Positions 1 through 49,913 of a stretch of 49,913 nt of DNA are shown here, one piece after another. The stretch lies in contig JAAUYS010000068.1 of the NCBI GenBank assembly GCA_014804995.1, positions 1-49,913 of the forward strand, given 5' to 3'. The notes beneath the pieces were generated by a model. The model saw only the letters and a program-made list of their open reading frames with translations, did not search any database and had not been told where the DNA came from. Each line of letters opens with the position of its first letter. Position 1 is the stretch's first letter. Made by a program: the position numbers and the translations under genes. This DNA comes from Clostridia bacterium (lineage in GTDB: Bacteria; Bacillota; Clostridia; Christensenellales; Borkfalkiaceae).

Positions 1-119
1 ATTTCGCCGAGCGTCGTGTCCACCTCGTCCACGAGACCGTTCAGAGACTTGCGGTAGGTCTTGAGTTTGAATCCCATACCCAAAAGTGTGTCGCCTTTCA
101 ATTCATCGGCGAGCGTAAC
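1..119. repeat. Terminal direct repeat, left copy (circular overlap)
   Basis: These 119 bases are identical to 49795-49913. The repeat lies inside one continuous reading frame (tail sheath) that is intact only when the ends are joined through one copy. This is what an assembler gives for a circular or circularly permuted molecule. A real 119-bp terminal repeat is less likely because it would split an essential gene. Confidence 0.95.
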
Positions 120-659
120 GCTCCTCGCGCTCTCGGAGATCGCTTCTACCGATGACCACGCGTCTCCCACCTTTACGATGTCGCCGACGTGCAGTCCAGA
201 CACGCTCTCGAGGGAGTAAGTCTTGCCGTCAGAAGAGACGATCACGCTCTCGAAGAACGCTCCCTGCTCTATCTTGATACCTGTGCGGTTGGCGAACTCG
301 CCGTACTCGTCCTCGCCGAGATAGGCGGCTTTGATGAGTATCGTAACTTCCTTGTTGCCGTCGAGCACTCCGAGAGAAGCCTGCACCGCGCCTTTTCCCA
401 CGGGAGAATAGACGTAGATAGAGCCAGGCGCGCCCTTGAGGTTAGAGAAGAATCCGTTCAAGCAATCCCAACCATAATAGTTGCGGTTGGTCTGCTCGCC
501 GAATACCGTCTTACCCTCGATGTCGCTCCGAAGTCTGAAAGGCACGTTGTACTGCCTGTCGAAATATCCGATGAGACCTGCGATCGAGAAGTCGGCGGGC
601 TCTACGCTCCGCTCTTTCTTTGTCGGGAGATTCTCACCATAAACACCAAGTCTTCGCAT
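1..659 (-). CDS. Tail sheath protein, N-terminal part (continues at 49794)
   Basis: The gene starts at ATG 659 (MRRLGVYGENLPTKK) and is open to base 1. Joined to 49794-48210 through a single copy of the terminal repeat it gives 747 codons plus stop in one frame. The sheath surrounds the tail tube and contracts to drive DNA entry. The call rests mainly on position (large protein directly before a tube-sized protein, frameshifted chaperone and tape measure) and on the general sheath-like layout of an N-terminal region and a conserved-looking C-terminus. It follows the 69-residue gene with one base between them. The frame was translated by hand down to about base 181 and has no stop. Confidence 0.8.
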   Translation of the reverse strand, partial: MRRLGVYGENLPTKKERSVEPADFSIAGLIGYFDRQYNVPFRLRSDIEGKTVFGEQTNRNYYGWDCLNGFFSNLKGAPGSIYVYSPVGKGAVQASLGVLDGNKEVTILIKAAYLGEDEYGEFANRTGIKIEQGAFFESVIVSSDGKTYSLESVSGLHVGDIVKVGDAWSSVEAISESARSVTLADELKGDTLLGMGFKLKTYRKSLNGLVDEVDTTLGE

Positions 660-660
660 T

Positions 661-870
661 TTATCGCTCCTTGATTTCGAAGTATCTTTCGAAACCCGTC
701 AAATCCACTCCAGTTACGTCGAGCGTGTCGCCCTGTGTACCCCGCGCATTCCACTTGTACCACTTGCCGCCGATCTTAAACTCGCGCGGCTGTGTAGCCA
801 AGTTTCGGGCTACCCTAGTTTTGGGATTGCTGTCCTTAGCTTTCCCGACCCCTTTTGTACCACTTGCCAT
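661..870 (-). CDS. Small neck/tail protein, unknown (69 aa)
   Basis: Starts MASGTKGVGKAKDS at ATG 870, preceded by GAGGAG five bases upstream, and ends one base before the sheath start. It overlaps the end of the 353-residue gene by about 60 bases in another frame. The C-terminal half has a compact beta-like pattern (FKIGGKWYKWNARG). I do not recognise the family. A longer frame reaching back to 1122 exists, but its upstream part is a shadow of the neighbouring gene. Confidence 0.7.
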   Translation of the reverse strand: MASGTKGVGKAKDSNPKTRVARNLATQPREFKIGGKWYKWNARGTQGDTLDVTGVDLTGFERYFEIKER

Positions 871-1871
871 AAGAACTCCTCTTGCAAACTGATTTCTACG
901 ACGTACGCCACAGAGGGCTGTATGTCGAGGTATGTCGTCGGGTCTGTGTCCACTGCCGCCTGTGTCCACTCGAAAGTGAACCGCTTGCCGTTGACGTAGA
1001 CCCTGTTGGTCTCCAAGAACCTGCGTACATAGGAAGCGACGTGCTGTACCCACTCGGCGTACGCACCCACCACCTCTATCTGCACCGTCCACTTCTCGTA
1101 CTGCGTCCGCTCCTTGATCCAAGCGTCCAGTCCGAACACCCTATACTCTTCCCTGCGCACCGCCCTAAGGTCGGGCTTCGGCGAGGAGTACCACAGCACC
1201 ACCGAGGGGAACGCCACGTCGTCGAGATGTCCTATGCGGCACTCGGTCTGCACGTAGATGTCTCCCTCGTAGTCTCTCGGCACTGTCCGCGTCATCGTGT
1301 CCTTGAAAGTGGCTCTCGTGCCCACCACTTCCAGTTGGTAACGCTCGCCGTCCATCTCTATCACGGTGTTAGTCGGCAACACGCACGGCAACTCCACGTG
1401 GCGGTCTCCCGTCTGTACGCAGACCTGTCCTACGCCCACCTTGGGTAACTCCATTGCGAGGAAGCCTTGGAGCAAGTCCTGCGGCATCTCGTCCTTGACG
1501 CACCTTAGGTCGTTCACGATGAGCACGTCGCCCTCGTCCGTGAGCACCTCTATCTCGAAGCGGTCGAACGGCGCGTAGGGCACTATTACCGTGTCATACT
1601 CGCCTATCGCCACCTCGAATCCCTGCGCGGCGTAGTAGCCCTGCCCCCCTGCGGTGAGGGAGAACGTGGGGTGTCTGAACGAGTGGGCGTTGAACGCTAT
1701 GTCCACGAAATCGCCGTCGCACCCCACAGGGAAGACTATCTTCTTGCCCCTACTACCGCTCGGTATGGTGAACTTGAAAGACCGAGATTCCCTGCCCGTG
1801 TAGTCCGATATCTCGCACAACTCATACTGGAAGTCGGTCTCTATCTTGTCAAGTTCTAGCCGTTTCTCCAC
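810..1871 (-). CDS. Neck/tail-completion protein, unknown (353 aa)
   Basis: GTG start at 1871, inside the end of the preceding gene (16-base overlap), which suggests translational coupling. The protein is beta-rich, acidic, and without membrane segments or Cys motifs. It lies between the neck proteins and the sheath, where tail-terminator or tail-completion proteins are found in myoviruses, but it is about twice the size of those. No family recognised. Confidence 0.8.
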   Translation of the reverse strand: MEKRLELDKIETDFQYELCEISDYTGRESRSFKFTIPSGSRGKKIVFPVGCDGDFVDIAFNAHSFRHPTFSLTAGGQGYYAAQGFEVAIGEYDTVIVPYAPFDRFEIEVLTDEGDVLIVNDLRCVKDEMPQDLLQGFLAMELPKVGVGQVCVQTGDRHVELPCVLPTNTVIEMDGERYQLEVVGTRATFKDTMTRTVPRDYEGDIYVQTECRIGHLDDVAFPSVVLWYSSPKPDLRAVRREEYRVFGLDAWIKERTQYEKWTVQIEVVGAYAEWVQHVASYVRRFLETNRVYVNGKRFTFEWTQAAVDTDPTTYLDIQPSVAYVVEISLQEEFLWQVVQKGSGKLRTAIPKLG

Positions 1872-2359
1872 TTTCCGTTCCTTATATACTGGTTGATGGT
1901 CTTCACCATCGCCCTGTCGTCTCGCTTTATGTCCTCAAGCACCCTAGCGTAGCTCTTGTGCATCGCGGGTCGCTTGGGATTGTTGCCTAGCCCATACTCG
2001 TGTATGAGCAAGAGCGCGTGATTGTCTATCTCGCTGTCGTGGTGCTTGCCCGTCATACGCACCACATAACCCTCGCTCGTCCTAAATTTGCGCATACCCT
2101 TGATGAACGTGTGCGCTCCCTCGAGACCCAGTCCGTACAGGGGGCTTGTAGGTCTCGCACACCCCTGCTTCATCTTCCTCACCACCGTCTCGGGCTTGAG
2201 TGGTGTCAACTTGTACTCGTTGTTGAGTATACCGCTCTTCCAGTACCCGATATATTTGTCCGCGTCTCGGTCTCTCGAGGACTTGATGTAGTCCTCGTAG
2301 AGCCGAGGTAATCTCTTGATTCGGGCGTTCACTGCCGCTACCCTGTCGCTGTACTTCAT
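1856..2359 (-). CDS. Neck protein, HK97 gp10-like (167 aa)
   Basis: ATG 2359. The N-terminus is helical and basic and the middle carries MTGKHHDSEIDNHALLLIHE followed by a NPKRPAMHKSYARVLED segment. The pattern 'IHEYG...RPAM..s..' is typical of HK97 gp10-like minor head-tail proteins that join connector to tail. It sits directly after the head-closure candidate. Family assignment is by motif and position only. Confidence 0.65.
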   Translation of the reverse strand: MKYSDRVAAVNARIKRLPRLYEDYIKSSRDRDADKYIGYWKSGILNNEYKLTPLKPETVVRKMKQGCARPTSPLYGLGLEGAHTFIKGMRKFRTSEGYVVRMTGKHHDSEIDNHALLLIHEYGLGNNPKRPAMHKSYARVLEDIKRDDRAMVKTINQYIRNGKWRNG

Positions 2360-2366
2360 TCTGACC

Positions 2367-2759
2367 TCACTTGAGACCGAACGTGATGTACTGATACTCG
2401 CCGCCGAACTTGCCTACCTTGCCCAACTGCGACACCTGCCACTCTCTTCCGTCGTATCCTACCGTCATTCTCGACACGTCGAAGTTGTCGATATCCAAAT
2501 CCTTCCACGAGAGCGCGGCAGTGTAGACTATCGTGTTACACTGCTCGGAGAGACCCGCCTTGGTCAACTGCTTCTCCGTCGTTACCCTTTCTATGGGGTA
2601 GGCATACACCCGTACGCTCTTCGTGGAATGGGAGACAGGACTGCCAAGACTGCCCCTCTTCACGTCCTCTTCCGAGCGTATGAAGAAGTCCAAGGGTTCT
2701 CCCCACTCGCGTACCGTGTTGCGCACGTCCATCAACGCCTGTTTCGTCTCTATCAACAT
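2367..2759 (-). CDS. Head-closure protein candidate (130 aa)
   Basis: The start was placed at ATG 2759 (MLIETKQALMDVRNTV), which overlaps the end of the connector gene by 7 bases. The open frame extends further upstream but only inside that gene. The protein is beta-rich after residue 60 with the closing pattern WQVSQLGKVGKFGGEYQY. Size and place between connector and gp10-like protein match head-closure (stopper) proteins. The assignment is inferred from synteny. Confidence 0.6.
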   Translation of the reverse strand: MLIETKQALMDVRNTVREWGEPLDFFIRSEEDVKRGSLGSPVSHSTKSVRVYAYPIERVTTEKQLTKAGLSEQCNTIVYTAALSWKDLDIDNFDVSRMTVGYDGREWQVSQLGKVGKFGGEYQYITFGLK

Positions 2760-3430
2760 ATGCCCACCACATGCTTCTGTAGCAGTTCGTATGCGGCTCT
2801 GTCGAAGTCCTGCCGTATGTCGTGCCACTTGCCGCGAGCACCGTAATTGCGGCTATACCCCTGCACGGAAAGCGAGCCGCCACCAGTCTGTGCCCCTACA
2901 TATCCCAAGACGAAGCTAGCGGTGAGCAGTGCGCAAGCCCTCGCCACGTCTTCGAAATCTCCGCCGTACGTGTAGCTTACCTGCACCGCGCCCTCGAACG
3001 AGCCATAGATTACGCCCAGTTCCTGATCCACTCTAGACAGTCCAGTGCACTCGCACTGCAAGATGTCTCGGTGGGAGAGGTAGGCTTTGCCGTTTCGAGC
3101 TTCCACCCACTCCGTGCACTTCTCCTCGCCCACGGGGGCGTACCTGCGCACTATCGGGCGTATCTGCGTCTCGAACGTCCGCTCGATGAATTCGTCGGAC
3201 ACGTAGTCGTAGACTTTCACTTCGAGCGGTGTCTTCTCAATAGGACGCTCACACACTATACAGAAGTCGAGGGATGTAATCCTGCCGTAGGGGGTCAAAT
3301 CGCCTACATGCAATCCCTCGACTTCTGTATAAAGTCTGCCGTCCACCAAGTCTCCGTTGCGGACTACGTTGTGGAACGAGTTTATCTGATAAGGCTCGAG
3401 TAATGCTCGCACGTCATTTAATAACTGCAC
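2753..3430 (-). CDS. Head-tail connector (adaptor) candidate (225 aa)
   Basis: GTG start at 3430 with GGGG seven bases upstream. It overlaps the spanin-like gene. The N-terminal half is beta-rich with several Cys residues; the C-terminal half (ARACALLTASFVLGYVGA, then GKWHDIRQDFDRAAYELLQ) is helical and resembles head-tail adaptors that dock under the portal. Position supports this; no decisive motif. Confidence 0.6.
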   Translation of the reverse strand: MQLLNDVRALLEPYQINSFHNVVRNGDLVDGRLYTEVEGLHVGDLTPYGRITSLDFCIVCERPIEKTPLEVKVYDYVSDEFIERTFETQIRPIVRRYAPVGEEKCTEWVEARNGKAYLSHRDILQCECTGLSRVDQELGVIYGSFEGAVQVSYTYGGDFEDVARACALLTASFVLGYVGAQTGGGSLSVQGYSRNYGARGKWHDIRQDFDRAAYELLQKHVVGIC

Positions 3431-3770
3431 AGACTATCCCCACTATCGCCACTATCGACGCTGATATCCCCACGCTCCGCCAGACCGTCAAGGATTTCTT
3501 GCATCTGCTCATATCCTGCTCTAATTCCCTGTATCTGCTCTCGGAGTTGTTGTAGAGTAGTCGCGTGTCGAGATAGGCATTCTCCAAGGTCTTGAGTTGC
3601 CTGTCCTGCTCGTCCAAAAGCGTCTGCATATCTATCGTTTGCTCTTCGAGCGTCCTCAAGGTCTCGTCGATAGCTATCCACTGACTGGTTGAGATGTGCC
3701 AGTCTTGTGGATTGCACCACGCCGAAGATGCCGAGAAGAACAGCAAGAACGCTAACAGCAACCAACGCAT
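3414..3770 (-). CDS. Spanin-like envelope protein (118 aa)
   Basis: Starts MRWLLLAFLLFFSASSAWC: a hydrophobic signal segment ending in Cys19, although Trp at -1 is a poor lipobox. Residues 30-90 form a charged helical coiled coil, and the C-terminus (VGISASIVAIVGIVCAVIK) is a membrane segment. An export signal at one end and a membrane anchor at the other is the topology of unimolecular spanins, which join inner and outer membrane at lysis. Codon use (GAG, CTC, AAG, GAC) resembles confident genes. A second frame of nearly the same extent overlaps it. Confidence 0.6.
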   Translation of the reverse strand: MRWLLLAFLLFFSASSAWCNPQDWHISTSQWIAIDETLRTLEEQTIDMQTLLDEQDRQLKTLENAYLDTRLLYNNSESRYRELEQDMSRCKKSLTVWRSVGISASIVAIVGIVCAVIK

Positions 3771-3777
3771 ATTTCAC
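3418..3777 (-). CDS. Overlapping alternative frame, membrane-anchored coiled coil (119 aa)
   Basis: A second frame covers almost the same bases. It starts at GTG 3777, which overlaps the stop of the upstream gene as GTGA and has AAGGAAG eight bases upstream, better than the start at 3770. It encodes MKYALVAVSVLAVLLGIFGV, a membrane segment, then a helical region and a tail with repeated Asp-Ser-Gly. That is inner-membrane spanin topology. However, it is rich in Arg, Ala and Gly, as expected of a shadow of the other frame. Either the two are an embedded Rz/Rz1-type pair or this one is spurious. Confidence 0.35.
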   Translation of the reverse strand: MKYALVAVSVLAVLLGIFGVVQSTRLAHLNQSVDSYRRDLEDARRANDRYADAFGRAGQATQDLGECLSRHATTLQQLREQIQGIRAGYEQMQEILDGLAERGDISVDSGDSGDSLCSY

Positions 3778-4250
3778 TCGTATTGCTTCCTTATCGACTG
3801 TAACGACTTCAACGTGTCGAAGACGAAGCTATCACAGAACTCCTTAAACTCGGGTGTCTTGAAGTAGTCGTCGCTCGTGTTTTTAAGCACCGCGCTGTAG
3901 GCTAGCTGTTGCTTAACCTCTGTATACTCCTTGTTAGACACGTCTATGTGATTGTAGAGTACGGCTTCTTCGAGCACGTCTGACACCCTACTCATCACGA
4001 ATTTGGTGCGCCACTTGTCGAACTGCGCAGGTATCTTCTCACAGACACCGTCGCACATCACGTGTATGTAGTGCATTTGGTGGCGCACGATTGTCCGCTC
4101 CCTCTCTGAACTGCCCAACGAGAAGTGGCTCGTCTTGATAATGAGGGATTTGTTCTTGAGGAGCAATCCCACTACTATCGCAGAGAACACCACGAAGAAC
4201 ATTCCATAGAAGGTGCTACCTTCTTTTAGGAGTTGCGGCAACCAGTCCAT
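3774..4250 (-). CDS. Single-pass membrane protein, possible lysis function (158 aa)
   Basis: Residues about 14-32 (YGMFFVVFSAIVVGLLL) form one membrane helix, followed by a mixed charged domain of about 120 residues with several Cys/His. It begins next to the stop of the 71-residue gene and overlaps the spanin-like frames. The place next to an envelope protein suggests a holin or lysis regulator, but single-pass topology with a large C-terminal domain is not diagnostic. Confidence 0.7.
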   Translation of the reverse strand: MDWLPQLLKEGSTFYGMFFVVFSAIVVGLLLKNKSLIIKTSHFSLGSSERERTIVRHQMHYIHVMCDGVCEKIPAQFDKWRTKFVMSRVSDVLEEAVLYNHIDVSNKEYTEVKQQLAYSAVLKNTSDDYFKTPEFKEFCDSFVFDTLKSLQSIRKQYE

Positions 4251-4466
4251 TTAATCCTCTGATGGGAGTTCGGACACGTCTTCGATTTCGAACGATGGTG
4301 TCAATTTCACGTTGTGCACCACCACCAAGTTGTTGATGGGGTAGGTGTTGATGAGTTTGTGAATGCGCTCCTGCACCGCTTCCGCGTTGCCCGTGAACAC
4401 CGTTCCATCGCTGTTGAGGTGATAAGCATATTTCTTATCACTGGTCTTGATCAGAATGCTGTACAT
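4251..4466 (-). CDS. Small protein, unknown (71 aa)
   Basis: ATG 4466 with AAGGAG eight bases upstream, overlapping the preceding gene's end. MYSILIKTSDKKYAYHLNSD followed by a helix and a beta strand suggests a small alpha-beta fold; the C-terminus is acidic. Family not recognised. It lies in the head-to-lysis stretch. Confidence 0.7.
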   Translation of the reverse strand: MYSILIKTSDKKYAYHLNSDGTVFTGNAEAVQERIHKLINTYPINNLVVVHNVKLTPSFEIEDVSELPSED

Positions 4467-4638
4467 TTTCTACTCCTTTCTTGGATTTTGTCGCCGCGCC
4501 TTTAGTCGCCGCCTTAAGTTCCTCGTACTTGTGCTCGAGTTCCTCATAAGCGTCCACCAAGGCGTTGTATCTGTGAGCGAGCCGCATAGCCTGATTTTCG
4601 GGGCTTGCCCTATCGAACGCTTCAGAAATCTTCTTCAT
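4438..4638 (-). CDS. Small coiled-coil protein, unknown (66 aa)
   Basis: ATG 4638, overlapping the preceding gene by 17 bases. Helical throughout, with a heptad-like stretch YNALVDAYEELEHKYEELKA and a Lys/Ala-rich end. Function not recognised; co-transcribed with head genes. Confidence 0.65.
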   Translation of the reverse strand: MKKISEAFDRASPENQAMRLAHRYNALVDAYEELEHKYEELKAATKGAATKSKKGVENVQHSDQDQ

Positions 4639-4894
4639 ATTTCCTGCCTTTGGTGTAACCCATACCCTCGAAGTCTGGAACGAGCCAGGCGGGGATAAGG
4701 GCTACTCCTTTCTGTATCTTCACTTCGTAGCCGTTGTAGTCGAAAGTGGCGTTGATGGGAGAGGAATCCACGTGATCGGGGTGGTGCATTCGCCACAACG
4801 TCTCGTCTCGCGCTTCTTCCTCAACCTTTTCTTCCACTTTAGGAACTCGCACTTCCTTTCGGGTCTGCACGAGTTCCCTGCGCGTAAGCAACAT
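4622..4894 (-). CDS. Small head-associated protein, unknown (90 aa)
   Basis: Starts at ATG 4894, immediately after the capsid stop. The N-terminal 35 residues are highly charged (VPKVEEKVEEEARDE); the C-terminal 50 look like a compact beta domain (FDYNGYEVKIQKGVALIPAW). Position directly after the major capsid gene suggests a decoration or head-completion role, by position only. Confidence 0.65.
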   Translation of the reverse strand: MLLTRRELVQTRKEVRVPKVEEKVEEEARDETLWRMHHPDHVDSSPINATFDYNGYEVKIQKGVALIPAWLVPDFEGMGYTKGRKYEEDF

Positions 4895-6304
4895 CTACTT
4901 TCGGCGAAGACCACGCACCATATAGGAAGTGGCTTCGAAGCTGTCGCACAACGCCAAATAGGACTTGATCATAAACGGTATGTTGTCGTCCGTGATGGCG
5001 AGCGGTGTCATCGTAACAAGTCCGTTGAACTTGTCTCCGCCGACGTTGGTATACGGCACTTTACCGAGACCTTGGTATTTATCCAAATCCCATAGCACGA
5101 CCGTTTCGGGCACTACGCCGCCTGTTGCCACATAGGGCAGGTCGTTCGCCATAGCTTCATTGACCGCTCCCGTAACGTTGGGCTGAACAAACGTACCAGT
5201 CGCCACGATGTTGAACGTCGGGTTCGCCACGCTCGGGTCTGTGGTGATTTCCACACCAGTAACGTCCGAGACGTAAGTGCCAGTGCCGTCGTACGCCTGT
5301 GCGGGCACGATAGCCACGAGCCGTTCCGCCCCTGCCGTCTTGGAAGCATAAATGCGATAATAGGACGCTCCCTCGACCGCCGCCCACGAGAGGGTAATCT
5401 TGCCGTTCGCCGCAGACGCAATATCGACTTCGTCGCTCGCCAAGGATTCGCCGCCGTTCGTAACGACCGATACCTGTATATGATACTCTCCTGCGGGCAC
5501 TGCACCACCAGTAGCCGCCGCCACCGTAACCATGACCTCTTCTTCGGTCGCGCCCATATCCGCCACGGGGAGAATCGGGATATCGCGGTAAGTCATAAGT
5601 CGCCAACCGCCGTTGATCTCCACGTTGCCGAGACTACCCGCGTTGCCCTGCATAAGCCGCACGTTCGTCAAGAGACGTGAGACGAGAGACTGCATCTCGG
5701 GTGTCATCATAAGGCACTTGTTATGTGCACTTCCGTTTTTGCGAATGTTCGCGTCGATCATTTCATCGAGGAACGAGAGGTCTGTCGGCACTTCACCGCC
5801 GCGCGCCATATTGACGCGGTTTGACTTGATCGTAGCGTCGAGACCGTCAAAGGCGTACTTGTTGGCTTTCGCGTTGCCGAATTTGAGCGCGTTGATGATG
5901 TCATAGACGTGCGCTTGCAGGTGGTTTTCCATTTCCGCCGCAGACGCGTCAATGAATTTCTTCGACGTGTCCTGCAAGAAGTTGGTTACTGCGCCCTTTC
6001 GGCGAAGCACCTTGAGTTCCACAGAAGCACGTTCGTATGCGCCCTGCGAGGTAGGCGTAACCGCGCCCTCGCCCATAAATCCGCCCGCGCGGGGGAGTTT
6101 GATAAGTCGGTTGAAATCGTGGTATTTCTGATTGTCAAATTCGGGTTGAATCACCGACATTTCGGGTGAGAGTTTCACCACCGTGTTGGTGATAATCTGT
6201 TCAAGGTGCTCGGGAATCAAAACACCACCGCTGTTCGTAGCGGTATCAAGTGCCTTGCGAATGAGAGCCTTGCGCTGTTCTTTCATTACTTGACTTACTG
6301 CCAT
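4895..6304 (-). CDS. Major capsid protein with inserted Ig/FnIII-like domain
   Basis: Start at ATG 6304 with AAGGAG six bases upstream; an in-frame TTG at 6322 is less likely. The 469 residues follow the scaffold and protease genes, the usual HK97-fold order. An N-arm (1-60) leads into an E-loop-like segment (RLIKLPRAGGFMGEG) and a long helix near 125-145. Residues about 256-360 (EYHIQVSVVTNGGES, ITLSWAAVEGASYYRIYAS) form an Ig/fibronectin-like domain inserted late in the chain, after which the capsid sequence resumes. Inserted Ig-like domains are known in phage capsids and are usually exposed on the shell. Confidence 0.85.
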   Translation of the reverse strand: MAVSQVMKEQRKALIRKALDTATNSGGVLIPEHLEQIITNTVVKLSPEMSVIQPEFDNQKYHDFNRLIKLPRAGGFMGEGAVTPTSQGAYERASVELKVLRRKGAVTNFLQDTSKKFIDASAAEMENHLQAHVYDIINALKFGNAKANKYAFDGLDATIKSNRVNMARGGEVPTDLSFLDEMIDANIRKNGSAHNKCLMMTPEMQSLVSRLLTNVRLMQGNAGSLGNVEINGGWRLMTYRDIPILPVADMGATEEEVMVTVAAATGGAVPAGEYHIQVSVVTNGGESLASDEVDIASAANGKITLSWAAVEGASYYRIYASKTAGAERLVAIVPAQAYDGTGTYVSDVTGVEITTDPSVANPTFNIVATGTFVQPNVTGAVNEAMANDLPYVATGGVVPETVVLWDLDKYQGLGKVPYTNVGGDKFNGLVTMTPLAITDDNIPFMIKSYLALCDSFEATSYMVRGLRRK

Positions 6305-6314
6305 TTTCTGCTCC

Positions 6315-6824
6315 TTATGCAAAAAGTGATTTCATTACGTCCGAGAGAGAACCCTTGCTCGGATCGAACGGTTGCGCCTGTGTGCTCTTGCGCACTGGTA
6401 CTTGGCGAATGCCCTCGGTGATGCCGTCAAGCGTACCTTGGATATCGTCCATACGCTTGGACATAATCACCAACGCTTTGACGATCTGTGCGTTTCGATT
6501 CGCTTCTTTCTTGACGGTGCGCTTGGCACAGTAAGACTTGACGATTTTCAACGCTTCGTCGATGTCCGTATCTTCGGTTTCCATACGCTCTTGTGCGTCA
6601 TTATTGGCGACTTCTTCGGGTGCGGCGGATTTCTCCACCTTTTCCTCTTCTTCTTCCTCGCCAACTTCTTCCTCTTCTGCTGATTCCTCAATCAAGGCTT
6701 CCTCGTCGCCAAGTTCTTCCTCGTCAAGCTGATCCATCAGTGAGCGGATATTGCCCAAGATTGCTTTCTCCTCGGGCGTAAGCGATTTAGCTACCTTTTT
6801 AGTAGCTTTAGTGGTCTTAGCCAT
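6315..6824 (-). CDS. Scaffolding protein candidate (169 aa)
   Basis: Very acidic: residues about 35-70 are mostly Glu/Asp. A basic helical C-terminus (from SYCAKRTVKKEANRNAQ) ends in SLSDVMKSLFA. The gene lies between prohead protease and major capsid protein, where scaffolds are found, and an acidic helical body with a basic capsid-binding end fits. It overlaps the protease end by 8 bases. Confidence 0.7.
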   Translation of the reverse strand: MAKTTKATKKVAKSLTPEEKAILGNIRSLMDQLDEEELGDEEALIEESAEEEEVGEEEEEEKVEKSAAPEEVANNDAQERMETEDTDIDEALKIVKSYCAKRTVKKEANRNAQIVKALVIMSKRMDDIQGTLDGITEGIRQVPVRKSTQAQPFDPSKGSLSDVMKSLFA

Positions 6825-7710
6825 TTTTCTTCTCCTTATCCTTGTAGGACTTCCACAAAGCGATTTCGTGTTTGAGAGACTTAATTATCTCCTCTTTATT
6901 TATACCATATGGACTTGCCACAGGCTCGCCCAGTGTTCCCTTTTTCCATTCGCTAAGCATTATCTCCGTATATTCTTGGAGGACTGCCCTAGCTTCCACT
7001 TCGTCCTCTGCCGTACGGAGAGTGTCGAGTAACGTAGCCTGCAACACGTCGGGAGTTACCTCGTCGTCATAGTCTGACAACTGCTCCCTTATACCCTTAC
7101 GTACCGTCCACTCGGGTGTCTCTCCTAACGCCTTATAGACGCTATGAATAACGCTATCTTGATAGGCGGGTTCGGGCACTACGACTACCCCCTCGAGGAC
7201 GATGTCGTCAATGATACCGAATTTCTCTTTCTGATCCACCAGTCCGCCCACATCGGGCACATACCCCTCAATACTAAAGCCTTTCTTGCGCGGCTTGGTA
7301 TAGGGCGGAAATCCGTTTAACTGTTTCCATAACTTGTCGGCGGTCTCGAGGGATTTAGCGTCTACCTTGTCGGTCTCATCGTAGAGCCTAAACTCGACCA
7401 CCCAATCGCCGCGCTCGTCCACCTCGAAGTTGGTGAGGATACCAATATCCTCGCTCGCCTTTACTCCGTGCACATCGGCATAAAGCAAGATGTCGCTGTC
7501 CTTACACTGACGCACTATGCTGTCAATACACCTCTGCGTGAGACGCTCGCCGTGCTGATCTACGCGCGTACCACTCGCGATTCCGCATACATATCGGTGT
7601 TTCACTCCGTCGACTGATTTCTCGACTAATGAAGCACCATCATAGAGACTGCCTTGTCTTGTGTGTATTGATATCTTTCGCACTACGCTTTTCTCTGGTT
7701 CTTCTGCCAA
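6817..7710 (-). CDS. Prohead protease, S78-like serine peptidase
   Basis: A 297-residue protein with the herpes/HK97-type prohead protease pattern: HGERLTQRCIDS near residue 53, His in ILLYADVHGVKASEDIG near 80, and the nucleophile Ser in KKGFSIEGYV near 148, followed by ILEGVVVVPEPA-type strand text. It cleaves scaffold and capsid during head maturation. A helical C-terminal extension (about residues 210-297) is longer than the protease core. Start uncertain: TTG at 7710 or GTG at 7683; neither has a strong ribosome site. Confidence 0.8.
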   Translation of the reverse strand: MAEEPEKSVVRKISIHTRQGSLYDGASLVEKSVDGVKHRYVCGIASGTRVDQHGERLTQRCIDSIVRQCKDSDILLYADVHGVKASEDIGILTNFEVDERGDWVVEFRLYDETDKVDAKSLETADKLWKQLNGFPPYTKPRKKGFSIEGYVPDVGGLVDQKEKFGIIDDIVLEGVVVVPEPAYQDSVIHSVYKALGETPEWTVRKGIREQLSDYDDEVTPDVLQATLLDTLRTAEDEVEARAVLQEYTEIMLSEWKKGTLGEPVASPYGINKEEIIKSLKHEIALWKSYKDKEKKNG

Positions 7711-8147
7711 ATGCCTGAAATACCGTCCACGAAATCAATATAGGCATCTTCGTCGTCTTGAAGATCTGTCCTATTCTCTCTTTCGAGAATAATGTCGGCG
7801 ACAGCCATAACGTCGTCCAAATCGGGTTCACCCTCGTTGTCGCCTGCTCTAATTTGGCTCATAATGGCTGAACCATATCTTTCGGCGACAGCATTCATAT
7901 CGTTGATTTTATCGCCACCAATAGTAGGAGACGGCTGTTTGTTTGCCGCGCGCGTCTCACGAGCCTGCTTAGCACCCTCGGCTTTGTTTCCGAAAACTGG
8001 CTTGGTATTCATTTTCACCCAACCATTAGCAGTCTTCTCCCACACACCGTCCTTGCGCTGTGAGCGGTGTCCTATTTCAAAAGCCTTTGCGACTATCTGC
8101 TCCGTCAAATGCTTTTCGATTGCCTTAAAAATGTCAATTCTTTTCAT
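7683..8147 (-). CDS. Head-module protein, unknown (154 aa), leaderless start
   Basis: ATG 8147 lies six bases after a TATAAT box, so its transcript is predicted to begin at or next to the start codon. The N-terminus is helical, followed by a short segment DGVWEKTANGWVKM. A similar DG.(K)WVKT pattern occurs in the 1028-residue head protein (RPDGTKWVKTGTF). The C-terminal half is acidic. It precedes the protease with a 28-base overlap if the TTG start is used. No family recognised. Confidence 0.7.
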   Translation of the reverse strand: MKRIDIFKAIEKHLTEQIVAKAFEIGHRSQRKDGVWEKTANGWVKMNTKPVFGNKAEGAKQARETRAANKQPSPTIGGDKINDMNAVAERYGSAIMSQIRAGDNEGEPDLDDVMAVADIILERENRTDLQDDEDAYIDFVDGISGIWQKNQRKA

Positions 8148-8153
8148 ATTTTT

Positions 8154-8183
8154 ATTATATCACACCTCATACGATTTTGTCAA
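8154..8183 (-). promoter_or_regulatory. Sigma-70-type promoter, extended -10
   Basis: On the minus strand TTGACA (8183-8178), 18 bases, then TATAAT (8159-8154), with TG one base before the -10 (TGATATAAT). ATG of the next gene follows after six bases. It lies in the only gap of this head module. Confidence 0.8.
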
Positions 8184-8191
8184 GTATTCAT

Positions 8192-8434
8192 CTATAATGC
8201 CCAGTCTACATAGAACTTCTCTCGCTTCTTAGTATAGACAGGCCTGGCTTGAGCAATGGCTTGATATATCTGATTCACATTAGCGTAGCCGAGAAACTCC
8301 TTGCAGTCCATCGCTCTCTTGAAGTAGATGGGTGGCTTATTGTTCGAGATAAGCATTACCTCTTTACTTTTGGTCTTTCGACCATCGTTTTCGATACCAT
8401 TTAGACATCTCGTAAACCACTTCTTGTATGACAT
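8192..8434 (-). CDS. Small basic protein, unknown (80 aa)
   Basis: Start chosen at ATG 8434 (MSYKKWFTRCLNGIEND); an in-frame ATG lies at 8461. It overlaps the end of purB by about 70 bases. The C-terminal half (KEFLGYANVNQIYQAIAQAR) resembles a short helix-turn-helix followed by a beta wing, so DNA binding is possible but not shown. Confidence 0.55.
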   Translation of the reverse strand: MSYKKWFTRCLNGIENDGRKTKSKEVMLISNNKPPIYFKRAMDCKEFLGYANVNQIYQAIAQARPVYTKKREKFYVDWAL

Positions 8435-9680
8435 CTTCTTTCCCCACCTCGTCATAGACATCTTTTATCTTTTCCCAATATTCAGAATACTCGAGAAACG
8501 ACCTAAAACTCCAGTAATCGGAATCGCGCGCACGTTCCGCCAGTCGCTGTACGACCTTGTGCGCGTCCACTACCCCTGCGCGAGCGAGAAGCACGTAGGC
8601 TTTCTCTGTGTCCTCAAACCCCTTGACGTGCTTTAACATCTGACCGCCCTTAATCTTGAGACCCGAGATCACCCGCGTCATTCGCTTCACCGCGAGATAG
8701 AACAGGGTAAGATATTCGAACACGAAGCGCGAAGACGCACTGTTCGTAAGGTCGCGCTGATGTTCGGAAATCAGATCCATACTGAACGTGAGGTATCTCG
8801 GCGTGGCTACTTTCCACAAGGACTTCACGTGCTCGCTGTTCCACGGGTTGTGTTTGTGCGGCATAGTAGAAGAGCCAATCTGCCCGTCATAGAAACACTC
8901 TTCCACCTCGTCAATCTCCGACCTCTGCAGGTTGCGTATGTCGTCGGCGAGGTTAGCTATTATCCCAAAGCAGATATTAATCTCACCCAAGACACGTACC
9001 AAGCTATCTGAAAAGAGTATCTGTGTGGTGCACTCGGAACGGGTGAGACCGAGCCGTCCACATACCTGCTCCGAAAATTGGATTGGATTATCATAGAGAT
9101 AAGAAAGAGCGCGAAACGTACCCACCGCGCCCGATATGTTGCCAAAGCACGGCACGTGCATATTCTCGCGTACTCGGTGTATTCTAGTTACGTATTCGGT
9201 AAACCACCAACCGCACGTCATCGGCACTGCGTGTTGACCGTGCGTCCTGCCCATCTGCGGAATGTGAGCAGTCTCGGACATCTTGTCTACCAACTGGCGC
9301 AGGAGTTCTTCTACAGCGGGATAGATTTCACGTTTGAGCGCGTCTCGAGTGCGGAGCACGTTAGCCGTGTCCTGCGTGTCGCTACTAGTAATGGCGAGAT
9401 GGACGAAAGGCTTCGCATAATCTGGTATAATGGACTGTATGTGGTTGACCAACGCCTTGACCTGATGTCGGGTGGTCTCTTCCAACCTACATACCTCGTT
9501 CACGTCGATATTAAGGTCTTCCAAAGGCTCGAGACCCTGCCGAGACAAGTGCTCGTTGAGCACGGCGAGTTCCACCCTCGTCATATACTTGAGATTGGCT
9601 CTCTCACTGAAGTAAGACAACAGCGGAGCACTCTCCTCTCCATACCTACCGTCAAGCGGCGAAATCGTATCTAATTCCAT
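8364..9680 (-). CDS. purB: Adenylosuccinate lyase (PurB), phage-encoded
   Basis: 438 residues, close to the usual length (E. coli PurB is 456). The start MELDTISPLDGRYG matches the E. coli-type N-terminus. Fumarase/aspartase superfamily motifs are intact: TSSDTQDTAN near residue 92, GRTHGQHAVP near 147, and the signature GSSTMPHKHNP near 272 with the catalytic-loop serines. PurB splits fumarate from adenylosuccinate and SAICAR. With a phage PurZ present, the expected substrate is N6-succino-2-aminodeoxyadenylate, giving dZMP. The gene sits in the head module, far from purZ, but both have the same bipartite upstream motif, and ATG lies four bases after it. Confidence 0.93.
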   Translation of the reverse strand: MELDTISPLDGRYGEESAPLLSYFSERANLKYMTRVELAVLNEHLSRQGLEPLEDLNIDVNEVCRLEETTRHQVKALVNHIQSIIPDYAKPFVHLAITSSDTQDTANVLRTRDALKREIYPAVEELLRQLVDKMSETAHIPQMGRTHGQHAVPMTCGWWFTEYVTRIHRVRENMHVPCFGNISGAVGTFRALSYLYDNPIQFSEQVCGRLGLTRSECTTQILFSDSLVRVLGEINICFGIIANLADDIRNLQRSEIDEVEECFYDGQIGSSTMPHKHNPWNSEHVKSLWKVATPRYLTFSMDLISEHQRDLTNSASSRFVFEYLTLFYLAVKRMTRVISGLKIKGGQMLKHVKGFEDTEKAYVLLARAGVVDAHKVVQRLAERARDSDYWSFRSFLEYSEYWEKIKDVYDEVGKEDVIQEVVYEMSKWYRKRWSKDQK

Positions 9681-9684
9681 ATCT

Positions 9685-9715
9685 TTTAGTATGCCAAAGA
9701 TTATTCCACATTAAC
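9685..9715 (-). promoter_or_regulatory. Bipartite phage motif upstream of purB
   Basis: Minus strand: GTTAAT, 15 bases, GCATACTAAA, then four bases to ATG of purB. One of eight sites with exactly 15 bases between TTAAT and the GCAYAC half; its distal 10-mer is identical to the one upstream of purZ. Confidence 0.7.
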
Positions 9716-9889
9716 GAAGCCCATCTTGGCGAGTTCCGCTTGAAAGTCCTCACTCGGCTCGTCGAACTGCTCTTTGATACCCTCGAACCGCTGACAGATG
9801 GCGTATTTGCCGCTTGGAAGCTGACAGTAGAGCAAGTCGTCTTTTCTCATAATGGGCAATATCAAGCCCTCACCCAAATCATTCATCAT
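9701..9889 (-). CDS. Small protein, unknown (62 aa)
   Basis: Starts MMNDLGEGLILPIMRKDD at ATG 9889 with GGAGGGAA just upstream; the start overlaps the stop of the large head protein. An upstream in-frame GTG is less likely. Short beta-like N-terminus and acidic C-terminus. Unknown; probably head-associated by position. Confidence 0.6.
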   Translation of the reverse strand: MMNDLGEGLILPIMRKDDLLYCQLPSGKYAICQRFEGIKEQFDEPSEDFQAELAKMGFVNVE

Positions 9890-12800
9890 TTCCCTCCAAA
9901 GCCCCACCTGTGTCGTCCGACTTGATGGATTTCTTGCCGCGACCCGCCACCACGCGTATCTCGACAGCGGGGAGTTTCTTATAATAAGAATCTACCGCGC
10001 TTTTATAGTCGTTCACCAACGACCATCCCAAATCCTTAAGTTTATCCGATCCCGTGTTCGACAGTTCCTTTTCGAATTCCTCGTCCGACATCTTGGACAA
10101 TTCGTCTATCGGCACATTCTTCCAACTCTCCATCTGCTTGTCGATGTCGTTCACTTTGGTCTTCAACCTGCCGTACGCGCCTTGCTTATCAACAATATCG
10201 TCAATTCCCTCTGTGTAATAAGGGCTGTCTTTCCAGTCGCCCATAACGTAGACCGCGCCGCCATTCGAAATGATAGGTGGTCTTAAACGATAGAGTTGAT
10301 GCTGATCGTCCTCTCCCAAGTACGATTCTACCTTGTCTGCTATGTCTTGTCTCTTTTGCCAGTCCGATTGAGGATTGGAATAGGTGGACACATATTCGTC
10401 CTTTACGTCCTGTGGAATGTCATATTTGTCCAAGAACCCACCCAAGATTTCTTTCGCTTTTTTAGGGAGCACGTTCTCTATGATGTCCTGCTTTCGTGCG
10501 AACTTCTCCCTCTGCTTCTGAAGAGACTTTATCTGCTTGTCCACATTCTTCTGCGAGAAGTAGTCCGACACCTTAGGCGGAGCGATACTCGTCGCGTCCA
10601 GATTACTCGCATTATAGAAAGCGATGTCGTAATCTATGCCTTGCCTTAGATATCTGTCCAACAGATCAGTCGGTTTCTCGAAGACAAACATATCGAAGTA
10701 ATCCTGCGATTCTGCAAACCCCTCATCTATATGCTCAAGTTGCTCTTGATCGGCAATCGAAGCCCCTACGTGCGGCAATTTTCCAGACCTCTCGCTACCT
10801 CTCGTCTCCGCCCACTTCTTGCCCATAGGTGTCTTGGAGAACTCTTCCAACATCTCCGAGGTAAGTTCGTCATATATCTTGTTCTTGTTCTTGGGGTATC
10901 TCCTATATATGTCATCTGCGTGGTCTTGAATAAATTTCTTCGTCCACTCGAAAGTGTCGTCTATATACTCACGCATACGGAGTTTTGCCTTGGCTTGCTC
11001 TTGACGATTTCTTTGAACATAGTACGATGGGTGGTCTTTGCTCACTATGTCGTCATTCGCCAATTGCTTAATGTTGTCCCAGTCCTGCTCCTGTCGGAAC
11101 ATCTTACCATACTCCTCTTTCCTCGCACCCTGCGAGCCGACAGACTTCACATAAAAGGACGACGCACCAGTAAGCATTTCAAACGCCCTGTTCGGGTTCT
11201 TGTCCAATCTATCCGTGCCACAAGGGTGGAACATACCTATACTGTTGTCAAGATAATCATCACGCTCGATTATTAGTTTCACCGACTGGCGAGTGCTACC
11301 ATATCTCCTCGTCCAAGACGACCCCGAATACTGATCGGCGATCTCCTCGTATGAGGAAATGGCAGTACACCCTGTAAGTTCGATGGTATCCGCTTCTCCC
11401 GACACCAACTGATTGAACTGCTCACGAGAGAGCGTCATACCACGGAAGAAATTGGGTATCTTCTCCCTTGACATATCGGGGTGCTTAAGGTGCTCTTGGG
11501 CGTATTTCCTCAACCCGAGACCATCTTTTATTTTAGCCGCATATCCCCAACTGCTTAAGTCTTGGGTGTATTCTACTAATTGCCCATTTTCCATCTTGTC
11601 GATGGGCTTCCAGTCTGGTGCGTTGACCAACGCCACCGCCGTAGCCACATCATTCTCCGTGGTCGCGTCTCCCCAGTGTCCGCCGCGCCGAGGTTCTATC
11701 TTCGCCATAAGTTCGTCATAGCTCTTGTCTGTGATAGAGCCGTCATCATTGAACTCGATATGAGTACCGAGCACCATGGGGTCTTTAGGGGGGATAAAGT
11801 TCTTGTTGTGCAAGATGTGAAAGTCTGCCTTTATGAGCTCCTGCTTACCCTCTGTCTTGGGTTTGACGACATGCTCCTCTTTCGGCTCTTGCTGTATCTT
11901 CGAGACTATCTCTTGGTATTTGGCTACCTTATCTTTCCAAGAAAGAGATTTCGGATTCTCCACTCCACTATCTTCAAGAAGAGCCAAAAGCCCACCTCTG
12001 GTAAGCCTATAGAGACCTTTATTTCCGTATTTTTGAGCGATATCCTTAGCGTCCTGCGCACTCTGTCCGCCCTCTTCTTTCTTCTGCTCGCTCTGTCCGC
12101 TATCCTGCTTGTCTGCCAACGCCCAACTGAAAGTACCAGTCTTCACCCATTTCGTGCCATCGGGTCTCGTCTTGATGTCGCCTATCTGATAGGGCTTGCC
12201 AGTCGAGGGATTGATAGCCGCCCCCTTAGCGACCCTACCCATCTTGACACGCAAGATGTCTTTAAATATCTCGTTGGTCGCCATCTCCTCGACGAGCAAC
12301 TTGTATCCACACTGACAATTAATAACTTCCGAAGCGGGCGCGGCGGGGTCGTGAGGATACATAAGACCTATAGAGAACGGCGATCCGAAAGCAACTTTCT
12401 CGCCGTCTATTGCCTTGTGATTCTCTCTCGGGTCTTTGACCAGACTGTCGTTATGTACCCACTGCTTCACTATGTGCAATTTGCCTTGATTGCGCTCGGC
12501 GAGTTCCTGCGCATACAGATATTTGGTCATATCCACAGCCGAGCGCACTTCCGTTACCGCAATGGTCTTGGCGTGTGCTGTGGTATAGGTGCTGAACGTG
12601 TCCTTGATGTGCTGTTGCATCTGCATGATCGCCGCTTCCGCGTCATTCGGGTGCTCGATTATTGATTGACGAAGACCGCGCGTGATCGAGTTCCTCATCG
12701 TATCCGTAATCATCTTGCCGCTCTGCGCCGCCTTGTGGGCAGTAACGGCAGGAACGGCGTATTCGGGCAGGTTGATTATGCCCATATTGACACTCTCGTC

Positions 12801-12965
12801 GAACGCATTGCGCATTCTGCGGTCGGAGAGTTGGTGCATCTTCTTTGTGGCTCGCAACGAATTGTCTATAATGATGTCCTGTATGAGTTGGGTGTAAGTG
12901 AGACCCTTGATATCCACCCCATACTTCTTAGCCAATTTCTTGAGCGTTTGTCTATACCCCGCCAT
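9879..12965 (-). CDS. Head morphogenesis protein (SPP1 gp7/Mu F-like) with ADP-ribosyltransferase-like domain (1028 aa)
   Basis: Residues 1-230 match the minor head protein family that follows the portal: helices, TAHAKTIAVTEVRSAVD near 130-145, and a closing metal-type NCQCGYKLLVEE near 216. Residues about 375-610 look like an ADP-ribosyltransferase: an FFRGM segment with Arg508, a TGCTAISS segment near 531-538 for the STS motif, and FEMLTGASSFYVKSV with Glu596. The first Glu of the usual E-x-E is Ala594. Residues 610-1028 are charged and unrecognised. gp7-type proteins can enter the cell with the DNA, so the fused domain may be a delivered effector. Far larger than the usual 300-residue gp7. 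Confidence 0.8.
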   Translation of the reverse strand: MAGYRQTLKKLAKKYGVDIKGLTYTQLIQDIIIDNSLRATKKMHQLSDRRMRNAFDESVNMGIINLPEYAVPAVTAHKAAQSGKMITDTMRNSITRGLRQSIIEHPNDAEAAIMQMQQHIKDTFSTYTTAHAKTIAVTEVRSAVDMTKYLYAQELAERNQGKLHIVKQWVHNDSLVKDPRENHKAIDGEKVAFGSPFSIGLMYPHDPAAPASEVINCQCGYKLLVEEMATNEIFKDILRVKMGRVAKGAAINPSTGKPYQIGDIKTRPDGTKWVKTGTFSWALADKQDSGQSEQKKEEGGQSAQDAKDIAQKYGNKGLYRLTRGGLLALLEDSGVENPKSLSWKDKVAKYQEIVSKIQQEPKEEHVVKPKTEGKQELIKADFHILHNKNFIPPKDPMVLGTHIEFNDDGSITDKSYDELMAKIEPRRGGHWGDATTENDVATAVALVNAPDWKPIDKMENGQLVEYTQDLSSWGYAAKIKDGLGLRKYAQEHLKHPDMSREKIPNFFRGMTLSREQFNQLVSGEADTIELTGCTAISSYEEIADQYSGSSWTRRYGSTRQSVKLIIERDDYLDNSIGMFHPCGTDRLDKNPNRAFEMLTGASSFYVKSVGSQGARKEEYGKMFRQEQDWDNIKQLANDDIVSKDHPSYYVQRNRQEQAKAKLRMREYIDDTFEWTKKFIQDHADDIYRRYPKNKNKIYDELTSEMLEEFSKTPMGKKWAETRGSERSGKLPHVGASIADQEQLEHIDEGFAESQDYFDMFVFEKPTDLLDRYLRQGIDYDIAFYNASNLDATSIAPPKVSDYFSQKNVDKQIKSLQKQREKFARKQDIIENVLPKKAKEILGGFLDKYDIPQDVKDEYVSTYSNPQSDWQKRQDIADKVESYLGEDDQHQLYRLRPPIISNGGAVYVMGDWKDSPYYTEGIDDIVDKQGAYGRLKTKVNDIDKQMESWKNVPIDELSKMSDEEFEKELSNTGSDKLKDLGWSLVNDYKSAVDSYYKKLPAVEIRVVAGRGKKSIKSDDTGGALEGNDE

Positions 12966-13146
12966 CTTCTTCCTCGTACGGTTCGTCTAATATACTAATA
13001 GCCGCCAACGCTTCCTGCGGCGTAGCGGCTTCCTTGATTCGGTTCTTCATTTCCTTTCGTATCTCGTTAAAGAGGAGCACGAGGTCATTCTTGAACGGCA
13101 CGACCACGTCCGCTTCCTCTTTCGAAGTCATTGGCTGTATAATCAC
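12952..13146 (-). CDS. Small protein after portal, unknown (64 aa)
   Basis: GTG start at 13146 overlaps the portal stop; ATG 13131 is an alternative. A helical, charged protein (FNEIRKEMKNRIKEAATPQEA) with an acidic end. It overlaps the start of the gp7-like gene by 14 bases. Function not recognised. Confidence 0.6.
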   Translation of the reverse strand: MIIQPMTSKEEADVVVPFKNDLVLLFNEIRKEMKNRIKEAATPQEALAAISILDEPYEEEDGGV

Positions 13147-14702
13147 ATTAGACCCCCATCACCCACATCTCCACCCATTCCACCACCCATCATAGAGAGC
13201 GGATTCTGCGTGAGCGGCATTTGCGCCCCGTTCGGTCTATTGAACTGCTCGTCGGGATAGGCATCTTCACCCAAATCCCTAGTGCGTATCTCATTAACAC
13301 TGAAGAGACCAGTCTGCAGTTTCTCTCCTGCTTCTCGCATCTTCTTCGCGTCCGTGTCTTGCTGATCGTATTTGAATTCATACCCACTGCCATATCTGAA
13401 CGGAAGCACCCGAAGATTCCAGAAATTCTCGAGATTCTGAATGGTAGGGAAGATTCCCTTGTACAGGTCGTACCGCTCCTGCGTCTCCGATGTCTGACGA
13501 CCACTCGTACCGTCAGACCCCGAGAGGTTGAGTTCCATATTCGACGCACCGAAGACCACCCCCACTTCTTCTCGGATCATCTTCTGTCGCTCGTTCTGAT
13601 GTTGGAACGTGTCGGCGCGCGAGACATCGACCGCTACAGGAACTCCGTGCCCTGTAATAATTCGAACGGCTTCTTTGCGATATTCGTTAATCTGCGATTC
13701 GAGACGCTTCTGCTCGTTCTTGTCCATCGGCGTATCAAATTTCTCGCCTATAGCCCCCATTACACTGTTGTCGCCGAAAGCCAAGAGTTTACTCGGCTGA
13801 TTCGAGCCGTCCGCCATCTCCGCACAACGCTCGTCGAACATAAGGCTCTCTGCTACTTTGTTCACCAAGGCTTCGAGCGGAACACTACCATAGGGGTCAT
13901 TCGAATTGGGAGCATACCTCAAGTACTCGACTTCATTCTGGTAGTAGAGTTGAGGGTGGAGCGTGTCCGTGAGTTGCAGATATGCCACTGGGTCTCCGAC
14001 GAACTGCCCTGTTACTGGAACAGTGCTACCACCCGCCAAGCAATAAATATTCTCGATCTTTCCCCTCTGCACTTCTTTATAAGGAACGGCATTTCCGTGC
14101 ACGTGCAGGTCGAAGACTATCTCTTTGGTCAAATCCTCAAAAGTCTGCTCTTGGTTCGGCTGACGAAGCCAATCCTCTATTTCCGTACACTTATCCTCGG
14201 CTTCTGAATTAATTCTACGAGACCACCGCAACAGCGCACTGTCAAAATTAGACAAGTCCATCTTCACGTCGGGCAGATACCGCATTATCTCTTTCATACA
14301 CTTAATGCATATGCCCAATCCCCGAGGAGAAGATATATCTTCCTTGTTCTCGTCAAAAATCTGCTTGGCTTCCTTGAGAGACTGTGCGATTCTGTCTTCC
14401 TCTTTCCTGTGCTTGGTAACGCGCCAAGCCATACCCGCGACACGATTCATTCGACCAGTTACCACACCGAAGATAGGAGAGCACCGCTGAAACATTGCGA
14501 GCCGCTCGTCCACTGTGAGAGTGTAGAGGGGTATCTGATACTGGGCTGACTGGACTTCACCGTCCTTGTCCACCGCCCATCTATCCATTACCGCATATGG
14601 GTCTCGTACAGTGATACCACGCCTATTCTTGTCATTCAGTTGAGCACTTACAGATTCCGCTAGGGTAAATCCGCCCAACGCGCCCGTTCCACTAAGATTC
14701 AT
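13143..14702 (-). CDS. Portal protein
   Basis: 519 residues between large terminase and gp7-like protein, the standard place of the portal. Typical portal text: LAMFQRCSPIFGVVTGRMNR near 110, a DLHVHGNAVPYKEVQ segment near 225, and a VLPFRYGSGYEFKYD-type crown region near 445. The portal dodecamer forms the DNA channel and docks the terminase. It ends in a Met/Gly-rich tail (MMGGGMGGD). ATG 14702 overlaps the terminase stop. Confidence 0.85.
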   Translation of the reverse strand: MNLSGTGALGGFTLAESVSAQLNDKNRRGITVRDPYAVMDRWAVDKDGEVQSAQYQIPLYTLTVDERLAMFQRCSPIFGVVTGRMNRVAGMAWRVTKHRKEEDRIAQSLKEAKQIFDENKEDISSPRGLGICIKCMKEIMRYLPDVKMDLSNFDSALLRWSRRINSEAEDKCTEIEDWLRQPNQEQTFEDLTKEIVFDLHVHGNAVPYKEVQRGKIENIYCLAGGSTVPVTGQFVGDPVAYLQLTDTLHPQLYYQNEVEYLRYAPNSNDPYGSVPLEALVNKVAESLMFDERCAEMADGSNQPSKLLAFGDNSVMGAIGEKFDTPMDKNEQKRLESQINEYRKEAVRIITGHGVPVAVDVSRADTFQHQNERQKMIREEVGVVFGASNMELNLSGSDGTSGRQTSETQERYDLYKGIFPTIQNLENFWNLRVLPFRYGSGYEFKYDQQDTDAKKMREAGEKLQTGLFSVNEIRTRDLGEDAYPDEQFNRPNGAQMPLTQNPLSMMGGGMGGDVGDGGLM

Positions 14703-16252
14703 TATAGTCTCCCTATGATTCGGCGGGCTACCGCCATATACACCTCTGCAAACAGATAATGGTCAGCACCCTCGCCAACCCATTCATATTCATTACGCGC
14801 TTCATTGAAGACACGCGTCAGCTCTTTCATATGTTTGTAATAATTAGTGATAGACTGAACATTCCGAGGAAGAAAGCAACGCTTCTCCTCGAACTTCGCT
14901 TTTACACTGTCTATGAGTTCCGTCCTATTGACGGATATCGTGTTCTCTCTCAAGTTCAGATTATCCGCCGCACGAGGAGACTGAAAAAAGCAACGCAACC
15001 AACCTTTCCATTGAGACACTCGTTTCGACAGACGCTGTTCGGGCATTGCGTCTATGACACCCACTACGATGTTAAAATGATTGCACACCCAAGCAAGTTC
15101 TTCCACGTCTTTCAACTCGCCAAAGAATACCGCCTTTTCGCTTCCGTCGGGCAGAATTTCGTTGACGCGACAATGCAACGCGTTACCTACGTCCACTCCC
15201 GCAATACACGGATTCGTAGAGCCACTCGGCAAAGCATAATCACTCACGCACTTATTGAGAGTGTCGTCAGTAAACTTCGCTCCCTGCGGCGTATAAGGCA
15301 GACCCAAGTCCGAGTTATAGAACCTCGCCATTGCTTCGTCGTTGTCGAGACCCAGATTAAACGCGTCGCACAAGTCCTTTATGGTAACCTGCGTAGAAAA
15401 CATCTTAGACACGTGGTAATAGGATCGCTTGGCGTTAGGATTCTGTGGTATCCACCTGCCGTCTGCCCTCAAGTCGAGGGGCTTCCCACAGTCGCAGATA
15501 GCCAAGACATCGCGTTCGGAGTTCCTATCCCACTCTGTGTCTCGAAAAGTATAGATCCCGTCGTCTATCTTCTCGACTACGTGTCTGAAGAAATCGGGCT
15601 GTACCCATTTTCCACAATGAGGACATTTTATATGCCACTCATACTGCTTAGATTCTTTCCACAACTTGTGAATGCCGTAGTCGGTGATGGTCGGGTTGGC
15701 GACTATAAACTTAGTACGATATTGAGACGCGGCGAGACGGTCGTCTATCATAAGTACATTCTTCTGATCACATCTGTCATATTCGTCCACTATAGCGTCG
15801 TCCGCAGGAAACTCGGCAAAACTGCTCTCACTATTCGAGCCTACATAGACTATCGTACCTGCACCGAACTGCTTCATTGTGATGTTGTCTGCGCTCTTGG
15901 TTATCTTGGTAATGTCCTTGTATTTCTTCGTGGCTTCGATGGTCTTGTCCATACGCTCACGAACGAAACGACCGATGAGTTTGTCTGTAGGGAGTACGTG
16001 GAAGATGTTTCTGCCACTACAAGCCAAGGCAATCTCCCTACACAGCACATATTCTGAAACTCCGCACTGCGTGGACTTCATAACGCCCATATCGGGCGAT
16101 TCGTCTGCATAAATCTGCTTCAAGAACGGGTTGTTGATAAAGTCTAAAGGCTTACCCCTATGAGTTCTATGACAACTCATAGCGAAATAGAGCGGCATCC
16201 ACTTGTTCATCATCGCATTGGTGAGCGCGAGTTCATTCTGCGTTAACGCCAA
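14702..16252 (-). CDS. Terminase large subunit (GpA-like)
   Basis: 516 residues: N-terminal ATPase and C-terminal nuclease. The Walker A position reads MKSTQCGVSEYVL near residue 58, a deviant form as in lambda GpA-like terminases; Walker B is ADDAIVDEYDRCD near 170. A zinc-like pair, CPHCGKW, with CDCGKP further on, lies near 230-265. The nuclease half begins near GVDVGNALHCRV. It packages DNA into proheads together with the small subunit, whose gene it overlaps by 20 bases. Confidence 0.88.
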   Translation of the reverse strand: MALTQNELALTNAMMNKWMPLYFAMSCHRTHRGKPLDFINNPFLKQIYADESPDMGVMKSTQCGVSEYVLCREIALACSGRNIFHVLPTDKLIGRFVRERMDKTIEATKKYKDITKITKSADNITMKQFGAGTIVYVGSNSESSFAEFPADDAIVDEYDRCDQKNVLMIDDRLAASQYRTKFIVANPTITDYGIHKLWKESKQYEWHIKCPHCGKWVQPDFFRHVVEKIDDGIYTFRDTEWDRNSERDVLAICDCGKPLDLRADGRWIPQNPNAKRSYYHVSKMFSTQVTIKDLCDAFNLGLDNDEAMARFYNSDLGLPYTPQGAKFTDDTLNKCVSDYALPSGSTNPCIAGVDVGNALHCRVNEILPDGSEKAVFFGELKDVEELAWVCNHFNIVVGVIDAMPEQRLSKRVSQWKGWLRCFFQSPRAADNLNLRENTISVNRTELIDSVKAKFEEKRCFLPRNVQSITNYYKHMKELTRVFNEARNEYEWVGEGADHYLFAEVYMAVARRIIGRL

Positions 16253-16646
16253 AGAAAGCCCCTAAATTCTTCTTGTACAGTTCTTCGTCTGACTTGTCAA
16301 GAGACATAGAAACCACCAAAGACGGATTTGGATTGTCGCCGTCGCGCCACTGCTTCTTGCTCTTGAGCCAAAAGATAGAGCCTGTGCACGAGGAAGCAGA
16401 AAGTCTGGATTCGTGCCATTCTTCCACTCTGTCTTCCGCGTCCTGCAACATCTCGGCGTATTCGGGAAGTTCCTTATACCTCGCCCAGTTTTGCGACCCG
16501 ATCACGCGTCGGAGACCCGCCAACGTGGGCGGCTTCGTATCATACTCCCCGATGTCCTTTCCGTTGCAATCCTTGATGGGAGACGGTGCGCGGGTGAAAT
16601 ATTCATCTATAAGTTTCTTTACTTCTTCAACGGAGTACTTAAGCAT
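16233..16646 (-). CDS. Terminase small subunit candidate, leaderless start (137 aa)
   Basis: An N-terminal helix-turn-helix-like region (PPTLAGLRRVIG with flanking helices) is followed by a helical segment and the text SCTGSIFWLKSKKQW, common in small terminases of this type. It binds viral DNA and passes it to the large subunit. ATG 16646 lies five bases downstream of a perfect TATAAT, so the mRNA should be leaderless or nearly so. Confidence 0.8.
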   Translation of the reverse strand: MLKYSVEEVKKLIDEYFTRAPSPIKDCNGKDIGEYDTKPPTLAGLRRVIGSQNWARYKELPEYAEMLQDAEDRVEEWHESRLSASSCTGSIFWLKSKKQWRDGDNPNPSLVVSMSLDKSDEELYKKNLGAFFGVNAE

Positions 16647-16651
16647 AATTC

Positions 16652-16681
16652 ATTATATCACGACTGACATATCCTTGTCAA
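16652..16681 (-). promoter_or_regulatory. Sigma-70-type promoter, extended -10, for packaging genes
   Basis: Minus strand TTGACA (16681-16676), 18 bases, TATAAT (16657-16652), with TG before the -10. It is embedded in the last codons of the RuvC-like gene and ends five bases before the small-terminase ATG. Confidence 0.8.
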
Positions 16682-17096
16682 GTATATCATACTCTTTAAG
16701 ATATGCGGCGGCAATGAGTGCCGCCGAAGCCACGTCGTCTTGGAACTCCCGACCGAAGACTTCCTGTGCTCTGTGTATATGTGCCCATTTATCTCCCTTA
16801 ACAAGACAATCCATCAATTTCTTCCAGTGAGACACGTTCATCGTGCAGTTCACTGTCCTATGTAAAGCGCAGATCCCCATTATCTTCCCCGCCGACCAAG
16901 CCAACTTCTTGGCGGTAGCGAAGTTCTTGAAGAAGAACTGATCCTCTATGACGGCAATGTCGGGATTGCACGTATCGAGGACACCCCACAGATCCATGTA
17001 GCCACAAAGCCCACTGTATTCCACAGTGAGCCGAGGATTCACCAAAGCGAACCCGAGAGGCTTAGATGTCGCGGGGTCTATTCCCAATATTCTCAT
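16653..17096 (-). CDS. RuvC-like Holliday junction resolvase (147 aa)
   Basis: Start at ATG 17096 (MRILGIDPATSKPLGFALV), overlapping the preceding stop. Acidic RNase H-fold residues are visible: Asp in LGIDPA, Glu in PDIAVIEDQF near 50, and the DDVASAALIAAA pair near 121. It would resolve branched DNA before packaging, and it directly precedes the terminase genes. Its last codons carry the packaging promoter. Confidence 0.82.
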   Translation of the reverse strand: MRILGIDPATSKPLGFALVNPRLTVEYSGLCGYMDLWGVLDTCNPDIAVIEDQFFFKNFATAKKLAWSAGKIMGICALHRTVNCTMNVSHWKKLMDCLVKGDKWAHIHRAQEVFGREFQDDVASAALIAAAYLKEYDILDKDMSVVI

Positions 17097-17536
17097 ATCA
17101 CCTCGAAACGATCTATCACACCGCCCAACTTGTCTGCCCAGTTCTCGGGGTATTTGGTGTAATACCATCTCTGCCGATGGTTATATGCCCAGTTCTTGTG
17201 GAACTTCCTATCCCAAAGATGCAAGACAAGCGACGGTAAGCCGACGAGCGGCAGATAGAACCACCCGAGTATCCTAGACTGCTTTTGATGACCATACTCG
17301 TGATACACCGACCGAGTAGATTGTACCCTGCCGAGTAGACCATAATCTATGATGATATAATCGCCCAAGCAGATCCCACAGATGCCGCGCTTGAAATAGA
17401 AATCTATCCTCTCGTTAGCTCGTGTCCATCGAAACCCTTTAACTTCATACTTCCGAGTGAGGATAAATCCTATCAGATTCTGCGGGAATTGCCAAATCCA
17501 CCAAAGGCTAGTCGTCAATATCTTCAACAAACTCAC
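17093..17536 (-). CDS. Membrane protein with HEXXH zinc-protease motif (147 aa)
   Basis: N-terminal hydrophobic, Trp-rich segment (LTTSLWWIWQFPQNLIGFIL), then VYHEYGHQKQS near residue 78 (HEXXH) followed by a second hydrophobic stretch LGWFYLPLVGLPSLVLHL, and WADKLGGV near the end. This resembles short membrane-linked metallopeptidase-like proteins found in bacteria and phages. The role in the phage is unclear: envelope or lysis-related by topology. Confidence 0.7.
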   Translation of the reverse strand: MSLLKILTTSLWWIWQFPQNLIGFILTRKYEVKGFRWTRANERIDFYFKRGICGICLGDYIIIDYGLLGRVQSTRSVYHEYGHQKQSRILGWFYLPLVGLPSLVLHLWDRKFHKNWAYNHRQRWYYTKYPENWADKLGGVIDRFEVI

Positions 17537-17834
17537 ATTCCACCCCCAATTGTTTCCAAGACACGCCGAAATGTTCGTGCGCCCTACAGAGCCGACGATG
17601 CAGAAACTTGTCTATCGGCTCATTCTGACGAAGACGACGCTCGATTTCCGAATGACAGACACCGCAAAGGCAGACCCCATTTACAGGGTCTGTTCTGTAC
17701 TGCGGATAGGTTGACTGTTTGAGCAGATGGTGGACGGTAAGACCATTGCTGGTATGGCAAATTTCACACTCATAATCTGCGTTCTTGAGCACCTGTTCCT
17801 TGAACTCTTGATAGTGCTTCGCCCTGCTACTCAT
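17508..17834 (-). CDS. HNH endonuclease (108 aa)
   Basis: Compact HNH domain: CEICHTSNGLTVHHLLKQ with the zinc Cys pair and paired His, then Asn in DPVNGVCLCGVCHSEIE with the second Cys pair. It could cut DNA in packaging or recombination, or be a free-standing homing-type nuclease. It is placed two genes before RuvC and the terminase, where small HNH proteins often assist packaging. Confidence 0.85.
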   Translation of the reverse strand: MSSRAKHYQEFKEQVLKNADYECEICHTSNGLTVHHLLKQSTYPQYRTDPVNGVCLCGVCHSEIERRLRQNEPIDKFLHRRLCRAHEHFGVSWKQLGVECEFVEDIDD

Positions 17835-18228
17835 TCTTCACCCTCAAGAAACCCAAAAAATAATCAGTGTGCATACGAATGGTGAACTTCGCGCCGTCCT
17901 GCGCAAATCCGTCCTGTTCAAATACCAAGAAAGTCTTATCCAACACGCCGACCACGATAGCAACGTGCCCATACTTATTGTTCTCGGTAGCCCCCCAAAT
18001 GGCGACATCGCCGACCTTGGGTTCTTGTTCCCTAGTAAAATATTTCGGTTCGAGCAACTGGTCGTACTTGAGCCAAAGGTCTTTCGCACCCTCGACTGCT
18101 CCAGTGTGAGGGATTTTGAGCACGTCTTGGCAGTACTGGCGAAATAAGTCCACACACTGCGCCCCAAACGCGCCATCGAAATCCACTTTCTTTCCTGTAT
18201 ACTTATTCAGAAACTCATCAATTGTCAT
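17827..18228 (-). CDS. CHAP-domain endolysin (133 aa)
   Basis: Start chosen at ATG 18228 (MTIDEFLNKYTGKKVDFDG) with GGAG upstream; a longer frame exists only over the nuclease gene. A single CHAP domain: catalytic Cys in GAQCVDLFRQYC near 29, His in YGHVAIVVGVLD near 89, and the DVAIWGA strand between them. It cleaves peptidoglycan amide or peptide bonds. No cell-wall binding domain and no signal peptide, so it needs a holin. Confidence 0.88.
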   Translation of the reverse strand: MTIDEFLNKYTGKKVDFDGAFGAQCVDLFRQYCQDVLKIPHTGAVEGAKDLWLKYDQLLEPKYFTREQEPKVGDVAIWGATENNKYGHVAIVVGVLDKTFLVFEQDGFAQDGAKFTIRMHTDYFLGFLRVKNE

Positions 18229-18985
18229 CGGGTTCTCCTTTACATCTGTCGTGATAGGAGCAGTAGGAGCACTGCCAGTCTTTTTCTTTGAAGTCCATCT
18301 TCGGGAGAATGCTTTCTTTAACACACTGCTCCACGATTTTGCAAGATTCAATAATGTGTATAAATCGGAGAGGACAGTACGTAACCTCGCTAGTGCCCAT
18401 TCTTTCAATTTTCAGCCCCCTCTCGTCCTTGCTCACTATGAAGCCGATGATATAGCCATTGTCTCGTCCGACGTAGAGCAGGAGAATCTTGCTCAAGGGT
18501 TGTACGGTCTGCTCGAGGTAGCAACAACACTGAATGAGATTCTCGATCTTCACGCCGTTCTTCTTAATTGTATCGAATCCGCGCCCATAGGTAGACTTCC
18601 ATTCCACTCCCACAAGATCGCCGTTGGGTGCTTTAAACAGATAGTCCATTCGACCGCTGAAAGGAAACTCTATCCCCTCGGCGTTCCAAACGACTGGAAT
18701 TTCCGCACCCAAGTTCTCGTAGCCCTCGGATTCCAAGTGCTTGGCGAGGAGACTGTCCAAATAGTTGTGAATCAGATCCCCGACGTTGCACTTGAAGAGA
18801 GCTACCGCGTCCATCGGATTGGTACGTTCTGCTCTAGTGAGGTCATAATAAAGTGCCCTCTTGCACTTCCCGATGTGCACACCGTCAACTTCTGCGCCGA
18901 TACCGCTTGGATACCAGTGCTGTTTCCGTTCGTGCGTTTCTTGCTGTGAAAGCATTTGATCATAAATCGCCTTAACTAAATTCAT
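18218..18985 (-). CDS. Cas4/RecB-like PD-(D/E)XK exonuclease (255 aa)
   Basis: An N-terminal Cys (GKCKRALYYDL near 40), the nuclease core GRMDYLFKAPNG then LVGVEWKST (Asp...Glu-x-Lys) near 130-150, a QCCCYL segment, and a C-terminal iron-sulphur-type cluster WQCSYCSYHDRC. These are the features of Cas4/AddB-like exonucleases. In a phage with RecA it fits recombination-linked replication or host DNA degradation. ATG lies four bases after the bipartite motif, predicting a leaderless message. Confidence 0.85.
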   Translation of the reverse strand: MNLVKAIYDQMLSQQETHERKQHWYPSGIGAEVDGVHIGKCKRALYYDLTRAERTNPMDAVALFKCNVGDLIHNYLDSLLAKHLESEGYENLGAEIPVVWNAEGIEFPFSGRMDYLFKAPNGDLVGVEWKSTYGRGFDTIKKNGVKIENLIQCCCYLEQTVQPLSKILLLYVGRDNGYIIGFIVSKDERGLKIERMGTSEVTYCPLRFIHIIESCKIVEQCVKESILPKMDFKEKDWQCSYCSYHDRCKGEPDDN

Positions 18986-18989
18986 ATCC

Positions 18990-19020
18990 TCTAGTATGCT
19001 CCGTCATTATTCTGATTAAT
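18990..19020 (-). promoter_or_regulatory. Bipartite phage motif upstream of Cas4-like gene
   Basis: Minus strand ATTAAT, 15 bases, GCATACTAGA, then four bases to ATG. The motif includes the TAG stop of the preceding gene. Confidence 0.7.
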
Positions 19021-19506
19021 TTTGTTCTTCCAATAACTCTTGCGCTTGGAGTTACGCCATATCTCTTTCGCAAGTTCGTGGTTATTAGCGACCCATTTCC
19101 GCTTGGCTCTATCGAACGTGCCCTTGTTCCGACATTTCCTGCACTTGTTGAGAACACGCTGATCATAATAGTCTATATAGAACGTCTCCCCGCACTCGAT
19201 ACAAACTTTCGCTTCCGCTGTACCGTTCTTTATGCGCTCCATCTTGGCACAGTCTCTGCAGATGGTCTTGTGTGCCTTACAGACTATCTCCACGCCACAC
19301 ACCCTACATATGCTCTTGTGATAAGGACTACTCGTCTTGACATATGGTATGGTGTCGGGATTCGGAATCTCGGTCATCAGAACAGTATTTAGGGTGGGTC
19401 TGATCTGCCAAAACCTCTCGCCGTCGCTAAATATCTGCCCTTTGAGAGAGTATCCGTCCACCTGCTCGCCTTTCATCAACTTCTTACATATGCCGACCAA
19501 CGTCAT
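18991..19506 (-). CDS. Cys-rich zinc-ribbon protein (171 aa)
   Basis: Three or more CxxC pairs: CRVCGVEIVC, CRDCAKMER, CIECGETF and CRKCRNKGTF, followed by a basic, Trp/Lys-rich C-terminus (KRKWVANNHELAKEIWRNS). Likely binds zinc and nucleic acid. ATGA overlap with dnaE. The C-terminal part resembles nuclease-associated basic tails, but no catalytic motif is visible. Confidence 0.7.
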   Translation of the reverse strand: MTLVGICKKLMKGEQVDGYSLKGQIFSDGERFWQIRPTLNTVLMTEIPNPDTIPYVKTSSPYHKSICRVCGVEIVCKAHKTICRDCAKMERIKNGTAEAKVCIECGETFYIDYYDQRVLNKCRKCRNKGTFDRAKRKWVANNHELAKEIWRNSKRKSYWKNKINQNNDGAY

Positions 19507-22502
19507 TTCTTCCTCACCCTCACGACCCCGAACTCGCGCTCAATGAAATTAAACATTTCGAGTGTCAAATTCACCGTAGCCACAGCCCAACTGCCACAAT
19601 AGACGTTGGGAAGCCCATTACATTTCGGACAGAATGTTAAGAACTCGTCCACTTTCTCGTCGGGAATCTCAACTATGAAGCCCACAAAGTCCTCGACATT
19701 GAATATCTTTTGAAGCACGTCGCCATCACAGAAGAATCCCAACACATTTCCCTTGACGAGCAGGGGTTTATATTCCGCCAGTTGGCGAGGAAATACCACC
19801 ACCGATCTTATTTCGTCGTGAAAGTCCACAGTTACGAACGCCATCGGGTCTCCTTTCTTGGTGGTAGTCTCCCTTATGTCGATAACTTCTCCCGCTTCCT
19901 GCACATACTTGCGAAAAGATTGATCGATCGCCCGACCCGAAATCGAGAAGCCTATACTCTCTATTTCCTCAAGACGAGTAGGTGTATATTCCTCGAACGC
20001 TCCCGCCATCTTGAGATATTTGACGACACGAGAGGAGCAGACCTTATGCGGCAACCTATTATAGAAGTCTTCCGAATCCTTGAACGCTCCGTTCTTTCGC
20101 TCCTTGACGATGGTGTCAATTACAGCGTCCGAGACGAACTTAATGCCGCACAGACCCAAATAGATTTCCCCATCTTGGGCAGTGTACTGTCTGTCGCTCC
20201 TATTCACGTTGGGGTATTTGACAGGTATATTCCTGCGCCGACACTCCGTAAGCAGAATACGCCGTCTCTGTGCCGTGTCGCCCACGGCATTCGCTCCGTT
20301 GAGCAATTGAGCGAAATACTGGGTCGGGTAGTGAGCCGATAGATACATAGTCCAATAAGAGATAAGTGTGTAGCATACTGCGTGTGAGAGATTCCAAGAA
20401 TAACGACCCGCTTTCTCGACGATAGACCAGAGTTCATCTGCCAAAGCCTGTGTCGCCCCACTGGTCTTTATTGCACCCTCTATGAACTTCGGCTTGAGTT
20501 CGTCCAGAATATCTTTCTTCTTCTTGCCGATACCCTTGCGCAACGTGTCCGCTTCCGACATCGTGAACCCACAGAAATCTCGCGAAATGAGCATAAGGCT
20601 CTCTTGGAAGAGAGGGAGATTGTAGTAGCCAATATCGGGCATCTTCGGGTGTAACTTGTCGGAACTCTCCCTACCCCACTTGCGGTTGATATATTGATTG
20701 GTCATTCCACTATCAAGACAGCCCGGGCGACCGATGGCATTAAGAGACACGAGTTCTTCGAACGTGTCGGGCTTCAAATCCTTAATGATTCCTTGATAGG
20801 AGTGCGTTTCGAACTGGAACGTTCCTAGAGTGTTGCCGCCATTGAAGTTCTCAAAAGTCTCCTTGTCGTCAAGAGGAATATCTTCCGTCTTAATACCAAC
20901 CGCCTTGCAGGTCTCGTCGATAACAGATAACTGGTTCACCCCCAATATATCATATTTCACCAATTTGATGTCGTCCAAGGCATACATATCATAAGCGCAT
21001 ACTGGTATGTTGGCACTTGCGCCGCTCTTCGAGATTCTGACAGGTACTTCACCCCACTGGTCTATCACTACGCCACTCGCGTGAGCAGACATCGACTTCG
21101 GCAGACCCTCAAGCACCTTACAGACTTCGACAAAATCCTCGTTGCCCTCTTTAACGACCTGCCTGTGGAAGCTGTCTCGCGTGTCAAGTTCCGCTATAGT
21201 GGGCACTGGTGCTTCCATCGGCACGAAGTCCATTAGAGCAGTCTCCCTGTGCATCACTTTAGACACGTTCTTAATCACGTCTTTAGAACCAAGCGTGGTA
21301 TATGTGCCTATCTGGTATACGTCGCCGAACTCGCGGCGCATAAATTCCAAGACTTTCGGGCGGTCTTCGGGCTTGAAGTCCAAGTCGATATCAGGCGGCG
21401 AGATTCTATCTGGATTCAAGAAACGCTCAAAGAACAGACCCCATCTAATAGGATCTACCTTGGTAATCCCGTAGAGAAACGCGACGAGCGAACCACCCGC
21501 ACTGCCGCGCCCCCAACCTCGCAAGCTCTTGAGTTCGTTGTCTACGAAGCCGCAAATCTTACCGACCGACTTAAAATAAGACAAGAACCCATTGTCCTTT
21601 ATTACCCCAAACTCGTATTTGAGACGCTCTTCATACTCCTCTTTGTTCTGTATCTTCTTGTTCCATATATATTCCTGTAATCGGCTCAACAGTTCAAGAA
21701 ACTCACCGTCCGCGTCCAACTGTTCATTTGGCAACTGCCAACTGTCGTGCGAGATGTCATACTCCTCTACTTCTGCGGCAATAACGTCCGACATCTCAAG
21801 TAGTCTCTTGTCAAATCTCGCTTCCGCTTCCTCATTCGAAAGGACGTGGTATCCATTACCATTGAATTTAAACTCTCCTAATGGCTTGTGTGAGGATATT
21901 GCCAAAGCCACTTCGTGGGCGAAACTATGCTCCTTGTTGAGATAATGCGCGTCGGTAGTTGCCACACAGGGCTTTCCGCTCTTCACGCAATAGTCCAACA
22001 CTTTGGCTTCTTCCTCGATCCCGTGGTTCTGTACCTCGAGATAGACCTTGTCGCACCAAAGTTCCATTGCGTCTACCCAAGCCCAGTCTGGACGACCCTG
22101 CAAGATGGTCTGCGGAAAGTAGCCTTGCAGACAAGCGGTAAGACAGATGAGACCCCGACCGTGCTGTTTTATCATCTCATCATTGATTCTCGGCTTCTTG
22201 TAGATGTTCTGCTGTGCCAAGTTATTTAATTTGATGAGATTCCTGTAGCCCTCGAAATTTCGGGCTATCATAATGAGGTGATGGTTCACCTGCCCCCGCT
22301 CGTGATAGAATTCGCACCCGAGCAAAGGCTTTATTTGGACTTTCCGCGCTTCTTTCCAAAACTCGACAAGCCCCGCCACACTTCCGTGGTCTGTACACGC
22401 GACGGCAGTCTGCCCCAAAGACTTGACTTTCTGCATCAGTTCCTTAGGACGGATCAAGCCGTCTAAGAGCGACATCTTCGTGTGCAAATGAAGATTCGTC
22501 AT
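19503..22502 (-). CDS. DNA polymerase III alpha subunit (DnaE-like), PHP-containing
   Basis: 999 residues, somewhat shorter than cellular DnaE (about 1160). The N-terminal PHP domain starts HLHTKMSLLDG and has ACTDHGS near 35. The polymerase core has RGRGSAGGSLVAFLYGI near 331, catalytic Asp pair PDIDLDF (D371/D373) and the third Asp in LVKYDILGVNQ. A helix-hairpin-helix/OB C-terminus carries CPKCNG. No separate clamp, clamp loader or proofreading subunit was recognised. In this phage it would have to accept dZTP opposite T. ATGA overlap with the dUTPase. Confidence 0.93.
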   Translation of the reverse strand: MTNLHLHTKMSLLDGLIRPKELMQKVKSLGQTAVACTDHGSVAGLVEFWKEARKVQIKPLLGCEFYHERGQVNHHLIMIARNFEGYRNLIKLNNLAQQNIYKKPRINDEMIKQHGRGLICLTACLQGYFPQTILQGRPDWAWVDAMELWCDKVYLEVQNHGIEEEAKVLDYCVKSGKPCVATTDAHYLNKEHSFAHEVALAISSHKPLGEFKFNGNGYHVLSNEEAEARFDKRLLEMSDVIAAEVEEYDISHDSWQLPNEQLDADGEFLELLSRLQEYIWNKKIQNKEEYEERLKYEFGVIKDNGFLSYFKSVGKICGFVDNELKSLRGWGRGSAGGSLVAFLYGITKVDPIRWGLFFERFLNPDRISPPDIDLDFKPEDRPKVLEFMRREFGDVYQIGTYTTLGSKDVIKNVSKVMHRETALMDFVPMEAPVPTIAELDTRDSFHRQVVKEGNEDFVEVCKVLEGLPKSMSAHASGVVIDQWGEVPVRISKSGASANIPVCAYDMYALDDIKLVKYDILGVNQLSVIDETCKAVGIKTEDIPLDDKETFENFNGGNTLGTFQFETHSYQGIIKDLKPDTFEELVSLNAIGRPGCLDSGMTNQYINRKWGRESSDKLHPKMPDIGYYNLPLFQESLMLISRDFCGFTMSEADTLRKGIGKKKKDILDELKPKFIEGAIKTSGATQALADELWSIVEKAGRYSWNLSHAVCYTLISYWTMYLSAHYPTQYFAQLLNGANAVGDTAQRRRILLTECRRRNIPVKYPNVNRSDRQYTAQDGEIYLGLCGIKFVSDAVIDTIVKERKNGAFKDSEDFYNRLPHKVCSSRVVKYLKMAGAFEEYTPTRLEEIESIGFSISGRAIDQSFRKYVQEAGEVIDIRETTTKKGDPMAFVTVDFHDEIRSVVVFPRQLAEYKPLLVKGNVLGFFCDGDVLQKIFNVEDFVGFIVEIPDEKVDEFLTFCPKCNGLPNVYCGSWAVATVNLTLEMFNFIEREFGVVRVRKK

Positions 22503-22966
22503 TTTCCGCTCGACCCGAAGCCCTTACTGCCACGCTCGCGCTCATCGAGACGAATGACGTGCTTGAACCTACACTCGACCAGTCTGTGTGGAATAATCTG
22601 TGCCAACCGCTCACCCATCTTAATCTCCTTGGATTCGTCTGATGGATTGTAGACACAGGCAAACATCTCGCCCGTATAATCGTTGTCAATTACCGCCGAG
22701 ACGACCTGCAATCCGCGTACCCTCATCGTAGACGAGCGCGGCAACAGTTCGAACCACAATCTGTCGTCCGACTGGACACACACCCCGCTCGGCACGTTGA
22801 CATTCTCGTGCGGCGGAATGATGGTATCTCTTGAGCAATATAGATCATAACCCGCGTCGCCCCTATACTTGTGATCGGGTATGTGCCCCGCCACTTCCTT
22901 GGTGAACTTTACTTCGTGCGGATAATCCAAGAACCACTCCAACACCCGACCAATCAGTTTTCTCAT
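22499..22966 (-). CDS. dut: dUTP diphosphatase (dUTPase)
   Basis: Start at ATG 22966 after GGGGGAG, overlapping the kinase stop. All five dUTPase motifs are present: RGDAGYDLY, PRSSTMRVRGL, VIDNDYTGEMF, GERLAQIIPH, and the C-terminal RGSKGFGSSG. It hydrolyses dUTP to dUMP and keeps uracil out of DNA. A roughly 30-residue N-terminal extension precedes the core. It sits with the kinase and polymerase genes. Confidence 0.93.
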   Translation of the reverse strand: MRKLIGRVLEWFLDYPHEVKFTKEVAGHIPDHKYRGDAGYDLYCSRDTIIPPHENVNVPSGVCVQSDDRLWFELLPRSSTMRVRGLQVVSAVIDNDYTGEMFACVYNPSDESKEIKMGERLAQIIPHRLVECRFKHVIRLDERERGSKGFGSSGK

Positions 22967-23457
22967 ATCTCCCCCCAAAACCGAGACATTGCTCGATTAT
23001 TACCCGTATCCAGTGTGTAGACCTTGAAGTAACTCTCCAAGTTTTTCTGAAGCAGAATCGTCGCCTTTACTCGGGCGGCGACTATGTCGTCTACGTCGTC
23101 CTGCCTGTTTTCTGTCAACACCCTGTGCTTGAGCCGCTCCGCGATGACTACTGGATTAGCGTAGCAGTAGATAATCTTCTTATCATTCAGAGACAAGAGT
23201 TTGGTGATCTGCTCCTCTGTCCGAGGATATCCGTCGATCACGCAATCGCCACTGCTGATGGTTTCCCATACCTTGGCTTCTATAGCGTCATTGAACTTCG
23301 CAGAGAAGTCTTTCTCCTTGATTGACTGCTCTATTGTCATTCCCAAAGAGCGAGCGTACGCTCCTGTACCCAAATAAGGAATGTTTTTCCTCTTTGCAAG
23401 CTCCTTTCCTATGGTTGACTTGCCCGATAATGGATAACCCACGATAAAATACTTCAT
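22963..23457 (-). CDS. P-loop nucleotide kinase, (d)NMP kinase-like (164 aa)
   Basis: Walker A near the start, VGYPLSGKSTIGKEL; IDGYPRTEEQ near 75 as in adenylate-kinase-like enzymes (GFPR pattern); and LKHRVLTENRQDD for the lid Arg region. It phosphorylates a nucleoside monophosphate. The substrate is not determined by sequence; next to dUTPase and in a probable Z phage, dZMP or dTMP are candidates. RBS AAGGAG; the gene has its own bipartite motif upstream. Confidence 0.8.
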   Translation of the reverse strand: MKYFIVGYPLSGKSTIGKELAKRKNIPYLGTGAYARSLGMTIEQSIKEKDFSAKFNDAIEAKVWETISSGDCVIDGYPRTEEQITKLLSLNDKKIIYCYANPVVIAERLKHRVLTENRQDDVDDIVAARVKATILLQKNLESYFKVYTLDTGNNRAMSRFWGEI

Positions 23458-23467
23458 ATATACTCCT

Positions 23468-23498
23468 TTTTGTATGCAAGAGACTATATTACATTAAT
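23468..23498 (-). promoter_or_regulatory. Bipartite phage motif upstream of nucleotide kinase
   Basis: Minus strand ATTAAT, 15 bases, GCATACAAAA (one difference from the purB/purZ form), then the ribosome site AAGGAG. It follows the primase-helicase stop. Confidence 0.65.
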
Positions 23499-25739
23499 CT
23501 CTCGTATTGTCTGTATAGCCCTATCAAAGTCGCACGGAATCTGTACCTCATCCCACCCAAACCTGTTCTTTGACACGTTAATCAAGAAATTCGAGCCGTC
23601 ATTCTCTTCGGGATTCATCTTCCGAACCGCCAAAGCCGCGTCAGCGTCAGCAATCATAGCGTACGCTCCCGCCTGTTCGTTTGCGTCGGGTGTGGTAGAC
23701 TGGAGAGCCGACCTCTTGAGTTGCGTCAACGCGATCACAGTTACCCCGAGCGAACATATCTGATTCTTGAGGGTCTTGGTGATCTCCGCCAACTGCTCCC
23801 ACCTGTCAGCCCTAGACTGCATAGTGATAAGTTGCACGTAGTCGATGAACACGAACCTTGTCTTGCGACGCATAATCTGCGCCTTGGCTATTGCCACTAT
23901 CTTGTAGAGGTCTCGGCTACCCGTTACCACCTGCAGATTGCCGTGCATAAGGGAAGCCGCCGCGTCCACTACCTTATCATACTCGAACTGTTCGAGAGAA
24001 CCTGTAGCAATCTTTGCCGACGGTACTTTACTCCGAATGGTAATCAGTTTCTCTATGATTTCGTCTCTTGACATCTCGAGAGAGAAGAAGAGACAACCGT
24101 ACTTATCTACTAGAGTGTCCAAGAAGTTACAGGCGACGGTGGTCTTTCCGTGTCCGCTGTTTCCCGACAACAACACCAGTTTGTTCGGATTCCAACCGAG
24201 CAATGTATGGCTAAGCGTGGGGAAACCCTCGATGTCGATACCTTTCACATTCGGATTGTCCACGCGCTCGTTAATAATCTTCATCACACTCCGAATACCA
24301 CTCTCGCCGTCCTCAACCTCGGTGTTGTCGGTAATCCTGAACAAGTCCTCGACTATCTTCGGTACGTTGGTAACGTCGCAACTCTGAAGCAACCTGCGCA
24401 CCACGTTCGATTCGCCATTCTTCCTTACGATCTCTATGTATTTCTCATAGTTGATCAAGTCCACGTTGCTCGAAAGGTCTATCTGAAATATGGTGGCTAC
24501 CATCTGAATCGACACCGTCTCGTTGGTAACAATATAACTAAAGATAGACTGGAAGAAATCTCCTGTGAAATATTCCGCCCGAAGAGCCTGTATCGTGTCA
24601 AGCCGTATGTTCGCGCTACACAACGCATTAGCCAACACCACGCGCTCCGCGCCTATATCGTGTCGCTCGTCTATCTTGAGATAGATCAACGCTTCGTCGC
24701 TTCCATATGCCTTGGTATACCACTCCCGCGCAAGTACCTTGTCGGTGTTTGACATTCGGGCGTACACGTCCTTGCTCTCCTTAAGCATAGAACACTTCGC
24801 GGCGAGGTCTGCCACGCTACCATACTTGGCGGTGAGATACCACTCGAACGGATTCCACCGACGCTGATTGGCGAAGTCGTTCGCCAAAATGTGATCATCG
24901 GGGTCGCCGCTCTTTAGGGCGATAAGCTCCATAGACAGATCTTGAGGTGCTTTTCGCACCACCCTATCGAGCCAACCCTGCCCACCCAAGTCTCCATCTG
25001 GGCACACGATTATCTTCTGAATACCAAATCGCTCTATCTCGCCCCAACCGTCCTCGTGAATCTCCGTACCGCAAGCGCACACAGCATTATATCCTGCCTG
25101 TACCGCTATCATAGCGTCGTGATAACCCTCGAAGATATAGAGTTCGTCCTGTCGCTTGACGGTTTGCCAACCCCACATTCCGCGCTTGAAATATTTCGCG
25201 TCCTCTCTTGAGGTCTTGTATTCCTTATGGTCTACTGGACGCACCGCCATCTTGTATACTCCGTTCTCGTCATAGAACGGATAGACTATGCAATTGTTGC
25301 ACTCGATCAATCCCAACTCTTTGGCTTGCGACCTGTCGAATTTCCCCGATATCCATTCGTCGAAACTCTCGACATAGCCTACGTGAAACCGCCTAGCAGT
25401 CTCCTGTATAATCCCTCGATTCTTGAGATAGTCGTGGTAAGGCAAGTCGTCGAAGAGAGAATTTAGTACCTCACGCTCGGTGTTAAGTTTAAATCCGTTA
25501 AGATCAGCCCAAATCCTCTTGGCTTCAAACTTCGGAATCTGCTGAAATTCCGAGATGAAGTCAGCAGGACTACCACCTTTCTTGCACGAATAGCAGTACC
25601 ACACATAGCCGTTATCTTTCTTAGAGACCGTGAACGAGGGTACTGCGTCGGCGTGGAATGGGCAGGAAGCCCACCATCTGTTGCCGCGCTCGATAAGCAC
25701 CAACCCCTGCTGTTGGAGATATTCGACGAAGTCAATCAA
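23484..25739 (-). CDS. Bifunctional primase-helicase (DnaG/DnaB-like, T7 gp4 type)
   Basis: 751 residues. Zinc domain: CPFH and CYSC pairs near 26 and 49. TOPRIM: IFEGYHDAM near 195 and IIVCPDGDLGGQGW. C-terminal RecA-like helicase: Walker A SGNSGHGKTTV near 526-534, Walker B RFVFIDYVQLI near 628, and the Arg/Gln motifs around ALTQLKRSA. It makes primers and unwinds DNA at the fork. Starts with TTG at 25739, overlapping the stop of the preceding gene (TTGA), so it is probably translationally coupled. Confidence 0.92.
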   Translation of the reverse strand: MIDFVEYLQQQGLVLIERGNRWWASCPFHADAVPSFTVSKKDNGYVWYCYSCKKGGSPADFISEFQQIPKFEAKRIWADLNGFKLNTEREVLNSLFDDLPYHDYLKNRGIIQETARRFHVGYVESFDEWISGKFDRSQAKELGLIECNNCIVYPFYDENGVYKMAVRPVDHKEYKTSREDAKYFKRGMWGWQTVKRQDELYIFEGYHDAMIAVQAGYNAVCACGTEIHEDGWGEIERFGIQKIIVCPDGDLGGQGWLDRVVRKAPQDLSMELIALKSGDPDDHILANDFANQRRWNPFEWYLTAKYGSVADLAAKCSMLKESKDVYARMSNTDKVLAREWYTKAYGSDEALIYLKIDERHDIGAERVVLANALCSANIRLDTIQALRAEYFTGDFFQSIFSYIVTNETVSIQMVATIFQIDLSSNVDLINYEKYIEIVRKNGESNVVRRLLQSCDVTNVPKIVEDLFRITDNTEVEDGESGIRSVMKIINERVDNPNVKGIDIEGFPTLSHTLLGWNPNKLVLLSGNSGHGKTTVACNFLDTLVDKYGCLFFSLEMSRDEIIEKLITIRSKVPSAKIATGSLEQFEYDKVVDAAASLMHGNLQVVTGSRDLYKIVAIAKAQIMRRKTRFVFIDYVQLITMQSRADRWEQLAEITKTLKNQICSLGVTVIALTQLKRSALQSTTPDANEQAGAYAMIADADAALAVRKMNPEENDGSNFLINVSKNRFGWDEVQIPCDFDRAIQTIREINVI

Positions 25740-26196
25740 AGTTCACCACCTTGACGGCGTGTGAAGTGAGGGCAGTGAATACCTTGTCGAGATTATTCAC
25801 CACCCTCTCTTCTTCGGTGTCCTGCCAGACCTTGTAGATATACGAAACGTTCTTCACCTTACTTACTCGTACAGAAATGCGCACCCTCGGAAGAGAGATT
25901 GACATCTCGTTGATCTTTCCAAGGTCATATTTGGTCATCTCACACACGCTGTCGAAGATGTTGTATGCCGACCAAAAGTCCGCATTAATCCGCTTGCCCT
26001 TGCCAAACATTCTTCTCGACATTTCCTTATAATCCGAGGGAGCATATGGAACATTGTCCTTAGAGAACCTATATTTCTTAATAACACGTTCCAGTTGTGG
26101 CACATTCTCCGCATAGAATAATGCTTCCTCAAGGTCTCTCCACTCGTTTTTCGGAAACTGAAATCTAGTCATCAGCCTTTCACAGTCTGTAGTCAT
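25732..26196 (-). CDS. Replication-region protein, unknown (154 aa)
   Basis: ATGA overlap at its start and TTGA overlap with the primase-helicase at its end. Helical N-terminus (PKNEWRDLEEALFYAE) and a beta-rich C-terminal half (PRVRISVRVSKVKNVSYIYKV). A bipartite motif lies inside the gene, 220 bases before the helicase start. No family recognised; a helicase loader or accessory role is only suggested by position. Confidence 0.7.
   Translation of the reverse strand: MTTDCERLMTRFQFPKNEWRDLEEALFYAENVPQLERVIKKYRFSKDNVPYAPSDYKEMSRRMFGKGKRINADFWSAYNIFDSVCEMTKYDLGKINEMSISLPRVRISVRVSKVKNVSYIYKVWQDTEEERVVNNLDKVFTALTSHAVKVVNFD
25959..25989 (-). promoter_or_regulatory. Bipartite phage motif inside the 154-aa gene
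   Basis: Minus strand ATTAAT, 15 bases, GCATACAACA. It could drive the primase-helicase 220 bases downstream. Weaker than the others because it lies in coding sequence (Ala-Tyr-Asn). Confidence 0.45.
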
Positions 26197-26456
26197 TTTC
26201 GTACTTCCTCAAGAGCAGATTTGATAGATTCGAGACTAATTTTCACACCGCCGCTAGATCCGACAATAACTTGACATAACCTCTCGCCTTGAATAGCCAC
26301 ACTCATCACAAGACCCACGTCCGCTACGCTCATAACGTCTCTGTTATTCTTGAACAACTGCTCTACAATAGCTAAATATTCCCGCGTCTGCGCTATAAAC
26401 GTTTTCACTATACCAGTCGCGAATTCTACCTTTTCTTCTAATGTCATTTCCGCCAT
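26193..26456 (-). CDS. Small helical protein, unknown (87 aa)
   Basis: Start chosen at ATG 26456 (MAEMTLEEKVEFATGIV) after GGGGG; the upstream part of the frame looks non-coding. Predicted helical (TREYLAIVEQLFKNNRDVMS). ATGA overlap with the next gene. Function unknown. Confidence 0.65.
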   Translation of the reverse strand: MAEMTLEEKVEFATGIVKTFIAQTREYLAIVEQLFKNNRDVMSVADVGLVMSVAIQGERLCQVIVGSSGGVKISLESIKSALEEVRK

Positions 26457-26491
26457 TTCAGATCCCCCTCGTCTACTTCTGCTTGCTCGGC

Positions 26492-26704
26492 TCAACTTTT
26501 GTGCGTAAACCAACCGTCCTGCGCGACATCGTCAAGAAGACGCATACACACCTCAAACGTACTTTCGGAGACCTCGCAGACAACGGAGACCTCTTTCTCA
26601 TAGTCTCCTGCGCACCAAAGCATACACCTGTCCTTGCTTGCCATACCGCACAACCTGTCGTTCGGTATGCGGATTACATTGTTGTCGATATCCCTAAAAA
26701 TCAT
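26492..26704 (-). CDS. Small protein, unknown (70 aa)
   Basis: ATGA overlap with the preceding gene. MIFRDIDNNVIRIPNDRLCG, then a Cys-containing beta-like stretch (KDRCMLWCAGDYEKEVSVVC). Start pattern and size resemble small single-domain proteins of unknown role. Confidence 0.65.
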   Translation of the reverse strand: MIFRDIDNNVIRIPNDRLCGMASKDRCMLWCAGDYEKEVSVVCEVSESTFEVCMRLLDDVAQDGWFTHKS

Positions 26705-27093
26705 TCGTCGCCCCCTATGAATGGCTCAAACCAAGGACTGTCGCCCTCTCGTATGGCGACAATGTCGGGAACAGGTTTGTCCTCTTCTGACTTAGTATAT
26801 GGACGTGTACTGAATACTGTCGGACTATCGTCTCCCAATATAGTCCATTCCCTATCGGGCTTCTCGCGCAACCATCGCGCGAGTTCCTTATTGGTCATAC
26901 GGCGTTGCTCGATCTCCGCGCAGTGATGAAACGAATACACTGCATCGTGGTCGCTCTTGTCGAGAGCGATGACCCGAGAATAGTAGTCATCTGACCTAAT
27001 CCATATCACGAACGCTTTCCGCTTCTGCTCTGGTTCGCTTCCCCAAACCCACATCTCGCGCGGGTTGTTGTCCCATTCTGTTACTTCTTTCAT
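26701..27093 (-). CDS. Protein of unknown function (130 aa)
   Basis: ATG 27093 with AAAGGAT upstream. N-terminal Trp-rich beta segment (EMWVWGSEPEQKRKAFVIWI), a central His pair (YSFHHCAEIEQRRM), and an acidic end. No family recognised. Confidence 0.7.
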   Translation of the reverse strand: MKEVTEWDNNPREMWVWGSEPEQKRKAFVIWIRSDDYYSRVIALDKSDHDAVYSFHHCAEIEQRRMTNKELARWLREKPDREWTILGDDSPTVFSTRPYTKSEEDKPVPDIVAIREGDSPWFEPFIGGDE

Positions 27094-27096
27094 ATT

Positions 27097-27387
27097 TCAA
27101 TCCTTTGCGCATTCGGGAGTGATTTTCAATTCTTCCGCCAAGCGTTCGCTCTGCGCCTTGAAGAAATCCACGTCATTCGTCAACTTCTCGATCCTCTTTC
27201 CATAGTCCTCTCGAAGTTCTTCCATTTCCTGCTTATGACGTGCATTGCACTCCACGAGGTGGCGATATTCGTCTATGGTAATGGTTACCATAATCTCCCT
27301 AGGCGCACTATAGTTGTATCTATTGTCGCCATAAGTATGGAGTTCTTTGCCAACCTCAACCACGTTATCCTGTTTATTGTCTTCCAT
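27097..27387 (-). CDS. Coiled-coil protein, unknown (96 aa)
   Basis: ATG 27387 with GGAGGT upstream and a bipartite motif 16 bases further up. Residues 45-90 are strongly helical (KQEMEELREDYGKRIEKL). The N-terminus is polar with a Tyr/Asn-rich stretch. Probably a small structural or partner-binding protein. Confidence 0.7.
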   Translation of the reverse strand: MEDNKQDNVVEVGKELHTYGDNRYNYSAPREIMVTITIDEYRHLVECNARHKQEMEELREDYGKRIEKLTNDVDFFKAQSERLAEELKITPECAKD

Positions 27388-27402
27388 TTTCTACCTCCAC
27401 AT

Positions 27403-27433
27403 TTTGGTATACACATAGTCCAAATACATTAAT
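27403..27433 (-). promoter_or_regulatory. Bipartite phage motif upstream of 96-aa gene
   Basis: Minus strand ATTAAT, 15 bases, GTATACCAAA (two differences from the commonest form). A UUCG-capped hairpin lies immediately upstream, between the previous stop and the motif. Confidence 0.6.
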
Positions 27434-27452
27434 CCCACGCCGAAGCGTGGGA
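27433..27452 (-). terminator. UUCG-capped hairpin (possible terminator)
   Basis: Eight-base stem TCCCACGC/GCGTGGGA with a TTCG loop closed by C-G, just after the stop of the 58-residue gene. There is no clear T-run, so it may terminate weakly or protect the 3' end. Confidence 0.55.
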
Positions 27453-27457
27453 AACGT

Positions 27458-27634
27458 TCATTGAATCTCGACTATCTTGTTGCCATTTCTTTTATAGAAG
27501 CGCGGCTCTTCGAAGAGCACGTCCTCGCCACTCAACTTCGCAATCTGCTCACACTTCTTCTTGACATCAGATTTCAGTCTTTCGATTTCTGCCTTGACAT
27601 GTATGTCTGTTACCACGTCGATTGCTCTTTTCAT
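27458..27634 (-). CDS. Small charged protein, unknown (58 aa)
   Basis: Start at ATG 27634 (MKRAIDVVTDIHVKAEIERL) with GGAGG upstream. Helical and charged, ending YKRNGNKIVEIQ. Unknown. Confidence 0.65.
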   Translation of the reverse strand: MKRAIDVVTDIHVKAEIERLKSDVKKKCEQIAKLSGEDVLFEEPRFYKRNGNKIVEIQ

Positions 27635-27770
27635 TCTTCCTCCAATATTTGAAGATGATTCCCATCGCATACTTCCACCTTAGGCGGAACGGCTCTTCAC
27701 ACAGCGCGATAAGAAACCCAGTGATCACCCTGTCAATCTGATTGATCTCCCTCTGCTTCCTGTTACCCAT
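27567..27770 (-). CDS. Small basic protein, unknown (67 aa)
   Basis: ATG 27770 overlaps the preceding stop (ATGGGTAA). Early part (IDRVITGFLIALCEEPFRLR) has a short hydrophobic helix. The last 20 codons overlap the next gene, and this end looks like a shadow, so the real stop or start may differ. Confidence 0.45.
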   Translation of the reverse strand: MGNRKQREINQIDRVITGFLIALCEEPFRLRWKYAMGIIFKYWRKNEKSNRRGNRHTCQGRNRKTEI

Positions 27771-28104
27771 CTACTCCCTCCAAAGTGAGCACTGTAGTCT
27801 TTCTCGACAGACCGTCATATTCGAACTTGATGACCTTGAGCACCTGTTCCAAACAGTCTCTTCTGTCCATCGCCTTTATCTTGTCCGTTATGTTATGGGC
27901 TTCCGAGAAAGCCCGAGTGCGGGCGATAAGATAGACATAAATTTCCGAGAAGTACTGATATAGCGCAGGATATTGACCGAGCAACTGTGCATACCTCTCG
28001 GAATCGACAACCAACGACTTTTCGTGTGTCGGAATAGATCCGAAGCAGATGTCTCGTATCTCGTCGAGAGAGAGTTCCATCACGTTCTTCGTCGTCAGTA
28101 TCAA
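27763..28104 (-). CDS. Protein of unknown function (113 aa)
   Basis: TTG start at 28104 overlapping the DatZ stop (TTGA). Helical, with conserved-looking DSERYAQLLGQYPALYQYFS near 45 and DRRDCLEQVLKVIKFEYDGL near the end. No MazG-type metal motif (ExxE...ExxD) is apparent. It follows DatZ, so a link to nucleotide metabolism is possible but unproven. Confidence 0.7.
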   Translation of the reverse strand: MILTTKNVMELSLDEIRDICFGSIPTHEKSLVVDSERYAQLLGQYPALYQYFSEIYVYLIARTRAFSEAHNITDKIKAMDRRDCLEQVLKVIKFEYDGLSRKTTVLTLEGVDG

Positions 28105-28646
28105 TGCTTAATCTCCTTGGGCAGAGCCTTTGCCACTTCGAGAATTGTGCTCCTCGGGATTCCCAAGATGTTCTCGATAGAATCGCCATACATCTCGAGA
28201 TATTCAAGAAGCCGACCGAGCGTCTCGCAATAGATCGGTTGCAGATGTCTGTTGCCCGAGACTGTCTCTTCCTTGAGGTAGAGCGCGAACTCCAAGATGT
28301 CCGCGAGTTTGACTATCTCGAGGGTGCGACTGTCCGTGCCGAGACTGATGTTGAGTTCTTTCGCACCCATCTCGTCCAGTCCGACGACCGCCATCTTACC
28401 CATCGCCCTGCGGACGAGGAAAGGAATGTCTCCCGTAACCGCTTCGGGCATATCGTGCATAAGACCCATTTTCAAGCAATAGCGGGCTTCTTCCTCGCCC
28501 AATCCTTGGTCGATCGCTATCCGATAAGCCATCACACCCACATAGAACGAGTGCTCCGCTACGTTCTCGTAGCGATTGCACCGCTCAAAGTTAAGCCGTC
28601 TGACATACATCAGAGACCGAACTTTCCTTATATCCAGTTTGAACAT
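28101..28646 (-). CDS. datZ: HD-domain deoxyadenylate phosphohydrolase, DatZ-like
   Basis: Start chosen at ATG 28646 after AAGGAG; an in-frame ATG at 28679 lies upstream of that ribosome site. The 181 residues match the size of DatZ. HD residues: H32 in ENVAEHSFYVG, H64-D65 in LMHDMPEAVTGD (with E68), and D116 in KLADILEFALYL. DatZ and YfbR-type enzymes dephosphorylate dATP or dAMP. In Z phages this clears dATP so that dZTP is used instead. Together with PurZ this supports an adenine-free genome. Overlaps the recA end by 56 bases. Confidence 0.88.
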   Translation of the reverse strand: MFKLDIRKVRSLMYVRRLNFERCNRYENVAEHSFYVGVMAYRIAIDQGLGEEEARYCLKMGLMHDMPEAVTGDIPFLVRRAMGKMAVVGLDEMGAKELNISLGTDSRTLEIVKLADILEFALYLKEETVSGNRHLQPIYCETLGRLLEYLEMYGDSIENILGIPRSTILEVAKALPKEIKH

Positions 28647-29577
28647 ACTGCTCGAACTCCTTAGAATTTCCATCGACATAGGCGACCATATTCGCCCTGC
28701 CGTTCAGTTTCACGTCCTTGTATTGATAGAAAGAACCCGACTTCGTGATAACCCCCTTAGTAAGCATCTCGTCGAACAGTTCAGAAGCGTGATCTATACC
28801 CTTACCCCAAATAATGGGAACTTGAGCCACACCGTTCGGCGCGGCGCACTTGTTCTTCACCACCTTGACCCGACTGTATTTGCCAATCTGCTCTCCCTTT
28901 TCCTCGATAGCGTCTCCGACCTGCCTTATATCAAGCCTTATCGACGCATAGAATGGAAGAGCGCGACCGCCAGTAGTGGTGTCGGGCGAACCGAACACCA
29001 CACCAATCTTGCTTCGGATCTGGTTGATGAAGATTATGCACACCTCGTTCTGTGCTATCCGAGCAATGGTCTTGCGGAAACCCTGCGACATCATTCGGGC
29101 TTGAAGACCCATCTGCGCTTCGCCGTAGTCTCCCCTCAACTCCGCTTCGGGTGTCATCGCACTCACACTATCTACGACTATTAGCTTCACCCCCTTGTTG
29201 AGCAATATGTCTATCGCTCTCCAAGTGTCCTCGCCAGTCTCGGGTATGAGGTGAAGCCAGTCCTTGTTGACTTCGCCCTGCACACCCATAGTGCGGAAAT
29301 AATCGTAATCGAGAGTATTCTCGTTGTCAATGTAGCCGAAAGGAAGACCCATCTTTTGAGCCTGTACACACGCCGACATCGCAAGAGTGGTCTTGCCGCT
29401 GTGTTCAGCCCCATAGATCTCCACAACGCGACCCGCAGGATATCCACCTATCTTCAAGGCTTTATCCAATTGAATAGACCCTGTGGGTATCACGTAGGAG
29501 ACCGGCTTCGGGTCTTCCATTCCGACTTCTTTCTTGACCTGTGAGAAAATACTCTCGATATCAATGTCCGTTTTCAC
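28591..29577 (-). CDS. RecA-like recombinase
   Basis: 328 residues. Walker A GAEHSGKTTLA near 55-65, Walker B LIVVDSVSAMTPEAEL, the L1/L2 loop region with MMSQGFRKTIARIAQNE, INQIRSKIGVVFGSPDTTTGG, and a short C-terminal domain. It promotes strand exchange in recombination-dependent replication and repair. GTG start at 29577 overlaps the stop of the ssDNA-binding-like gene (GTGA), so the two are coupled. Confidence 0.95.
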   Translation of the reverse strand: MKTDIDIESIFSQVKKEVGMEDPKPVSYVIPTGSIQLDKALKIGGYPAGRVVEIYGAEHSGKTTLAMSACVQAQKMGLPFGYIDNENTLDYDYFRTMGVQGEVNKDWLHLIPETGEDTWRAIDILLNKGVKLIVVDSVSAMTPEAELRGDYGEAQMGLQARMMSQGFRKTIARIAQNEVCIIFINQIRSKIGVVFGSPDTTTGGRALPFYASIRLDIRQVGDAIEEKGEQIGKYSRVKVVKNKCAAPNGVAQVPIIWGKGIDHASELFDEMLTKGVITKSGSFYQYKDVKLNGRANMVAYVDGNSKEFEQYVQTGYKESSVSDVCQTA

Positions 29578-30479
29578 GACTTGCTCCGAATGTACTTCTC
29601 GGCTTCTGTCTGTACCGTGCCGCTACTATTCTCGGCGAGGAACTTGATATAATCAAGACCCGCGACCTGCTCGACCTCCTCGAAAGTCTTACCTTTGTGA
29701 GTGCCGAAAGGAAGCACGAAAGCCCCCTGCGGCTCGGTCGTCGGAGTATTCTGCGGCGGAGTAGTCATATTCGCCGTATTGTGTGATTCGAACTGCGACG
29801 GAGCGACCGTAACAGTAGGAGCAGTACCCACGCGCCGTTTCAACTCCTCGTCGCCGCAATAGAGATCAATTTCTTCGGGCGAGAGTATATTCAATTTCGG
29901 GAGTTCTTCTGCGGACTTGCCGAGGAAGAACCCGTTATACTTGGTGTCAAATCCCTTACCGCTCTTCGAGACCTCGAAATCGATGTCGCTTCCATTCTTG
30001 GCAACATATCTCGACACATCTTGGAAGAAGTCTTCCGCCGCCACGAGATAGAGCACCATCTTGAGGTCATAGACATAGACTGGACAAATGAACCGTCTGC
30101 GGACGGGGAAAGGGAGCAACTTGTTCTCGCTCACCCCGCTTTCGCGCGCCTTATCGTTTTCTCCGCAGAGGGGACACTTCATCTTACCAGTACAGTACAC
30201 GGTACTGAAGAACCGCACCTGCGGAATGGACTTGATAGAGTGCTCCCAAAAGGACTTCGGTGCGAGCCATTTCTTCGTACCGATATTGCGGTTGATGTAA
30301 TCCACGGCTTCCTCGCGAGACATCTTCTGCTCCGACATCACCTGTTCCACATCAATATCTTCCGTAAGAAAGCGAACCCTCTGCGGCTGTTCTGTGAACT
30401 TAAACTTCTTGACATTGCCCTCTTCGACATAACCGAGGTTCGAGGACACTGTCTTAGAATCTGCGAAATCTCCCCACAT
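29574..30479 (-). CDS. ssDNA-binding protein candidate, T4 gp32-like (301 aa)
   Basis: Central zinc-type MKCPLCGEN near 98 inside an OB-like core (PFPVRRRFICPVYVYDLK, then DIDFEVSKSGKGFDTKYNG). These resemble gp32/uvsY-region proteins. The linker is Thr/Pro-rich (residues about 225-250). The C-terminus LPFGTHKGKTFEEVEQVAGL is a DUF3820-like small domain in place of the usual acidic tail. It lies directly before recA, as SSB partners often do. Confidence 0.72.
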   Translation of the reverse strand: MWGDFADSKTVSSNLGYVEEGNVKKFKFTEQPQRVRFLTEDIDVEQVMSEQKMSREEAVDYINRNIGTKKWLAPKSFWEHSIKSIPQVRFFSTVYCTGKMKCPLCGENDKARESGVSENKLLPFPVRRRFICPVYVYDLKMVLYLVAAEDFFQDVSRYVAKNGSDIDFEVSKSGKGFDTKYNGFFLGKSAEELPKLNILSPEEIDLYCGDEELKRRVGTAPTVTVAPSQFESHNTANMTTPPQNTPTTEPQGAFVLPFGTHKGKTFEEVEQVAGLDYIKFLAENSSGTVQTEAEKYIRSKS

Positions 30480-31546
30480 CAGAAACCCCCTTTAATAGCG
30501 TCGCGCGGCGACGTGCCGATCCACACCACAGGCGCGTGTGCGATTTCTTCCATCTGTTGCTTGCGAGCCAAGAGCTTAGCGCGAGACGCTTCGGGAATTT
30601 CCGTGAGAGTGGTGCGCCCATCAATATCGGGTGCAAGATAGTCCGCGAACGAGAGCGCAAGCATCGTCGGCTTGTTGACGCGCACGGCGTGTTCGAAATC
30701 CAACCAAGAAAACTCGAAGATTCTGCGGGTGAGTTTGGTAACCGTAGTGCGCTCGGGTTCAACCTCGCGCCCGCAACGCTGACTAATGTCTTCCCAAGTA
30801 AGTTCCTTTCCGCCAGTGTCGCCGCTGTTGCCGTGAACGCGGATCGGGTATGAGCGAATCACACCGATGATGTCGCGCACGTCGCGCGGCGAGAACCCAC
30901 ATTCAGCAAGATATCCACTCGCCGTGCATTCGCGCGTCGTGCAGAACGGATAATAGGGCGTAGTATGAACGGAGAGCATAGTGCCCTGCGTACCCTCGAG
31001 GAGTACCGAAGCATCCATTTCGTTGAGCATTTCGATGGTATCCACCACCTTGAGACCCATCTGTGTTGCATATTCCTTTTCGTTCTTCATCTGCTTCGGC
31101 AAGAGACTATTATGTCCGCGCCACAATTTACGAATGAGAATCGCGCCGCAACCGTGGGCGGTGCTCCCCATCTCCTTGTTCATTCCGTCGCCGTCGTTCT
31201 CGGCTTCGATGTCGCAGTCTTCCAGAATCGTTGCACGTCCGTCGATATAGAGACGATCGCGCACGTCCTTTCCAGTCGCCTTATTAATCATTTCAATCTC
31301 GCGCTCGAGTAACTTCTTCTCGATGAAGCACCCCGCCCCGAGAAACAACTTGACATCGGGGTCAACCCACGCGCACGGAATAGTCTGTACGCTATACATC
31401 TCGCCCTCGTAGGTGAGCGAGTGCCCCGCATTGGTTGCACCTGTTCGAATGCTCGCGTCATACTTGCGAGACTTGAGCAGGTCTTCGATGACGTGTCCTT
31501 TCGCGCTACTGCCGAACGACAAGTCCACAATAATGTCTACTTTCAT
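30479..31546 (-). CDS. purZ: PurZ: 2-amino-deoxyadenylosuccinate synthase (PurA homologue)
   Basis: 355 residues, the PurZ size (PurA is about 430). The GTP loop reads FGSSAKGHVIED: where PurA has GDEGKGK with catalytic Asp13, this has Ser13-Ser14, the change that marks PurZ and lets dGMP be the substrate. Retained: GATNAGHSLTYEG near 36, GSTAHGCGA near 125, LLEGTQGTMLS near 185, and GNSGDTGGKEL near 250. PurZ joins dGMP and aspartate, giving N6-succino-2-amino-dAMP; PurB then yields dZMP. Transcribed with a short hairpin-containing leader behind a bipartite motif. Confidence 0.9.
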   Translation of the reverse strand: MKVDIIVDLSFGSSAKGHVIEDLLKSRKYDASIRTGATNAGHSLTYEGEMYSVQTIPCAWVDPDVKLFLGAGCFIEKKLLEREIEMINKATGKDVRDRLYIDGRATILEDCDIEAENDGDGMNKEMGSTAHGCGAILIRKLWRGHNSLLPKQMKNEKEYATQMGLKVVDTIEMLNEMDASVLLEGTQGTMLSVHTTPYYPFCTTRECTASGYLAECGFSPRDVRDIIGVIRSYPIRVHGNSGDTGGKELTWEDISQRCGREVEPERTTVTKLTRRIFEFSWLDFEHAVRVNKPTMLALSFADYLAPDIDGRTTLTEIPEASRAKLLARKQQMEEIAHAPVVWIGTSPRDAIKGGF

Positions 31547-31558
31547 AGATAACTCCTT

Positions 31559-31601
31559 GGGCGTTTCAGCCCTCGTATTTAGTATGCGCCCGAACGGGCG
31601 C
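31559..31601 (-). promoter_or_regulatory. Two hairpins in the purZ leader
   Basis: Minus strand: palindrome GCGCCCGTTCGGGCGC (31601-31586) fills the spacer of the bipartite motif, and a second hairpin GGGC-TGAAAC-GCCC (31572-31559) ends just before the ribosome site AAGGAG. They could end upstream transcription or tune purZ translation. Confidence 0.5.
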
Positions 31602-31608
31602 GATTAAT
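31578..31608 (-). promoter_or_regulatory. Bipartite phage motif upstream of purZ
   Basis: Minus strand ATTAAT, 15 bases, GCATACTAAA. The distal 10-mer is identical to that of purB. About 30 bases of leader precede the ATG at 31546. Confidence 0.7.
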
Positions 31609-32138
31609 TAATACCAGTTCTTCCACTTGTTGCGAATGGACTTCTTGACGCGAGCCACGTATGGCGCGCTACAGTTCATCTCGAGGGCGATCTGCTTGCA
31701 GTGATTGTCGTACATAAGGTCTGCCCTATCCAAGAGCCATCTCCTCGCCACATATCTCTCGTTCCCGTGCAGGGTGGAGAGGAAGCGTTCGATGTCGAGT
31801 TCGAGATTTTTGTCTCTATCCTTGCTCTCGAAGTCCCATTGCTCGCCGTTCTCTTTGGTGGCGGAGACAAGCCGCACCACAGTCTCACCGTCCGAGCGGT
31901 AAGATTTCATCTTTCCGTCCTTGACTTTCATCTTCCTCTTCGTATTCTCGGACAGCCGAGCGTTCCGAATTGCACCATAACCACAGCAGATAAGATATGG
32001 GATCGGGTCGCGCCCGTCGCTGTCCTTTCGGTGCTCGAGCACACCGAGCCAAAAGTTCTGATGATCATCCTCGTTCTTCTTGAGTTTCCGAAGCCTTTCC
32101 TCTCCCAATCCGTTTTCGATCATTACTACCAAATCCAC
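31608..32138 (-). CDS. Sigma-factor-like protein with region-4 helix-turn-helix (176 aa)
   Basis: GTG start at 32138 after GGGGG. The N-terminal part (HQNFWLGVLEHRK, then PIPYLICCGYGAIRNARL) resembles the core-binding helices of phage sigma-like proteins. The C-terminal 60 residues (FLSTLHGNERYVARRWLL, HCKQIALEMNCSAPYVARVK) are a helix-turn-helix of sigma region-4 type. It would direct host RNA polymerase to phage promoters, and it is the best candidate partner for the eight bipartite motifs. Confidence 0.72.
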   Translation of the reverse strand: MDLVVMIENGLGEERLRKLKKNEDDHQNFWLGVLEHRKDSDGRDPIPYLICCGYGAIRNARLSENTKRKMKVKDGKMKSYRSDGETVVRLVSATKENGEQWDFESKDRDKNLELDIERFLSTLHGNERYVARRWLLDRADLMYDNHCKQIALEMNCSAPYVARVKKSIRNKWKNWY

Positions 32139-32139
32139 T

Positions 32140-32346
32140 TTATTCCCCCTTGAAATTTCCGCACGACTTCGCGCACACTTTACCTGTCATCTGACAGACC
32201 AAATCCCATACTTCCTTTTTGCTGTGCTTGCAGTTCATACAGTCCTTATTGCCGCCTTTCTTGCATTCCTCACAGAGTACTATCTGCGGGTGATATAGCG
32301 ACCGCATAAAGGTCTTACCGCAAGACTTGCACACCTGTTCTACCAC
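32140..32346 (-). CDS. Small double zinc-ribbon protein (68 aa)
   Basis: GTG start overlapping the preceding stop. Eight or more Cys in pairs: CKSCGKTF, CEECKKGGNKDCMNC, CQMTGKVC, CAKSCGNF. Likely two zinc sites; possible nucleic-acid or polymerase-binding role. Part of the early Cys-rich group. Confidence 0.75.
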   Translation of the reverse strand: MVEQVCKSCGKTFMRSLYHPQIVLCEECKKGGNKDCMNCKHSKKEVWDLVCQMTGKVCAKSCGNFKGE

Positions 32347-32678
32347 GTGTAGCCCCCTTTAACCTTGCGGATTTTCCCCTGCTCAAGACTGTAGTCTACG
32401 AGTTGTGCCGCATACTTAGGCATACGGCGGCGCACCACATTCAACTGCCTAGTTGTGAGATAGCCTGTAGTGAGTTTCCATCTTGCGAGATAAGAGAGGA
32501 ATTGTGCGTCGGGCGCACTAAAGCCGACACAGTTCTTCTCGAGGGTAGCATTCTTGCTTTGCTCCTCGATTGTCTGTGCGTTGTAGACAGCAAGCAAGCC
32601 CTTGACGGCTTGCCTGTTTGACGTGCCGAGTTGGGATTTCAGAGCGAACACCAACTCTTTCTTCGTTTTGTAAATCAT
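32340..32678 (-). CDS. Early protein, paralogue of the 116-aa protein (112 aa)
   Basis: ATG 32678 with AAGGAG upstream and its own sigma-70-type promoter. Shares with the neighbour at 32746-33096 the order 'LLA(V/I)YN.Q..(D/E)EQ', 'GF', 'L(T)..(Q)', a basic 'MPKYAAQLVD' type segment and a beta-like end. I recognise the pattern from phage and plasmid proteins of unknown role. Possibly a host-takeover or DNA-binding pair. Confidence 0.72.
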   Translation of the reverse strand: MIYKTKKELVFALKSQLGTSNRQAVKGLLAVYNAQTIEEQSKNATLEKNCVGFSAPDAQFLSYLARWKLTTGYLTTRQLNVVRRRMPKYAAQLVDYSLEQGKIRKVKGGYTW

Positions 32679-32716
32679 TTGGTTCTCCTTGAGCCACTTC
32701 GTGCCCTACATTTACT

Positions 32717-32745
32717 ATTATAACACGGCTTCGCGCCGCTGTCAA
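32717..32745 (-). promoter_or_regulatory. Sigma-70-type promoter, extended -10
   Basis: Minus strand TTGACA (32745-32740), 17 bases, TATAAT (32722-32717), preceded by TGT. The spacer contains a CGGC/GCCG inverted repeat. It lies about 40 bases upstream of the 112-residue gene. Confidence 0.82.
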
Positions 32746-33096
32746 TCAATATACGAACGTATAGCGTCTCGCGCTCAACTGCTCGATGTCTCCGCTTTCG
32801 AGACCGAGGCGGAAGATCTGCCGCTTATAATGCGGAATCTTCTGCTCGATACACTCCTGCTCCTCGCCAGTCAACTTCTTCTTTGAGAGCAGTTTCTTAC
32901 ATATCTTCGTCAACTTGATCGTCTGCCAGTTGTCGAAGCCTTTCCTGTTCTCGCCGTAGTTGCGCGCGTCTTCCTGCTCGTCTGCTTCCTGTTGGTTATA
33001 GATGGCAAGGAGACACCTCTTCAGCACTCTCGAATTTTCCATTAATTCCTCGATCTTGGCATATGCCTTGACGCGCGAACCCACCCACTTCTTCAT
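32746..33096 (-). CDS. Early protein, paralogue of the 112-aa protein (116 aa)
   Basis: ATG 33096 after a G-run. Helical and basic: LKRCLLAIYNQQEADEQEDA, then LLSKKKLTGEEQECIEQKI and PHYKRQIFRLGLESGD. The same motif order as the next gene shows an old duplication. Unknown function. Confidence 0.7.
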   Translation of the reverse strand: MKKWVGSRVKAYAKIEELMENSRVLKRCLLAIYNQQEADEQEDARNYGENRKGFDNWQTIKLTKICKKLLSKKKLTGEEQECIEQKIPHYKRQIFRLGLESGDIEQLSARRYTFVY

Positions 33097-33105
33097 AGAC
33101 CCCCC

Positions 33106-33321
33106 CTATATGGTTTGAAGTTGCTTTATAAAACAGGATATGATATTAACACATTCTGTAAGCCGCACCAACATATCCTCGTCCACCCGAATCGTCTTGA
33201 GGGTCTTGCCGTCATACTTGACCAGTATGAAATCGCGCCCGCCCTCGTTAGCCAAATCGAAACTGCCACCCTGCTCTCGGAAGAGTTTTCTCCTCTCCCT
33301 CGCCTGTTGAACAAAACCCAT
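33106..33321 (-). CDS. Small early protein, unknown (71 aa)
   Basis: ATG 33321. Basic N-terminus (MGFVQQARERRKLFREQGG), then a beta-like stretch (DFILVKYDGKTLKTIRVDED) and a hydrophobic end. Nine bases after the previous gene. Unknown. Confidence 0.65.
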   Translation of the reverse strand: MGFVQQARERRKLFREQGGSFDLANEGGRDFILVKYDGKTLKTIRVDEDMLVRLTECVNIISCFIKQLQTI

Positions 33322-33330
33322 CTCTCGCTC

Positions 33331-33519
33331 CTAATATTTAACCAAAAAGAACCTGTGAGAGTTTATCTCACAAGCTTTTTCAAAAGTCTCCGCATTCACG
33401 AGTTGGGGGCACTCGGGATTGCGCTCCCGAAACTCCCTCGCCGCTTGCACGTCCGAGGGGTGATAATTGTTCAGTGCCCGATACAACATCGCGAAATCCC
33501 TGTATCTAATCCAATACAT
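33331..33519 (-). CDS. Small early protein, unknown (62 aa)
   Basis: Start chosen at ATG 33519 (MYWIRYRDFAMLYRAL), which overlaps the stop of the secreted protein by 14 bases. Helical, basic, with HPSDVQAAREFRERNPECP. Unknown. Confidence 0.6.
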   Translation of the reverse strand: MYWIRYRDFAMLYRALNNYHPSDVQAAREFRERNPECPQLVNAETFEKACEINSHRFFLVKY

Positions 33520-33883
33520 CAATATACTGAAGTGCGAGCCGAGCGCAGTCCGTGCCATAGCCCTGCTCGCCGCGCTCCAACACCCAAGATTTCACTCGCT
33601 CGAGCGTCCAGTCTTCTCTTGCCTTGTCGTTGATAATCCACACGCTCTGACCGCCCGACTTCACATATGTAATATCACTAATCCACGTATGAAGAGTAAC
33701 GGTCAAATCACCTGCAGACTGACCGCTGTTGACGACATAGCAAGCCATCTGTTTTGTTCCCCACTCACCTGCACTTATGCTGTCATCAATATCGACATAG
33801 ATCGCATTGCCCGACACTGCCATCTTCTCAGCAAAGCAGACCGCCGAGAGTACCATCAACATCATAAAAGCTATCTTTTTCAT
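33506..33883 (-). CDS. Secreted protein with signal peptide (125 aa)
   Basis: MKKIAFMMLMVLSAVCFAEK is a clear signal peptide; cleavage is likely after CFA. The mature part is about 105 residues, beta-rich (CYVVNSGQSAGDLTVTLHTW) with two Cys that could pair, and a helical end. An early exported phage protein may act on the cell surface, for example in superinfection exclusion. That is an inference from topology and timing. Confidence 0.75.
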   Translation of the reverse strand: MKKIAFMMLMVLSAVCFAEKMAVSGNAIYVDIDDSISAGEWGTKQMACYVVNSGQSAGDLTVTLHTWISDITYVKSGGQSVWIINDKAREDWTLERVKSWVLERGEQGYGTDCARLALQYIDVLD

Positions 33884-33893
33884 TTTCGTCTCC

Positions 33894-34226
33894 TTATCCC
33901 AAATGCTTGTTTCTATGGATTTTTGTGTTACGAATCATATCTATCGCCACCGCGTCTCCCCACATCGCCCTAAAATAGACGCTATGGTCTTCCGCGCACT
34001 CCCTAAGGGGACACTCGTTGCACCTACACCTGTACTCCACACAGAACACGCAGTTGTGCACGTTGCCCAGTTCGTATTTCTGCTCTTCGGTGATGTCTCC
34101 TCTCACGAGGAGTTCGTGCACCGCCCTACTCTTCGCTTCCATAAGACGAATCTCATTTTTGGCGATCATCTGTCTACTGTAGTAGACCTTGTTCCACACG
34201 TAGTTGTGGATATCCTGTCCTTTCAT
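33894..34226 (-). CDS. Cys-cluster early protein, paralogue 3 (110 aa)
   Basis: Start at ATG 34226 with AAGGAG six bases upstream; a TTG at 34232 is less likely. Shares with the genes at 34522 and 34902: N-terminal 'IH.Y(I/V)W..V', then NCVFCVEYRCRCNECPLREC and a closing 'A..IR(D/N)'. The four-to-six Cys cluster probably binds zinc. Unknown role. Confidence 0.75.
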   Translation of the reverse strand: MKGQDIHNYVWNKVYYSRQMIAKNEIRLMEAKSRAVHELLVRGDITEEQKYELGNVHNCVFCVEYRCRCNECPLRECAEDHSVYFRAMWGDAVAIDMIRNTKIHRNKHLG

Positions 34227-34258
34227 AAACAACTCCTTAACCTCTTCGGGTCAATTCT

Positions 34259-34287
34259 ATTATAACACGCCTTTCCGACGCTGTCAA
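34259..34287 (-). promoter_or_regulatory. Sigma-70-type promoter, extended -10
   Basis: Minus strand TTGACA (34287-34282), 17 bases, TATAAT (34264-34259), preceded by TGT. It lies about 33 bases upstream of the 110-residue gene. Confidence 0.82.
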
Positions 34288-34301
34288 TTCTATACAGACG
34301 A

Positions 34302-34547
34302 CTAGCGCAATATCTTGTCGTACTCCAACTTCTGCTTGAGATGGTCTATCTCCTCGACGAGTAATCGGTTCTGCTGTTCCTGCTGTATACACTTCGCCTT
34401 GGCATCGGTCAACTTCCATTTGAGGTCATAACATTCCTTTTCAAGTTTTGCCGACTGCTCTTCCATCTGCTTGTACGACTGCAATATAACGTTGGCAGTA
34501 TATGTCTGCCTGACCATCTCCTCAAATTCCTTTCTCGAAATCCACAT
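34302..34547 (-). CDS. Coiled-coil early protein (81 aa)
   Basis: ATG 34547, overlapping the preceding gene by 26 bases. Nearly all helix with heptad pattern (LEKECYDLKWKLTDAKAK, then LLVEEIDHLKQKLE). Probably an oligomeric adaptor; unknown function. Confidence 0.7.
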   Translation of the reverse strand: MWISRKEFEEMVRQTYTANVILQSYKQMEEQSAKLEKECYDLKWKLTDAKAKCIQQEQQNRLLVEEIDHLKQKLEYDKILR

Positions 34548-34905
34548 TCTCCAATACTCTCCTATTCGTCCGCGAAACGTTGCTCAAGGGAATCTTTAAA
34601 TCTCTTATTTTCCGAGCGGAATTTATATCGCCGTCTACTTCCACTTCCGCATACAAGCCATATTGGCAACTCTCGAGCGGACAATTGCGGCAATGATAGA
34701 ACAGGGTGCATAGCACACAGTTCGAGTGCTTGGATAGCAGTCTCCTCGCTTCGAGGGAGATGTGTCCGTCGGTAAGCAACTGTGTCGCGGCTTCTCCTTT
34801 CTTCTCGTCCAAAAACTCCGTATAGTCGGCATAGTCCTCTTCTTCCGCTTCGAGAGCATCCACTACCGCGCTCCATATGTGCCTGTGTATCTCTTGTACT
34901 GTCAT
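34522..34905 (-). CDS. Cys-cluster early protein, paralogue 2 (127 aa)
   Basis: Start at ATG 34905 (MTVQEIHRHIWSAVVDALE), overlapping the previous stop as ATGA. The first residues are nearly identical to those of paralogue 1. Core: NCVLCTLFYHCRNCPLESC, then ARKIRDLKIPL. The N-terminal helix is extended by an acidic insert. Confidence 0.78.
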   Translation of the reverse strand: MTVQEIHRHIWSAVVDALEAEEEDYADYTEFLDEKKGEAATQLLTDGHISLEARRLLSKHSNCVLCTLFYHCRNCPLESCQYGLYAEVEVDGDINSARKIRDLKIPLSNVSRTNRRVLENVDFEKGI

Positions 34906-35246
34906 ACTCTCTCCAAAATCTGTATAGCATCCTCGCTCGCCAGTTCCAAGTCCAGTTCCAGATCTCGGATCTCCTCGCAGGACTTCCTGTCGCCCCAAGT
35001 GGCTTTGGCGTATAGTCCATCATCACTACAATGATTGAGGGGACAATCCTCGCACTCAAGATAGATCCGACACAGCACACAGTTGTAGTATGCACCGAGC
35101 GTGTCATGAGCGGTTTGCGATATCTTCCCTGTCGTGAAGAGTTTGTCTACGGCGCGCCGCTTCACTTCTATCATCTCTGCGGGATTCTTGACGTGAGAGT
35201 GAACCACCATATTCCAAATATATTTATGAATTTCCTGTACGGTCAT
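34902..35246 (-). CDS. Cys-cluster early protein, paralogue 1 (114 aa)
   Basis: ATG 35246, four bases after a bipartite motif, so a leaderless message is predicted. MTVQEIHKYIWNMVVHSHV, then NCVLCRIYLECEDCPLNHC and CEEIRDLELDLEL. First of three tandem-family members; zinc binding likely. Unknown role. Confidence 0.78.
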   Translation of the reverse strand: MTVQEIHKYIWNMVVHSHVKNPAEMIEVKRRAVDKLFTTGKISQTAHDTLGAYYNCVLCRIYLECEDCPLNHCSDDGLYAKATWGDRKSCEEIRDLELDLELASEDAIQILERV

Positions 35247-35250
35247 ATCC

Positions 35251-35281
35251 TCTAGTGTGCACGAGGGGGTTGTCGATTAAT
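35251..35281 (-). promoter_or_regulatory. Bipartite phage motif upstream of 114-aa gene
   Basis: Minus strand ATTAAT, 15 bases, GCACACTAGA, then four bases to ATG. Includes the TAG stop of the first early gene. Confidence 0.68.
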
Positions 35282-35608
35282 CTCCAATCTCTGAACCATC
35301 TTCTTCCATTTTGACACTTTCGGACTGTCGGGTTGTAAGGTGAGTTTGCGATATAGATTAAGGAGTAGTTCGTCGCGATTTTCGTTTTTACGATTTATGA
35401 GAGCCTGTCTCATATGCTGTTCGCACAGTGCCGCCACATAGGGGGTCTTCTTATAGCCGCTCATATGGAAGCCATACATTTCGCGTTCTGTATAGGGTTT
35501 TCCTTTCCTATATGAGAAGAGCCATATATCACTATTTGAACACTTCGCACAATGACCATATGCTTCCCTTATTTCCTGCTTATACTGGTCTTTATTGATA
35601 AAGCCCAT
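35252..35608 (-). CDS. First leftward early gene, zinc-type protein (118 aa)
   Basis: ATG 35608, after a roughly 295-base leader. CAKCSNSDIWLF near 20 and LCEQHMRQ near 61 form a CxxC...CxxH zinc pattern, as in small HNH-like or ribbon proteins, but the catalytic His-Asn pair is not clear. Basic C-terminus. Probably an immediate-early product given the strong promoter upstream. Confidence 0.7.
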   Translation of the reverse strand: MGFINKDQYKQEIREAYGHCAKCSNSDIWLFSYRKGKPYTEREMYGFHMSGYKKTPYVAALCEQHMRQALINRKNENRDELLLNLYRKLTLQPDSPKVSKWKKMVQRLEINRQPPRAH

Positions 35609-35903
35609 TCTGTGTTTCCTTAAATTGTAATTTAGTGTAATTTAGTTAAAGTGGTTTAACCACCACCATTTGCCCTTAAAGCATAGAATCCCCTAAAGTT
35701 GGTCTGTAACCAAGTATCAAAGGGAATCACCCTCGCTTGGCTCTCGATTTGCGGCAGGGCGTAAAAGGGATTACACAAAATCACCCTGCTCGGTACTCAC
35801 GAGATTCCAGTTGACCCAACTTTAGGTAACTCTACGCTTCGAGAGAGTAACCACCGCCACTTGCCCCGAAAACACAGAATCCCCAAAGAAACGAAAACCT
35901 ATA
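35609..35903 (-). ncRNA. Structured 5' leader of the early operon
   Basis: This 295-base stretch holds no gene. In the minus-strand transcript two 37-base repeats (35884-35848 and 35693-35657) agree at 31 positions; all begin GGGGATTCT and end GGTGGTTA. Between them an 11-base perfect stem CCTAAAGTTGG/CCAACTTTAGG (35826-35816 with 35702-35692) encloses smaller hairpins, including CCAAG/CTTGG and GCAGGG/CCCTGC pairings. Another stem with one mismatch (GGTTACTCT/AGAGTTACC) follows repeat 1. It may be a regulatory leader, a small RNA or part of an origin. I do not recognise it. Confidence 0.55.
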
Positions 35904-35909
35904 GTATAC

Positions 35910-35938
35910 ATTATAACACAGCGGATTAATTTTGTCAA
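35910..35938 (-). promoter_or_regulatory. Main leftward early promoter, sigma-70-type, extended -10
   Basis: Minus strand TTGACA (35938-35933), 17 bases, TATAAT (35915-35910), preceded by TGT. Both hexamers are perfect. Start of transcription is expected near 35903, feeding the structured leader and the whole leftward genome. Confidence 0.88.
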
Positions 35939-35955
35939 GTACTCTGCACACTAAA
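35925..35955 (+). promoter_or_regulatory. Bipartite phage motif for the rightward operon
   Basis: Plus strand ATTAAT (35925-35930), 15 bases, GCACACTAAA (35946-35955), then AAGGAG and ATG 35973. It overlaps the -35 region of the leftward early promoter on the other strand, so the two may exclude each other. Confidence 0.7.
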
Positions 35956-35972
35956 TAATAAAAGGAGAAATA

Positions 35973-36281
35973 ATGAAAGAGTGTTGTGCGAATTGCTACC
36001 ACGTCGTGAAAGTGTCGGGATCAGACAAGTATCGCTGTTGGGAAGAGCCGAGCGTATGCGACCACCCACGCCTATTCACGACGCAGGAAGTCCGAGAATA
36101 TAGGTGCTCCGAGTATCTCTCCAAGAAAAAGAGGTTCTGCCGCGACTGTAGATACTTCATCGACGGTTGTTGTAGAAACAAGAATAATGCTACCATAGAC
36201 GAAGACTTCATCTACTTGCGCCGTGTAGACGACACGAGAGAGGAATGTAGTCTTTTTGACAGAGGAGCGAAAAATGACTGA
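35973..36281 (+). CDS. Cys-rich protein of the rightward operon (102 aa)
   Basis: ATG 35973 with AAGGAG nine bases upstream. Two similar halves: CANCYHVVKVSGSDKYRC with later Cys, and CRDCRYFIDGCC followed by CSLF. This is the 'C..C..f....C' pattern of small zinc ribbons. It overlaps the next gene by 8 bases. First gene of the only rightward operon. Confidence 0.78.
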   Translation: MKECCANCYHVVKVSGSDKYRCWEEPSVCDHPRLFTTQEVREYRCSEYLSKKKRFCRDCRYFIDGCCRNKNNATIDEDFIYLRRVDDTREECSLFDRGAKND

Positions 36282-36411
36282 ACAGCGCATAAACCAATAC
36301 ATAAATTGGTTAAAAGACGCGTTGTATGATATGCAATGCGGCAATTTGGGTTCGGGTGAAATCTTAATTCAAGAAACAATTAAAGCGTTAGAGGAGACTG
36401 AAGATAACTGA
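36274..36411 (+). CDS. Small helical protein (45 aa)
   Basis: ATG 36274 overlaps the preceding stop (ATGACTGA) and has GGAG upstream. Sequence begins MTEQRINQYINWLKDALYDM and is helical and acidic. Too short for a family call. Translational coupling supports it being real. Confidence 0.65.
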   Translation: MTEQRINQYINWLKDALYDMQCGNLGSGEILIQETIKALEETEDN

Positions 36412-36413
36412 AG

Positions 36414-36605
36414 ATGACTAAAGGTAAATTGATAAAAATTCTCGAAGAATATCCCGATGATGCAGAAATCGAGATGGAATTTGAGCGTATAGATTGCGAG
36501 AGAACGAAAACTTGTATCCTCGCAAGGGTTTATGGCTACGAGACTGTAATCGGAACTAAGAACTTATATAAGAGTCCTCGGACACATTCGGTCAATGAAC
36601 ATTAA
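36414..36605 (+). CDS. Small acidic protein (63 aa)
   Basis: ATG 36414, two bases after the previous stop. MTKGKLIKILEEYPDDAEIE, then a beta-like Cys-containing region. The pattern 'L...L.e.PddaeV' is common in small phage proteins of unknown role. Confidence 0.68.
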   Translation: MTKGKLIKILEEYPDDAEIEMEFERIDCERTKTCILARVYGYETVIGTKNLYKSPRTHSVNEH

Positions 36606-36681
36606 AAATCTTGATGTGTGCGACATCTGCAACGAGGGTAAGATAGTTACATTGCTCGACATTCAAGAAGTCAAGGGATAA
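36595..36681 (+). CDS. Short protein, possibly frameshifted (28 aa)
   Basis: ATG 36595 overlaps the previous stop. MNIKNLDVCDICNEGKIVTL and eight more residues, with a CxxC pair, then TAA. The reading continues convincingly in another frame (NVRPDIKYLIDEILDNIEI) to TAG at 36770. One missing base near 36677 would give a 57-residue protein. Either an indel, a decayed gene, or a programmed shift. Confidence 0.45.
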   Translation: MNIKNLDVCDICNEGKIVTLLDIQEVKG

Positions 36682-36695
36682 ATGTCAGACCCGAC

Positions 36696-36725
36696 ATCAA
36701 GTACCTCATAGACGAGATACTTGAT
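36696..36725. terminator. Hairpin between convergent operons
   Basis: Eight-base stem ATCAAGTA/TACTTGAT with a CTC/GAG extension, between the end of the rightward operon and the fibre stop at 36736. No T-run on either side, so only a possible bidirectional terminator. Confidence 0.35.
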
Positions 36726-36735
36726 AACATTGAAA

Positions 36736-38838
36736 TTAATCCACTACACCGCGAGCACCTTTATCCATAGACAACCAACGTTTCACCGCAATATTGTACG
36801 TAGACCAGTTACTACCCGTTTGAACAAAGCTCTTATTAACATCGGCAGTAGATTGGTTGATGTTGTATACAACAACACCAATACAGGGCATTAAAATGGT
36901 GGCACTCATCCCCACCACCGAAGTGACTGTCGTTTCTGCTATCTCTATGGTGGTATTTATTGCTCCATATGGGCATATAGTCCCCACTTTTCCGTACATT
37001 ATCCTAACATAACTATCTACTGGATATGCCATCGAGAATACCGCTCCTGTGGTGTTTATTTTTGAGATGTCTAAAACACTATCGATAAAACTCGACACAA
37101 TACCATTATTACCATTACCCGAATATTCCTTGATCATTATTGTGGTCGATCTAATGGTTGTATCAAATATACCACCTATTACAACTGTATTGACGACATT
37201 TGTCATAATTTGAATGAATGATGAGGATATAGTGGTATCACATACTAACGGAGATGTGACTATAATACTCTCTTGGGTACTATTTCCACTATCCCCAAAT
37301 ACCCACTTACTGTCTGTAAAGATACCTCCTTGTATTATGTGCTGTTGTATGTCTCCAGAGTAGTTGACGTGTAAGAATGTGTGTGTGCAATAGCACATCT
37401 CAAGCATCGTTTTCTTCTGCTCGGTGGCGAACGAGAGTATTGTACAGTGGTCAAGTCGGCTTGAAATAAAGGAAATACCTTTGGAATACATATACCGCTC
37501 CTCGAACGTACAGTTGAGATAATAATCGCCTATTGCCGTGATACCATTCTGCGTGAAGAAGTAACTATTGGATACCTTGATCCTACTTGTTTCATTGGTC
37601 GTGCCGTCTATTGTCAGTGCATAACACTTTATATTACAGCTGTCTATGTGTCGTTCCATGTAATTGAAGAGTTTTATGTTGTTTTCACACTGTATGGTGC
37701 ACCGCTCGAGCGTGCTATACAAACTTACGTCGTTTGTTTCGGTGTTATAGGGGGCGGCTGTGGTATCTATGTTGCACCCTATGAACGTAGAATCACTTCT
37801 ACCATCGGTCTGTATGAGACTAGTCGTGGTGATATTGCAGTTTATAAGCTTCGCTTCGGGGTAGACCGTGATATTTCGACAATTTATGTTGCAGTTTATA
37901 AAGATACCTTTTAGATTCAGACTACTGCCAAAGCTAGTCAGTGTTATCTGGCAGTTCTCGAACGTACCACTGTCGGAGGAACTTGAGGATATATTTCCTA
38001 TCTTACAGTTGACGCATTTACTGCTCGAATCTAAGACATTAATCGTACATTTGTTAAAATCACAATTCTCCGCATAATTGACCGTTACATATCCTGACGA
38101 CACCACACTGTTCTTTATGTTGCCGCTTATGTAGGTTGATGACGCGTCGTCTTGTCCGAGACGCATATCAGAGCACTCTATGCTGTACAGTGTACGGTTC
38201 GCGGACGACCCAAAAATCGGATATATAATCTGACCCATTATGGTCGGCGTAAATTGAGCCGTCTTGCAGTCGCACACGTCGAGCAACACAACGTTCTTCT
38301 TATACTGTATGGAACTGGGGAGTATTATATTGCCACTAGACACAAGTCCTAAGAATATCTGATTCGCCGTCGGCTCAGAGGTCGTGATTGATATCTGACC
38401 CTCATATTTCGTCCTAGCTTCATAAGGAGTGGCTATGAGAGCCTTGGTGCGTGTAAGCAAATTCTTCTTCGTGGGGGTAACTACGAGATATGCCATAGAA
38501 TCGGTATAGGAACTCACGTCCACTATGCTGTCCTTGAACTCCACCCTCTCATATCTCATATCGCTCTTCGTGGCGGGCGGGATAGTCCAAGTAACACTCT
38601 CGTCTATCACCGTGCAGTTGGTGTTGAATATTCCCGCGCCGCCTTTGAACGTGAAAGTCTTGTTTTCTTCGTCGTACTCGTATGTGGGAAGAGTAATCAC
38701 CCCATTCTTACCCTTATACAGTACTTCGTACGGCAGGTGCTTGAGATAGTTGAAGTCGTCGTTCAAGTCCTGTGCGTAGTAGCGGTCTCCTACCGCGTTC
38801 GGCACTCCCGCCGTGTAATCATGATTGAAATGTATCAT
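36736..38838 (-). CDS. Tail fibre / receptor-binding protein, beta-helix (700 aa)
   Basis: Residues 1-60 (FNHDYTAGVPNAVGDRYYAQ) are an N-terminal baseplate-attachment region. From about 200 to 560 short repeats each carry a Cys or Asn at the same turn (NCKIGN, NCQIT, NCNINC, NCNITTT, GCNIDTT, RCTIQC, SCNIKC), the mark of a right-handed beta-helix with a Cys/Asn ladder. It should bind or cut a surface glycan. Last gene of the leftward late operon, with visibly lower GC than its neighbours, as is usual for exchanged fibre genes. Confidence 0.82.
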   Translation of the reverse strand: MIHFNHDYTAGVPNAVGDRYYAQDLNDDFNYLKHLPYEVLYKGKNGVITLPTYEYDEENKTFTFKGGAGIFNTNCTVIDESVTWTIPPATKSDMRYERVEFKDSIVDVSSYTDSMAYLVVTPTKKNLLTRTKALIATPYEARTKYEGQISITTSEPTANQIFLGLVSSGNIILPSSIQYKKNVVLLDVCDCKTAQFTPTIMGQIIYPIFGSSANRTLYSIECSDMRLGQDDASSTYISGNIKNSVVSSGYVTVNYAENCDFNKCTINVLDSSSKCVNCKIGNISSSSSDSGTFENCQITLTSFGSSLNLKGIFINCNINCRNITVYPEAKLINCNITTTSLIQTDGRSDSTFIGCNIDTTAAPYNTETNDVSLYSTLERCTIQCENNIKLFNYMERHIDSCNIKCYALTIDGTTNETSRIKVSNSYFFTQNGITAIGDYYLNCTFEERYMYSKGISFISSRLDHCTILSFATEQKKTMLEMCYCTHTFLHVNYSGDIQQHIIQGGIFTDSKWVFGDSGNSTQESIIVTSPLVCDTTISSSFIQIMTNVVNTVVIGGIFDTTIRSTTIMIKEYSGNGNNGIVSSFIDSVLDISKINTTGAVFSMAYPVDSYVRIMYGKVGTICPYGAINTTIEIAETTVTSVVGMSATILMPCIGVVVYNINQSTADVNKSFVQTGSNWSTYNIAVKRWLSMDKGARGVVD

Positions 38839-39524
38839 TCTATTCCTCCGAGTGTGAAGTAAGGAACGAGTTCGGTCGTTCCCTCTTTTATATATCCTAC
38901 CTTGATGGTCATACCTACAGGCGTAGTAGGAAGCAATGCTTCGTACAACTGATCTATCTGCTTCTGTGTTAGATGATCGTTCTTCACGTCGATGTTGAAG
39001 ATACCTTTCTGAAAGAGCGTCGGCATTCCCTCTAACATTATACCATACTCCCCGTTCTGTTGGGAAGTCCTATCTAGTCCGAACACCGCCCAAGTCTCCT
39101 CGGTGCTTACCTCTACACCGCCCTCGTCTACGGTCTTGCCCGGGCTTAGCAACGCCCACATATCCCTAGGCTGACTGAACACCACGTCAGACCCATAGTC
39201 CGTGTCGCTCTTGCCGCCGCATATGCCGTCTATAATGTTCTTCACCTGTATCCAAGTGCCAAACATCTTGTTGTCCTGTATGGCAGTCCATATGTGGTGT
39301 CGCTTGTAATCCTCGCTATCCGTGTCCTTGACGTTGGCGGCGAGGAAGTCTGCGAACACCTTGAGCACCGCGTTCTTACAGGCGAAAGGATCGAACGCGT
39401 ACTTAAGCGAGAGTATGTCGTCCTTGAGTTTGGTGAAGATATCGTCCATCTTCGCGCACAGGTTCTCCGCTCCCTCGTACGGGGGGATGTGCTCGATAAA
39501 CGGTATCGGGAGCATATCTTTCAT
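38835..39524 (-). CDS. Baseplate protein, P2 gpI-like (229 aa)
   Basis: Placed directly after the J-like protein, as gpI is. N-terminal helical half (LKVFADFLAANVKDTDSEDY, then a WIQVKNIIDGICGG segment) resembles the gpI family that links baseplate to fibre. The C-terminal half is beta-rich and ends at the fibre start with a 4-base overlap. Family call by synteny and weak similarity. Confidence 0.65.
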   Translation of the reverse strand: MKDMLPIPFIEHIPPYEGAENLCAKMDDIFTKLKDDILSLKYAFDPFACKNAVLKVFADFLAANVKDTDSEDYKRHHIWTAIQDNKMFGTWIQVKNIIDGICGGKSDTDYGSDVVFSQPRDMWALLSPGKTVDEGGVEVSTEETWAVFGLDRTSQQNGEYGIMLEGMPTLFQKGIFNIDVKNDHLTQKQIDQLYEALLPTTPVGMTIKVGYIKEGTTELVPYFTLGGIE

Positions 39525-39550
39525 TATTCAGACCCTCCGAATATATCTCC

Positions 39551-39648
39551 GAAGCCAAGGAGAGTACTTCTCTTGCACTCTTGGGCTTCAGACGGGCTTT
39601 CGCCCTTTCTTGTCATATGAGCGCAAGGAATATATCTCCCTTGGCTTC
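39551..39648 (-). other. Long intergenic hairpin B (98 nt)
   Basis: Arms 39551-39580 and 39619-39648 pair at about 26 of 30 positions on the minus-strand RNA. The loop holds GGGC-GAAA-GCCC with a GNRA tetraloop. It is followed by GGAG and the start of the gpI-like gene. The apical CTTGCRCTC/GAGTGCAAG matches hairpin A. Confidence 0.7.
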
Positions 39649-39676
39649 TCGTAAGGTGTATGATGGAATGCACAAT

Positions 39677-41383
39677 CTACTCCTCTACGACGGTAATCTC
39701 GCCGCCCGTGGCGATCTCGTCCTCCGCCATCTGTATCGGGAAAGTGATCCCGTCGTAGGTGAGATGGTTGATGCCCCTCACACAGTTGGTGATCATACCA
39801 GTCAGAGCCGATTCGTAGATGGTGTCTCCGAAGTTCCTGTAGCCCACCCTCGACACGTACGACATCATATCGTACACCTGCTCGTCGGTCTCGTTGAAAC
39901 TCGTTCCGAAAATCGAGTTCACTAGACGAGCCGCCGTCTCGACACCTTGGTTCTTGAAAGTCTCGGAAATCTCCTTGCCACACTCCGAGAAGAACATTCG
40001 TATGCACAGTTCGAGATAGGGGAGCACCGTGCTCAAGTCGTACCCCGTGTTGAGCGAGAGGTTGACGGTGAGCGACTGCGGCTGAAACTGTATCTCCTCT
40101 ACTTTCACGTCGAGCGACCCCAACACGCTCCGCTCCTTGAGATAACTCTGTATATATGCCCTACTCTCCGCAGAGAGGTTGCCGCCACCACGCGCCACAC
40201 ACAAGACCCTGCACGACAGCTGTCCGAAATAATTGGACTGTATCAGTGCCAAAGACGAGTAGCCCGTCTGCTCTATCAGCTGTATGCCGTCCGACACGGT
40301 AACGAAGCGGTCTCTCGTCTTTAGGCTCATAGGCGCGAGGGTCTTCGCGCTCTCTATGCTCTCCGCGTCCGTGCCGCCGTTGAACGCCCTCGGGTTCATC
40401 ACCCCCTCTATCTTCTCCGCACTACCCGAGTAGACATTAATCACGTTCAACGCGGTAACGTTTGTGTCCGAGCCGCCGCCCACACAATACTGGGCATAGA
40501 TGGGAAAGTTCTCGGGTATCATTCCGTACGTGCCGTTCCCGAAGACTATCTTGGCGGTGTCGTCGTTGTTGTAGTCGAGCCTGTAGTGCTTCGAGGTGGA
40601 CACGCTATCCGAGAAGTCGTCCACGCGCGTCCACACCTCGTCGTTGATGACGACGGAGAGCGTCTCCTGTAATACCTTGTCGTCGGGCAGGTCGAAAGTC
40701 TGCCACTCTGTTGTACCGTCGCTCGTACCGAGGTTCTGCGGGTCTTTCTGCTCCTGCTGAAAGCAGGTAACGGTCAGCGTGTAGGACTTTAGGGTGTAAG
40801 TACCCGTAGACACGTCCACCCACCGTTCGAGCGCGATGTCGTTCACACTCGTGGCGAAGTAGATGTCCTGCCCCACCACTTTGAGGTAGTAGTAGTCGTC
40901 CAGTTGCTTGCAGTATACCTTGTCGTATGTCTCGAACGGTATGCCGCCGTTCGTAACGTTCAGGTGGTCTCCGCCAAATCCCGTTATGGTGGTCTCCACG
41001 AGGGAAGCGGTCGCGCTCGACCTCGCTTCGAACCTCAAGGACGACACCCGTCCGTAGACCGCGCACAAGTCCTCTTTCGAGACCGTGTAGGGAAAGAGGG
41101 TACTGTCGGATAGATAGAACTTGAGCAGTCCGCTACTTGTGGTGCGCACCCCCATCTTGTATCCTATGAGCGAGCATAACCTCTTCACCGCGTCTCTCGT
41201 AAACGCCGTCTCGAGATAGCAGTTGTTCGCCTGTGCGTCGAGACACATCGAGAGCACGTCGCCCACGCCCGCTATCATTCTCTTGAACCATTCGGGCTTG
41301 TCAGCCAGTGTCTTGTCGGCGTTGATGTCCGCCAAGATGGTCTGGTACGTCCTACTGGTATACTGTATTGGATTCACTGTCAT
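39677..41383 (-). CDS. Baseplate J-like protein (gpJ/T4 gp6 family)
   Basis: 568 residues. Typical elements: an N-terminal helical region with AGVGDVLSMCLDAQANN, a beta-rich middle with FGNGTYGMIPENFPIYAQYC near 290 (the 'FG.g..G..P' pattern of baseplate J), GGTDAESIESAKTLAPMSLK near 345, and TRDRFVTVSDGIQLIEQ. It forms the wedge that joins the hub to the fibres. It follows the gp25-like gene as in most contractile tails. Confidence 0.88.
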   Translation of the reverse strand: MTVNPIQYTSRTYQTILADINADKTLADKPEWFKRMIAGVGDVLSMCLDAQANNCYLETAFTRDAVKRLCSLIGYKMGVRTTSSGLLKFYLSDSTLFPYTVSKEDLCAVYGRVSSLRFEARSSATASLVETTITGFGGDHLNVTNGGIPFETYDKVYCKQLDDYYYLKVVGQDIYFATSVNDIALERWVDVSTGTYTLKSYTLTVTCFQQEQKDPQNLGTSDGTTEWQTFDLPDDKVLQETLSVVINDEVWTRVDDFSDSVSTSKHYRLDYNNDDTAKIVFGNGTYGMIPENFPIYAQYCVGGGSDTNVTALNVINVYSGSAEKIEGVMNPRAFNGGTDAESIESAKTLAPMSLKTRDRFVTVSDGIQLIEQTGYSSLALIQSNYFGQLSCRVLCVARGGGNLSAESRAYIQSYLKERSVLGSLDVKVEEIQFQPQSLTVNLSLNTGYDLSTVLPYLELCIRMFFSECGKEISETFKNQGVETAARLVNSIFGTSFNETDEQVYDMMSYVSRVGYRNFGDTIYESALTGMITNCVRGINHLTYDGITFPIQMAEDEIATGGEITVVEE

Positions 41384-41766
41384 TAGATTCCCCCTAATGA
41401 AAGGTCTAGTTGACCCTTGCTCGTCGTATTATACATAGGCAGGTAGCCCACCTGTATGTTGAGTTCCTGCCCGTTCGTGGTTACGTTTATGTTGCTCTGC
41501 GAGGTGAGTATTCTGCGGTCTCTCGTGCCGTCAGCCCCCGTGGTCGTGTTGGTGTTCTGCGTCGCCAACGCCTTAGTAATGTTGTACTTGAGGAGTGCGC
41601 GGGCTATCTCGGTGATGGGCTTGTTCTCATACTCCGAAATCTCGCTACCGTAAGACCTCATATAGAACATCTTCCGATAGGGAGTGAGGAGACATATCTC
41701 CACGTCTCCCCGTATCTCGGTCTCCAAGTCCGTCCTGCCGTAATTGAAAAAGTGATCTATATGCAT
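41383..41766 (-). CDS. Baseplate wedge protein, gp25-like (127 aa)
   Basis: Starts MHIDHFFNYGRTDLETEI. Early segment VEICLLTPYRKMFYMRSYGSE fits gp25 (short beta domain near an Arg-Met turn), and ITEIARALLKYN is the helix after it. Its place between the spike-tip protein and J supports the call. The 3' part (RRILTSQSNINVTTNGQEL) is beta-rich. Confidence 0.65.
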   Translation of the reverse strand: MHIDHFFNYGRTDLETEIRGDVEICLLTPYRKMFYMRSYGSEISEYENKPITEIARALLKYNITKALATQNTNTTTGADGTRDRRILTSQSNINVTTNGQELNIQVGYLPMYNTTSKGQLDLSLGGI

Positions 41767-42114
41767 CTAACTCCCCTGTACCTTGACCTGTCCTGCGCTC
41801 GATATCGTTACCGTTACTGGCATCGTCGCACTGCTGTTGCCCACCATACCAGTTACCATAATCGGCGCGAGGGTCTTGTCTCCCTCAAGCACTGCTGGCT
41901 GATGCCCTATTGTCGTCTTCACGGCACTCCCAGTGAGAGTACCTACTCCTGCCCCCCCGCTCATACCGTTAAGGCTGTAGCCCGATATGACTATCGTCAG
42001 CGTACCTGCGTAAGCGGGCACTCCGCCACACTTAACGGTCGCTTGAGGTGGTGTCGTTATCTGCGCAAAGGGGCAGTCCAACACACACCCCTGCACCGCT
42101 ATCGCCTTACCCAT
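41767..42114 (-). CDS. Spike-tip PAAR-like protein (115 aa)
   Basis: MGKAIAVQGCVLDCPFAQI is typical of PAAR/DUF4280-like tips that cap the central spike. Gly-rich beta turns follow, with His in TIGHQPAVLEGD. It would sharpen the membrane-piercing device. Placed right after the spike gene and behind a terminator-like hairpin. Confidence 0.72.
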   Translation of the reverse strand: MGKAIAVQGCVLDCPFAQITTPPQATVKCGGVPAYAGTLTIVISGYSLNGMSGGAGVGTLTGSAVKTTIGHQPAVLEGDKTLAPIMVTGMVGNSSATMPVTVTISSAGQVKVQGS

Positions 42115-42123
42115 ATCTAAAAA

Positions 42124-42181
42124 GTAGCACCGCCGAGAAAGGAAGTACCCTCTCGGGTCGGAGGAATCTCGACAGTGCTAC
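42124..42181 (-). terminator. Terminator-like hairpin C before spike-tip gene
   Basis: On the minus strand, 15-base stem GTAGCACTGTCGAGA with TCTCGGCGGTGCTAC (two G-U), an inner CCTC/GAGG hairpin, then TTTTT. It begins at the spike stop codon and ends ten bases before the next ATG. It could attenuate transcription inside the operon. Confidence 0.65.
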
Positions 42182-42912
42182 ATTACCTCCAAATCTCCGT
42201 TGCAAGCACTGAATTTCGCGCCCTTGGCTTCCACACCCGCTTGACCGTCAAGGGTAACGTCCTTACCCTTGAGCGTGGCACTGCCCGTGGCTTCTATGGA
42301 GAGGTCTCCATCGCACTTTATCGTGCCGTCGCCCCCGAACTCCATATTGAGCGCGCCGTCGCCCTTGAGAGTGGTATCTCCCGACACTTCCACTTCTGCG
42401 TCGCCGTCTACTTTGACTGTTACCGCGTCGTCGCACGTGATTTCTGTCGTGCCCGTAACTTCCGCCTTGAGGTCGCCGTCCACGGTTACTGTGGTGTTCT
42501 TGGCGGTAATCTCCACCTCATAACTGGTCTCTATGGTCAGTTTCTTCGCTGTCTCGTCGTAATAGGCGGTGGTGTCTTCGTCCTCATAGAATACCTGCTT
42601 CTTCTGCGCGTTGGACGGCAGGTTGTCCGAGACTATACTCACCCTGCCGCGCACCACGGGCTTCGCACTATCTCCGTTGAGGAAGTAGACCGACACCCAG
42701 TCGTCTTTCTTCGGAGACACGTTCTTTCCGATGGGCTGTTCCACGTCCGCCCATACACCCTCTTGCGCGTTGAGTATACCTAGCGAGGGTATGGAAATCA
42801 TCACTCTGCCCTTGCCCTCGGGGTCGAGGTCTATGAGCACCTTGCCCATATATGTGAGCGTGTATCTCATACTCTCGGCTATCAATCTCCTCAACGCTTC
42901 GTATTCATTCAT
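42178..42912 (-). CDS. Baseplate central spike (gpV/gp5-like)
   Basis: Start at ATG 42912 (MNEYEALRRLIAESMRYTLT); an upstream extension of the frame is a shadow of the hub gene. OB-fold N-terminus (GRVMISIPSLGILNAQEGVW, then DDWVSVYFLNGDSAKPVVRG) is followed by repeating short strands, (D)G-(D)-x-x-x-(E/T)-V (VDGDLKAEV, VDGDAEVEV, CDGDLSIEA), that form a triple-stranded beta-prism. It pierces the cell envelope on contraction. No lysozyme domain. Confidence 0.85.
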   Translation of the reverse strand: MNEYEALRRLIAESMRYTLTYMGKVLIDLDPEGKGRVMISIPSLGILNAQEGVWADVEQPIGKNVSPKKDDWVSVYFLNGDSAKPVVRGRVSIVSDNLPSNAQKKQVFYEDEDTTAYYDETAKKLTIETSYEVEITAKNTTVTVDGDLKAEVTGTTEITCDDAVTVKVDGDAEVEVSGDTTLKGDGALNMEFGGDGTIKCDGDLSIEATGSATLKGKDVTLDGQAGVEAKGAKFSACNGDLEVM

Positions 42913-44063
42913 CTTACACTCTGCCCCGCCGCTATCAACACAAACGCGTCCACCACCTCGAGATTGACGAAGTAACCACTGCTCGACATCTCGTGAGTGC
43001 AGTTCTTTATGTACCAAGTCCTGCCTTTCGCGCCTATCCTGTCGGGAAATCCGCCGCCGAAAGTAACCACCTGTCCTGCGGTGATATTGATGTCTCCGAA
43101 CATTCTGACGCTCACGGTTATCCCCGACCCTTGCGGCGCGGTGGTGATGGTGTCCTCTACGAAGAACCTCTCCACCTCCTTGAAACTCCTCGCGCTCATC
43201 ACGTTGGCGGTAACTTGGGTTTTCTTGAGGAAGTCTTCCTGCGAGTTGAACTCCGCCAAGACCTTGTTCATATCTAGTCTGTAGGTAACCACCATCTCGT
43301 CCTTGGCGATGTACCTCTTGAACTGCGGCTCGCCGTTGACATATATTACGTTGACACCCGCCCCCATCGCCGCGTCGAGAGACTGATCTTGCCAAGAGTA
43401 TTCTATTACGTTGGCAAAACCTGTGCCGTACTCCAAGTGCGCACTGGTGAGGACTATCTTCCTCATAAACATCTTGGTTGCCAGTTTGGACGGCTCGCAG
43501 AACACCGCACACTTCGTGCCCGCCTTGGTTACTCCCACGCGGAACACGCACCGCCACTCGTCCGCCATACGCGAGAGGAATCGGAAGTTCGATTCGTGCT
43601 GTGATATCTTGTTGTCATTGTTGACTATCTCCGTGCCGCGAGCGAAGTCCACTTCCGCGTCCACTATACCCATCTTGAGCAACACTTCCTGCACCACGGT
43701 CATCTTCGTGCCTATATTGTAGTAGATGCGCTCTTCCTCGTTGTCTCCGAGTGCCTGTCCGCGCATATTGAAGATAATCTTGCCGTCAGACCCCGCGCTA
43801 CCCGACGGAGAATTTACGAGGAACGGAATAGCCCCTCTCTTGTCTATCTGACTACCCCAGTTGAAAGTGAATTTCATTCCAGGTCTGAACGTTCGGGAAT
43901 ATATGGCGTTCGGGTCGAGCATAGTGATGACGCAACTGTCCATATTACCCATCTCTTCGGTTACACTCGCCGAGATTATGCGGTTGTCGTCTACCGCTCC
44001 CATCTTCATATCCGAGGACTTCACTTCCCACCAAAAGTCATTGTACCTCTTGAACAGTGTCAT
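42909..44063 (-). CDS. Baseplate hub protein (gpD/gp27-like)
   Basis: 384 residues of the late-control-D type: SVTEEMGNMDSCVITMLDPN near 32, QALGDNEEERIYY, SQHESNFRFLSRMADEWRCV near 155 (typical 'E.d..Fl..la...G'), and VTFGGGFPDRIGAKGRTWYI near 345. It forms the trimeric hub between tube and spike. ATGA overlap with the spike gene. Confidence 0.82.
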   Translation of the reverse strand: MTLFKRYNDFWWEVKSSDMKMGAVDDNRIISASVTEEMGNMDSCVITMLDPNAIYSRTFRPGMKFTFNWGSQIDKRGAIPFLVNSPSGSAGSDGKIIFNMRGQALGDNEEERIYYNIGTKMTVVQEVLLKMGIVDAEVDFARGTEIVNNDNKISQHESNFRFLSRMADEWRCVFRVGVTKAGTKCAVFCEPSKLATKMFMRKIVLTSAHLEYGTGFANVIEYSWQDQSLDAAMGAGVNVIYVNGEPQFKRYIAKDEMVVTYRLDMNKVLAEFNSQEDFLKKTQVTANVMSARSFKEVERFFVEDTITTAPQGSGITVSVRMFGDINITAGQVVTFGGGFPDRIGAKGRTWYIKNCTHEMSSSGYFVNLEVVDAFVLIAAGQSVR

Positions 44064-44335
44064 TCGGGTATCCTCAAGGACTTTAGTCTGTTCATATCGA
44101 AGTCCACCTGCGTGAGTTCCTCGATGTTCTCGGCGAATATCTCATACGACTGCGATTCGTATCCCTCGCCGTAGATGTCCGTCCTAGTCGCTATCTCGTC
44201 GAGTTCGTCGTCCTTGGAGATGGCGATGGACACGCTATTCTGCGACCTCTCCTGCACAGGGAGTATGTCTTTGATCATCACCGTCCTGCCGAGCGCGTTG
44301 GTGAACGAGATGTCTTCTACGCTGAAATATCTCAT
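44060..44335 (-). CDS. Tail protein X / LysM-like baseplate protein (91 aa)
   Basis: The central text DDELDEIATRTDIYGEGYES followed by SYEIFAENIEELTQVDFDMN is the LysM-like pattern of gpX and gp53-type proteins ('D.ld.Ia...Yg......I...N'). It fixes the tape-measure or hub end. Overlaps both neighbours by 4 bases. Confidence 0.72.
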   Translation of the reverse strand: MRYFSVEDISFTNALGRTVMIKDILPVQERSQNSVSIAISKDDELDEIATRTDIYGEGYESQSYEIFAENIEELTQVDFDMNRLKSLRIPE

Positions 44336-44877
44336 ACGTACCCCCTTATGCCCTGCAGTGCGGTAGTGCCCGCCCCGAGCACGGCGGAAACGTTCCTATA
44401 TATCTCCTCTATCTTGTATAGTAATGAGGTCTCGTCGAGGGTGAGTTCGAGTGAGACTATGGTATGCTGTGGGAGACCCACCTCGTTCACCATCTCCACG
44501 GTGTGTTGCATAGAGCACTTGGTAACGAAATATTCGAGAGGGGTAGACCCCACACCCCACGAGTACAACACCTTGGGGTTGCCCGCCCACTGGCTCTTCT
44601 TCGTGAGACCGAGGAATCCCTGCGCCTTGTTTCTCAAGAGTTCGAACTGGTTGATGAGGGCGATGTTGCCCTCGTATCCTCTGTTCACTATGGGTATCTG
44701 CAGAGATATCTTCCTGTTGCCGAATGAGCCGCTCGACAGCGGCGAGAAGTTGTTACCCAGTATGGGTGTTTCCGCGAAGATTATATTCTTCTCGTCGCCT
44801 ATGCTACCCGTCGGCACGGTGCTTGACGTGATGAGTTGCTTGTTCGTAAGGTCGAATATAAACCACGGAAGATTCAT
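44332..44877 (-). CDS. Tail/baseplate protein, unknown family (181 aa)
   Basis: Follows the tape measure, before the LysM-like protein. Beta-rich, with GNRKISLQIPIVNRGYEGNI and WAGNPKVLYSWGVGSTPLEYF: the theme of 'reference frame plus Y-x-W-G' of tail-initiator or gpU/gp53-like proteins. Assignment uncertain. Confidence 0.6.
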   Translation of the reverse strand: MNLPWFIFDLTNKQLITSSTVPTGSIGDEKNIIFAETPILGNNFSPLSSGSFGNRKISLQIPIVNRGYEGNIALINQFELLRNKAQGFLGLTKKSQWAGNPKVLYSWGVGSTPLEYFVTKCSMQHTVEMVNEVGLPQHTIVSLELTLDETSLLYKIEEIYRNVSAVLGAGTTALQGIRGYV

Positions 44878-46778
44878 CAGTACCCCCTCGTCATCATCTG
44901 CTTCTTGAGCCTATCGACGAAACTGTCGTGGATAGACTGACCTAACTGCACTCCCACCGCCTTAGCATCACCCTCTGTCGCCTGTACGTTGAAGACCATT
45001 CTCATCTCCACGGATACGTTGTTGTTGTTGCCCTGCAGACTGTTGTCCTTGAAAGCGTAGACGTTGTCATCGGGATTGAGGTGGATAACCTTGCCGTCCT
45101 TGGTAACGATGCCGTCGTTTACCTCGTCATCGTAGTGCGCGCCCATCTGTTTCTGCACGAAGTTGGGTACGCCACTAGTCGGCGCGGTTAACTGCTTCGG
45201 CGGTAACGCTTCTTGGGTCGCCTGTGCAACCTCTTGTGCTTGCTCCTTGTTACCGCCAGTGATCGCACCAGTTACGCTAGTCGCCACCCGCTCGGCTTGC
45301 TCCTTGGTGGTCTCGAAGTTGTGTGTGAACACGTCCTTGACCGCCGCCGCCATCTTGCCAGGCACTTCGCCCCAACTGATCTCGCCCGCCACCGCCTGTA
45401 TCAGAGTACCTACGATGTCGCCTATACCCTTGAGGGTGTAGAACACGTTGCCGATATGGGTGATGAGTGTACCGAGTATGCCCGTGAGCACGTTACCTAG
45501 GAAGTTGCCGAGCCAAGAGAACGCTCCCCTAATGCCCGTGTCGTCGTCTCCGAAGATGCCCAAGAGTTCCTTGAATGTATCTATGATACTCCCTATGGCG
45601 TTCGTGAGCGAGGTGAACGAGGAGAGCGCACCGTTCAGCGGTGCTGTTAGATTCTTGAGCGGATCTATTAGCGAACTGAAGAACGTGTCGAATCCGTCCG
45701 TGCCGAACTTTACGAGTTTCTTGAACACCTCGTAGACGGAGGAGAGCGCGTTGGATACAGAAGTTATCGCCTTTGAGAATCCGTCTCCCAATTCCTTACT
45801 CGCGGTGAAGTACTTTATGAGGTCTGCGAATCCACCTACCACGGTCTTTACTTCCTTGGATATCCCCTCGATAGAAGTGTAGAGCACGTTACCCACGAAG
45901 TCGCCTATCCAAGTGAGAGCCTTGCGCAAGCCGCCCTCGTCCGTGAGACCCACGATGTCGAGCAGAGACTGGAAAGCGTCCTTTAGGTTGCCGAGCGGCA
46001 CGGATAGGTTTTGGAGCGGCGTAAGCAACCCCTCGAAGAACCCCACGAGACCATCTAGGCTCACCCTCGCTATCTTGTCGAAGATTCCGTAGATGTTCTC
46101 GAGTATACCCCCGAACTCTTCGAACGTACCATTCATTGTCCACGCCTTAGCCAACTGTCCGAGGAACGAGATGACCTCTCCGCCTTTCGCCACGATGAAC
46201 TCTAGCGTAGGGGTTACCGTCTCCGCCAGTTTCTTTATGGCTTCGCCCATAAGGAGCATAGCGAACGCCACCTTGACTTGGAGCACCGCCACGAACTCGT
46301 CTAAGGTGTTGAATGAGGTCTTGAGAGACCTCTGCAGGGTGTCCACGAGCATTTTGGTGAGGTCTTTGAAGATAGACCACAGGCTCTTCGCCACCACGAT
46401 GACCACGCCCAAGGTGTCTGCCACCGCTTGCCCCCACTTGGCGAAGAGTGTCCTGTGGTCTCGTGTCCAGTCGAGCATCTTCTGAAGATATGGAATAATC
46501 TTCTGCCTGATGGGATAGAAGAACTCTCTGCTGATGATACCCGACGCTAGTTTGAATGCCTGTCCTATTTCGGGCATACTGCCCATCACGGACTTGAAAC
46601 CTTTCACAAGCAGTGCCATCTGTGCGGTCGCGCCCTTGATAGCCTTGGAGACGGATTGGGTCATAGTTTTCCCGAACCCGTCCATCTTTTGCTGTATGGT
46701 GGATACGGATTTCGCCATAGAATCTACGGCTTTTTGGAAATTCTTTATGTCGAATGGGAATCTTGCTTCGTCTTCCAT
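44877..46778 (-). CDS. Tape measure protein (633 aa)
   Basis: Mostly helical, with hydrophobic Gly-rich stretches repeated through the middle (LGNFLGNVLTGILGTLITH, FVGNVLYTSIEG) and charged ends. Repeating units with SLIDPLKNLTAPLNGALSSF and LTPLQNLSVPLGNLKDAFQS suggest internal duplication of about 165 residues. It sets tail length; at about 1.5 A per residue this gives roughly 95 nm. The start overlaps the frameshifted chaperone's end by 34 bases. Confidence 0.85.
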   Translation of the reverse strand: MEDEARFPFDIKNFQKAVDSMAKSVSTIQQKMDGFGKTMTQSVSKAIKGATAQMALLVKGFKSVMGSMPEIGQAFKLASGIISREFFYPIRQKIIPYLQKMLDWTRDHRTLFAKWGQAVADTLGVVIVVAKSLWSIFKDLTKMLVDTLQRSLKTSFNTLDEFVAVLQVKVAFAMLLMGEAIKKLAETVTPTLEFIVAKGGEVISFLGQLAKAWTMNGTFEEFGGILENIYGIFDKIARVSLDGLVGFFEGLLTPLQNLSVPLGNLKDAFQSLLDIVGLTDEGGLRKALTWIGDFVGNVLYTSIEGISKEVKTVVGGFADLIKYFTASKELGDGFSKAITSVSNALSSVYEVFKKLVKFGTDGFDTFFSSLIDPLKNLTAPLNGALSSFTSLTNAIGSIIDTFKELLGIFGDDDTGIRGAFSWLGNFLGNVLTGILGTLITHIGNVFYTLKGIGDIVGTLIQAVAGEISWGEVPGKMAAAVKDVFTHNFETTKEQAERVATSVTGAITGGNKEQAQEVAQATQEALPPKQLTAPTSGVPNFVQKQMGAHYDDEVNDGIVTKDGKVIHLNPDDNVYAFKDNSLQGNNNNVSVEMRMVFNVQATEGDAKAVGVQLGQSIHDSFVDRLKKQMMTRGY

Positions 46779-47682
46779 TCTTCTACTTCCTTTCGTATCC
46801 TCTCATACGTTCTCCAAGGTAACTGGAGAAAGAACCTCGCGTCCGTGTGTGTCAGACTGGCTAACGAGATGGCTTCCATCGTTAACATCAATTCCGACAC
46901 GTCTATGGCTTGTAGTGTGTATCGAAACGGCACTATGCCATTTAGTCCGCTTCGAAGTCGAAAAAACGCGCGAGGTCGAGGTCGGCAGACCACCTGCGCT
47001 TACACTTCATACATACGCATTCCGTCTTGCCGAACGACTTCGACAGCGCGCGCGATACCGCCGACAGTTCGCTGAACGCCATTTTCTTGAAGATGAGATC
47101 TCCGTACGCCATCTTGTCTTTGTCCGAAAAGGGCTTGCCGTCCACGGTCTGTATACACTTCTTGTAGGTCTCGAACTGCATCTCGCTCTCGTCGTCGGGA
47201 AATTTGCGATATGAGTTGATGAGATCGCCCACCGTAGGCAGTCTCAACGTGAGTGTCTTCGCCGAGAATATCTTGTCGCCGTTCCTCTTGTCGAGGATCT
47301 CCACGTTGCACCCTACGCTCACGTCCTCGGGGTCTCGGCACTCGTATGTAGGCAGAGAGTCTGCGAACTCACCCGTGTGGTCTACTATAGCCCCACACTT
47401 GCACTTATACTGACCCTCTATCTTGAATACCCCTCTCGTGAGTGCCATACCGAATACCGCCACGGCATAGACCGTGTCGAAAGTGGCTTTCCTATACATT
47501 TCGCGGATCTGCGCCTTGTCCTCGATGTCTCCCAAGGACTTGGTGCACCCCACCGCGAAAGCGAGGAATGAAGTATAGATGTCGCCGTTGTCAGCCAATT
47601 TCTTGACCTCGGCGATGTCTGCGCCCGACATTTCGCGCAGTTCTACATCTTCGATTCCATCTATGCGAATCGGCAGTTTCAA
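46745..47682 (-). CDS. Tail assembly chaperone, -1 frameshift product (312 aa)
   Basis: The zero-frame protein (246 residues) and the following frame join at TTTTTTC (46966-46960). A -1 slip there gives 241 zero-frame residues plus 71 from the second frame (RLRSGLNGIVPFRY... ending KTKQDSHST), stopping at 46745, inside the tape-measure start. Frameshifted pairs before the tape measure are a hallmark of tailed phages. Confidence 0.8.
46942..47682 (-). CDS. Tail assembly chaperone, short form (246 aa)
   Basis: MKLPIRIDGIEDVELREMSG, helical domain, then two zinc-like pairs: YKCKCGAIVD near 105 and TECVCMKCKRRW near 232. The C-terminal text DLDLARFFDFEAD holds the slip site. It coats the tape measure while the tail grows. 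Placed between tube and tape measure. Confidence 0.82.
   Translation of the reverse strand: MKLPIRIDGIEDVELREMSGADIAEVKKLADNGDIYTSFLAFAVGCTKSLGDIEDKAQIREMYRKATFDTVYAVAVFGMALTRGVFKIEGQYKCKCGAIVDHTGEFADSLPTYECRDPEDVSVGCNVEILDKRNGDKIFSAKTLTLRLPTVGDLINSYRKFPDDESEMQFETYKKCIQTVDGKPFSDKDKMAYGDLIFKKMAFSELSAVSRALSKSFGKTECVCMKCKRRWSADLDLARFFDFEAD
46960..46966 (-). other. -1 ribosomal frameshift slippery site
   Basis: The heptamer T TTT TTC is in the correct zero-frame register (CGT TTT TTC), the X XXY YYZ form. Stop TAA of the zero frame follows 16 bases later. Confidence 0.85.
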
Positions 47683-48092
47683 TTGACCACCGTGATATCG
47701 TAAGGCAAAAGCGAGATGGTGATACTGGCATATGTCGGACTACCAGCATCGAACGCATTCTCGCTATATTTTACACATTCAACCGCGCTCCACAACTCAC
47801 GGTCGTATTCTGCGCCGTCCGCGTCGATACGAATGATCGTAATGTCGTGCTTCTCCTTGTTGTGGTAGTAGTCCTTGAAGAACTTGCGCGTCTTCGCCTG
47901 TCTGCGCGTCTCGTAGGTGAGTTGCACTTCGGGCATAGTCGTTACTCCCGACTGGATTTTGTGCACTCTGTTGTAAGTGGGCACATCAATCGTGTTGTTC
48001 TCGAGCGGCACTTCGCCGAACTGGGTGAGACCCTCTATTTCCTCGCCATCGTAAAGTACTCGGACTTTACCAGCCATACTGTTCTGTTGCAT
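47679..48092 (-). CDS. Tail tube protein (137 aa)
   Basis: 137 residues between sheath and chaperone. Beta-barrel-type text: AGKVRVLYDGEEIEGLTQFG, VHKIQSGVTTMPEVQLTYET, then SPTYASITISLLPYDITV. The tube forms the inner channel inside the sheath. ATG 48092 is preceded by GGAG right after hairpin A; its end overlaps the chaperone by 4 bases. Confidence 0.85.
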   Translation of the reverse strand: MQQNSMAGKVRVLYDGEEIEGLTQFGEVPLENNTIDVPTYNRVHKIQSGVTTMPEVQLTYETRRQAKTRKFFKDYYHNKEKHDITIIRIDADGAEYDRELWSAVECVKYSENAFDAGSPTYASITISLLPYDITVVN

Positions 48093-48101
48093 ATTGTCTC
48101 C

Positions 48102-48200
48102 GAACGCAAGAAAGGTATTTTCCTTGCACTAACTCGGTCTAGACGGGCTAGACCCTTGGCTAATACTCGAGAGTGCAAGAGAAATACCCTCTTTGCGCTC
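48102..48200 (-). other. Long intergenic hairpin A (99 nt)
   Basis: Arms 48102-48130 and 48172-48200 pair at 27 of 29 positions on the minus-strand RNA (four G-U). The loop holds a seven-base hairpin GGTCTAG/CTAGACC. It separates sheath from tube and ends just before the tube ribosome site. Size and apical sequence match hairpin B. Confidence 0.75.
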
Positions 48201-48209
48201 CGAGATATA

Positions 48210-49913
48210 TCACGCGGCTACCTTGTAGATGAGACCTACGCCGACCTTGATGCTTCCTGCAGGAGCGGGGAACATAAACCATATGTCGATGTTCCTTTCG
48301 CCCGCTTGGAGCGTCTGTACGCTGTTGTTCGTAGCGTCCGCCACAACCTCGAAAGCATCTTCCACTGTCGAGAGCGAGCCGTCATCTTTCTCGTACTGCC
48401 CGAAGAACTCTCCCTCGCGCGTACTGCCGTTCGATCCACTCCGCCACATCTTGTGCATAAACTGGAGCGTCGCCATTCTGTCCTCGCGGACGTTAGGCAT
48501 CGTGTTCGGCGTGTTCTCGCTGTCCTGCAGGCTGTCCACCACGGAAATCTTGATGAAGTTGCGCTGTATGACCGCGTTGGCGTATCGCCACTCTGCGGCG
48601 GTGCTCGGCGTGAAAGCGTTGCGCAGGAGAAACCCCTTGCCAGCTACTTTCTGTATCACGTTCACGCCCGCGTCGGCGAGGTCAGTCCTGTCCTGATCCT
48701 TGCCCGCTGTGTACCCGATGACGCTGTTCACATTGGAGAGCGAGCAGTTCTTTCGGGCGGGTGTAGAGTGTATACCGTTCTGCTGAATAGAGTAGATCCA
48801 AAGACCCATCACGTGTCCGACGGGCGGCACTTCGCGGTCGGGCGCGGCGGGTGAGGTGCTGAACGGGTCTGGCACTCCGAGCCAGTTGGCGACATAAAGC
48901 GCGTCCACCTCGTCGCTCCTCTGGAAGAAGTTGCCCGCCTGTATCATTCGCTCCTTGGTGGGCATATTGTACTGCGGCACGAGCACCGCGATAGGATTGT
49001 CTTCCCTGCTCCTGCAGTACTGCTCGAGAGAGGATTGGAGAGAATCGTTCGCGCTCTCGCAGAGGGCGAGCATACGGATAGGGTAGGGGTCGAGGACGTG
49101 GAAATCCCACTCGATATCTCCCCTAGTGCCGCCCGACAGGTATCCCTCTTGGTCGACTGGGAGAGAGGGCACGATGGTGGGATAGACCGCGTCTTCGCCG
49201 CCCGTGAGGGCGAACGTGCTGAGTTCCTCTTCTCCCGTTACGTGCTCGACCGCGACGAGCGGCAAGTCCGCCACGTCCGCGAGCGCGTCGAAACTCTTGG
49301 TCGCCACTTCCGTACCCGACTGCAAGACCGTGATGTCATAGTGTACCTTAGAAGCCCGAGTATCGTGGCTGATGATAGTAGGCTCAAAGTCTTCCTCCGA
49401 CCACTGGTCGAGGGTGATCACGCCGTCCGCCACTGACACGACGTGCGCCGTGAAGCTACTGTCTTCCGAAGCCACTTTCACTTCGTCGCCCGCCACAACC
49501 TCGATGTCCGCCGTAACCGTGAGCGCGTCCTTGTCGTAGGTGGTGATGTCCGCCGTAACGAGTTCTCCCGTCTGCTCCGTGGTCTGAGCGACCGCGACCG
49601 AGATGCTGTTGCCCGCCGCTCCCGCCTTGAGTGCGGTGAACTTAAGAGACCCCGCCGTAGCGGACGCTTTCTTCGCTTCGGTGATCGGATCTGTGGACGG
49701 ATTCGTGGTCTGCGCTTCCACCCTCACATAGGACGACTGTTGGAAGACCTGCGGCGCGAAGTGGTCGGGGTCATTCGGATTGAGCGTACACCAGATTTCG
49801 CCGAGCGTCGTGTCCACCTCGTCCACGAGACCGTTCAGAGACTTGCGGTAGGTCTTGAGTTTGAATCCCATACCCAAAAGTGTGTCGCCTTTCAATTCAT
49901 CGGCGAGCGTAAC
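48210..49913 (-). CDS. Tail sheath protein, C-terminal part (starts at 659)
   Basis: This is the 3' portion of the 747-residue sheath gene whose start is at 659. Met at 49895 is internal (residue 187), not the true start. The middle holds beta-rich repeat-like stretches (residues about 230-390), and the C-terminal 150 residues carry the segment WRYANAVIQRNFIKISVVDS and end in a hydrophobic strand, VGVGLIYKVAA, as expected for the domain that packs against the tube. It is followed by a 117-bp intergenic region with a long hairpin, then the tube gene. Confidence 0.8.
   Translation of the reverse strand, partial: VTLADELKGDTLLGMGFKLKTYRKSLNGLVDEVDTTLGEIWCTLNPNDPDHFAPQVFQQSSYVRVEAQTTNPSTDPITEAKKASATAGSLKFTALKAGAAGNSISVAVAQTTEQTGELVTADITTYDKDALTVTADIEVVAGDEVKVASEDSSFTAHVVSVADGVITLDQWSEEDFEPTIISHDTRASKVHYDITVLQSGTEVATKSFDALADVADLPLVAVEHVTGEEELSTFALTGGEDAVYPTIVPSLPVDQEGYLSGGTRGDIEWDFHVLDPYPIRMLALCESANDSLQSSLEQYCRSREDNPIAVLVPQYNMPTKERMIQAGNFFQRSDEVDALYVANWLGVPDPFSTSPAAPDREVPPVGHVMGLWIYSIQQNGIHSTPARKNCSLSNVNSVIGYTAGKDQDRTDLADAGVNVIQKVAGKGFLLRNAFTPSTAAEWRYANAVIQRNFIKISVVDSLQDSENTPNTMPNVREDRMATLQFMHKMWRSGSNGSTREGEFFGQYEKDDGSLSTVEDAFEVVADATNNSVQTLQAGERNIDIWFMFPAPAGSIKVGVGLIYKVAA
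49795..49913. repeat. Terminal direct repeat, right copy (circular overlap)
   Basis: Exact second copy of bases 1-119. Merging the copies gives a circle of 49,794 bp. Confidence 0.95.

Follow-up and report, generated by a model that had tools for sequence, protein, structure and literature searches.

At the middle promoters of phage T4, which depend on MotA and AsiA, a phage-specific -35-like box is used and the TATAAT -10 box and host σ70 are kept. The closest described systems involve a sigma factor of the phage itself. Salmonella phage 7-11 encodes the sigma factor SaPh711_gp47, with late promoters of the form GTAAtg-(16)-aCTA, and gp36 of phage phiEco32 is described as lacking region 4 and as having promoters made of a single element, tAATGTAtA, without a -35 box (PMC8948821). 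The authors of the 7-11 work predicted that further such sigma-promoter pairs would be found (PMC8948821). Here we describe a candidate pair in the window (the whole stretch analysed, 49,913 nucleotides, hereafter W), which comprises an entire phage genome, genes for PurZ, DatZ and PurB included. Its recurring element, RA-TTAATS-N14-G(C/T)ATACTARA, is by far best read, from its sequence features, as a phage-specific promoter, and we consider it likely (probability about 0.78) that this promoter class is read by host core polymerase carrying a phage sigma factor, the 171/176-residue protein discussed below.

The genes that connect W to phages with 2-aminoadenine (Z) in their DNA are the following.

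30479..31546, minus strand: PurZ, 2-aminoadenylosuccinate synthetase-like (phrog_1211, E 3.1e-64)
8364..9680, minus strand: PurB-like adenylosuccinate lyase (Pfam Lyase_1, E 3.3e-38; ASL_C, E 1.6e-7)
28101..28679, minus strand: DatZ-like dATP triphosphohydrolase (phrog_7076, E 6.1e-19)
22963..23457, minus strand: adenylate kinase-like NMP kinase (Pfam AAA_17, E 1.7e-10; ADK, E 2.7e-7)

W thus has both a PurZ and a dATP triphosphohydrolase gene, as Z-DNA phages do, and its DNA is probably built with modified adenine; it differs from those phages in its Pol III alpha-type polymerase and its PurB-like gene. We take PurZ, PurB and the kinase to be three steps of a probable synthesis of 2-aminoadenine nucleotides, and purZ is one of the genes that bear the motif. 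In the available text of a paper on Z-DNA phages (PMC12884076), the word "promoter" does not occur and "sigma" appears solely in the names of vendors or programs.

An earlier note on this DNA had listed eight sites whose halves lie exactly 15 bases apart. All eight are present at its positions, with one correction (the site on the plus strand begins one base later, at 35926 instead of 35925), and a motif scan adds a ninth.

9685..9714, minus strand: before purB (ATG at 9680, 4 nt past the motif)
18990..19019, minus strand: before a Cas4-like nuclease gene (ATG at 18985, 4 nt past the motif)
23468..23497, minus strand: before the adenylate-type kinase gene (ATG at 23457)
25959..25988, minus strand: within the coding region of gene 25732-26196
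27403..27432, minus strand: before a 96-residue gene, 27097-27387
31578..31607, minus strand: between the sigma-like gene and purZ (ATG at 31546)
35251..35280, minus strand: before a 114-residue gene, 34902-35246 (4 nt past the motif)
35900..35929, minus strand: the ninth site, minus half of a back-to-back pair, absent from the earlier list
35926..35955, plus strand: plus half of that pair, before a 102-residue gene, 35973-36281

The argument that a fixed spacing speaks against chance is borne out: TTAAT-Nk-GYAYAYTARA, with at most one mismatch, has eight matches at k=15 and one across the other 14 spacings from 8 to 22, so that 15 bases is the sole enriched spacing in this range. The full consensus of the earlier note, allowing three mismatches, gave nine matches against a chance mean of 2.58 and a shuffle maximum of 7 (n=100). 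In a de novo count of 4-mer pairs in 75 upstream regions, the top ten pairs were all pieces of the motif, the best of them, TAAT-19-ACTA, being seen 5 times with 0.016 expected. The placement of seven of the eight sites in front of genes on the sense strand also holds: these seven end 4-31 nt ahead of a same-strand start codon, and the computed distances to gene starts place a site before each of purB, purZ, the kinase and the nuclease. With the ninth site included, seven of nine lie within 45 nt of a gene start (P about 2e-9, a binomial estimate); this placement used a simple gene caller that missed or mis-started several genes (for example 18218-18985, 34902-35246, 28101-28679 and the sigma gene of relative R2), and seven missed genes were added by hand. 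Conserved boxes like those at -35 and -10 are found at a fixed spacing, on the sense strand before genes. The reading as promoters is supported for the seven at gene starts and probably fails for 25959, a match inside a coding region that is likely due to chance; in relatives R1 and R2 the orthologues of this gene have a site 4 nt ahead of the gene start instead. The two members of the back-to-back pair overlap by 4 bases, and the 35900..35929 site also overlaps a perfect σ70 promoter.

Conservation was assessed across four distinct phages, W and the IMG/VR relatives R1, R2 and R4; R3 is excluded from these counts because it is a near-copy of R1. Boxes and spacing, whose conservation the earlier note had made a test of its proposal, are kept in all three distinct relatives. 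In R1, R2 and R4 the element recurs, with unrelated spacers, ahead of the orthologues of purZ and of the kinase and nuclease genes, and identity across W and its relatives is 81% in the boxes and 34% in the spacers. The nuclease orthologues have sites upstream in all three; at the kinase junction the site is followed by an 88-89-residue gene and then the kinase; sites also separate the purZ orthologues from those of the sigma-like gene, and in R4 the distance to purZ is about 345 nt. In R2, purB is preceded by a site 84 nt upstream, at 26449, and back-to-back pairs occur in three of the four distinct phages (W, R1 and R2). The form of the site differs, being GCATACTAAA in W and GTATATAAAA in the right half in R4, the most distant relative, where the consensus of the earlier note is not enriched.

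Beyond these phages, megablast of window positions 8300-32200 against 50,697 phage records gave no match among cultured relatives, and the R1 and R4 sigma-like proteins had no clear relative in the same records (four weak matches, best E 0.1, and none, respectively). Used as sole queries, the W DNA polymerase and sigma-like protein retrieved no IMG/VR relatives. Genome contigs gave five distant primase matches, of which one came from a Clostridiales assembly and the other four from Spirochaetes, and the stretches examined contained no motif (at most two mismatches) and no other match to the W genes on the list used. Two loci, L010 and L011, were rejected: their records have no motif match (at most one mismatch) and the stretches examined matched only PurZ. 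A search with the sigma profile returned two weak same-genus matches, one of them with internal stops. A terminase search gave 69 loci; the motif study covered the known relatives among them, the rest including short contigs such as L069 (83%) and L073 (41%). A scan of the whole collection with a strict form of the motif, which misses R2 and R4, returned 11 stretches, two in R1 and R3 and nine with single matches that, on a rough estimate, are probably background.

The best candidate for the reader of the motif is a small protein encoded in W itself.

31608..32138, minus strand: candidate phage sigma factor (GTG start, 176 residues; ATG start at 32123, 171 residues)

We infer this role for it because it has homologues in all four phages (62% in R1 and R2, 37% in R4), lies downstream of perfect σ70 promoters, has a region 4-like fold and belongs to a group with weak region 2 matches. 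The claim that the phage encodes a sigma-like protein is supported by the helix-turn-helix of region 4 type, which is the sole confident part of the W protein, and by the four-phage homologues, and is weaker for region 2: the Sigma70_r2 and r4 profile matches in the homologues are sub-threshold, every match to a sigma family with a curated cut-off falls below that cut-off, and the region 2 matches coincide in position in three homologues, with none in the W protein. Fold models gave two-domain alignments with a large rmsd. Together with the sub-threshold matches, the models suggest a layout of sigma region 2, zinc ribbon and sigma region 4, the ribbon being present in three of four homologues. 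Pfam, run on part of the small genes of W, gave no transcription-factor match except a weak HTH_6 in the sigma-like protein, and Rfam gave no match in 35-37 kb. Perfect TTGACA-N17/18-TATAAT promoters, found by sequence scan, lie upstream of the gene and elsewhere.

35910..35938, minus strand: TTGACA-N17-TATAAT
34259..34287, minus strand: TTGACA-N17-TATAAT
32717..32745, minus strand: TTGACA-N17-TATAAT, upstream of the sigma-like gene
16652..16681, minus strand: TTGACA-N18-TATAAT, upstream of the terminase gene
8154..8183, minus strand: TTGACA-N18-TATAAT, before gene 7683-8147, at the start of the block that includes the major head protein

Upon infection, host polymerase of the σ70 type would fire the promoters at 35938, 34287 and 32745, so that the block containing the 171/176-residue gene would be transcribed. 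The protein, with a shortened region 2, a zinc-ribbon linker (in three of four homologues) and region 4, would then displace the host sigma factor from core polymerase and activate the motif promoters of the presumed middle genes (purZ, purB and those for the kinase and the nuclease), with TTAAT serving as the -35 and G(C/T)ATACTA as the -10 element. Motif sites that lie upstream of the sigma-like gene may be among its targets, which could close a positive loop. At sites with the ATG 4 nt past the motif, transcription is predicted to start at or next to the ATG, and the messages would be nearly leaderless.

That the motif is a phage-specific promoter is argued by its fixed spacing, sense orientation and placement before genes, by boxes that are conserved when spacers are not, by back-to-back pairs and by the few matches elsewhere in the assembly. 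It is possible, but unlikely, that host σ70 stays on the polymerase and reads a weak -10 box (TATACT or CATACT), and that an activator, the 171-residue protein or another phage protein, binds TTAAT where a -35 box would otherwise serve, much as MotA and AsiA act at T4 middle promoters. TTAAT does occupy the position expected of a -35 box, and a region 4-like helix-turn-helix is what the W protein confidently has. The earlier statement that neither half resembles σ70 boxes was too strong, since CATACT and TATACT agree with the hexamer TATAAT at four or five positions and many R1 and R2 sites carry TATACT. The last -10 position, however, is loose (T in 21/33 sites) and is preceded by an almost invariant C (32/33); moreover, the first -10 position is C in seven of nine W sites, R4 has TATATAAA, and the weak region 2 matches fall at one common place in three homologues, all of which argue against this alternative.

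Sporulation sigma factors have -10 boxes resembling CATAC, and the assembly that contains the phage contig encodes RpoD and several SigE/F/G-type sigma factors (identified by reading the proteins), one of whose genes adjoins a gene for a SpoIIGA-like protein. Reading by such a host factor is nevertheless very unlikely: in this 2.4-Mb assembly, taken as the host on the basis of binning only, eight of 11 motif matches (at most one mismatch) are in the phage contig and three outside, as for a phage-specific element rather than a host regulon, and the R4 sites have drifted together. There is an equally slight chance that the motif is an RNA element, for leader processing or translation. At five sites it ends 4 nt from the ATG, at two W sites it overlaps a ribosome-binding-like AGAGG, and the spacer at 31578 fits a hairpin; yet the overlapping back-to-back pairs of W, R1 and R2 would require transcripts from the opposite gene, and one spacer length is combined with differing spacer sequences. 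An operator, bound by a phage repressor or by some different DNA-binding protein, would share the fixed register, and the 35900 site overlaps a σ70 promoter, but this we regard as extremely unlikely, in that the halves have no dyad symmetry (by eye), the sites are mostly sense-oriented at gene starts, and seven of nine in W overlap no σ70 promoter (at most one mismatch), the pair 35900/35926 being the exception. What the sequence itself establishes is the element with its fixed spacing and orientation, its position at gene starts or ahead of them, and its conservation in four phages.

By analogy, the best explanation is that the W pair would work like the sigma-promoter pair of phage 7-11. Phage 7-11 resembles W in having a small phage sigma factor that is first transcribed from strong host σ70 promoters (as we infer for W), a sigma-dependent promoter (putative in W) upstream of the sigma gene, and bipartite promoters, GTAAtg-(16)-aCTA against TTAATS-(18)-ACTA in W, with a gap that differs by 2 nt; its regulon comprises late genes, whereas that of W comprises presumed middle genes (PMC8948821). 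Unlike 7-11, W has a Z-DNA gene set and a sigma group with a zinc ribbon in three of four homologues. Homology between gp47 and the sigma-like proteins described here is not convincing (hhalign probability 0.7, with single sequences on one side); gp47 and gp36 match phrog_1740, which is not among the matches listed (E <= 1) for three of the phage sigma homologues, and these homologues match phrog_351 weakly. Phage phiEco32 likewise combines a phage sigma factor (a candidate in W) with conserved promoters for non-early genes, and its TGTATA resembles the GTATAC of the W motif (PMC8948821); hhalign does not link gp36 to the sigma-like proteins (probability 0.2, single sequences on one side). With T4, W shares a phage-specific -35-like box at (presumed) middle genes, the box sequences being unrelated.

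The findings provide a conserved candidate sigma-promoter pair for a phage group known here from assemblies alone, suggest a sigma plan in which regions 2 and 4 flank a zinc ribbon, and place one kind of promoter ahead of the PurZ, PurB and kinase genes of probable 2-aminoadenine synthesis. The short motif lets such regulons be read in uncultivable phages. The pair might further serve to learn how Z-DNA promoters are opened by polymerase, a subject on which we recognised no study from titles and the beginnings of abstracts. A more speculative idea, which we rather doubt, is that the sigma factor and its promoter class evolved for opening Z-containing DNA, with its three hydrogen bonds per A-T pair; on this idea the unusually perfect, TG-extended σ70 promoters would let the host enzyme open the injected Z genome, and the phage's own sigma factor would serve the Z-making genes. 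If this were true, the regulon would be a self-reinforcing programme of base replacement.

The bipartite motif TTAAT-N15-GCAYACTARA, which an earlier note took from the sequence alone to be a phage-specific promoter, is supported in that reading by its fixed spacing, its placement before genes, its conserved boxes and its occurrence in back-to-back pairs. The window (contig C68 of a 2.4-Mb assembly in 210 contigs) carries a 119-base direct terminal repeat, and its two ends adjoin each other in the IMG/VR relatives R1 and R2, so we interpret it as an entire phage genome that is circularly permuted. Genes are present for terminase, portal and the major head protein, for DNA polymerase III alpha, a primase-helicase and RecA, and for the nucleotide enzymes dUTPase, NMP kinase, PurZ, DatZ and PurB. 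Primase-helicase identity to the window is 76% in R1, 77% in R2, 76% in R3 and 39% in R4; R3 is a near-copy of R1, and the distinct phages are thus the window, R1, R2 and R4. The relatives' samples are, judging by their numbers, presumably from the rumen. Adjoining DatZ is a 113-aa protein (27763-28104, minus; identity 79% in R1, 86% in R2, 40% in R4) with no Pfam or PHROG match at E <= 0.001, and 34522-35246 holds a pair of genes with a slight overlap, 34902-35246 and a second whose start is at 34905; their near-identical beginnings (MTVQEIH..IW) apparently reflect a duplication.

All eight sites in the earlier note are present, and its consensus finds 9 matches at up to three mismatches against a shuffled mean of 2.58. 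The spacing it called fixed is so: a degenerate form with at most one mismatch occurs 8 times at spacing 15 and once in total over 14 other spacings. At up to two mismatches the window has 9 matches and R1 10 (simulated mean 0.37, maximum 2 for each), R2 8 (mean 0.53, maximum 3) and R4, in its own form, 6 (mean 0.9, maximum 4), each against 30 simulated runs; the window's pattern was derived from the window itself and the relatives' forms were adjusted after their sites had been seen, and the unchanged consensus is the fair test for relatives. On that test the motif is borne out in R1 and, less strongly, in R2, and fails in R4, because matches at spacing 15 versus 14 other spacings number 8 against 2, 5 against 4 and 1 against 4, respectively. 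In a de novo pair count all ten top pairs in the window are pieces of the motif, and in R1 and R2 the pair TTAA-18-ATAC comes no higher than 7th and 8th, surrounded by noise. The iterated matrix from the window, R1 and R2 reads RA-TTAAT-S-N14-G-(C/T)-A-T-A-C-T-A-R-A; its 33 sites were picked by score, which overstates conservation, and among them both A positions and the C of ATAC hardly vary (33/33, 33/33 and 32/33) and the T that follows is loose (21/33). The R4 form, TTAAT-N15-GTATATAAAA, matches perfectly at three sites and with one mismatch at two more, and matches once at all other spacings combined.

Placement before genes stands for seven of the nine window sites, which end 4-31 nt upstream of a same-strand start codon; of the other two, 25959 falls within a coding region and 35900 (minus) is followed by a structured stretch of non-coding DNA. 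Strong matrix matches (score >= 20) lie at most 45 nt before a gene start, with starts corrected, in 7/9 cases in the window, 4/8 in R1 and 5/10 in R2. The other strong matches belong to the back-to-back pairs, stand at a greater distance upstream or within an upstream gene, or, at R1 23776 and R2 22506, fall inside a large gene. In each of the four distinct phages a site precedes the purZ, kinase and nuclease orthologues, with an 88-89-aa gene between site and kinase in R1, R2 and R4, and with the R4 purZ and nuclease sites ~300-350 nt upstream. The halves are conserved in relatives: boxes are 81% identical and spacers 34% (18 pairs). The purB site is common to the window (4 nt) and R2 (84 nt), and R1 has no purB match; where those two have purB, R1 keeps a weaker motif match, GAAAACTAAA, at 27617. 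We note that the spacer of the purZ site (31578-31607) is a perfect hairpin, GCGCCCGTTCGGGCGC, which by eye is not kept in the relatives' spacers.

Back-to-back pairs occur in three of the phages, and none was seen in R4:
Window 35900/35926, 4-base overlap
R1 48287/48309, 8-base overlap
R2 48306/48319, 17-base overlap
These pairs speak for promoters, since an RNA element at such positions would need a transcript entering via the opposite gene. A non-coding stretch of ~250 nt (35620-35905, minus) lies under the sigma-70 and motif promoters that overlap at the window's pair, with comparable stretches in R1 (48339-48525) and R2 (48349-48600) that have a GGGGATT box in common with it; its fold z is -3.0 in the window and -1.1 in R1, it has no Rfam match at E <= 1, and it is perhaps a regulatory RNA.

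We infer that the phage promoter is read by the sigma-like protein (gene at 31608-32138, minus). Perfect TTGACA-N17/18-TATAAT boxes number 5 in the window, 6 in R1, 6 in R2 and 2 in R4, with GTG(T/A) immediately 5' of the -10 in 18 of 19. Those in the window are:
35938, 34287 and 32745 (minus), in a presumed early region that precedes the sigma-like gene
16681 and 8183 (minus), before structural blocks
R1, R2 and R4 likewise have at least one such promoter upstream of the sigma-like gene, and in the window promoter 35938 overlaps the pair 35900/35926. Because motif sites lie further upstream of the gene (35251 and 35900 in the window, 42785 and 43761 in R4, and, provided the R2 record is circularly permuted, 49036 in R2), the protein could act on its own gene in a positive loop. 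Salmonella phage 7-11 has a sigma factor, gp47, with promoter GTAAtg-(16)-aCTA, its early genes are transcribed from strong sigma-70 promoters, and the authors of that study expect more sigma-promoter pairs (PMC8948821). The candidate pair here would function in a similar manner; kinship with gp47 is not established, since we found no clear profile link and the two proteins' PHROGs differ. Were transcription to start 6-9 nt past the box, as in 7-11, it would begin at or beside the ATG at those sites that end 4 nt short of it (window 9685, 18990 and 35251; R1 9239; R2 7528), and near-leaderless mRNAs would therefore be predicted.

Lastly, the window's PurZ has FGSSAKG at the position of the catalytic Asp of PurA, and the phage DNA is for this reason likely, though not proven, to be Z-DNA. 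The perfect sigma-70 boxes might help the opening of such DNA.
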